Origin: an uncultured bacterium
GTDB lineage: Bacteria; Verrucomicrobiota; Kiritimatiellia; CAIKKV01; CAIYGI01
Reading direction: 5' to 3'
DNA: 42,052 nucleotides
NCBI GenBank assembly: GCA_903925685.1
Contig: CAIYGI010000213.1
Coordinates: 1 to 42,052, forward strand
The translations under genes were made by a program, and so were the position numbers. The number at the start of each line of letters is the position of its first letter. Within the stretch, counting starts at the first letter, position 1. The notes below the pieces were generated by a model. The model was not told where the DNA came from and made no database searches. It saw only the letters and a program-made list of their open reading frames with translations. Positions 1-42,052 of the stretch are shown here, piece after piece.

Positions 1-63
1 ATTATCCGTAATCTGCTGACTCAAGGTCTCCTGCTGTTTCCGCAACGCTTCAAGCGATTTCAT
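1..63 (-). CDS. N-terminus of a truncated coiled-coil-like protein (MKSLEALRKQQETLSQQITDN...)
   Basis: ATG at 63 on the minus strand, preceded by a strong AAGGAGG Shine-Dalgarno (complement of 71-77); frame open to the window edge. Confidence 0.6.
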   Translation of the reverse strand, partial: MKSLEALRKQQETLSQQITDN

Positions 64-77
64 GTGTTCGCCTCCTT

Positions 78-99
78 ACAGGCGTATACATACGCCTGT
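78..99. promoter_or_regulatory. Perfect 9-bp inverted repeat ACAGGCGTA-TACA-TACGCCTGT directly upstream of the SD of the minus-strand gene; candidate operator or leader hairpin
   Basis: Read directly from the sequence; sits 15 bp upstream of the start codon. Confidence 0.5.
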
Positions 100-177
100 T
101 CATGCTCGAAAAGCAAGCACAAATTTCCGCATTTTTCTGTTGGCTCCGTCCTTAGGTCATTTGGAAGCCGAAAAAGG

Positions 178-1680
178 CTAAACTGTTACATTATTTGAAT
201 CAACCTCGCTGTGCCATATGGGTTCAAACTTATAGTGCTCGTACGAACCATCTGCCACATTTGGGGGCACATATGCGTCCCATACAAGATAGTCGATGTG
301 CATGTAACTTAGATATTGGGCGAACGCACCACGCTTGATATGTTTGACATAATCATAACTGTTTATTACTCCATCCAAATTAATCACCGGGCGATCGGCA
401 AAATGGCCGAAGACGCCACACCAACTCAAACCGAATCTACTTGTTGGCGGAGTGTTGGCCTTCGCCCAACAGGCCGCGATATAATCAGAGTTCAAAATCA
501 CCGGCCCAGTGATATTAAATGCCTGCACAATGCGCAGGCCAGCCATCAAAAGCATGCACCCGCACACACCGCCCGCAAGCAGTCTGCCGCGAACATCATG
601 GAAGCGCTCTTCCGCCCATAAAACACCCATCCCGAAGCTTAAACTAAGCAGCACATACTGATTTATCCAATACCATCCATAGATGCCGCGCTGAAAGAGG
701 ATCAGGAACAGAACTTGCGCCACAGCGCCACAACTGAAGAGCATGGTGATCCTTGCCAAGGATCGTAATACCGGCTGTCGCGATAGAACAACGATCAGCA
801 CCGAAACCAATAGCGAAAATGGCGCCGAACAATAGCGCAGGAGTGTGAGGCGCGGCAATGGATCGTTGATATGCGGAAAAACGCTTTTTAGTGTGCTGCT
901 GATGGTCAGTATGTGCTCAAAAGACCACAAATTCCAAACAAAGAAACCTCCAACCAAGATGGCCAGAGGCGCAACTAACGCACCTGCATCAATAAAAACA
1001 ACACGCCAGGTTTTGGTGCGCAACGATAAAGCAAGCCTGGCGCCATAATATATTCCAACAGGCATAATGTAAAACGCATTGTCTAGTCTAGCGAGGAAAA
1101 ACAGCCCTAATGCCAATGAAAACCAGACTGCAAATTTACGCTCTACTCGCCATTCATAACCTATTGCAGCCAAAACAACGCACAAAAAACACAAAGAAGA
1201 AACATAAGATTCCATGCCGAATTTTACGAGGCGAAGCGCCAGAAGAAAACAGCCTATGCCGGTTAAATTTGCCGCTGCCGATGATCTGACTCGCCCAAAT
1301 ATAGCAATTATCACTGCGCATGAAGCGAACAGCAAGAGTAAGCTGACAGTCATAAAGGCATAAAATGCCGCCTCAACCGAATGACAGCATGCGTATACCG
1401 GAATCAAGATTAACAACCAAAGCGGATGATAACCGTTGGTGGGGTTCAGTCCATCAAACGTTGACCCATTGCCATGGGCTATATTCCAAGCTACTTGCAA
1501 ATAATACCCGGCATCGTCTGGTATTAAAATGGCGACCAACTCGGCAAAATCGCGTTTCAATAAAAGAACAATAAAGTAGCCAATCGACAGGCAAGCGGCC
1601 GCTGTCAATGTTATGCTAAACGCGGATTTATGGTTTATTTTTATTTGTTTCCACTCCCATTGTAGAACGGCGAAAGGCAT
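178..1680 (-). CDS. Polytopic membrane glycosyltransferase-like protein (GT-C / PMT-like)
   Basis: 500 aa ORF, many TM segments, DDAGYYLQVAWNIAHGNGSTFDGLNPTNGYHPLW motif near the N-terminus; lower GC than neighbours. Confidence 0.75.
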   Translation of the reverse strand: MPFAVLQWEWKQIKINHKSAFSITLTAAACLSIGYFIVLLLKRDFAELVAILIPDDAGYYLQVAWNIAHGNGSTFDGLNPTNGYHPLWLLILIPVYACCHSVEAAFYAFMTVSLLLLFASCAVIIAIFGRVRSSAAANLTGIGCFLLALRLVKFGMESYVSSLCFLCVVLAAIGYEWRVERKFAVWFSLALGLFFLARLDNAFYIMPVGIYYGARLALSLRTKTWRVVFIDAGALVAPLAILVGGFFVWNLWSFEHILTISSTLKSVFPHINDPLPRLTLLRYCSAPFSLLVSVLIVVLSRQPVLRSLARITMLFSCGAVAQVLFLILFQRGIYGWYWINQYVLLSLSFGMGVLWAEERFHDVRGRLLAGGVCGCMLLMAGLRIVQAFNITGPVILNSDYIAACWAKANTPPTSRFGLSWCGVFGHFADRPVINLDGVINSYDYVKHIKRGAFAQYLSYMHIDYLVWDAYVPPNVADGSYEHYKFEPIWHSEVDSNNVTV

Positions 1681-3473
1681 TCAGGGTTGACACCCTGCCG
1701 ACGGCAGGGACGACCGCATCGAGCGGCCGTAGCGGCACAGCGAACGTCAGCGGGCGGGAGGCGGATGGCGGGGTGGAGATCGCGCAGGAAGTTGAAGAGT
1801 TCCTGCCGCGACGCGGGCTGGTCGAAGGGATGCATGGCGGTGACCGAGACGTAGGCCCAGCGCGAGGCGCGGTTGTGCAGCAGGCGGTCCGCTGCCATCC
1901 AGACGAGACGCCGCCAATGGGATGCGGTCTCGCGGTCGCGACCGGCGAACCAGTAGGCAAAGCCGATGCGATTGGCCCCGCCGGAGGCGTGGGCTTCGAT
2001 CACCATCAGATCGAGCGGCGCGCGCCCCGCCAGCGGCGCCTGTTCCGCGTGGGCGCGGTCGATTACAAAGCCCTGTGCCGGCAGGCATTGCTGCGGACGG
2101 TGGATGCTGCGCTGATCCTCGCCGCTGAAGACCGCCGTGACCAGATAGGAGCGCCCCTCGAAAGCCGTGTAAACCTTCTTCAGGATTGTCGTGTCCCTGG
2201 GCAGGATGTTGCGTTCCCCGACCGATGTCTCCGCCAGCGCGCCGCCGCAAACCGGACAAACGGCGCTGCCGTTAAGCGACGCTACGGTGAAACTCCTCAG
2301 GCACTGCTCATTCTGGCAATAGAGCAGGTCGTCGCCTTCAAAATCTCCAATGCGTGCCGGCAGCCGGTCGCGCAAGCCGCAGGAGGTTTCCAGCGCCACC
2401 GGCGGCGCGCATGAGGTCCAGATGGCGAGCCCGGCCAGCAGCAGGGGCGGCAGCAGACGAGAAAGATAATAGGAGGTCGGAAGTCTGAGGTCTGAGGTCC
2501 GAGGTCCGAGGTCGGAAGGAGGCAAACCGTCATCCGTATTTTTGGACTTGCCGGCCAGACGGTTCAGCCAGCCGGCAAGAACGAAGGTCAGGCTCAGCGC
2601 CACGCCGAAAAAAACGTAGCTGGAGTAATCGTGGTAGAAGCCCGTGGCGCGCTCCTGGCCGAAAAAGCGGGCGACAAGGGCGATGCTGACGATGCGGACC
2701 ACATTGCCTGCGATGGCCAGCGGCAAGGCGGCGGCGACCAGCAGCCAGCGCGACCATGTTCCGCGCACAAAGAACCAGGCGTAGGCGGCGCTGAGCGCCA
2801 CCAGCGGGAGCAGCGAGTGCAGACCGCTGCACGGATCGGCGACATCCAGGTGAAAACCGCCGCCGGCCAGGGAGTGGATCGCGGTGCCGCTGCGGACGGC
2901 GGCGATGCCGATGCCATTGAGCGTGAAGGTGGCCAGGGTGGTGGCGATGATCCGCAGCGGGAAGGTCAGCGAGTCGAGGAAACTGTAGGGGATGCAGAAA
3001 AGCAGATAAAGGGCGGGGAACAATGTCTGCCGCGCCACGCCCCAACCCCAAAAGACGAGGGGCACACTCCACAGCAGCAACAGCAGCGAGAGCAGCGTGA
3101 GGCGCGTTTGCTGGCCGCGCACGCCAAGCCAATAGAGCCCGAGTGCGACCGTGAAGGCCGCCAGTCCGCGCAGGTCCGGGTTCTTGGGCAGCGCGCGCAG
3201 GACGCCGCGCATGGTCCAAAGCGCGTAGAGGCTGACCAGCGGGATCAGCCAGGCATGCGAGAGATCGCCGGTTACGCTGCCCCAGCGGGCGACCATCCAG
3301 AGCACGGCCGAATGGCCCCTGACCGCCACCTCCTCGGCATTGCCATGGAGACCGTAGAGGAACCAAGCCATGGCGGCGATGGCCGCCAGACCGGCGGCCG
3401 TCCACCAGCCGGAATGCCGCTGCCCGGCGGCGCCTACGCCAGTCGTCGGGTTCTGGTGGTTCATGTGGCACAT
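1641..3473 (-). CDS. Exosortase fused to an EpsI-type (DUF3485-like) C-terminal domain
   Basis: 610 aa; exosortase catalytic landmarks DPCSGLHSL (Cys), NVVRI (Arg), YHDYSSY (His) in a multi-TM domain; C-terminal EpsI-like half (AVFSGEDQRSIHRPQQCLPAQGF). Confidence 0.88.
   Translation of the reverse strand: MCHMNHQNPTTGVGAAGQRHSGWWTAAGLAAIAAMAWFLYGLHGNAEEVAVRGHSAVLWMVARWGSVTGDLSHAWLIPLVSLYALWTMRGVLRALPKNPDLRGLAAFTVALGLYWLGVRGQQTRLTLLSLLLLLWSVPLVFWGWGVARQTLFPALYLLFCIPYSFLDSLTFPLRIIATTLATFTLNGIGIAAVRSGTAIHSLAGGGFHLDVADPCSGLHSLLPLVALSAAYAWFFVRGTWSRWLLVAAALPLAIAGNVVRIVSIALVARFFGQERATGFYHDYSSYVFFGVALSLTFVLAGWLNRLAGKSKNTDDGLPPSDLGPRTSDLRLPTSYYLSRLLPPLLLAGLAIWTSCAPPVALETSCGLRDRLPARIGDFEGDDLLYCQNEQCLRSFTVASLNGSAVCPVCGGALAETSVGERNILPRDTTILKKVYTAFEGRSYLVTAVFSGEDQRSIHRPQQCLPAQGFVIDRAHAEQAPLAGRAPLDLMVIEAHASGGANRIGFAYWFAGRDRETASHWRRLVWMAADRLLHNRASRWAYVSVTAMHPFDQPASRQELFNFLRDLHPAIRLPPADVRCAATAARCGRPCRRQGVNPECLSPFYNGSGNK
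1693..1709. repeat. 7-bp stem hairpin CCCTGCC-GAC-GGCAGGG
   Basis: Read directly; lies in the last ~20 codons of the exosortase ORF. Confidence 0.5.
2473..2514. repeat. Heptanucleotide tandem array, consensus GAGGTCN x6 (array 1)
   Basis: gaggtcg gaagtct gaggtct gaggtcc gaggtcc gaggtcg; in frame between the exosortase and EpsI-like domains. Confidence 0.9.
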
Positions 3474-3565
3474 TTTACCCGATGGCGGAGCGCATGGCTA
3501 GCGACTAGCCAGCAGGTTGCGGGGAATGCCGGGAGGGCCGATTGCGCTCGTTCTGACGGCCCTAA

Positions 3566-5071
3566 CTACGGGTGCGTGGTCACGGGGCGTTTCCAGAGCA
3601 CAAACCCTGGCAGTCGGCTTGCGGGACGATAGGCATGGGCCGCGAGATAGGCGGCCAGCGAACCGTACCCATCGAACACGTCAGGTTTGCAGACGAACAC
3701 CAGATCCGGCGGCGGCACCGAAGGGGCGATGGTCACGGACAGGTTGGCGGCATTGCAGATCGTGTTCGAGGGTTCGGCGTCCAGGGCGGTCAGCGACAGG
3801 CCGTAATAGGCGGCCGTGCGCGTGCTGGCGCTCCACCAGACACGGGCTCCGGCGCGCGCAGCGGCCGAGGCCAAACCGGCGCTGGCGCGGTTGTCTTCCT
3901 TGCGGTGGCGTGGCGCGATGCGAAGCAGCAGGCTTGAAATCAGCAGGAGTCCGATCAGCAACCCGGGCAGGGTGCCGCGCCACAGGGCCTTTCCACGCAG
4001 GCCGGCCGCCGCCCACATTGCCGCCGTGACGATGAAGGGGAGCAGCGGCGCCAAGTGACGGCCCCAGAACGGGAAACCCGCGATCCGCGCGGCAATGAAG
4101 AGGAACAACGCCGCCAGACCGGCGGCGACGGTCAGGGCCAATGCCAACCCGCGCGAGCCGCGGTGCGGCCTCGCGAGCGCCGCCAGGACGACGCCGAGCC
4201 AGGCCAGCGCGAGGGCGCCTAACGCCAGGGCGTAGGGACGCAGCAGTGCAACCACCAAAAGGCCGCCGCCGTCATGTGCCGCCGCCCGCAGATCGAGCCT
4301 GCCAGAACCCATTCCGGCGAAACCCAGCAACTCGTACGCGGCAAAGGCGACGTTGGAGGCGCCGACAGGCCAGAGGCGCGCGCCCCCATTGCCGGCGGCA
4401 AGCGTCTGTTGGTAATACCAAGCCAGCAAAAGGCACAAAATGCCGCCGAGGGCGAGCGCCGCCCAGGCTCCGGGCGCTGGCCACGTCCGGCGCCGCGCCA
4501 GCGCAACGAGCAGCACCAACCCCGCGGCCGCCAGAATGACGCCGCCCAACATGCTGGCGCCAAAGATCACGACAGCGGCAGGCGCCATGATCCATGCCCA
4601 GCGCGTGCTTTTCTCGCCCCCGGTAAGACATACCGCCATCCCGGCTACCAACCACGCCGCTGCCGCGATCTGCATAACGTACGGGCGCGCTTCGTTCATG
4701 TAGGCCCACAGGAACGGATGGACGGCCAACCCGAGTGGAAGCCAGGGCAGACGCAGGCGCCGGCCGGCCACGAATAACGCCAGCAGGGCCGCAGCGCCCC
4801 AGAGCAGGTTGATCGACCGCAGCGCCCATTCTCCGGCGCCGAAGGCTCTTCCCCAGACCCAGAACGCCGCCATGCAGAGCGGCATTTGCGTGGTCGAGTC
4901 GCTTCCCGAGCGTAACAGATCGAGCCAGTGCGAAAAATCCGGCTGCGCCGCGTAGCATGCGGTATCCGCCTCGTCCATCCACAGACTCTCGCCCGTGGGC
5001 ATAAAGGGCAGCAAGGCGACGGAGGCCAACAGCACCCAGACGGCGAGGCGGCGTGAAAGGCGTGCTTTCAT
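3566..5071 (-). CDS. Polytopic membrane glycosyltransferase (GT39/PMT-like)
   Basis: 501 aa, SLWMDEADTACYA motif in the first extracytoplasmic loop, many TM segments. Confidence 0.75.
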   Translation of the reverse strand: MKARLSRRLAVWVLLASVALLPFMPTGESLWMDEADTACYAAQPDFSHWLDLLRSGSDSTTQMPLCMAAFWVWGRAFGAGEWALRSINLLWGAAALLALFVAGRRLRLPWLPLGLAVHPFLWAYMNEARPYVMQIAAAAWLVAGMAVCLTGGEKSTRWAWIMAPAAVVIFGASMLGGVILAAAGLVLLVALARRRTWPAPGAWAALALGGILCLLLAWYYQQTLAAGNGGARLWPVGASNVAFAAYELLGFAGMGSGRLDLRAAAHDGGGLLVVALLRPYALALGALALAWLGVVLAALARPHRGSRGLALALTVAAGLAALFLFIAARIAGFPFWGRHLAPLLPFIVTAAMWAAAGLRGKALWRGTLPGLLIGLLLISSLLLRIAPRHRKEDNRASAGLASAAARAGARVWWSASTRTAAYYGLSLTALDAEPSNTICNAANLSVTIAPSVPPPDLVFVCKPDVFDGYGSLAAYLAAHAYRPASRLPGFVLWKRPVTTHP

Positions 5072-5233
5072 GAAACATCAGTGAAGATAGCCATCATGGC
5101 GCCGCTTATGCGCGAATCATAAATTTTCCACCCATGCGAGCGCAACGAAAAAGCTTCTTTTGCATGCTGGGTCGCCGGTCTTGACACTCCCCGCGGCCTT
5201 GGCGTACGTTCCTTTCAAGCGATAACCAAAAGC

Positions 5234-6277
5234 ATGAAAAAACGATTTCTTGTTACAGGCGGCGCGGGTTTTCTGGGGATCAATCTTGTCCGCAACCTTC
5301 TGGCGAAGGGACAGGAGGTAACATCCTTGGATGTTGCCCTTTTCGATTACCCGGACGTGTGCGGCCAGGCGCGCATTGTGCAGGGGGATATTCGACGGCC
5401 GGAGGATGTACGGACAGCGTTAAAAGATGTCGACATCGTCGTTCATGCGGCGGCGGTGCTGCCGCTGTACAAACCGGAGGATATCTTCTCGACCGATGTA
5501 GAAGGTACGCGCACTGTGCTTGAAGAGTCCGTTCGTCATGGGATTTCAAGAGTCATCCACATTTCCTCGACCGCGGTTTACGGAATTCCCGACCATCACC
5601 CGCTCCTGGAATCCGACAAGCTTCAGAAGGTTGGCCCCTACGGCGAAGCAAAAATCGCCGCCGAAAGGGTGTGCGAAGAATATCGCGCCAAGGGATTGAG
5701 CATCCCGATCGTCCGGCCGAAATCGTTCATTGGCCCGGAGCGGCTGGGCGTCTTTGCGTTGCTTTATGAATGGGCCAGCGATGGGCACAACTTCCCGATC
5801 CTCGGACGTGGCGACAATCCATATCAATATCTGGACGTCGAGGATTTGTGCGAGGCGATCTGGTTATGTTGCACGCTGGCGGACAAGACCGTCAACGACA
5901 CTTTCAATATTGGCGCGGAAGTTTACGGAACGCCACGAACAGACTTTCAGGCTGTTCTGGACGCGGCTGGTTTCGGCAAACGGGTGATTTCCATTCCCGA
6001 GGCGCCGGCAATCCTGTTGCTCAGGATACTCGAAAAGTTACGCCTTTCGCCCATCTACAAGTGGGTATACGAGACCGCCGGCAAAGAGTCCTTTGTCTCC
6101 ATCGAAAAGGCGAGGCAGCGTTTGGGCTTCGCGCCGAAGTATTCGAATGTGGACGCTCTGCTTAGAAACTACAATTGGTACCTGTCGCGCAAGGGAGAAT
6201 TGCGGCATAGCAAGGGAATATCGCATCGCGATCAATGGTCGCAAGGCGCGCTACGGCTCTGCAAAGCCTTGTTTTGA
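5234..6277 (+). CDS. NAD-dependent epimerase/dehydratase (extended SDR)
   Basis: N-terminal [19 protein letters not shown] Rossmann motif, STAVYG and [10 protein letters not shown] active-site region. Confidence 0.92.
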
Positions 6278-7438
6278 ACAAGGCAGCCCGGTTGTGCGGG
6301 CGGCGCTCTGAAGGTAGTCGTCGTACGACACCAAGGGGGAGCCTTGTTTCAGGCGCACGAAGAGGTTCTCGTAAAAAGCCGCGATCCAGTCCCAATGGTA
6401 ATATTTTTCGATGCGCGAAGCCGCCCTGGCGCGAAAGGCCTCGACGGCGGCCGGCTGGTCCACGAGCTGCTGCAGTTTGGCGGGCAGATCGGCCTCGGGA
6501 TCTTGCGCGTCGAAGTAGGCCCCGCAATCCGCCACGACCTCCGAATTGGCGGGCGAGTTGCGGACCAGCACGCAGTTGCCGAAACCCAGTTGATCCAGCA
6601 GGGCGGGCCGGGTGCCGTCCACGGCCGAGGGCTGGATGGCGGCGTAGGCGTGGCTGCTTAGCTGGGCATAGTCCCGGCCGAAAGCATAGCCCGTGAATAC
6701 GACCCGCTGGTCGGCGATTTTTTGCAGTGTTTTTTTGTAGGCGTCGGCGTACGGCGCGTCGCCGACCAGCACCAGTTTCATATCCGTGCGCAGCCGCAGG
6801 AACGACCGGATCAGCAGGCCGATGCAGTTCTCGGGCACGAAGCGGCCGACATAAAAGAGATATTGTCGCGGCTTTACGCCCCATTTTTCCAGCGCCTCCG
6901 TGCCCTCGTCGCGGGCGACATTGGCGCCGTAGGGTGCGAAAATCGTCGCGGCGCGGTAAAGTTCCGCATAGCGGCGCTGGATGACCTTGGCGTCGGCGAT
7001 CAGCGCCTGGGCACTGTGAACGGCGAGGCGTTCGCAGCCGCGTTGATAGGCGCGGGCGAAGCGGCCCCATTTTTCCCGCGCCCAATCCTGACCGTCCACG
7101 TTCAACAGCACGCGGGCGCCGGCCAGGCGCGGCAGCCAGACCAGCGGGCTGTTGCCGACAATGCAGTAGTAAACGATGTCATAACCCTGCGTCAGCGCAT
7201 GCAGCGTGGAGAGGAATGTATGGGAGAGTGTTTCCAGGTGCTTGGTGCGGATGGACGGCAGGGAGACGAGGCGCATGCCCCGGTAATGTCCACGTACGTC
7301 CTTGATGAAGTGTCGGCGGTTGTAGACCGTCACGTCATGGCCGCGCGCCGCCAGCCGCGCGCCCAACTGCTCGTAAAAGGTCTCGAACCCGCTGTAGCGC
7401 GCGGGTATGCCGCGGGAGCCGAGGAAGGCGATTTTCAC
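6251..7438 (-). CDS. DUF1972-type glycosyltransferase (GT4-like)
   Basis: [43 protein letters not shown]-terminal GT-B fold features. Confidence 0.9.
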
Positions 7439-8619
7439 CTTGTGGCGCCTCCATTATTCGTCCGGGCCGGCGCCGCCAGCAGTTGGCGGTAAGCTTCTTC
7501 CAGGGCCGCCGCGTAATGTTCGGGCAGGAAATCCCGTGCCCGCAGCCGCGCGGCTTCGCTCATGCGGCTCAGTTCGGCGGTTGACGTCCAGAGTTGACGC
7601 AACTTGAGCGACAGCGCGGCGACATCGCCCGGCGGCACCAAGGCTCCCTGCTCGCCGTCCGCGACCATTTCGGCCATGGCTCCGAGGTTGGAACAAACAA
7701 CCGGAATACCGCGCAACATGGCCTCGGCGGCCACCAGGCCAAAGGTTTCGAAACATACGCTCGGCATTACCAGCAGGCGCATGCCGGCATAGAAGGACTC
7801 CAGCGCCGGGCCGGACAACATGCCTTCGTAGCGGATCGAGGGGCTGTCCAACGGCGGACGATAGGACCGGTTGTCGCCGGCGAGCCTGAGCGGCAGTTCC
7901 GCGCGGGCCGCCGCCCGTACAAGCACATCGACGCCCTTTTCGGGCGCGAAGCGTCCCACGTAGCCGATGTAAGGGCGCTGGTCAGGCAAATATGCGCAGA
8001 CCGGCCCGCCTGGCGCGAGCAGTGGATTTCCCACGACGCGGATCTTTTCGGGGCGCACGCCCGCCTGCTGGATCAGCCAATCGCGGGCAAAGGCGGAGGG
8101 CGTGAGCAGGAGATCGACGGCCTGATAAAGACGGAAACCGCGCGCCACCAGATTGCGCAGCGCATATGCCAGACTCTGCATGCGGTTCCCCTGGCAATTA
8201 CGCACGGCGCAGCGCCATTCCCCGCCCTTCCCGCAATCCGTGCAGACCCGGCCGTCGCGCAAGTGCGTGCAAATGGGACAAGTCATGCGGTAGTCATGAC
8301 AGGTCAGCACCGTACGCACCCCCCGCCGCCTGCACAAGGGGAAAATCCAGGGCGAGATCAGGGGATAGATCTCGTGCACATGTACCAGATCGGGACAATC
8401 GCGCTCCAGCGCGGCGGCAAATTCGCGCAAGGCGGCTGGGGCATACAGTCCGGAGCCAAAGGCGCGCCAGCGTCCTGTCGCGCCGGACAAGCTCTTGCTG
8501 TCGCGCCAGAACGTATCCACCGTATGCCCGCGTTCGCGCAGCAACCCGACCGTGGCCGCCGCCACGACATCGGAACCGCCGCCGAGGCGGTGCTCGTTAT
8601 GAACCATCAATATATGCAC
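7435..8619 (-). CDS. Glycosyltransferase family 4
   Basis: The ORF track starts at 8817, but the protein logically starts at GTG 8619 (VHILMVHNEHRLGGGSDVVAAATVGLLRERGHTV), removing overlap with the next gene; YIGYVGRFAPEKGVDVLVRAA and CFETFGLVAAEAMLRGIPVV motifs. Confidence 0.9.
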   Translation of the reverse strand: MHILMVHNEHRLGGGSDVVAAATVGLLRERGHTVDTFWRDSKSLSGATGRWRAFGSGLYAPAALREFAAALERDCPDLVHVHEIYPLISPWIFPLCRRRGVRTVLTCHDYRMTCPICTHLRDGRVCTDCGKGGEWRCAVRNCQGNRMQSLAYALRNLVARGFRLYQAVDLLLTPSAFARDWLIQQAGVRPEKIRVVGNPLLAPGGPVCAYLPDQRPYIGYVGRFAPEKGVDVLVRAAARAELPLRLAGDNRSYRPPLDSPSIRYEGMLSGPALESFYAGMRLLVMPSVCFETFGLVAAEAMLRGIPVVCSNLGAMAEMVADGEQGALVPPGDVAALSLKLRQLWTSTAELSRMSEAARLRARDFLPEHYAAALEEAYRQLLAAPARTNNGGATR

Positions 8620-8654
8620 GGCGATTGTTCCGGTGGGGAACCGATGGCGGAGAA

Positions 8655-9365
8655 TCAGACGGAAGGGGTTAATCTGGTTTTGATAATCCGGGCGGGTACG
8701 CCGCCGACAATGCTGAATGGCGGCACATCCCGGGTCACCACCGCACCGGCCGCCACGATGGAGCCCTGACCGATGGTGACGCCCGCCAGAATGCTGCAAC
8801 TGGCTCCCAGCCAACAATCGTCGCCGATGACGATGCAGGATCGTGTCACTCCCTGTGCTTTGATCGGGATATCGGTACGTCCAAAATTGTGGTTCTCCGC
8901 CAGCAGGTTGACACGCGGTCCCATCATGACGCGGTTGCCGATTTCGATGAAGCCGGAACAGCCTATGAATGAATAGGGCCCGATATTGGAATTATCGCCC
9001 ATTTTCAGGCCCTCGCCGGGCGGTCCGAGCAGGACATTGCTCGGTCGGATGGATGCAAAACGTCCCACGGTACAGCGGTCGCCGAAGACCACGCCGCGCA
9101 GGCTCAGCCCAACGATCTCGCATCCTTCCTCCAGATTCAACGCCCGGCCGGCACGTATGTGGCGCGGGTGATAGATGCGGACATGACGGTCGCACAACAT
9201 GTAACCGCGAGCCTGCGCGAAGCGGAATTTCCAGACTAGGCCACGGGTCAGGCGCATGGAAATCAATCGGGCGAAATCCAGCAGATCCCGCCCGCTCCAG
9301 GCATTCAAACTGTCCGGGGGGAGACGTTTCAAGCGGCTCAAAAAAACGCGTATTCTATCAAGCAT
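8655..9365 (-). CDS. Hexapeptide-repeat acyltransferase (WcaF/LbH-like)
   Basis: Left-handed beta-helix signature (VVFGDRCTVGRFASIRPSN..., IVIGDDCWLGASCSILAGVTIGQGSIVAAGAVVTRDVPPFSIVGGVPARII). Confidence 0.88.
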   Translation of the reverse strand: MLDRIRVFLSRLKRLPPDSLNAWSGRDLLDFARLISMRLTRGLVWKFRFAQARGYMLCDRHVRIYHPRHIRAGRALNLEEGCEIVGLSLRGVVFGDRCTVGRFASIRPSNVLLGPPGEGLKMGDNSNIGPYSFIGCSGFIEIGNRVMMGPRVNLLAENHNFGRTDIPIKAQGVTRSCIVIGDDCWLGASCSILAGVTIGQGSIVAAGAVVTRDVPPFSIVGGVPARIIKTRLTPSV

Positions 9366-9367
9366 GG

Positions 9368-10309
9368 TCAGGACTCCCGTGCGGTCGAAGGAAGAGCGTG
9401 CAAGGCCAGTTTGCTGGCGGCCCGCGCATAGGTGAAGCGGAAACCGGCGCGCGTGGGCGGAATGTGACGATAGCGGGGCATTTCATCCAACGCGAAATCA
9501 TAACTTAGGGAAACGGTGCGGTAGCAACCGCTGATCAACCGCTCGATGCAACGTAGAGCGCGATACGGAATGCGCAACACGCGGGGCATGGCGCGATGGA
9601 TTTTCTGTATCGATTCGACCTCCTCTGCCATGGCGGCGGCCTGCGTCAAACTCAGGTTGCCGCCGTCCACCACAAATAGCGCCAAAGTGAAGGGAATGTG
9701 CCGTATCCTTTTTCCGGCGGACAACAAATTGAGCATCAGATCCATGTCGGCGGCGTATCGGTAGCGGTTGTTCAGGCGCAGCATTCCGTCAGACCAGAGT
9801 CGGCGCCGGAAAAAAGTGGCACAGGATGCGGCATAGAGAAAACTGTTTTTAAGGTAACTCCGGCGCAGGGGGATTTCACGACGTGATGCCAGCGGGGTCC
9901 CATCCGGTGCAACTATAACGATATCGCCGAACACCACTTCCACACCTGGATCGTCCGCGAAGGTCTGCGCCACCCGTGCCAGTGCGCCTGGAAGATACTG
10001 CTCGTCGCAGTTCAACCAGGAGAGGACATCCCCGCGCGCCTGCGCCCATCCCCTGCTGATGGCATCGTACATGCCTCGGTCCGGCGCGCTCGTCCAGCGG
10101 AAGGAAGGCTCGTGCGGCTTCTCACGGGCGTGCATTGGGGCGTCGCCCTCCGCCTGCCACTGGCTCAGCCAGGCCACCGTACCGTCGGTGGATGCGCCGT
10201 CCATGACGATGTGTTCGACATCCACTCCCAATTGACCGCGAACAGAGCCAATGCAAGAGCGTAGATGCCGAAAGCTGTTATACGCGGGCGTAACAACGGA
10301 AAACTTCAT
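9368..10309 (-). CDS. Glycosyltransferase family 2
   Basis: MKFSVVTPAYNSFRHLRSCIGSVRGQLGVDVEHIVMDGASTDGT; GDVLSWLNCDEQYLPGAL. Confidence 0.93.
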   Translation of the reverse strand: MKFSVVTPAYNSFRHLRSCIGSVRGQLGVDVEHIVMDGASTDGTVAWLSQWQAEGDAPMHAREKPHEPSFRWTSAPDRGMYDAISRGWAQARGDVLSWLNCDEQYLPGALARVAQTFADDPGVEVVFGDIVIVAPDGTPLASRREIPLRRSYLKNSFLYAASCATFFRRRLWSDGMLRLNNRYRYAADMDLMLNLLSAGKRIRHIPFTLALFVVDGGNLSLTQAAAMAEEVESIQKIHRAMPRVLRIPYRALRCIERLISGCYRTVSLSYDFALDEMPRYRHIPPTRAGFRFTYARAASKLALHALPSTARES

Positions 10310-10342
10310 GTGCTTAAGGTGGTTTTTGCAAGGCAGTTTCGA

Positions 10343-11854
10343 CTACAGGCTTTCCATCTGTACATTGTAAACGTCAACCCTTTTTTCCTCAGGCTCAGCT
10401 ATGGATTTCTTGCCTCTGTTCTCTGCATCCGACGAGCGTAGAATCACTTCTAAAATGGAAGCCAGAACCAAGATGTGGCAAAGGTAGATTACGCCGCCAA
10501 TCACCGCGAAAAAGAAAATGCAGTACCCGGTAAAAAGGCTGTAGAACACGACATATGAAGTCTGCCAATGTTCGCCCGGTGCGATCCGGCGCAGAGCCCG
10601 GCCGTAGCGCACGATACCGCCCAGCATGAATATCACCCCCGCCGCAAAACCCGCCACGCCCAGATCCAGCACCAGCCAGAGCGGCCCGTTATGATAGTTG
10701 TGTACGGCGGCGAAGTATATGTACTGCGTCCCGCGGTCGGAGGCCAGAACCGCGGCGGCGTTGGCCTCGCTGGCGTTGAAGGCCATGCCCCGGCCAACCC
10801 ACAGATAATCCGGCACCATGGCGAGCAACTGCCGCCATAACTCGATACGCCATTGCGAGGTGACGGCGGCGGAGGCGCCTGCCTCATAGGTTATCCCGAT
10901 GCCAGGCAGCCAGGCGAACGGACGCTGGAAAGTAAGCGGCAATTTTCCGACAAAACAATAAAGCGCGGCCGTGAGCAGCACCAGGACCGCCGTGAATTTT
11001 AAAAACTGCGAAAAACGCGCCGTACGCTGCCTGACCGCCATGTAGACGAGCACGGTCAAACCCAGCAGCACCACCACCGTGCGATGTCCCGACAAGCCCA
11101 GCATGATAAAGGAAAGCGCGGCAGTCAAAACGACCATCGGCGTGATCCTGGAATGGCGATCGTACAGGAACAGCCCAGCCACTCCGATCCAGATGGCCGG
11201 GTATTGCATGAAGGTCCACCTTGTGACCTCGGATGCCTGCCACTGTTGATCGGTCTGGTCGCCGATCTCGATGAAAGCCCTGATCCACGTCATTTCCGGA
11301 ATATATCGCACGATCAGCAGGGCCGCGGCGGGCAGAAACGAGACGATGAAGAACCACTGCAAGGTCCGTTTTAAATGAATATGCGAGACCGACGCATGGG
11401 TTGAGTAAATGTAAAACAACAGCGCGGCAATCAAGCTCACGTATTGCATGCCGCCCCAGATATTACTCTCCAGCAGTTTAAGCCCCCAGCCGCGCCAGGT
11501 AGCCGTGAAAACGACGATCAGAAGCAATATGCCGCAGGCCTTGCGCGTTACGGATGGCTGGGCGGAATGACGGCTGGAGATGCTCAGCTTGATAAGTGTT
11601 AGGAAGACGAAACCCAGCATGAGCAGGAGATGCAGGTTCGCTCCGCCGTGCAGACCAAGGGTGATCCCGCTGCCCAGCGTGACGATGGCCGCCATCCAGA
11701 AAAGGTCGGGACGTACCAGCACGGGCGCCAGGAAGAACAGCATCAGGCTCGCGCCAGCCATCATGAAGTCACCGCGCACAATGCTGCTTAGCACCAAAAG
11801 GATGATCCCCGCCGCAAAGATCCATCCAAGGAGTTTCTGATTTATGGCTGGCAT
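10343..11854 (-). CDS. O-antigen ligase/polymerase-like membrane protein (Wzy/WaaL-like)
   Basis: 503 aa, >=10 apparent TM segments, LGLSGHRTVVVLLGLTVLV and large periplasmic loop; locus context. Confidence 0.75.
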   Translation of the reverse strand: MPAINQKLLGWIFAAGIILLVLSSIVRGDFMMAGASLMLFFLAPVLVRPDLFWMAAIVTLGSGITLGLHGGANLHLLLMLGFVFLTLIKLSISSRHSAQPSVTRKACGILLLIVVFTATWRGWGLKLLESNIWGGMQYVSLIAALLFYIYSTHASVSHIHLKRTLQWFFIVSFLPAAALLIVRYIPEMTWIRAFIEIGDQTDQQWQASEVTRWTFMQYPAIWIGVAGLFLYDRHSRITPMVVLTAALSFIMLGLSGHRTVVVLLGLTVLVYMAVRQRTARFSQFLKFTAVLVLLTAALYCFVGKLPLTFQRPFAWLPGIGITYEAGASAAVTSQWRIELWRQLLAMVPDYLWVGRGMAFNASEANAAAVLASDRGTQYIYFAAVHNYHNGPLWLVLDLGVAGFAAGVIFMLGGIVRYGRALRRIAPGEHWQTSYVVFYSLFTGYCIFFFAVIGGVIYLCHILVLASILEVILRSSDAENRGKKSIAEPEEKRVDVYNVQMESL

Positions 11855-11855
11855 T

Positions 11856-12530
11856 CTAAGGAACCATCTTTAGTTGGACGGCAGGGTTTCCGCCCCAAAT
11901 TTCATTTGCCGGAATATCCTTTGTTACCACCGATCCCGCCGCGATAATCGCCCTTGTTCCAATGGTAACGCCCTTCAATATCGTTGCGTTGGTTCCCACA
12001 AACACATCCTCTCCGATCGCCACCGGGGCTGTTCGAACATCCTGACGGTCCAGCAATCCATCCCGCCTGGTTTCCGCATTCAATGAATGATAGTTATGGT
12101 CAAAAATTTTGACATTACTGCCAAGTTTGACGTGATCGCCAATTATGATCGAACTGCGGGAGGAAAGAATCGTGCCAGACATGCCTACATGGTTTCCAAT
12201 CCGTATTTTTCCTCCCATCAAAGTGTCCAAAACGCAGGGATTGGTGATTCCCGACGGATTTGAGCGAAAGCGGGACACCATCATTACGTTGTCGCCGATC
12301 TCAATGGAATGGTTGCGGCGGGTGAAAATATGAAGCCGCCCTTTCACGCGCAAGTTATGCCCGACGCGGTGGATTCCATGAGCTCTAAGTTGAATTCTGG
12401 CCAGACACGACCAGATGGCCGCCGACCACCGATCCGCGAGCAGATCGCGGGCGATCCACAAATGATTTGGCCAGTCGAATTTCAACCAAATGTTCTTTAA
12501 TGGTTCCATTGTTTCCGCCTTAGCGTCCAT
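11856..12530 (-). CDS. Hexapeptide acyltransferase
   Basis: IEIGDNVMMVSRFRSN..., VAIGEDVFVGTNATILKGVTIGTRAIIAAGSVVTKDIPANEIWGGNPAVQLK. Confidence 0.9.
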   Translation of the reverse strand: MDAKAETMEPLKNIWLKFDWPNHLWIARDLLADRWSAAIWSCLARIQLRAHGIHRVGHNLRVKGRLHIFTRRNHSIEIGDNVMMVSRFRSNPSGITNPCVLDTLMGGKIRIGNHVGMSGTILSSRSSIIIGDHVKLGSNVKIFDHNYHSLNAETRRDGLLDRQDVRTAPVAIGEDVFVGTNATILKGVTIGTRAIIAAGSVVTKDIPANEIWGGNPAVQLKMVP

Positions 12531-13710
12531 GTGGGACGCTCGTGAAACGCGTCCAATACTCTTCGGTGTAACAATCGAGCAATTGTTTCCAGATCGTTTG
12601 CCGGCTCAAGTCGTGGCGGATGCCTTCCACGCAACCGCGCCTTCGTGCGGACTGTTCCCAAGGACGATCTGTCAGCGTTTTTCTCAAGTTTTCCGCCAAT
12701 GACGGAATATTTCCGGTTTCTGACAGCGATCCCCAGTGATAGCTTCCGATTAATTCCCGTGGTCCTGAATTATCATAACAAACCGGCCAAAGGCCCATCG
12801 CCAGCGCTTCTTTCAATGCGGTTGGACCGGTGTCCATATAGCTCGGAAGCAGAAAAACCGGGCTCTCCTGAAACAGACTGACGATTTCTCCAGAGCTTAA
12901 TACGCCGCACATTCGAACGCGATTTTCGACCTTGAGTTCCTGCGCCAATTGTTTGATCTCTTGCTCGTACTTTGCCGCGCCGCAGCCCACGCAAGACAAA
13001 TTCCAATCATTGGGCGCGCCCGAGGCGAATGCGCGGACAGCATCTTTGACGCCTTTTCTGTCCGCCAACTCGCCGAGGAAGACGATTTGGTTCTTGTTTA
13101 TTTGCCCCGGACCAGTTTGTAAAAAATCATCCCGTAAAGGCTGCGAGATCACGCCGACCTTGCCGGAGGCGTATTTCTTGATCTCACGCGCCGAATATTC
13201 ACTTTCAGCCAGCAAGCGGGTCGCTTTTCCCAAGGTTATTCTTTCGTTCAAGACACTGAACCATAATGGCAATGACTTCGGTAAGTGCGGATAATAATCG
13301 GAAAGTATTCCTTGAATTTCGACTATACTGCGATCAGAAGTAAGGCTTAACGCTGCAGAGCCAAACCCCGCTTCAGTGCCCCATCCATGCACCCAGTCCG
13401 GCCTGATCTCTTCGTATAGACGACGGAATCCGGGCAGCCAACTACGGTAAAGTGAATAGGCTGCGCCCCGCATGCAAGGGAAAACGTGGAAATGCGCATG
13501 CCGATGTTCGATCTCGATCGATTCGGTTATGTATTTTGACGGGCATGCGACATGCAATTCCACGCCGTCCGGAGGCGGAAAATGCGCCACAATCCAGGAC
13601 CAGTCCGAGGTCGCCCCCAGATCGCGTCCCGCGCCTGAGGCTTTCTGTTCCAGGCTTTTTGGAACGCCGCAAAGCCACAGCAAGCGAAGAGATGATGTGC
13701 GGTCAGGCAT
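12520..13710 (-). CDS. Glycosyltransferase family 4
   Basis: Likely start MPDRTSSLRLLWLCGVPKSLEQ at 13710; VFLGELADRKGVKDAVRAF and LPSYMDTGPTALKEALAMGLWPV motifs. Confidence 0.88.
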   Translation of the reverse strand: MPDRTSSLRLLWLCGVPKSLEQKASGAGRDLGATSDWSWIVAHFPPPDGVELHVACPSKYITESIEIEHRHAHFHVFPCMRGAAYSLYRSWLPGFRRLYEEIRPDWVHGWGTEAGFGSAALSLTSDRSIVEIQGILSDYYPHLPKSLPLWFSVLNERITLGKATRLLAESEYSAREIKKYASGKVGVISQPLRDDFLQTGPGQINKNQIVFLGELADRKGVKDAVRAFASGAPNDWNLSCVGCGAAKYEQEIKQLAQELKVENRVRMCGVLSSGEIVSLFQESPVFLLPSYMDTGPTALKEALAMGLWPVCYDNSGPRELIGSYHWGSLSETGNIPSLAENLRKTLTDRPWEQSARRRGCVEGIRHDLSRQTIWKQLLDCYTEEYWTRFTSVPHGR

Positions 13711-13925
13711 GGCTGGTCTCGCTTTGACGTTTACATTCGTCCCCAATATTAACTGCCATTGCCGTCTCCAGGTGCATGCCGCGCGTTGCAATCAAACGGG
13801 CTTATGTGTTTCGCCGCGCGACGAGGTTGACATAGTCGCAGTGTTCCCGCTCGGTTTCTTCAAGTACGATATCAGCCAGGCGCGCGATGAAGGCCGGTTC
13901 CGATGCATTGTCGGGAATATTGTAT

Positions 13926-14132
13926 TCACGGTTCTGGCCCAACGCGAGAGTGGCGCGCCCCGACATCGAGAAATACATCCCCTGGCCGCAGAACGGATCG
14001 AAGATATTTCAGGGTCGCGCGTTCGTACCGGTGCAAGCGCCAGTGCAGGCAGGTCTTGATCGGGAAGTTGGCCGGATAGCGGAATCCCAGCAGGCCCGAC
14101 TGGCAACAGCGCCGTATGAACTGGCGTATCAT
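13926..14132 (-). pseudogene. Truncated/frameshifted FkbM-like methyltransferase N-terminus
   Basis: MIRQFIRRCCQSGLLGFRYPANFPIKTCLHWRLHRYERATLKYLRSVLRPGDVFLDVGA runs into a stop right after the SAM-binding motif I region; start codon is ATGA-coupled to the upstream GT. Confidence 0.6.
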
Positions 14133-15334
14133 GGGGTTCTTGACCTTTCGGCAGGCTGATTGAACAACAGTCTTTCGATGCGGCTGACCACCGCGCTTGC
14201 GGCAATGCGCTCCCGCCAGATCCCGGCGATTGCGGCTGGCGCGCGCAGTCCCTGCCGCCAGGCGTCGAGTTCCGCCAGCAACGTTTCGGCCAGTGCTTGG
14301 ATGGTGTTTTCCGACAGCCGGCCCGAATCCCCGCCATCCGAAAAATAGTCCAGAGATGGCAACAACGGCGAACGCGGCCCCACTACGGTGCATCCGCACA
14401 GCAGCGCCTCACCTGACACGATATGGAAACTCTCGTAGCGCGAGGTGCAAAGCGAAATTGTCGCCGCGCACAGGGCCTGTTGCAGTTCGGGATGCGACAG
14501 ACGTTCCGCGCCGGCGACCCGCCCGGCGCCAAGTGGGTATTGCGCGCGGATACGCTCCACGCAATGGTTCGCGTCCCTGCCGGCAATCAAAAACCGTGCC
14601 GTTTGATGGCGGGCCAGAACCGCGGCGGCCACCGCCACGAGCACCTCGGGCCGCTTCTGGGCGGCATCGTCCCAGCGGCCGACCGCCACCACCGTCGGTT
14701 CTTTGGCCCGTCCGTCGTAGCGCATGATTTCGTCGACGGGGTGCGGAACGAAGTGTACCTGCGCCGCGACATCCGCGCGGTTGAACCGGCAAGTGTAGTC
14801 ATGTACCCGTTGAGCGGCGATGGGTGAAACCACGCCCACCGCATCCGCCCAAGCCATATGCCGCAGGCGCGCCGCATGCCGCCGCCGCGCCAGAGTCTGG
14901 AAGATGAGGCGTGCTCCCGCGCGCATCGCGCCCAACGCCCGTCCGTGTTTTCCGAACTCGGCCGCGAAGATGGCCGATATATATTCCCTCGGCGCGCCGA
15001 TGGGACTGAACCAGCCGTACGAATCCAGGTTGACGAACAGGCGGGCGCCGCCGAGTTTGATCGCGCGGGCGACCGGCGTGTAGCGGGGATCGGCCCAGGA
15101 ATACAAAATCACCGCATCGGCGCGCTGTGCCCGCCAGAACGCGGGATCGCTCAGCCGCGCAAAAGGCACGCGCAAGACATCCGCCTGATCCCCTGGATGC
15201 GCCGGTTCCGGCATGACCACCCGCGCGCGAGCCCCCAGCGCCTGCAGCGCCCGGCAGCACAGGCCTGAATCGCGGCTGAAAAAACCTTCTTCCGTGCCTG
15301 GAAAGGAACGGGGTGTGCATGCGATCCAGTTCAT
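14129..15334 (-). CDS. Glycosyltransferase (GT4-like)
   Basis: 401 aa; VVAVGRWDDAAQKRPEVLVAVAAAVL, SRYESFHIVSGEALLCGCTVVGP. Confidence 0.88.
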   Translation of the reverse strand: MNWIACTPRSFPGTEEGFFSRDSGLCCRALQALGARARVVMPEPAHPGDQADVLRVPFARLSDPAFWRAQRADAVILYSWADPRYTPVARAIKLGGARLFVNLDSYGWFSPIGAPREYISAIFAAEFGKHGRALGAMRAGARLIFQTLARRRHAARLRHMAWADAVGVVSPIAAQRVHDYTCRFNRADVAAQVHFVPHPVDEIMRYDGRAKEPTVVAVGRWDDAAQKRPEVLVAVAAAVLARHQTARFLIAGRDANHCVERIRAQYPLGAGRVAGAERLSHPELQQALCAATISLCTSRYESFHIVSGEALLCGCTVVGPRSPLLPSLDYFSDGGDSGRLSENTIQALAETLLAELDAWRQGLRAPAAIAGIWRERIAASAVVSRIERLLFNQPAERSRTP

Positions 15335-15450
15335 GACGTCCTATGAGTCCATGGGCGGGCGCCCAGTGCGAGTATTTAGCGCCCCCTAAAAACGTCATCG
15401 CTTTCGCTTGTCTTGAAAGCTGCAAGCGGTGGGGACGTGAACATATTCAT

Positions 15451-16953
15451 TCAGGGAAGGTGTTTATGAGTATAGTGGTGGAGGTGATGATGGAGTTGCA
15501 GGTGCCAGCAGGCCCAAAGGCCGTAGATCCCGCCGCCGGCGGCGAGGCGCAGCGCGGTCGCGGCGAGCGGCGCCAAGTTCCATGTGGAGGACACGATGGA
15601 TTCAAGTAGTGTTGCACTCATCCAGCACGACAAGCCTGCGATCAACGCCGGCGCTACGGCCCGCAGCATGGCATTTTGAGCCGGAAGTGCGCTCCGCAAT
15701 ACGATGGACAGCGTTGTCATGGCGGTCAGCAGGGAAACGATTGCGTAGGCCATGGCCAGCCGGTGGGCGCCGCCCATTGCGCCCCACACCACGGCGGAGG
15801 CAATGATCAGCGCGGCGATTGAGGCGCAACGAATCCAGGTTTGCATCTGACCGAACGCCGTGGCGATGACGATGGCGGCGTTCGATAGAGGCAACGCCAC
15901 CGTAAGCAGCGCCAGCCAGGCTAGCAACGGAGCCGTATCGCTCCACTGATGACCGAGAATGACGGCGATCGCCAAATCCGGCGCCAGCGCCAGAACCAAC
16001 GCCATGCCGGTCATGGCCGTTGTCAACCAGCGCAGAAAAAGCGTGGCCGCGCGTGCGCTGCGTTGCGCATCGTGCTGGAGCCGGGACAGCGCCGAAAAGG
16101 AAATCGCGCTGAGCGGGCCCTCGATCAGGCCCACCGGCAACATGCCGATCGAGAGTCCGCGTGTGTACAATCCCACATCGCGCGGCCCAGTAACGCGCGC
16201 CAGAACAATGGCGTCCAAACTGCGCGCCAAAGAACCCAGCAGACTGGCGCCTGTCAGAGAAACTCCCGACCGCACCAATGCCCATGCCGCCCCAGGGCGC
16301 CATGTTAGCGTGGGACGCCAGGCGCATAGCACCCAGGTCCCGGCGACGTTCGCGATTCTCGCCGAAAGTATCTGGACTAGAACGGCGCGGTAGCCCCAAC
16401 CAGCACAGGCGGCCCAGATGCCCAGAATCACGGAAAGCGTGGTGGAAGTCGTGTCGAGTATGGCTAGCTGCGTGAAGCGCATCTGGCGGCGAAGCAGCCC
16501 GTAGTGCTCGACGCAAAGACTGGCCGCGGCGAGCCCCGCGGTCAATGCAAAGGTGATTTCCGTGATCGCCGGGGCATGGTAGAAGCGCGCCAGCCACGGC
16601 GCGGCAACGCATGCCGCGGCGGCTATGATTGCCCCGAGCACTGCGTTGATCCAAAAAAAGGCGTTAACCTGATCGTGATCGAGACGCGGCGCCTGTATGC
16701 AAATGGTCGTGAGGCTTAAATCCCGTAGCGTCTCCAAAAACCCCAGTGGCGCAGCCACCATGGCCACCAAACCAAAATCGAAAGGCATGACACGACGTGC
16801 AACGACAATCGTACCCATCAGCGAGATGGCCTGTCGTACTCCCTGCGCAACCACCGTGGAGGAGAGTCCCAGAAAAGTAGCGCGCCGTAGTTCGCCGCTC
16901 TTAAAAACGGGATCGAACATCGACTCCGGTTGTGTCGGAGCAACTGTATTCAT
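15451..16953 (-). CDS. Polysaccharide flippase (Wzx/MATE-like, oligosaccharide translocase)
   Basis: Probable start MNTVAPTQPES at 16953; FLGLSSTVVAQGVRQAISLMGTIVVARRVMPFDFGLVAMVAAPLGF; 12+ TM segments. Confidence 0.88.
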   Translation of the reverse strand: MNTVAPTQPESMFDPVFKSGELRRATFLGLSSTVVAQGVRQAISLMGTIVVARRVMPFDFGLVAMVAAPLGFLETLRDLSLTTICIQAPRLDHDQVNAFFWINAVLGAIIAAAACVAAPWLARFYHAPAITEITFALTAGLAAASLCVEHYGLLRRQMRFTQLAILDTTSTTLSVILGIWAACAGWGYRAVLVQILSARIANVAGTWVLCAWRPTLTWRPGAAWALVRSGVSLTGASLLGSLARSLDAIVLARVTGPRDVGLYTRGLSIGMLPVGLIEGPLSAISFSALSRLQHDAQRSARAATLFLRWLTTAMTGMALVLALAPDLAIAVILGHQWSDTAPLLAWLALLTVALPLSNAAIVIATAFGQMQTWIRCASIAALIIASAVVWGAMGGAHRLAMAYAIVSLLTAMTTLSIVLRSALPAQNAMLRAVAPALIAGLSCWMSATLLESIVSSTWNLAPLAATALRLAAGGGIYGLWACWHLQLHHHLHHYTHKHLP

Positions 16954-17834
16954 CGCAAAATTTGCCAGCCTGGCGGCGTCAGCTCCGCCGGCGTGGCCAT
17001 GCTGCCCATCCACTGTTTTGGCATGATAACCAGCTTGCCGGGATCAAGGCTCAGCCATGCCCCCCACCAGGAAAACGAACTGTTGGCGATGATATGATGC
17101 CGGCAGGCGGCAAGCAGGCGCAAATCCTCGTGGGCATGGGCCTCGTCATTGCCCGAAATGAAGGATGACGGATACTGTGCGGGCAGATTGGCTTGCGCCC
17201 AGGCCGGGTCGTCCGAAAAAACGAAAAAATGTGCCTGCGGCACGGCGCTCGCAACATGTGCCATGGCGGTGCGGTAATAGTCCAGCCCCAGCACGATCCC
17301 GCCGCCTTCTATATTCAAATAGTCGCCCCGGCGGATATGCACGGCGACAGCCTGGGGGCCAGCCTCGATTTGCGCCAGCCTGACGGCATTTTCTCCCAAT
17401 GGCGGAACTTTGAATCGCAGGTTGGCGCGCAATTCCGTCGCCACGGAGTCCACATAACTCCGGCATTGCCAGAATCCATGGAAGAGTGCGCGCATTGCGA
17501 TCGGAGGCGCGGCAAAAAGCGGATCCGCCTGGTAGGCGCTTCGTTCCGCAATCAAATTAATCCCAAGCAGTCGACGCAGTATGCGCTTGAGCAGGCGGCG
17601 CCGTTGAGGCTGTCCGCAGACTCTGCACACCAACCAGGACGCTTGCGATGCGGGTTGTGGAATCGCAAAGCAATCAAGCAGGAAAGGGCGCGGATGCCGG
17701 CCGCTTTCGTGATGTCCAAGCGCAACGCATTCCACCGGTTGCCGCCAGAGCCTGGCGGCATACAGGCTGGCGGCGTATTGGAACAACTGATTGCCCAGCC
17801 CCGCGTGAATGGAGAACGAATAGCGCGTTTTCAG
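16950..17834 (-). CDS. Alpha-1,2-fucosyltransferase-like (GT11)
   Basis: VAVHIRRGDY, FFVFSDDPAWAQANL, HHIIANSSFSWWGAWLS. The GLGNQ[LM]FQYA motif requires extension upstream of the predicted TTG start (17786), to about 17834 (CTG). Confidence 0.82.
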   Translation of the reverse strand: MKTRYSFSIHAGLGNQLFQYAASLYAARLWRQPVECVALGHHESGRHPRPFLLDCFAIPQPASQASWLVCRVCGQPQRRRLLKRILRRLLGINLIAERSAYQADPLFAAPPIAMRALFHGFWQCRSYVDSVATELRANLRFKVPPLGENAVRLAQIEAGPQAVAVHIRRGDYLNIEGGGIVLGLDYYRTAMAHVASAVPQAHFFVFSDDPAWAQANLPAQYPSSFISGNDEAHAHEDLRLLAACRHHIIANSSFSWWGAWLSLDPGKLVIMPKQWMGSMATPAELTPPGWQILR

Positions 17835-17844
17835 GCGGCGCCTC

Positions 17845-18639
17845 TCATCGCTTGACGGCTTCGATCACGGCGCAGCCAAACTTGCAGCCGCAATTGCCGT
17901 TCACCAGTTCGGGGGTCAACTCGACGCCGTCATGCAAATCGCCGCGATCGTCTATGAACGAATAATGCTTGACCTCAAACAACGGCTGCACGATATCCAG
18001 CAGATAGCGGAGCGAAAATATGCGGTGGGCATCGAAGGCCACGCCCTGCGTCCCGATCGGAACCGCCAGGTACATCGTCCCCCGCGGCTTTAAGAGGCGG
18101 TGCATATTTCGCAGTCCAAGCAGATGCCCGTCAGCGCGGATGGGGTCGCCGTAGCGGCCAAGTCCAAAATGCTCCAGCGCGTTCAGACTCGATAGCGAGT
18201 CGCAGCACTCGACAAGACGCGATGGCAGTTCGCCGATCAGGTCGCATTGAACGAAGGTAATATTCGGGGCCGTTGCCGACATGGGCCTGATATCGAGCAC
18301 TTCGATCGGACGAAACGAGGCCACGTGCGCCACGAAACCGTCGACCCGCGATCCGACGTCCAAATGGCGCGCGGGTCGGGCCTCAAAAATACGGCGCGCC
18401 ACCAGAAGGTCGTGGTGGAAGTATTGTCCGCGGGCGCAGCCGCTGGCCTCGTATTTTTCGTGCAGACACGGGAAGAGCGAGACAACGGGAAAGAGCCCCG
18501 GCGCACCCTTGACCTGCTGCTTGTAGCGTCTGAGATTGGCGAGATACTCCGGCAGCGCGCGCGCCGAATTTACGAAGCGCCGCGGATCCAGTCCGAATAT
18601 ACGCACCCAGTTGGATAAAGCCTTAAGTTTCTCTCTCAT
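17845..18639 (-). CDS. DUF268-like putative methyltransferase
   Basis: HLDVGSRVDGFVAHVASF...VLDIRP...CDSLSSLNALEHFGLGRYGDP...YLAVPIG; characteristic of the DUF268 family. Confidence 0.8.
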   Translation of the reverse strand: MREKLKALSNWVRIFGLDPRRFVNSARALPEYLANLRRYKQQVKGAPGLFPVVSLFPCLHEKYEASGCARGQYFHHDLLVARRIFEARPARHLDVGSRVDGFVAHVASFRPIEVLDIRPMSATAPNITFVQCDLIGELPSRLVECCDSLSSLNALEHFGLGRYGDPIRADGHLLGLRNMHRLLKPRGTMYLAVPIGTQGVAFDAHRIFSLRYLLDIVQPLFEVKHYSFIDDRGDLHDGVELTPELVNGNCGCKFGCAVIEAVKR

Positions 18640-18737
18640 GCAATCATGCCTTGCGCGACGTCATGTTTTCGACCTTTGTAGAGCGCATAACCCCATGCGC
18701 TTTTAATGGCGCCTTTGAGTTCGTATCGGTTGGGCAT
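18636..18737 (-). CDS. 33-aa micro-ORF MPNRYELKGAIKSAWGYALYKGRKHDVAQGMIA
   Basis: Stop overlaps the start of the DUF268-like gene as ATGA (18636-18639), suggesting translational coupling. Confidence 0.35.
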   Translation of the reverse strand: MPNRYELKGAIKSAWGYALYKGRKHDVAQGMIA

Positions 18738-18788
18738 GTTTTTCTCCGTATTGAATAACTGGCGGGATGCAGCACAGGAAGTGTGGAT

Positions 18789-18798
18789 CCCCCCCCCC
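18789..18798. repeat. Homopolymer C10 (G10 on the minus/coding strand)
   Basis: ggatCCCCCCCCCCaaagg written in the sequence. Confidence 0.85.
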
Positions 18799-18933
18799 AA
18801 AGGCACACTCCGTGCCCGCGGATTATGCGCGAATAACACGCATTCCCGCATGGGGCGGTTTCGCATCCCAACAAGTGATAAGCCTATCACAAGCGGATCG
18901 AGCTCAACAAGACGCGGGGGACCGCCGGCCCGA

Positions 18934-20346
18934 TCACCCCGTCGCTGGCTGCCGGTGGACTTTGCCGCGGGCGAGGGAGGCAAAGATGCCCAGGAAACAC
19001 AGTCCGGCCGAGATGTGGAACGAAAGACGAACAACGGTCAAAAACTCCAGGTTTGGTCCGAACGACAAGCGGGCGCTGCCCAGGAAAACGGAGAGCAGCA
19101 TGGTTGCCAGCGCCAAACCGGCCATTTGCCCCGTCAAACGCATCGTGCTCACGATTCCAGCCGCCAGGCCGTACTGGCGCCGCTCGATGGACGACATGAT
19201 GGCGTTGGTGTTGGGCGAGGAAAAAAGCGCGAACCCCGCGCCGATGATCAGCAGCGCGACGATGATGGACGCGAGCGGCGTGGCCCCGTCGAGAAAACCC
19301 AGCAGCGTCAGACCCAGGGTCGTAAGTCCCATGCCGGCAGAGGAGAGCAAGGCCGGCTCGATGCGGTCCGAAAGCCGCCCGGCGGCGGGCGAGAGCAACC
19401 CCATGACCACCGGCTGCGCCATCAGCGCCAGCCCGGTCTGCAGCGGCGTCAAGCCCTTCAAATATTGCAGGTAAAGGCTCAGCAGGAAGGAAACCGTAAA
19501 GGCCGCGCTGTAGTTGATCAGGGCCGCCAGGTTGGAAAAGGCAAAGGTGGGATTATGGCGGAAGAGCCGCACGTCCAGCACCGGGTTGCCCTGGCGGGAC
19601 TCGAAAACCGCAAAAACGACCAGCAGGGCGATGCCCGCCGCGATCAGCGCGAAGGCGGAGAAGGCGGGCACGATCGACAAGCCGAACATGATGCAGACGA
19701 CCATGCCGCTGAAAAGCAGCGCCCCCGCGCTGTCGAAGCGCTCGCCGCGGGCTTCGTTCCATTCGCCGTTGAGGCGCGTCAGCAACAGCCCGAGCACCAG
19801 CAGCCCCAGCGGCACATTAACCCAGAAAAGACTGCGCCAGCCCAGGTAGCCGGTCAACAGGCCGCCGATGAACGGTCCGACCGACAGTCCCATGTAAACC
19901 GCCGCCACATTGTAGCCCAGCGCCTTGCCGCGCTTTTCGGGCGGAAAAACCGAGGTCAGAATCGCCACCCCGGTTCCGAAAACCAGCGCCGTGCCGAGTC
20001 CTTGCAGCGCGCGCGCGGCCAGCAGCATGGCGGTGTTGACCGCCAGCGCGCAGGCCAGGCTGCCCAGCGTGAAAAACGCCGTGCCCCAGGTCATGATGCG
20101 CTTGCGCCCGTGGATGTCCGCGAAGCGGCCGAAGGGAACCACGAACGCCGCCGAGGTCAGGATCATCGCCATGGCAACCCAGCCCAGCGCGGTCGCATGC
20201 ATGTCGAACTCGCGGCCAATGGCCGGCAGAGCCACATTGACGGACGAATTCAAAAGCGCCGTCTGAAAAGCGCTGATCATCGAAATGATCAGCGCCGCGC
20301 GGCAGGTGGCGCGATCGGCGGGAACGGGCGCGGAAATTGGAGACAT
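18934..20346 (-). CDS. MFS transporter, DHA2-like (EmrB/QacA type)
   Basis: ALLNSSVNVALPAIGREF, GRFADIHGRKRIMTWG, 14-TM pattern; start MSPISAPVPADRATCRAAL at 20346. Confidence 0.9.
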   Translation of the reverse strand: MSPISAPVPADRATCRAALIISMISAFQTALLNSSVNVALPAIGREFDMHATALGWVAMAMILTSAAFVVPFGRFADIHGRKRIMTWGTAFFTLGSLACALAVNTAMLLAARALQGLGTALVFGTGVAILTSVFPPEKRGKALGYNVAAVYMGLSVGPFIGGLLTGYLGWRSLFWVNVPLGLLVLGLLLTRLNGEWNEARGERFDSAGALLFSGMVVCIMFGLSIVPAFSAFALIAAGIALLVVFAVFESRQGNPVLDVRLFRHNPTFAFSNLAALINYSAAFTVSFLLSLYLQYLKGLTPLQTGLALMAQPVVMGLLSPAAGRLSDRIEPALLSSAGMGLTTLGLTLLGFLDGATPLASIIVALLIIGAGFALFSSPNTNAIMSSIERRQYGLAAGIVSTMRLTGQMAGLALATMLLSVFLGSARLSFGPNLEFLTVVRLSFHISAGLCFLGIFASLARGKVHRQPATG

Positions 20347-20363
20347 GCGAATATAGTAACCGC

Positions 20364-20384
20364 TGGAGGGTGGAAGGTGGAAGT
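20364..20384. repeat. Heptanucleotide array TGGAGGG TGGAAGG TGGAAGT (array 2) with degenerate TCAAAGT continuation
   Basis: Read directly; lies ~18 bp upstream of the MFS start codon. Confidence 0.65.
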
Positions 20385-20716
20385 TCAAAGTCAAAGCGTC
20401 TCAAACGGACTGCGCACACCGATGCCGGTATGCTTTGCCGTGCTAGACAAGCATCTTATGAACGCATCCAAGAACTAGAAGAGCACCGGTTGACGCGGTC
20501 CGACGATCGTGCTGCATTGTCTTACAGCCAAGGAGATCGAACCCATGACCGTTTGGTGTACTGGCTTTAGCCGTTTTTTCGCCCGCCGCCCCTATGTAAC
20601 TGACCCATTTCCCCCGACAGAAGAATGACTTTGACAAAGCCCGCATCTCCGTGCTTTGATTCAAGCAAATGACGATGGAATAATGTTTTTTTCACCAGGA
20701 TCGAGGCAAAAAACTG

Positions 20717-21193
20717 ATGGCAACTTTTTTCAGCAAAGCGCGAGTTTTAGGGACTGTGTTCGTCGCGGCCTTCGGACTGTTGGCGGTCGGATGCGACGTG
20801 GATCTCAGGAGCGATCCCGCGGACACCCAGACCTCTTCGACGGAGCCCGCGGTGACCGTGCCGACTTCGACCGCCACGACCAGTGCGGCGGATGACTTGA
20901 AGCCCGTTACATCGCCGGCCGACACGACGATTGCGGTGCTGAATGACGATCCGAATTGTGATCTGGTGCTCAAGTACCAGAATCATGACATCCCCAATGA
21001 CGGCCAGGTTCACTATCTGAATCGAGTCCTGACCTCCGATCCGTTCGGGTCGGCAAATCCGATCTGTGTCCAGTACAATGACACTCAGCTCGGCGAGGTG
21101 ACGCTATGGAAGAATCCATCGAGCACCGGGCGACGGGTCGATGTACTGCCAGGCGACCGCGTCATCGACAAGATCGTTGTATGGTTCAATTAG
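20717..21193 (+). CDS. Putative small lipoprotein
   Basis: Signal peptide with lipobox LLAVGC, Thr/Ser/Pro-rich linker, then a small compact domain. Confidence 0.7.
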   Translation: MATFFSKARVLGTVFVAAFGLLAVGCDVDLRSDPADTQTSSTEPAVTVPTSTATTSAADDLKPVTSPADTTIAVLNDDPNCDLVLKYQNHDIPNDGQVHYLNRVLTSDPFGSANPICVQYNDTQLGEVTLWKNPSSTGRRVDVLPGDRVIDKIVVWFN

Positions 21194-21306
21194 GCTTGCG
21201 CGGTTGACATGGAAGGGCGGCGGGTTATCCCTGTGCTTTTTTACTCATGTTGCATGGCCTCCGACCTAAATAGCTTCAGCCTATCTGCCTGATTAAGGAG
21301 TTCCAC

Positions 21307-23790
21307 ATGAAAGTTGTGATTATTGGCGGCGTGGCGGCGGGGATGTCCGCGGCGGCGCGTTTGCGGCGGCTGGACGAGCAGGCCGCGATCGTGGTGCTGG
21401 AAAAGGGACGTTTCGTATCCTTTGCCAACTGCGGGCTGCCGTACCATATCGGCGGTGTAATCACGGACCGCGACAGCCTGCTGCTGCAAACGCCGCAAAG
21501 CCTCAAGGCCTCGCTGAATCTCGATGTGCGCACGGGCCACACGGCGCTGTCGATCGACCGCGCCGGACGGACGGTGCATGTCGTTGAGTCCGGCAGCGGG
21601 CGCGCCTACGACGAGTCGTACGACAAGCTGGTGCTCTGCCCCGGCGCCTCCCCGCTGAAGCCGAAACTGCCCGGCATCGACCACCCGCGCCTGTTCGTGC
21701 TGCGCAATGTCGAGGACATGGATCTGATCAAGGCCGTGGTGGACGGAGGAGCGCGCGCCGCCGTGGTGATCGGCGGCGGCTACATCGGCGTCGAGATGGC
21801 CGAGAATCTGCGCGTGCGGGGGTTGAAGGTGGACCTGGTCGAGATGCTGGACCAACTCATGCCGCCGTTGGACCGCGAGATGGCGCGCGACCTTGAATCC
21901 CACATGCAGTCCCACGGCGTGCATCTGCACCTGGGGACCGCCGCCGCGGAATTCCGCGATGCGGGCGGACGGATCGCGGTGGAACTCAAGAATACCGAGA
22001 GCATTGTGGCGGACTTCGCGATCCTGGCCGTGGGCGTGCGGCCGGATGCGGCGTTGGCCCAGGCGGCGGGTTTGGAACTGGGTCCGCGCGGCGGAATTCG
22101 CGTGGACGACCATTTGCGGACTTCCGATCCCGACATTTACGCGGCCGGCGACGCGATCGAAGTGCGCGACGCGGTGACCGGCGAAGCGGGCGTGATTCCG
22201 CTGGCCGGCCCGGCCAACCGGCAGGGGCGTTTGGTGGCCGACAACCTGGCCGGACGCGACGTGCGCTACAGCGGCACGCAGGGCACGGCGGTCGTCAAAG
22301 TGTTCGAGATGACCGGCGGGTGTACTGGCGCCACGGAGAAAACGCTCAAACGCTTGGGCCGCGCCTACCGCAAGGTCTACCTCCACCCCTCGGGACACGC
22401 GGGCTACTATCCCGGCTCGGCGCAGATGCATCTAAAAGTGCTCTTTGCCCCCGACACCGGACGCTTGCTGGGCGCGCAGGCGGTCGGCTACGACGGGATT
22501 GACAAGCGGCTGGACGTGCTGGCGACGGCCCTGCGCGCGGGGTTGACGGTCGAAGATCTGGCCGACCTCGAACTGGCCTATGCGCCGCCATTCGGTTCGG
22601 CCAAGGATCCCGTCAACATGGCCGGCTTCATGGCGGGCAATCTGCGCAAGGGCGATGTCGATTTCTGGTATGCGGAGGAGTATCCCGCCCGCACCGACAC
22701 CGGCACCGTGGTGGATGTGCGCAGTCCCCAGGAATACGAACTCTGGCACATTCCCGGCGCGCTTAACCTGCCGCTACCGAAGTTGCGCGCCAGTCTCGAC
22801 CGGATCCCGACCGAAAAGCCGGTCTTCCTCTACTGCAAAGTCGGCTTTCGCAGCTACCTCGCCTCCCGCATTCTCAAGCAGCGCGGATTTTCGTCCGTGT
22901 CCACGCTGGCCGGCGGTTCGATGACCTTTTGCAGCTGGCATGGCGGGGGAATTTGCGCCGGCAAACCGCAGCCTCCACTCATGTCCTATGCGGAGGAACC
23001 AGCCGTGCCCGCCATCGTGACGCCGCCAGCCGCGGCCGCGACTGGCAAACCGCTTGAGGTCCGCTGCACGGGCTTGCAGTGTCCCGGTCCGATTCGCAAA
23101 CTCGGCGAAGCCGTGGCGGCGGCGCGGATCGGCGACGAACTGCATGTGGTGGCGGACGATCCGGGTTTTGCCCCTGACGTGACGGCCTGGTGCCGGCGGC
23201 ACGGCCACGCGCTGCTCTCCGTGCGGCAGACTGGTCCGCGCGTCGAGGCCCTGCTGCGCAAAGGCGCCGAGAACCCGGAGGAGACGGCGGCGGCCGGCCG
23301 GCACAGCGCGCCGGGCGCGCCGGACAAGAAGACCATGGTGGTTTTTTCGGGCGACCTCGACAAAGTGCTGGCGGCCTTCATCCTGGCCACCGGGGCGGTG
23401 GCGATGGGCGCCCAGGTGACGATGTTCTTCACCTTCTGGGGCTTGAACGCGCTGCGCAAGCCGGGGCGGCAGGCGCCGGGCAAGTCGCTGCTCGACAAAA
23501 TGTTCGGCGCCATGATGCCGAAAGGCGCGGCGGCGCTGGTCTTGTCCAAGATGCACATGCTGGGCATGGGAACGGCCATGATGAAGCACGTGATGCGGCA
23601 AAAGAACGTGGACACACTGCCCGCCCTGATCGCGCAAGCCCGCCAGTCGGGCGTAAAAATGGTCGCCTGCACCATGTCCATGAGCGTGATGGGCCTGCAC
23701 AAGGAAGAACTGATGGACGGCCTGGATTACGGCGGCGTCGCCGCCTTCTGGGGCGAATCCGAAGGCGCCTCCTCCACGCTTTTCATTTGA
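21307..23790 (+). CDS. Multidomain FAD-dependent CoA-disulfide/persulfide reductase-like protein fused to rhodanese, TusA and DsrE-like domains
   Basis: MKVVIIGGVAAGMSAAARLRR + FVSFANCGLPY (CoADR Cys); rhodanese YCKVGFRSY; TusA CTGLQCPGPIRKL; DsrE-like MVVFSGDLDKVLAAFILATGAVAMG...VACTMSMSVMG. Confidence 0.93.
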   Translation: MKVVIIGGVAAGMSAAARLRRLDEQAAIVVLEKGRFVSFANCGLPYHIGGVITDRDSLLLQTPQSLKASLNLDVRTGHTALSIDRAGRTVHVVESGSGRAYDESYDKLVLCPGASPLKPKLPGIDHPRLFVLRNVEDMDLIKAVVDGGARAAVVIGGGYIGVEMAENLRVRGLKVDLVEMLDQLMPPLDREMARDLESHMQSHGVHLHLGTAAAEFRDAGGRIAVELKNTESIVADFAILAVGVRPDAALAQAAGLELGPRGGIRVDDHLRTSDPDIYAAGDAIEVRDAVTGEAGVIPLAGPANRQGRLVADNLAGRDVRYSGTQGTAVVKVFEMTGGCTGATEKTLKRLGRAYRKVYLHPSGHAGYYPGSAQMHLKVLFAPDTGRLLGAQAVGYDGIDKRLDVLATALRAGLTVEDLADLELAYAPPFGSAKDPVNMAGFMAGNLRKGDVDFWYAEEYPARTDTGTVVDVRSPQEYELWHIPGALNLPLPKLRASLDRIPTEKPVFLYCKVGFRSYLASRILKQRGFSSVSTLAGGSMTFCSWHGGGICAGKPQPPLMSYAEEPAVPAIVTPPAAAATGKPLEVRCTGLQCPGPIRKLGEAVAAARIGDELHVVADDPGFAPDVTAWCRRHGHALLSVRQTGPRVEALLRKGAENPEETAAAGRHSAPGAPDKKTMVVFSGDLDKVLAAFILATGAVAMGAQVTMFFTFWGLNALRKPGRQAPGKSLLDKMFGAMMPKGAAALVLSKMHMLGMGTAMMKHVMRQKNVDTLPALIAQARQSGVKMVACTMSMSVMGLHKEELMDGLDYGGVAAFWGESEGASSTLFI

Positions 23791-23851
23791 AAATTGACAA
23801 TGGATCGGATGTGTTCCCGCCACTATGCGTGAAGGGTGGTACTACTTTCCC

Positions 23852-24184
23852 ATGATGAAGGCGTTACAGGAAATTGAGACCTTGTCCGTGCCGGAACGCG
23901 TCCAAATCGTGGAAGATCTGTGGGACAGCATTGCGCGAAGCAACGCGACTCCGCCTGTCCTTCAGTGGCAGAAAGATGAACTAGCACGGCGAAAGCAGCG
24001 GTATCCGCAGAATCCCGATTCCGGCCACACTTGGGATCAAGTCAAGCGCTCCATCCTTCAAGCGAGACGACAGAGACCACCATCCTGCTTCACGAATCCA
24101 AGGCGAATGTTGAGTTCGCCTCCCAGGGTAAGCCGCTCCGCGGTGCACCTGCAGGTTGACGTTGGCTGCAACAAAAAGGAGTAG
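23852..24184 (+). CDS. Addiction-module antitoxin-like protein (TIGR02574-type)
   Basis: MMKALQEIETLSVPERVQIVEDLWDSIARSN...WDQVKRSIL matches the RelE-associated antitoxin pattern; C-terminal ~45 aa look non-homologous. Confidence 0.65.
   Translation: MMKALQEIETLSVPERVQIVEDLWDSIARSNATPPVLQWQKDELARRKQRYPQNPDSGHTWDQVKRSILQARRQRPPSCFTNPRRMLSSPPRVSRSAVHLQVDVGCNKKE
24149..24166 (+). repeat. Spacer-repeat right end, copy C (CTGCAGGTTGACGTTGGC)
   Basis: 14/18 identical to the right end of the 25061-25127 element. Confidence 0.4.
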
Positions 24185-24187
24185 ACA

Positions 24188-24658
24188 ATGAAGATTCAGG
24201 CGCTTGTATCATTGATTGTCGCCACTTGCACTCTCTCGGCTTCTGCCGCAACACTGGTCGAGTTCACAAAGGGCGTCAGTAGATTCGGCGACGGTGACAA
24301 CATCGCCATCACAGGAGTCTCCGCGGATAAAGGAACGTTTGGCGTGGGCGATACCATCACAGTGAAAGGGACCTGCACGCTCGCCACTCACAAGAACGCC
24401 AAACTCCTGCTGTCAGTAACGCAAGATCAAGATACGGCGAAGGGACCGGCCGTCGGACGAGGCAAGGGAACCTCAACGAAGGAGATCAAAACGGGAACCG
24501 TTGATTTTGAGATGACAGTCAGCATCCCCTATGAGGGATGGGTTCATCTCGGTTTCTACGACAACGCCACAGGGAAACCATTCGGACAACTTTATTTCGG
24601 CACACGAGAACAGATGGCGAGAATTGCCCATTGGAACCTTGAGAAGAACATGAAATAG
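24188..24658 (+). CDS. Secreted hypothetical protein
   Basis: Signal peptide MKIQALVSLIVATCTLSASAA; SD aaaggag; 156 aa. Confidence 0.7.
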   Translation: MKIQALVSLIVATCTLSASAATLVEFTKGVSRFGDGDNIAITGVSADKGTFGVGDTITVKGTCTLATHKNAKLLLSVTQDQDTAKGPAVGRGKGTSTKEIKTGTVDFEMTVSIPYEGWVHLGFYDNATGKPFGQLYFGTREQMARIAHWNLEKNMK

Positions 24659-24791
24659 GGCAGGGGCGCGTGACAACTCGCGATCGTCTGCCGGTGCATA
24701 CCTCGGAGCCCGAGGCGTCCGGTTCGATTGCAGGCGAGGGCCCTCAGAATGGCTCATTTGCTTGGGATAGATATTGAGCTAGCATGAAACT

Positions 24792-24858
24792 CCAACCACG
24801 CCTCGCACAGTACCGTGAACCCTGGCGGGTTCTCGTTCTGTGAAGGCTATCGGTTGGC
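24792..24858 (+). repeat. Foldable spacer repeat, copy A (attC-like candidate)
   Basis: Outer CCAACC/GGTTGG pair and inner GAACCC-TGGC-GGGTTC hairpin; ungapped similarity to copy B. Confidence 0.45.
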
Positions 24859-25060
24859 CAAAAGTCGCTTGACTTGGGCTGAATACGGCGTACTTTCGGC
24901 CTCATCAAACCATTGTTCCGGGGGGAATGGACAAGGATTCATAATACGTTGGCACAGAAAACAAGATACGGATGAACAAGCACCCATATATCTTGTGAGA
25001 GTCGTTCGTATGGGCAGGCTGTACCAGCCTGAGGCGCAGAAAAGTCTGTAGATGAAATCT

Positions 25061-25127
25061 GCGAACAACGCCTCGCAACGTATTGCTCACTCTGGCGTGT
25101 TCGCAAACGCTGAAGGCGGACATTGGC
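25061..25127 (+). repeat. Foldable spacer repeat, copy B (attC-like candidate)
   Basis: GCGAACAACGCC...GGCGTGTTCGC stem with one bulged A; shares cgCCTCGCAnnGTA...CTGGCGnGTTC...TGAAGGC...TTGGC with copy A. Confidence 0.45.
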
Positions 25128-25134
25128 GGGTGAG

Positions 25135-25476
25135 ATGATGAGATTTATGCCGGACAAAGACGAATTGCTTGCACTCACCGCGGTGTGGATCATCTGTCCT
25201 GTCGTGCATTTCGCTGCATGGGTGTGTGCTCATCGGTTTGGTGAATTTGGCGGATCGTTGCCGCTGTTCGCGCGATTTGCGTTCGCGGTGTCTCGATCCA
25301 ATCAGTATTGCATACCATCATTGATCGGAACTGGCTGTATTGTCCTTGTCGGTCGGTTTGCGTCCACGCTTGCAACCAAGCGTTTCCTGTGCCACCTGAT
25401 CACGTTGGCGGCATTCTGTTTCACGACCGCCACGATGCTCTGCTTCCTTATGACGGTCGCGTGGGTAATCAAATGA
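25135..25476 (+). CDS. Small hypothetical membrane protein
   Basis: ATG at 25135; 3-4 hydrophobic segments. Confidence 0.55.
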   Translation: MMRFMPDKDELLALTAVWIICPVVHFAAWVCAHRFGEFGGSLPLFARFAFAVSRSNQYCIPSLIGTGCIVLVGRFASTLATKRFLCHLITLAAFCFTTATMLCFLMTVAWVIK

Positions 25477-25569
25477 ATGGCGAACAAATCGTCCCATAGA
25501 ACAGGACACTCGCTCAACCGTCCGCATTTAATGCTAGCATAAAATGTAATAATCTGCAATTATTGCTAC

Positions 25570-26928
25570 ATGAAAAGGTTGCTGTTAGACGAATTGATAC
25601 GCTGGAAAAGTCTTCCAGAACGAAAACCCTTGATCCTGAAGGGGGCGAGGCAGACCGGCAAGACGTGGCTATTAAAGGCGTTTGGCGAGGCGAATTTCCG
25701 ATGCACACACTATGTCAACTTCGAGAACGCGGCCCGATTCGCATCGCTTTTCACCGGCGGGTTGCAACCGCGGCAGATTCTGCCGCAACTTGCCCTGCTT
25801 CTGGACAAACCGATCGACACGGCGCACGACTTTATAATCTTCGATGAAGTTCAGCGCGTACCTGAAGCCTTGACCGCTCTCAAGTACTTCCGCGAGGAAC
25901 AGCCCGATCTCGCCGTCGCCGCCGCCGGTTCGCACATCGGCCTGACTGTGTCCGAGAGTGCGTTTCCGGTCGGTCAGGTCGACTTCCTGTCGCTCTTTCC
26001 TCTATCGTTCGCCGAGTTTCTTCTGGCGGTGCGTCCCGCGCTTGCCGGCTACCTGAACAACCGCGCCCCGGACGAACCGGTCTCCGAAGCGCTCCACGAC
26101 GAACTCATGCAACAACTTCGCATCTATACGGTTGTCGGAGGCATGCCCGAAGCCGTGAACGTCTGGCGTACGATGCCCAAGAGCAGCGTGGACCAGCTCG
26201 ACACGTTCCGCCGCGTCCGCGAGATCCACGCCGCCTTGGCGCAGAGTTATTCCTCCGATTTCTCCAAGCATGCGGGCAAGATCAACGCGACCGACATCGC
26301 CCGTCTCTTCGACGGCATACCGGCGCAGTTGGCGCGGACCGTCAACGGTTCGTTTATGCGCTATCGTTTCAAGGACGCGCTTCCCGGCAAGACGCGCTTC
26401 AGCGCCATCGTCGGCCCTCTGGACTGGCTGATCCGAACCGGACTGGCGCTGAAAGTTGCACAGGTCGAACGCCCTGAACCTCCACTGAAAGCCTATGCCT
26501 CCGAAAACCTCTTCAAACTCTACCTTCTGGACACCGGCCTCCTGGGCGCCATGGCGGGACTTACCCCGCGCGACCTGTTAGCACAGGACTTCGGAACGTA
26601 CAAAGGCTGGATCACCGAGAACTTCGTCGCGCAGGAATTGACGGCGGCGGGTTATGCGCCGCTCCATTTCTGGCGGGGAAAGGCATCCGAGGTCGATTTC
26701 CTGGTGGTCTCGCCCAAGGGCATTGTGCCTGTCGAGGTCAAGTCCGGCACAGTCACGCGATCCAAGAGTCTCGCGGCCTACATGGAGAAGTTCAGTCCCC
26801 CGCTCGCTGTCCGTTTGAGCGGACGCAACACGCCCCGCACGTCAAGCGCCATCCACGACCTTCCCCTTTATCTTGCGGGGCAACTGAACCGCCAACTCCC
26901 ATCTTTGGCAGAATACCGATCCGAATGA
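25570..26928 (+). CDS. AAA ATPase with DUF4143-type C-terminal domain
   Basis: Walker A LILKGARQTGKTWLLKAFG; FIIFDEVQRVPEALTALKYF; C-terminal WRGKASEVDFLVVSPKGIVPVEVKSG nuclease-like motif. Confidence 0.92.
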   Translation: MKRLLLDELIRWKSLPERKPLILKGARQTGKTWLLKAFGEANFRCTHYVNFENAARFASLFTGGLQPRQILPQLALLLDKPIDTAHDFIIFDEVQRVPEALTALKYFREEQPDLAVAAAGSHIGLTVSESAFPVGQVDFLSLFPLSFAEFLLAVRPALAGYLNNRAPDEPVSEALHDELMQQLRIYTVVGGMPEAVNVWRTMPKSSVDQLDTFRRVREIHAALAQSYSSDFSKHAGKINATDIARLFDGIPAQLARTVNGSFMRYRFKDALPGKTRFSAIVGPLDWLIRTGLALKVAQVERPEPPLKAYASENLFKLYLLDTGLLGAMAGLTPRDLLAQDFGTYKGWITENFVAQELTAAGYAPLHFWRGKASEVDFLVVSPKGIVPVEVKSGTVTRSKSLAAYMEKFSPPLAVRLSGRNTPRTSSAIHDLPLYLAGQLNRQLPSLAEYRSE

Positions 26929-27091
26929 GCGGGTCTGGATCGATGCCGACAAGATCAGTGAGAAGACCTTGAGGAAGCGGGGCGTGAAGTACGAAGCCAT
27001 CGCCTGGCGAGAGCGCCCTACCAAGTATTCGTATTTCCCTGCCACCTGCCACCTACCACCTAGCACCTACCACCTAACACCTGCACCTTAA
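26888..27091 (+). pseudogene. Orphan C-terminal coding fragment (TANSHLWQNTDPNERVWIDADKISEKTLRKRGVKYEAIAWRERPTKYSYF...)
   Basis: Coding-like stretch with no start, +1-overlapping the ATPase 3' end; its tail reads through heptad array 3. Confidence 0.4.
27041..27088. repeat. Heptanucleotide array, consensus NNCACCT x6-7 (array 3)
   Basis: gccacct gccacct accacct agcacct accacct aacacct gcacct; abuts the queC stop codon. Confidence 0.85.
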
Positions 27092-27756
27092 CTCAGCGGA
27101 TCCCTTACTCCTGCTTCGCGAAACGCGGTGGCGCGTTCTTCGCAGGCGGGGCAGGCGCCGCAGGGGCGTTCGGCGCCGCGGTAACAGGTCCAGGTGTGCC
27201 CATAGTCCACGCCCAGTTCCAGGCCGAGCCGCACCAGTTCGGTTTTGCGCATTTCGGCGAAGGGCGCCTGCACGGTCACGGCCGTGCCGCGGTTTAGCGC
27301 CAGCACCGCGTTCAGCCGCGCCTGGAAATCGGGGGTGCAGTCCCAGTAGCCGTAGGCATCCTGCCGCTGGGCGCCGTAGTAGACGGAGGAAACCCCGTGT
27401 GCTTCGGCATAGGCGGACGCGAGCGAGAGCAAGATCAAGTTGCGATGCGGAACATAGGTGAGCGGCTGGCGCCGGGCGGCGTCGTCGAGTTCGGCCAGCA
27501 CCGGCATGGACAGCCGCGCATCGGTCAGCGCCGAGGCGCCGGCAATCAGTCCGGAAAAGAATCCCAAATCCACCACGTCATGCTCCAATACCCCGGCCCG
27601 CTCCGCCTGCCAGCGGGCGTCGGATATTTCGCGCGCGTGCCGCTGTCCGTAGCGAAAGGTCAGGGCATAAACCCCGGCTCCCACCCGCTGCCGCACGTAA
27701 TGCAGCAGCGTGGTCGAGTCGAGGCCGCCGGAAAGGAGAACAACGGCAGAGTTCAT
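27088..27756 (-). CDS. queC: 7-cyano-7-deazaguanine synthase
   Basis: VVLLSGGLDSTTLLHYV PP-loop; CYRGAERPCGACPACEERATAF zinc-binding C-terminus. Confidence 0.93.
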   Translation of the reverse strand: MNSAVVLLSGGLDSTTLLHYVRQRVGAGVYALTFRYGQRHAREISDARWQAERAGVLEHDVVDLGFFSGLIAGASALTDARLSMPVLAELDDAARRQPLTYVPHRNLILLSLASAYAEAHGVSSVYYGAQRQDAYGYWDCTPDFQARLNAVLALNRGTAVTVQAPFAEMRKTELVRLGLELGVDYGHTWTCYRGAERPCGACPACEERATAFREAGVRDPLS

Positions 27757-27870
27757 TAAAGGTGTTCGGGTTGCCAACGCTAACGTTTTCGCCTATCGTT
27801 TCTTTTGTCGCACATGCTGGTATCATAGACTTTTCGTGAGATTACACCGATGGCATGGATGGAAACAAGC

Positions 27871-27898
27871 ACTGAACACCGAACACTGAACACCGAAC
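27871..27898. repeat. Heptanucleotide array ACTGAAC/ACCGAAC x4 (array 4)
   Basis: actgaac accgaac actgaac accgaac, ending 12 nt before the GT4 start codon. Confidence 0.85.
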
Positions 27899-27910
27899 AC
27901 TCTTCCGAAA

Positions 27911-28981
27911 ATGCCTGCGATCAACCAGATTGTGGCGGGATTTACCCGCGGCGACGCGATCAGCCAGGAGGCGCTGGCCCTGCAACGGCTCTTCGCCTCG
28001 TGGGGTTGCGGCGGCGAGATTTTTTGCGAGCGGCGGCGGGTGCTGCCGGAACTGCGCGGCGCGGTGCGCGATCTGGACGAGGCGCAAGCCGTTTGCGGCC
28101 CGGATTCGGTCGCCTTGCTGCATCTTTCCATCGGCTCGCCCTGCAATGCCGCCTTTGCAAAGCTGGCGGCGCGCAAGGCAATCCTCTACCATAACATGAC
28201 GCCGTCGGCCTATTTCAGGGCCGTGCAGCCGGCTACGGCGTCGCTGCTCGAACTGGGACGCCGGCAACTGGCGGCGCTGGCGGGCGCGGCGGAGGTGAAC
28301 ATGGCCGTGAGCCGCTACAATGCCGGCGAACTGGAGGCGGCGGGTTGCCGCGGGGTGGGCGTGGTGCCGCTGGTGGTGGACTGGACGCGCTACGACGTGC
28401 CGCCGGACCGGGCGCTGCTGCGCGAACTCGACGATGGGCGCGTCAATATTCTGTTCGTGGGCCGTGGCGCGCCGAACAAGCGCATTGACGATCTGCTGCA
28501 GGCCGTGGCGACGCTGCGGCACGGCATCGAACCGCGGGCGCGGCTGATTCACGTTGGTTCCTACGCCGGCGCCGAACGTTACCGCATGGTGCTGGAGGCG
28601 CGGGCGCGCGAATTGGGCATGCGCGACAGCCTTTTTCTCGGCGCCGTCCCGCAGGCGTCGCTGAACGCCTGCTATCGCGCGGCGCAGGTTTTCCTCTGCA
28701 TGAGCGAACATGAGGGCTTTTGCATTCCGCTGCTGGAAGCGATGCGTTTCGACCTGCCCGTGGCGGCGCGCGCCTGCGCGGCGGTGCCGGAGACGCTTGA
28801 CGGCGCGGGCGTGCTTTTCGCGGAGGCCGACTATCCCCTGATCGCCGAAACGCTGGCGCGCCTGGCGCAGCCCGGCGAATTGCGCGACGGCGTGCTGGCG
28901 GCGCAGCGCGCGCGCCTGGCGCGCTACCAGGCCCGCGACCTGGGCGCGGAACTGCGCAGGCTGATGGCGCCGATTTTGTGA
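27911..28981 (+). CDS. Glycosyltransferase family 4
   Basis: VNILFVGRGAPNKRIDDLLQAVATL; FLCMSEHEGFCIPLLEAMRFDLPVAARACAAVPETL. Confidence 0.9.
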   Translation: MPAINQIVAGFTRGDAISQEALALQRLFASWGCGGEIFCERRRVLPELRGAVRDLDEAQAVCGPDSVALLHLSIGSPCNAAFAKLAARKAILYHNMTPSAYFRAVQPATASLLELGRRQLAALAGAAEVNMAVSRYNAGELEAAGCRGVGVVPLVVDWTRYDVPPDRALLRELDDGRVNILFVGRGAPNKRIDDLLQAVATLRHGIEPRARLIHVGSYAGAERYRMVLEARARELGMRDSLFLGAVPQASLNACYRAAQVFLCMSEHEGFCIPLLEAMRFDLPVAARACAAVPETLDGAGVLFAEADYPLIAETLARLAQPGELRDGVLAAQRARLARYQARDLGAELRRLMAPIL

Positions 28982-30085
28982 TCAATTGCGGCGGCGGAAG
29001 AGGATCACGCCGATCAACAGCGAGGCGACCACGGGCACCCAGGGAATCAGCCATGGGAGCAAGATTGCGTGTTTGCCCAGGCTTTCGCCGACGATGGTGA
29101 AGAGGTAGAAGATGAAGACCAGCAGCAGGCTCATGCCGATGCCGATCGAGGACTCCTTCCGGTGCGTTGTCGTGCCCAGCGGGATGCCGAGCAGCACAAA
29201 GGCCAGGCAGGATATGGCCAGCACGAGACGCTTGTTGATCTCGACCAGCAGGATGCTGGTCTGCTCCGGGATCTTGTCGGGCGAGACTTCAGGATAGAAC
29301 GCATGCGGATCGGCCGCGGCGTCCAGCAGTTCGCTCATGGTCATATCGCTGCGCCGTTTGGAGTGTTTTGATTCCTTGAGCAGCGTGCTCACGTCCACCG
29401 TCATGGGGTAGTGGTCGAAAAAGCCCGGCCCCTGGATTTCGTCGGAAATCGGGTCCACCCTGACATCGTAGAGGTCGATTTTGAGTTGCGTCTTGTCCGC
29501 CGAGGCAGCGACGACCCCGCGCCGCGCGCGGATGTTGCGCACCTTGCCGTCGTCGCCATACTGATAAATGATCACATCGGAGAAGGCGTCGCGGTGCTTG
29601 GCCCCGAGATAGAAGGTGAAGCCGGGGAAATCGCGGATGAAGCGGCCTTCCTCCAGCAGTTGCATGGGGTTTTCCATGCCAAGGTGGCGCAAGGCGGTCC
29701 GCTGGGCCAACTTGGCGTTCGGGGCCACGTCGTTGTTCAGCAACAGGCAGACCATGGACATCAGGGCGGCGATTACCAGCGGCGGTCTGGCAATCTGCCA
29801 CATGCTGATGCCGCAGGCCTTCATGGCGGTGATCTCGCCGTTGGCCGAAAACTTGCCGAAGGTCAGCAGCGCGGCCGTGAGCAGGCTGACCGGTATCGAA
29901 AAACTGAAGGCCTGCGGCATGCCATAGACGAAAATTTGCAGGATCAAAAAGCCGGAGCCGCCGCCGGCCAGCAGATCGGAGAGGCGGAAAAGCGCCATCA
30001 CGCAAATCACGAAGGTCACGATCAGCAGCGTCAGCAGGAAAGTGACGGCAAAGCTGTTGCGGATGTAGGCTGGCAGGAGGCGCAT
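28982..30085 (-). CDS. LptF/LptG-family LPS export permease (YjgP/YjgQ)
   Basis: N-terminal TM pattern, SFSIPVSLLTAALLTFGKFSANGEITAMKACGIS; C-terminal ILLPWLIPWVPVVASLLIGVILFRR. Confidence 0.9.
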   Translation of the reverse strand: MRLLPAYIRNSFAVTFLLTLLIVTFVICVMALFRLSDLLAGGGSGFLILQIFVYGMPQAFSFSIPVSLLTAALLTFGKFSANGEITAMKACGISMWQIARPPLVIAALMSMVCLLLNNDVAPNAKLAQRTALRHLGMENPMQLLEEGRFIRDFPGFTFYLGAKHRDAFSDVIIYQYGDDGKVRNIRARRGVVAASADKTQLKIDLYDVRVDPISDEIQGPGFFDHYPMTVDVSTLLKESKHSKRRSDMTMSELLDAAADPHAFYPEVSPDKIPEQTSILLVEINKRLVLAISCLAFVLLGIPLGTTTHRKESSIGIGMSLLLVFIFYLFTIVGESLGKHAILLPWLIPWVPVVASLLIGVILFRRRN

Positions 30086-30347
30086 GTCGGAATGATGCCA
30101 ATTCCCGAGCTGAAATCCAAGCCGGAAGGTGAACCCCGAAACCTCGCCTAACGTCGTTCCGGCGTTTCATCCACGAGTATTTCGCCCTGCGCCCACGCGG
30201 CGCCAGGGGCCTGCCGCCAGAAAATGTTCCTGTCAATCTATAACGTTCCTTGGGCGACGGACGCCGTCGCCGTGTTGGCATGCGGATGATTGATCCCCAG
30301 CCAGCTTGGAACCGGATATCATCGCTGAACGTTCGGCAACGGCTGGA

Positions 30348-31430
30348 TCATGCGCGAGAGCGGATACGCACTTCGCGGCCGGACTTGGACGACGCATAGA
30401 TGGCGTCAATGATCTGCATCATCTTCACTGCCTCTTCCGGCGGCGCCAGCGGCTCCTTGTTCTGCCGGATGCAATCGATGAAATGCCGCGTTTCGTTCTC
30501 GCCCCAGCCGGTGGTGTTTTTAACCTGCGGCGTCACGTCCACCAATGCGCCGGCCGCCTCCGAGAACATCTTCAGGCTGCCGTCATGCAGGCGCAGCCCG
30601 CCGCGCGAACCCAGCAGTTCCAGGTATGACATGTCCTTCTCCACGTACGAGCCCCAACTGAACTCGAACGCCACCGACACGCCCGTCTCGAGCTTCACGA
30701 AGCCGGCGGCGAAATCCTCGACGTCATGCTTGCCGGCGGCCTTGTCCCGGCCCATCATCACGCTCTTCATGTGCTTGTCGGCCTTGGACGGATGCGCCAG
30801 CTTGTCATAGCAGGCGCCGCTCACCGCCACCGGCGCGGGAAATCCCAGCAGGTGCAGTGTCAGATCGAAGAAATGGACGCCGAGGTCAATCAGCGGTCCG
30901 CCGCCCGACAGATTCTTGTCCGCAAACCAGGTGCCGTACATGTTGCAGCCGAGCCGGCGCCGCCAACCGCAGCGGGCGTGATAGATTTCGCCGAGATGCC
31001 CTTCCTCCACATACCGCCGGGCGTACTGCGAAGCCTCCGTGAAGCGGTTGTTCAGAGCCACCATCACCTTGCGGCGCGCCCGGTTCTTGGCGTTCACGAT
31101 CGCCTGCGCCTCGCGAGCGTTCATGGCAATGGGTTTTTCGATGTGGACGTGCTTGCCGGCTTTTAACGCGGCAATCGCGATGGGCGCATGCATGACGTTT
31201 GGCGTCGCGATCGACACCAGATCGATCGTGGGATCCGCCAGCAGTTCCATGTAGCTGGAACAGACCTTGGGAATCTGGTGCCGCTCCGCCACCGCTTTGG
31301 CCCTGCCCGGGTCCACGTCGAACACCGCCGCCAGTTCAACGTCATTTGGAAACCGCTTGTACGAAGCCAGATGCTTATTCTCACCGCACCCGCCACACCC
31401 GATCAGACCATACCGCAGTTTTTTTGTCAT
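30348..31430 (-). CDS. Gfo/Idh/MocA-family oxidoreductase
   Basis: LRYGLIGCGGCGENKHLASYKRFPNDVELAAVFDVD; HVHIEKPIAMNAREAQAIV. Confidence 0.94.
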   Translation of the reverse strand: MTKKLRYGLIGCGGCGENKHLASYKRFPNDVELAAVFDVDPGRAKAVAERHQIPKVCSSYMELLADPTIDLVSIATPNVMHAPIAIAALKAGKHVHIEKPIAMNAREAQAIVNAKNRARRKVMVALNNRFTEASQYARRYVEEGHLGEIYHARCGWRRRLGCNMYGTWFADKNLSGGGPLIDLGVHFFDLTLHLLGFPAPVAVSGACYDKLAHPSKADKHMKSVMMGRDKAAGKHDVEDFAAGFVKLETGVSVAFEFSWGSYVEKDMSYLELLGSRGGLRLHDGSLKMFSEAAGALVDVTPQVKNTTGWGENETRHFIDCIRQNKEPLAPPEEAVKMMQIIDAIYASSKSGREVRIRSRA

Positions 31431-31684
31431 TTGTTCTTTCGTTTCTTGTGGGGTTTAAAAAATCGCCATTTCAAACTCTTTCAGCCGCTTTAGTCAGCGG
31501 ATCAATTTCTCCACCGCCGGCGCCAATCATTACCACCAGTTCCCACTCGAACAAAGGGTGGCTGAGGCTGAAACTATCACATGGACCCGCTTCTAGCCAC
31601 GGCTCATGCTGCGAACTTTCGCGAACTGGCATACAGTTTGTGCTTTCCGCGCCTTTTCGGCCGGTCTGGTTTTCGACGCCGTTA

Positions 31685-32437
31685 CTAGAGATCCGGGCGG
31701 CTGGCACAGAAGCCGAGGGTCAGGCCGCCGTCGGCGGTGATGCTGGCGCCGGTGAGGTAGTCGCATTCATTCGAACTGAGAAAGGCCACGAGGCGGGCGA
31801 TCTCCTCTGGCGATCCGACGCGTCCGGCGGGGATGGCGGAGGTGATCTTATCCTGCCGGTCGCCGGGGGTCAGTTCCGTGTCAATGGCGCCGGCCACGAC
31901 GGAGTTGACCTGGATATTGAATGGCGCAAGTTCCAGGGCCATGCTGCGCGTAAGGGTTTCGAGCCCGCCCTTGGCGCTGCTGTAGTGGGGGTAGTTGCGG
32001 CGCGGGGCATAGGCATGGACCGAGCTGATGTTGATGATCTTGCCGCCGCGTCCGCCCTGCTGCATCAGACGCGCGGCCTGCTGGGCGAGGAGAAATGGGG
32101 CCTTCAGGTTCACATCCAGGACACGGTCCCAGTCCGCCTCCGGCAGGTCGCAGAAGGCGCCCGGGCTCTGGGTGGCGGCGTTGTTGACCAGGATGTCGAG
32201 GCGGTCCAAGTCGGAGAAAAGCGCGCGGATGGCGGCGCCGTCGGCGAGCTCGGCGATCTTGCTGATGGAGGCAGGGGAGATCGCCCGGACCTCTGCCAGT
32301 GCGGCTTGCAGCGCGTCGGAGTTGCGCGAACCATGGACGATCACGCGGCAGCCGCGCGCCGCGAGCGTCAGCGCAATGGATTTGCCGATGCCGCGGCTGG
32401 ATCCTGTCACCAGCGCCACCCTGCCGTTCAGATTCAT
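31685..32437 (-). CDS. SDR-family oxidoreductase
   Basis: GRVALVTGSSRGIGKSIAL; ISSVHAYAPRRNYPHYSSAKGGLE (S-Y-K). Confidence 0.94.
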   Translation of the reverse strand: MNLNGRVALVTGSSRGIGKSIALTLAARGCRVIVHGSRNSDALQAALAEVRAISPASISKIAELADGAAIRALFSDLDRLDILVNNAATQSPGAFCDLPEADWDRVLDVNLKAPFLLAQQAARLMQQGGRGGKIINISSVHAYAPRRNYPHYSSAKGGLETLTRSMALELAPFNIQVNSVVAGAIDTELTPGDRQDKITSAIPAGRVGSPEEIARLVAFLSSNECDYLTGASITADGGLTLGFCASRPDL

Positions 32438-32450
32438 GCTGGGCCACCTT

Positions 32451-33536
32451 TCATGACTGGCAGTCGAGGATGATCTTGATCGCCCCGGTCTTTTCCTTGT
32501 TGCAGGCCACGGAAAAGGCCTCCAGCGCCTTTGAGAGCGGGAAGCGGTGGCTGATGAGCGGATCCACCAGAATGGCGTTTTGGGCCACCAGTTCGATCAC
32601 GCGGGGGAAGTCGGTGTACATGGCGTTGGAGGAGGTGCGGATGGCGCGTTCGCCGCTCAGCAGGAGGGCTGGTATGCGAAGCTCCTCCTCCTTGTTGGCC
32701 ATCAACACCAGCATGCCGCCCTTCTTCAGAATTTTTAAGGACGCAATGATACTGTCATTGGAGCCCACGGTGTTGAATACGATGTTCACGCCCTGGCGGC
32801 TGGTCTTTTCCATGACCAGGTCGTGCAGGCTGGCCTTGGAGTCATGCAGGTTCAGGGGGAAGTCGACGCCGATCTTCCGGGCCGCCTCGATGTTCTCGCG
32901 GGCGATGTCGGTGATGAAGGTCTGTCTGGCGCCATAGAGGCGGGAAAACTGGGCGATCAGCAGGCCGATGGGGCCGGCGCCGAGGATGGCGACGGTATCG
33001 AGCAGGGTGGGGCGGCCGACCTCGGTGGCGTGCAGGGCGGCGATGAGTGGGTCGAAAAATGTGGCCTGGTCGTCGGTGACGGATGCCGGCAGTTCATAGA
33101 CCTGGCTGGCAAAGGCCGGACAGAACTCGGCCATGCCGCCTGGGTAGAACTCCATCTGGCCCCACCCCTGGCCATGCCCCAGGTGCTTGGTGAAGTCGCA
33201 GAGGTTCTCTTTGCCGCTGCGGCAGTAGGCGCAACGGCCGCAGGTGAGGAAGGTGTTCACGCCCACGCGTTTGCCGACCAGGTTGGCGTTATCCGGATCA
33301 AATGCTTCGACCACGGTGCCGACAAACTCATGCCCCAGAATGATGTTCGGCGGGTTGGGCGCCTCCTGGCCGAGTGTCTGTTTGGCCCAGGGGTTTTCGC
33401 CGTGGAAGTAGCGGATGTCGCTGCCGCAGATGCCGCAGCGATGCACGCGGATCAGGACCTGGCCGGAACTCAGTTTGGGACGCGGCACGTCCATCACTTC
33501 CAGTTTTTCCGGCGCACGCAGGACCAGGGCTTTCAT
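32451..33536 (-). CDS. Zinc-dependent alcohol dehydrogenase
   Basis: Start MKALVLRAPEKLEVMDVPRPKLSSGQVLIRVHRCGICGSDIRYFHG at 33536; GHEFVGTVVEAF; CGRCAYCRSGKENLC. Confidence 0.93.
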   Translation of the reverse strand: MKALVLRAPEKLEVMDVPRPKLSSGQVLIRVHRCGICGSDIRYFHGENPWAKQTLGQEAPNPPNIILGHEFVGTVVEAFDPDNANLVGKRVGVNTFLTCGRCAYCRSGKENLCDFTKHLGHGQGWGQMEFYPGGMAEFCPAFASQVYELPASVTDDQATFFDPLIAALHATEVGRPTLLDTVAILGAGPIGLLIAQFSRLYGARQTFITDIARENIEAARKIGVDFPLNLHDSKASLHDLVMEKTSRQGVNIVFNTVGSNDSIIASLKILKKGGMLVLMANKEEELRIPALLLSGERAIRTSSNAMYTDFPRVIELVAQNAILVDPLISHRFPLSKALEAFSVACNKEKTGAIKIILDCQS

Positions 33537-33577
33537 GGTGGCCAAGTCTTTCGCATTAAATTGACAGGGAATCGCTT

Positions 33578-34366
33578 TCAGGACACCACTGGCGCGGACC
33601 CGCAGGAACCGGTGGAAAACGTCATATCGACCGTGCGTGGCGGAATGGCCTCGAACGCCTTGGTGTTCGGGCAATTGTCCGCCTTGATCAAGCGCGGGGT
33701 CGCCCAGCGGGCGGCATTGGCCAGGATGCGCTGGATCTCCGGGTTGTAATAGATCGGGTAGGTCTCGTGGCCTGGGCGGAAATAGAAGACCCTGCCATGC
33801 CCGCGCCGCCAGCAGCAACCGCTGCGGAACACCTCGCCGCCTTCGAACCAGGAGATGAAGACGAGTTCGTCGGGCGTGGGGATGTCGAAGCGTTCTCCAT
33901 ACATCTCCGTGTTGGGCAACTCGACGTATTCACCCAGCCCCTCGGCGATCGGGTGCGACGGCTCGATGACCCACAGGCGCTCCTTCTCCGCGACTTCGCG
34001 CCACTTGAGCGAGCAGTTCGTGCCCATCAGCGCGCGAAAAATTTTCGAGAAGTGGCCGGAGTGCAGCACGATCAGGCCCATCCCTTCGAGCACGCGCTTC
34101 TGGACCCGCTGGACGATCGCGTCCTGCACGTCGGCATGCGCCATATGTCCCCACCAGGTCAGCACGTCGGTCTGATCGAGCACGGCCTCGGTCAACCCAT
34201 GCTCCGGCTCGTCCAGCGTCGCCGTGCGCACGGTGAACCCGCCCGCGGCCTCCAGCCCCTTGGCGATGACCGTGTGCATGCCCAAGGGGTAAACCTTGCG
34301 GACCGTGGCATTCGTTTTTTCATGGCGGCCTTCATTCCAGACGGTGACCCGGATCGGCTTGGACAT
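33578..34366 (-). CDS. ThuA domain-containing protein
   Basis: [13 protein letters not shown]..., [63 protein letters not shown]. Confidence 0.9.
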
Positions 34367-34572
34367 ATCTTATCTCCTTTGGTGAACGGCCGGCACGGTC
34401 CTGTGCCCGCTGCCCGTTAAGTTAAGCCACAAATGGTCTTTGAAGCAAGAGAGTATCCATAAAATCCCTCTAGCTACAATAAAAGGCGGGCTGGTTCGTT
34501 TAACCTACTATCCGGACATCTACGATGTCGATGGACAAAGGAGCGAACAACGTTCAGGAAAGGATGGTTAGG

Positions 34573-34944
34573 ATGAAACGATTGGGAATGGTTTTGCTGG
34601 GAGTAGTCGCCGCCGCCTCGCTGGCTTCGTCGGTTTTGGCCGAAGATGCCCAACCCAAGAAGGGCGATCACGAGGGACGGTTCATGGAGAGATTCAAAAA
34701 GGCCGACACGAATGGCGATGGAAAACTGTCGCTGGACGAGTTCAAGGCCGCCTTCCCCAAGGCCAATGACAAGAAGTTCGCGAAAGCCGACACCAATAAC
34801 GACGGTTTTCTGACGCCGGACGAACTCAAGGCGGCGCGTCAGGACGGTCCTGGCCGGGCGCGCGACAAGAAGCCGACCGACAAACCGGCCGACAAACCGG
34901 CCGACAAACCCGCCGACAAACCCGCCGACAAACCGGCCCAATAA
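34573..34944 (+). CDS. Secreted EF-hand protein with DKPA repeat tail
   Basis: Signal peptide MKRLGMVLLGVVAAASLASSVLA; EF-hand loops DTNGDGKLSLDE and DTNNDGFLTPDE; (DKPA)n C-terminus. Confidence 0.85.
   Translation: MKRLGMVLLGVVAAASLASSVLAEDAQPKKGDHEGRFMERFKKADTNGDGKLSLDEFKAAFPKANDKKFAKADTNNDGFLTPDELKAARQDGPGRARDKKPTDKPADKPADKPADKPADKPAQ
34874..34940 (+). repeat. 12-bp-period tandem repeat encoding DKPA
   Basis: gacaaaccggccgacaaaccggccgacaaacccgcc... Confidence 0.85.
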
Positions 34945-35061
34945 AAGCCGGCAGCGACGGAAACGACGGCCCTGTCAGCGAACCTGACGGGGCCGCTTTG
35001 TTTGAACCCAGCCGAATTCCCGGCCTTGACCCGGCCGCCACTGTTTTGCCACACTCTCTCC

Positions 35062-35259
35062 ATGAAAAACATACTTCGCTTGATCACGGCGGGCGCGTTC
35101 TGCGCGGCCGCCGGCTGTGTGCATGTGAAAATGGATCCCATCCACATCACGATGGACGTGAACGTGAAGGTGGACAAGGAACTTGATTCGTTCTTCGGCG
35201 ATCTGGACGCGAAGACCGCGCCCGGCAACGCCCCCGTATCCAAATCCACCGAGAAATGA
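35062..35259 (+). CDS. ynbE: YnbE-like lipoprotein
   Basis: Lipobox AAGC; KMDPIHITMDVNVKVDKELDSFF; immediately followed by YdbL- and YdbH-like genes. Confidence 0.75.
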   Translation: MKNILRLITAGAFCAAAGCVHVKMDPIHITMDVNVKVDKELDSFFGDLDAKTAPGNAPVSKSTEK

Positions 35260-35267
35260 AGGCGACA

Positions 35268-35627
35268 ATGAAACGATATCGTGTCATGACGATGCTGGTC
35301 CTGATGCTGGCTGGCGCGCTCCTGGCGGTAGTTCCGGCGGCGCGCGCCGCCGATACCAAGGCGGAGCTGAAGGCTCGAATGGCGCAGCGTTTGCCGCAGT
35401 TGAATGCGCTCAAGGCGCGGGGCGTTGTCAGCGAAAACGACGCGGGACTGCTCACGGCGGCGGGGACGGCCACGGACGCGGACAAGGCCGTGGTTGAAAC
35501 CGAAAACAAGGACCGGCGGGCGGTTTACGCCGCCATCGCCGCCAAGAACGGCGCCACGCCGGAAGCGGTCGGCGCCCGCCGCGCCAGAAAGATTGCGGAG
35601 TCCGCGGTCTCAGGCAACAAGAAGTGA
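35268..35627 (+). CDS. ydbL: YdbL-like (DUF1318) periplasmic protein
   Basis: Signal peptide; GVVSENDAGLLTA...AVVETENKDRRAVYAAIAAKNGATPEAVGARRARKI. Confidence 0.82.
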   Translation: MKRYRVMTMLVLMLAGALLAVVPAARAADTKAELKARMAQRLPQLNALKARGVVSENDAGLLTAAGTATDADKAVVETENKDRRAVYAAIAAKNGATPEAVGARRARKIAESAVSGNKK

Positions 35628-38047
35628 AGCGTCCGCGGACATGGCTCCGCGTCTGCGTCGGACTGCTGCTGGCGGCGGGCATCGGCCTGGCCTTGCTTTG
35701 GATGGCCGCGCCACGACTGGCCGAGCGCTTGATCCAGCGAAAACTCGTCCGCCTCGGGGTGCCCGTCGAGAACCTGCATCTGCGCTCGGTCACGCCCTGG
35801 ATGCTTGAACTTGAACCGCTGCGCCTGGGCGCGGACCCCGATGCGCCAACCCTGGGCGCGTTGCGCGTGACCTACGTTCCACGTGAACTTTTACGCGCCA
35901 AACTGCGCGCGGTTGTGCTCGACGGACTGCAGTTCGTGATCCGCCGCTCCAAGTCCGGCGCCTGGGAGGTTGCCGGCGCGGACAGGATTCTCCTGAGGCG
36001 CGCGGATTCCTCAACCGCGGCGCAAAGCCGCTCCTTCAAACAGATCATGGACTTGATCCCGGATCGCGTCGCCGTGCAGGCGATTACCGTGATCGCGGAA
36101 ACGGAAAACGGAAGATCGGCGTTTCAGATGGAGTTGAACGCCGAACGGCGCGATGACAAATTCGATTTGCGCGTGACCGCCAGCGGGGACGGCAAAAAGG
36201 CGGCGTTTGCGACGGTTGTGGAGGCGAAGCCGGAGCTGCTTTCATGCATTGGGAAACTCAGTTCCTTGAATATCCGGGGGCTGGAATTGGGTGAAATACC
36301 GTTGCAGATCACGGCGGACCGTAAAGCCATGCGTGTCGAGGCCTCGGTAAAGCCGCCGGGCAGTGCGCTGGCCGCAAAGCTCGCGTTATCTGTAAGTCTT
36401 GAGAGCAAGACTTTCACAGGTTCCGCCACGTTGCCGCCCGCGCTGGTGGCGGAAAGCGATCCGGCGCTGGCGCCTTTCCTGCCGGCATCGCTTAAGGGCG
36501 CGCTCTTCTCCGGCACGCTGGGCGGCCGGGCGGACGCGGTCTGGATAGCCGGGAGTGCGCCGAAGTGCATGGCGGAGGCGACGCTGGCCGACGGCAAGTT
36601 CGCGAAAGATGGCTGGACGGCAGGGATAACCAACGCCGTGGCGCGCGCAGGCGTTGCGCCTGGGGAGCAAGACCGTGGCAACGCCTATTTCCTGGAGCTG
36701 GAGTTGCGCGGAATTGCCGCCTGCCTGCCGGACGGCAGTCTGCTGAATGCGGCGCTGATTCAATGCCCCCTGCGCGGTTCAGCCAAAGCAGGATTCGAGG
36801 CGCAGTGCACGCTCCGTAATGCCAGTTTGCGGATTCCGCGTGCGGAACTGGTGGCCGAAGGGCTGGATGCGGATCTGGCCTTTGCCTGGTCGAAAGAGGA
36901 TGGTCTGCGGAGCGTGCTGTTCCCGCGGAAAACGGAGCCAGGCCGGATTCGTTCGGTGAATATCCGGGGTCTGGAATTGGGCGAGATACCGTTGCAGATC
37001 GCGGCGGACGGGAAAGATCTGCGAGTCGAGGCCGCGATAAAACCGCCGGGCAGCGCGCTGGCCGCAACGCTCGCGCTATCCGTGAATTTTGAGAGCAAGG
37101 CCTTCGCGGGCTCCGCCACGCTGCCGCCAGCGCTGGTGGCGGAAAGCGATCCGGCGCTGGCGCCTTTCCTGCCGGCGTCGCTTAAGGGCGCGCGCTTCTC
37201 CGGCACGGTGGGCGGGCGTGCGGAGGCAACCTGGAAATCCGGCGCTGAACCGAAGGGCGCGGCGGAGGTGACGCTGGCCGGCGGTAAATTTGCGACGGCG
37301 GACGGCAAGTTCGACGTGCAGGGATTGGAATGCGGGCTGAAACTGGAAAGTCTGGCGCCCCTGCGCAGCTTCCCGTCTCAAAAGCTGAAACTTGCCCTGG
37401 CGCATGCGGCCGGCACGACGCTGACCGATGGAAAATTCACCTTCCGGCTCGATCCGCCCGACATCATCTTCGTTGAGCACGGCAGTTTCGTCTGGTGCGG
37501 CGGCAAACTCAGCTGCGCGGCCGCGCGGATCACCGGCGGCAAGCCGGACGGCATGGTGATCTTGCGCGCGGAACAGGTGGACGCCGGCCAATTGACGGGG
37601 ATGATGAAGAAGGACTTCGGCGGGCATGCCGAAGGCTGGCTCACGGGGCGCGTGCCGCTGATCTTCGGGAAGGACGGCGTGCGGCTCGGGAATGTGCATC
37701 TGATCGGCGACCCGGAAAAGCCCGGCATCCTCCAACTCGACCCGGAAAAATGGCCCGGCAACCAGGTGGACACACTCGGGGTCAGCCCCGCCGTCAAGAA
37801 AGCCATGAAGCAGACACTCCGGAACATGAGTCTGACCCTGCTGCGCCTCGACGCGCTGCCAAAGACCGACAAGACTTCGACCCGCCTGTGCCTGCGCATT
37901 GCCGGCACGCCGCGGGAGGACACCGACCTGCCGCCTGTAGATCTCACGCTCAATCTGAACATCGAGGATCGACAAAACCTGTTGTGGAATCTTATGAACC
38001 AATCCAACCAAGAGAAAAAACCGGGGGCGGACGCCGACTCCTGGTAA
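35624..38047 (+). CDS. ydbH: YdbH-like AsmA/TamB-class envelope protein
   Basis: 807 aa; single N-terminal TM, long beta-rich repeats, C-terminal domain typical of YdbH ([27 protein letters not shown]); operonic with YnbE/YdbL. Confidence 0.82.
36268..36600 (+). repeat. Internal duplication, copy 1 (offset 690 bp)
   Basis: [14 protein letters not shown]...[27 protein letters not shown] nearly identical at DNA level to 36958-37290. Confidence 0.9.
36958..37290 (+). repeat. Internal duplication, copy 2
   Basis: See copy 1. Confidence 0.9.
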
Positions 38048-38058
38048 AGGGAACTACA

Positions 38059-40149
38059 ATGCCTCCCGCATCTTCAACTCCGCGTCCGAAAATCCTCATT
38101 GTCGACGACGAAAAGAGCATCCGTCTGACCCTCAGCGCCTTCCTGCAGGACGAGGGGTACGAAGTGGCGACCGCCGAAGACGCGGACCGGGCGTGCGCGC
38201 TGCTCGCGAACGGCGCCTGGGATGTCGTCGTGACTGACATCGTCCTGCCCGGCGTATCCGGCGTGGAATTGCTGAAGGCGATTCGTGCCGCGGCCCCGGA
38301 TGTGCAGGTGATCATGATGACCGGCGAGCCCACCGTGGAGACCGCGACGGAAGCCGTCCGGGCCGGCGCGCGCGATTACCTTTCCAAGCCCGTCGGCAAG
38401 GACGCGATCGTGCGCTCCGTGACGACGGCGGTGCAGATGAAGCAACTTGCGGACGATAAACGCCGCCTGGAGGAAGAAAACCGCAGGCACCAGGCAAATC
38501 TGGAACGGTTGGTTGCGGAACGCACGGGGGAATTGCGCCTTTCCCGCGACGAATTGGAGCAGCGCGTTATCGAACGTACGAACGATCTGAACCTGGCGAA
38601 ACAGGCGGCGGAGGCGGCGAACCGCGCCAAGTCGGACTTTTTGGCCAACATGAGTCATGAATTGCGCACGCCGTTGGGAGCGATCATAGGGTTCTCGCAA
38701 TTACTCGAGGAAAAGCTTTACGGCGCTCTGAACCCCAAGCAGGAGGAGTACGTCAAGGACATCCTCGATAGCGGGCGGCATTTGCTTTCCCTGATCAACG
38801 ACATCCTCGATCTGGCGAAGATCGAGGCGGGCAGGATGGATCTGGAACCGTCATTCTTCCCCATCGCGAAGCTAATCGAAGAGAGCCTGATCATGGTGAA
38901 GGAAAAGTGCGCCAAACACGGGATTCGCCTGACAACGGATATCGCGGACGAGGTCAAAGCCCTGTCGATATTGGCGGATGAGCGCAAGCTGAAGCAGGTC
39001 TTGTTCAACCTGCTCTCCAATGCGTCCAAGTTTACGCCCGACGGCGGCGCGATCACGGTCAGCGTGAATCTGGCGGATTTCCGACCTCGGACTTCGGACC
39101 TCGGACCTCGGACCTCCGCCCTCCTCATCTCCGTCTCCGACACCGGAATCGGAATCTCCAAGGAGCATCAGGCAAAGATCTTCGATGAGTTTTACCAGGT
39201 GGCCAGCGTCGCCAAAGGCAAGTCGCCAGGCACGGGACTGGGGCTGTCCCTGGTCAAGCGCATGGTGGAGCGGCACGGCGGCCGGGTCTGGGTGGAAAGC
39301 GACGGGGAAGGCCAGGGCAGCACCTTCCGGTTCATCATCCCGCTCTCCCCGGCGCAAGGCCTGGTGCAGGCCATTCAGTCGTATCTGACCGCGAGCGACA
39401 AACAACCGAGCGTGCTTACCCTGCTTCTTTGTGCCCTTGATGCAGATGCCGAAGGCAAGGTTATTCCGGCCGCGGGCCATGGGCATACTGTCGCGACAGA
39501 GGAGGTGTGGACGGCCCTGGCCGGAAAAGTCGGAAGCCTCGGTTATCGATCGGCGTTTTCCGGAAACGAATTCGCCGTCATGGCGAAACTCGGCGAGTGC
39601 GCCGATACTCAATCGCAGGTTAAGCTCCGAAGACTCCTCAAGGATGTGCTTTTTAAGATGGCGCCATACGCCGTGGCCGGTTTCTCCTGCGGCGTGGCGA
39701 CAGGGACGGCCGGGACGCTCGGCGCGGTTGAATTTCTCGATGCCGCGCGCGGCGCGAAAGTGCATGAGCGCGACAGAATTGCCGCCCAACGCGTCATGAT
39801 CGTCGACGACGAAATCCAGATTCGAACGCTGCTGCGGAGGAAATTCGTGCAACTTGGGTTGGCGAATATTGACGAGGCTGAAGGAGGGGAAGAGCTGTTC
39901 CGGCTGCTTCAGCGCCGGATCCCCAATCTGATCGTGCTGGACATCTCCATGCCGGGCATGAACGGGTACGAAGTCATCGGAAGACTCAAGAGCTGCGCCG
40001 ATACGGCGGATATCCCCATTTTGATTTTGTCGGGTCTCGACGTGGACAGCGTGGAACTGCGCAAGAGAAGTCCCACCACGGCGCTGCTTGTGCTCGAGAA
40101 ACCGGTGGCTAGCGAGACTCTTAACAACCATGTATATTATCTATTGTAA
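38059..40149 (+). CDS. Hybrid sensor histidine kinase (REC-HisKA-HATPase-[GGDEF-like]-REC)
   Basis: Start [22 protein letters not shown] at 38059; [24 protein letters not shown]-box; [39 protein letters not shown]-terminal [14 protein letters not shown]. Confidence 0.93.
39082..39116. repeat. Heptanucleotide array, consensus GGACCTC x5 (array 5)
   Basis: cgacctc ggacttc ggacctc ggacctc ggacctc; in frame inside the HATPase_c domain. Confidence 0.9.
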
Positions 40150-40178
40150 TGGAGCGGATGACCGCCAGGGAGGATGGA

Positions 40179-40577
40179 ATGAAGCAGACTATTCTGATCG
40201 CGGACGATGACATCAAACACAGGAAACTCCTGACGGACATCCTTCAGGCCGAAGGGTACGCCACTCTGACGGCGGAGAATGGCGAACTTGCCATCGATAT
40301 GGCCCGTTCCGCCAAACCCAGTTTGATACTCATGGATATTCAAATGCCCATGATTGACGGTCTCTCCGCGGTCAGGGCCTTGAAGGCGGATGCCGAAACG
40401 CGGTTGATTCCCGTGATCGCCATCACGGCCCTGGCGATGCGCGAAGACTGGAAGCGCATTATCGAGGCCGGCTTCGACGGATACCTGAGCAAGCCCATCA
40501 GCATCAAGGAAGTGCGCGCCGAGGTGAACCGCTTCCTGGGCGGGAAACCGGAACAGACTGAAGGGACGACGGCGTGA
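40179..40577 (+). CDS. CheY-like response regulator
   Basis: MKQTILIADDDIKHRKLLTDIL; LILMDIQMPMIDGLSAVRAL; ITALA; YLSKPISIKEV. Confidence 0.93.
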   Translation: MKQTILIADDDIKHRKLLTDILQAEGYATLTAENGELAIDMARSAKPSLILMDIQMPMIDGLSAVRALKADAETRLIPVIAITALAMREDWKRIIEAGFDGYLSKPISIKEVRAEVNRFLGGKPEQTEGTTA

Positions 40578-40628
40578 TTGGCCATCTTTCCGCTCTTGCA
40601 CCTCAGTCCCCGGAGGCAGTCCTCATGA

Positions 40629-40779
40629 ATGGTTACTGCTCAGGACGGGGAAAGATGAACTACGAAATGCGCGAAAATCGCGAAAACGGGAAGGATTCCC
40701 AGCCAGAGAAACCAATCCCTCTTTCGTGTATTTCGCGCCTTTCGTAGTTAAAGTCCCGAGGTGGCTGAGCAGTTACCAT
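40629..40779. repeat. Imperfect ~150-bp inverted repeat (MITE-like candidate)
   Basis: ATGGTTACTGCTCAG (40629-40643) vs complement of 40765-40779 (14/15); AACTACGAAATGCGCGAAA (from 40658) vs complement of the right arm ending 40749 (AACTACGAAAGGCGCGAAA). Confidence 0.75.
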
Positions 40780-40950
40780 GAATGAAGCTTCTTCACTTTC
40801 CGTAATCCATGGGTAACTCGATTACATCGAAATTCATGATGCGTTCGCCCTGAGATTTGCCCTTGACTCAGGCGCTTAAAGTGGGCTATCTTGCTTATGG
40901 ATGTTGTAAAAACATCATGATGGCAACCTGAAAACGAAGGAGGAGCCCGG

Positions 40951-42052
40951 ATGAAGGCGATCTTTCAAGCGGTGCTCTTGGTTCTGCTGGTCTGTGGCGC
41001 GTCGCAGGGTGCGAACCCCCTGTACGTGACGCCTACGGGTAGTGGAGACGGATCGAGTTGGGGCACTGCCGCCAACATTAATGCCGCTGTGCTGACCGCG
41101 GCCGCGACGCCCGGCTGCACGGTGTATGTAACCAACAACGCCACCTATACGTTGACCGACCAACTTGTCATCACGAACTTTACGATCAAGAGTTATGACG
41201 CCAACGGACTTCCGGATCGCGACCACACGATCATCAACGGAGGCTATCCGGCCATCTCCAACCGCTGTTTCACCTTGAATCATGCCAACTCGGTTGTGGA
41301 TTCCTTCACGATCACCAACGGGTGCTGTACCAATATCTTCGGCGGCGGTGGAGTCTATATCTCGGCAGGTACTCTAAAAAACTGCCTTGTACAAAGCAAT
41401 CGAATGTCAAACGCCAGCGGTTACGGCGGCGGCGTGTACGCCAATGGATCAAGTTGTTTGATTACGAACTGCGATATCGTCGGCAATTATGCTTTGACAA
41501 CATACGGTGGCGGAGGGATTTGCCTAGACACTTCAGCGCAAGCATGGAACTGCCGAATCAATTTCAACGTATGTACGAATTATCCGGCGTCTGGTGCAGG
41601 AGTGCAACTTATTACCGGCGCTCGGCTGATGAACTGCTCTGTTATCAGCAACAGAGCCGGAGGCACCGCATACATGATGGGGGGGATTTGCTATAATGGA
41701 AAAGGAAACATGGTTCGCAACTGCCTAATTATGGGCAATGATAGAGGGAAAGCGGTTAACGGCGGTGGCATCGGGTCGTATTCATCATCTGCTAACTGTA
41801 TTATCGAAAACTGTACGATTGTCGGAAACGCGGGAGCCGGAATTGCAAATTACTATAACGGCGGCAATGAGTATATCACCAACACGATCTGTTATTCCAA
41901 TGGGCTTGATACCCCCAAAACTGCGGGAGTTGAGAGCGAAGGGTCGTGGAAGGCGCATTTTCCTGGTCTGAGCGCCACGGGGATGACATGCGAGCGCCCA
42001 TTATGGCGGTGGACGAGGAGTTGGACGGTCGTCTGCACGGTGCAAAACGGCC
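40951..42052 (+). CDS. Secreted right-handed beta-helix repeat protein, truncated by window end
   Basis: ATG 40951 with upstream SD (aaggagg); signal peptide; repeated GGGVY/NCxIxxN units (GGGVYISAGTLKNCLVQSN...GGGVYANGSSCLITNCDIVGN); frame open to 42052; absent from the supplied ORF track because it has no stop. Confidence 0.85.
   Translation, partial: MKAIFQAVLLVLLVCGASQGANPLYVTPTGSGDGSSWGTAANINAAVLTAAATPGCTVYVTNNATYTLTDQLVITNFTIKSYDANGLPDRDHTIINGGYPAISNRCFTLNHANSVVDSFTITNGCCTNIFGGGGVYISAGTLKNCLVQSNRMSNASGYGGGVYANGSSCLITNCDIVGNYALTTYGGGGICLDTSAQAWNCRINFNVCTNYPASGAGVQLITGARLMNCSVISNRAGGTAYMMGGICYNGKGNMVRNCLIMGNDRGKAVNGGGIGSYSSSANCIIENCTIVGNAGAGIANYYNGGNEYITNTICYSNGLDTPKTAGVESEGSWKAHFPGLSATGMTCERPLWRWTRSWTVVCTVQNG

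Follow-up and report, generated by a model that had tools for sequence, protein, structure and literature searches.

Oriented heptanucleotide arrays at the gene borders of an uncultured Kiritimatiellia bacterium and its relatives

Simple sequence repeats with heptameric units are over-represented in bacteria (Mrazek 2007, as cited in PMC4692102), and a proposal of 2007, as rendered in the same citing paper, holds that slippage within the footprint of the DNA polymerase favours heptamers; the bacterial preference for seven-base repeats is a question standing since that year. It is raised again by the window studied here (42,052 nucleotides of contig C213, from an assembly of 4.12 Mb in 347 contigs of an uncultured bacterium of the class Kiritimatiellia), for which a sequence-only reading had described five dispersed arrays with a period of seven, two of them encoding the same peptide in unrelated proteins. 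Genes of this bacterium resemble several named PVC loci, with matches of 52-57% to Kiritimatiellae MAGs found repeatedly among them, and an affiliation with the PVC group is probable on this basis. What are these arrays, and how do they arise and change?

Arrays in the window and throughout the genome

The window was scanned for period 7, with dinucleotide shuffles as controls, and four arrays are confirmed to lie far above chance. They are found at positions 2472-2513 (minus strand, six units, GACCTCN on the coding strand, score 23), 27038-27082 (plus strand, NNCACCT, score 26; delimited below as 27038-27088), 27870-27900 (plus strand, CACYGAA, as TGAACAC or CGAACAC, score 15) and 39083-39124 (plus strand, six GACCTCN units, score 23); the shuffled windows contain 0.01 arrays per window at a score of at least 12 and none at a score of at least 15. 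The fifth array of the earlier description, at 20364-20383 (plus strand, three TGGARGG units, score 10, with 0.1 expected per window by shuffling), is weak taken alone, yet its word AAGGTGG is common genome-wide; a distance of 18 bp separates it from the start of the gene at 18934-20346 (minus strand), and its G-rich strand is directed away from this gene. The coordinates given earlier are correct to a few bases. When periods from 2 to 30 are considered, only period 7 (with its multiples 14 and 21) and one 12-bp repeat stand out in the window.

The sites are tolerant ones, in agreement with the sequence-only reading. The array at 2472-2513 lies in frame in a gene (1641-3473, minus strand) that fuses an exosortase (PF09721) with an EpsI-like protein (PF11984), where it encodes residues 321-334 of the linker, and the array at 39083-39124 lies, also in frame, in a hairpin of the HATPase_c domain of a response-regulator/histidine-kinase hybrid (38059-40149, plus strand). 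The array at 27038-27088 abuts the stop codon of queC (PF06508, 27088-27777, minus strand), at the left end of this gene and with a C-rich top strand, and the array at 27870-27900 is found 10 nt upstream of the start codon of a glycosyltransferase gene (27911-28981). A single GGTGTTCG unit is present at the start of queC (27757-27770, plus strand). The 20-mer GACCTCGGACCTCGGACCTC, described as shared by the two coding arrays, is indeed found at 2494-2513 (minus strand) and 39097-39116 (plus strand), and among the 24 mismatch-free genome matches of the pattern GACCTCNGACCTCNGACCTC, G occupies both variable positions only at these two sites.

The arrays of the window are samples of a genome-wide class comprising hundreds of arrays at gene borders. 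Allowing up to two mismatches, GACCTCNGACCTCNGACCTC has 125 matches in the genome and the reversed pattern has none. Genome-wide counts are based on 0.40 Mb of DNA of this genome, partly chosen for having matches. In the contigs picked without regard to matches (122 kb, of which about 112 kb is readable, as very short contigs read as N), 12 arrays of period 7 and 13 of period 8 are found, 10 of the latter on one contig, and the other periods from 4 to 13 give zero to two arrays each; the match-biased sample (293 kb) contains 62 arrays of period 7. The density of heptamer arrays is about 100 per Mb, octamer arrays (for example CACCGATT) being second to them, and more than 80% of the arrays (61 of 74 by the first gene calling, made with a home-made gene finder) are intergenic and near gene ends. 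The heptamer words include GAGGTCN, AAGGTGG, AGGTGGT, TGTTAGG, GGTGTTC, GATGAAC, CAGAAGT, GTGAGTG and AACAGTG, and arrays of CTTCTGA are also present. A chance origin is ruled out by the shuffle controls together with these pattern counts; the frequency of period 7 is far above expectation, and the proposed single dispersed heptamer family stands. The octamer arrays, and the orientation rule and inverted pairing described below, are absent from the earlier description.

Spread, inheritance and change of the arrays

The class of arrays is patchy within the phylum and is found in many phyla. The word GACCTC is frequent in the genome of the window and in G001, G007, G022, G024 and G056, and many genomes of the class are without it; GAACAC is frequent in the genome of the window, G001, G012, G014 and G024, and CCACCNT is nearly confined to the genome of the window and G001, G012 and G029 having a few matches as well. 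The matches listed from an exact scan of named genomes include Verrucomicrobiota, Lentisphaerae, Kiritimatiellota, Planctomycetota, Acidobacteria, Chloroflexi, Bacteroidota, Elusimicrobia and Proteobacteria, and among the matches listed are the isolates Thalassolituus marinus and Alcanivorax hongdengensis. An artefact of metagenome assembly is unlikely, because these arrays are also found in the genomes of the sister species and of distant bacteria, isolates among them.

Inheritance can be followed in the sister species G001, which belongs to the same genus and has about 90% DNA identity at the compared sites. When 24 array sites were mapped in G001 by their flanking genes and classed by reading the alignments, 14 were found to carry an array, three to be cleanly empty and seven to be of unclear state. 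The shared sites often differ, either in copy number (9 versus 3, 4 versus 2 and 16 versus 7 units, for example, between relatives) or by having another word in the same register. The array at the stop end of queC is present in both species, its word CACCTAC being replaced by CACCGAA in G001 in the same register, with identical gene-proximal units; at the start of queC about four GGTGTTCG units are present in G001 versus the one in the window, and queC of G001 is flanked by inverted arrays (GAACACC...GGTGTTC). In place of the array at 27870-27900, G001 has about 390 bp of other DNA. Clean presence/absence is seen at L036 4763 for an element of 120 bp whose arms are AAGGTGG...CCACCTT, and at L036 13820 for an array of 102 bp flanked by direct repeats of 8 bp. 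The earlier suggestion of active dispersal finds partial support and is not supported for the main process, as most sites that could be classed are common to both species and the kinase array is inherited, and the suggestion of slippage agrees with the observed changes of copy number and of words in register. Mostly inherited sites with changed unit numbers and words swapped in place are as slippage or unequal exchange would produce them.

Breaks in gene content coincide with array-rich spacers. An AAA_14/DUF4143 ATPase gene (25570-26928) adjoins queC, and other DNA is found at that place in G001; the sequence at L181 1671-2993, which opens with a P-loop-like motif, looks similar to this gene.

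Both coding arrays consist of six units (42 bp), and in neither of them is the variable base ever T, as read from the sequence; a T at this position would generate a TGA codon in every third unit. The exosortase array is located between the Exosortase_EpsH (residues 40-303) and DUF3485 (residues 366-570) regions. Relatives of the order mostly match as two adjacent separate halves (query residues 1-306 and 340-590, approximately). With regard to heptamer expansion as a candidate cause of the fusion, G006 and G016 have the exosortase-EpsI protein as a single ORF without the array of 2472-2513, and G001 is without this gene. The kinase array falls between an ITVSV segment and the next segment of HATPase_c; in the G001 orthologue, whose protein is 85% identical, it occurs in frame at the same place and with the same length of six units, these being partly different. 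The peptide SDLGPRTS, first noticed in the sequence-only reading, is present in the exosortase and kinase proteins alike, and it calls for no special explanation, since the same word is read in one of three frames. Arrays can thus enter proteins at linkers with the frame kept, and inside genes they would be tolerated only if they are in frame, contain no stop codon in that frame and lie in a linker or loop.

Strand polarity of the arrays

The G-rich strand of an array is directed outward from the flanking gene, and this holds for either direction of the gene. In the genome of the window, the ratio of G-rich to C-rich arrays is 19:4 at right gene ends and 8:32 at left gene ends (Fisher p = 2.6e-6), and the polarity is the same for genes of the plus and minus strands. 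The corresponding ratios are 9:0 and 3:11 in G001 and, with crude gene calls, 34:17 and 17:33 in a pooled multi-phylum set, in which the bias at gene ends persists in weaker form. With the G-rich strand directed outward, two arrays in one spacer read as a G-arm followed by a C-arm (G-first), and this is observed for all 16 pairs of opposite arrays within 250 bp in the genome of the window and G001 (16:0) and for all opposite pairs in the contigs that the GACCTC scan retrieved from other taxa (14:0). Among the matches listed for four genomes, the pairs are G-first by 31:0, in a list that was compiled by hand from the listed GACCTC, GAACAC and CCACCNT matches and overlaps the 16:0 set. In many pairs the words of the two arms differ, their mean similarity being 4.9 of 7 versus 4.3 for random pairs.

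Neither order is preferred in the ordinary hairpins of this DNA (17:15, 5:6, 14:17 and 116:113), and a general polarity of hairpins is therefore rejected as the cause. The same holds for a background strand skew of spacers, because the skew is absent from spacer DNA without arrays and is opposite on the 5' side.

The polarity is consistent within lineages and widespread, and it is not universal. When GARRTC/GAYYTC pairs were considered in 388 genomes of the phylum, the distinct sites, tallied by hand from the listed places, comprise 19 G-first sites in 13 genomes and five C-first sites. Four of the five C-first sites belong to two genomes of a single family, f31 (G123 C171 and C174, and G228 C152), in which the rule is reversed, and the fifth is shared by two related genomes as a conserved sequence that is apparently coding. 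G007 is perhaps also reversed (0:4 and 2:1). A universal chemical cause is unlikely, because f31 is reversed and G007 perhaps too. A C-first inverted pair, GAACATC...GTTCGATG, is seen in G007 (L304 447-607), 144-174 bp from genes. An orientation rule that takes no account of gene direction, spans several phyla, is missing from ordinary hairpins and is flipped in one family excludes the simple accounts by G-quadruplex structure, selection of hairpins or a single word.

Possible origin and relation to known repeats

It is probable that the hepta- and octanucleotide arrays at gene borders start from single heptamers or are inherited, change by whole units, are homogenised in place and owe their strand polarity to the DNA level. 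An array would grow and shrink by whole units, and its units may be converted in place to a different word via slippage or unequal exchange, the same processes by which its birth and growth would be explained; arrays would be tolerated mainly between genes. The polarity would arise at array birth or extension, most simply by extension at the 3' ends facing the spacer during the repair of intergenic gaps or breaks. An origin at the DNA level is suggested because the direction of transcription is irrelevant, the arms often differ in word and spacers between convergent genes comply. We regard the arrays largely as by-products of this process, with selection confining them to gene borders.

Selection at the RNA level could also generate the rule if both orientations arise and only A/C-rich leaders and G-rich trailers are kept, avoiding false ribosome sites or serving protein/S1 binding. 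The gene-centred rule corresponds exactly to C-rich leaders and G-rich trailers, the array at 27870-27900 lies directly ahead of a start codon, and the TAACTGA repeats of Beggiatoaceae also directly precede start codons (PMC4679880). In the genome of the window, however, the bias at stop-codon sides (29:5) is no weaker than that at start-codon sides (22:7), and G-first pairs are found between convergent genes as well (L087, L122, L146 and L329), which makes this explanation unlikely; with modest confidence, a strand-asymmetric origin at spacer-facing 3' ends is preferred over it. Polar binding sites, by which multiple copies, usually as inverted pairs, would dock a DNA-binding protein of global action whose pitch is 7 bp, are less likely still. 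Such sites have been proposed for a global regulator of Geobacter metallireducens (PMC2700814), the CTTCTGA arrays of the genome of the window recall them, and the polarity is constant within a lineage and flipped in f31; but dozens of different words occur in one genome, and the word at one site differs between sister species.

The two clean presence/absence cases at L036 would fit hairpin or REP/MITE-like mobile elements with heptamer arrays as arms, moved by a RAYT/Y1 transposase, and Y1_Tnp genes do exist (two in the genome of the window and three in G001). Against such elements, which are very unlikely to be the explanation, the two arms frequently differ in word, unpaired arrays are common, and Y1_Tnp counts do not track array counts (G045 has 62 copies; G031 has none, yet has 38 GACCTC matches), so that this transposase is rejected as the driver. 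The conserved palindrome of a REP/REPIN mobilised by RAYT is not seen, as the words differ between arms and sites. G-quadruplex or i-motif elements are scarcely credible: GGGNATC heptamers of Xanthomonas form G-quadruplexes in vitro (PMC4692102) and the AGGTGG and GGAGGTC words are G-rich, but GATGAAC, CAGAAGT, AACAGTG and TGAACAC are without G runs, and the polarity is kept in words without GGG or GGNGG (17:7 and 7:28, p = 1.4e-4), which rejects quadruplexes as its cause for such words; words without any GG show a trend only (8:5 and 3:9, p = 0.11). Equally hard to credit are phase-variable contingency loci, in which the loss or gain of units would switch the frame. Seven is not a multiple of three and the kinase and exosortase arrays are in frame, but the unit number of the kinase array is unchanged between the two species, and most arrays are intergenic, without a tie to surface genes.

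The DNA-level proposal has two main weaknesses, the reversed family f31 and the lack of a candidate enzyme. A more specific form of it is a long shot: a lineage-consistent process might add units of 7-8 nt to spacer-facing 3' ends, akin to telomere-like healing of intergenic breaks, and leave head-to-head G-rich/C-rich scars in many phyla, with words set locally and without a fixed template.

Heptamer arrays as such are already known, and their polarity is known for G-quadruplex-forming heptamers. The GGGNATC/GGGGAYT heptamers of Xanthomonas and Nostoc have the same outward G-rich geometry relative to the neighbouring ORF as the arrays of the window's genome and G001, with function unassigned there (Rehm et al. 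2015, PMC4692102). Their units bear GGG and can form G-quadruplexes, whereas GGG is present in none of the four strong arrays of the window; here, there are also many words per genome, some without G runs, octamers and in-register word replacement, the lineages are mostly uncultured, and ordinary hairpins serve as an explicit control. In Geobacter metallireducens, tandem MTYCTGA heptamers or GTTGCTYN octamers occur in opposite-strand pairs (PMC2700814). Both sets are tandem 7- or 8-mers mostly in such pairs, and MTYCTGA fits the CTTCTGA arrays, but they are described there as fixed regulator sites and the words vary from site to site here; the likeness is that of paired tandem geometry alone. 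The TAACTGA repeat of marine Beggiatoaceae is a single word in two to six copies on the start-codon side only, with related heptamers rarely repeated (MacGregor 2015, PMC4679880); both systems are dispersed, intergenic, oriented heptamer arrays close to start codons, but the sites of the window's genome are at both gene ends, and TAACTGA is absent from the words found in the sampled arrays of this genome and G001. With the STRR heptamers of cyanobacteria, the arrays have unit length, intergenic location and multiple words in common, and the relation is one of kind: exact 7-bp units are over-represented and mainly intergenic, and their copy number differs between relatives. New here are the many words per genome, the polarity in words unlikely to form G-quadruplexes, the in-register word replacement, the hairpin control, the occurrence in several phyla and the family with reversed polarity. 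The orientation rule makes the heptamer question answerable with complete genomes and mutation-accumulation lines.

Other repeats were noticed alongside the arrays. G001 contains over 30 partial copies (73-88% identity), some of them inverted, of a dispersed element of about 150 bp (30118-30285) that is separate from the heptamer arrays, and a 64-bp repeat (20549-20612) has five copies there at 86-87% identity. Contig C90 of the window's genome (L181) carries several copies of a palindromic dispersed element within 7 kb (1322-1455, 5302-5445, 5505-5640 and 6843-6982), built from octamer-like arms of CGCAGAG, a GTTAAGCAACCCATC loop and three direct repeats of ATTCGTG and adjoining strings of the words TTGGATATTGGACATTGG and TTCAACGTTCGATGTTGACTGTTCG. 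A 12-bp tandem repeat of CCGGCCGACAAA (5.5 copies) is found at 34873-34938, with ORFs on both strands.
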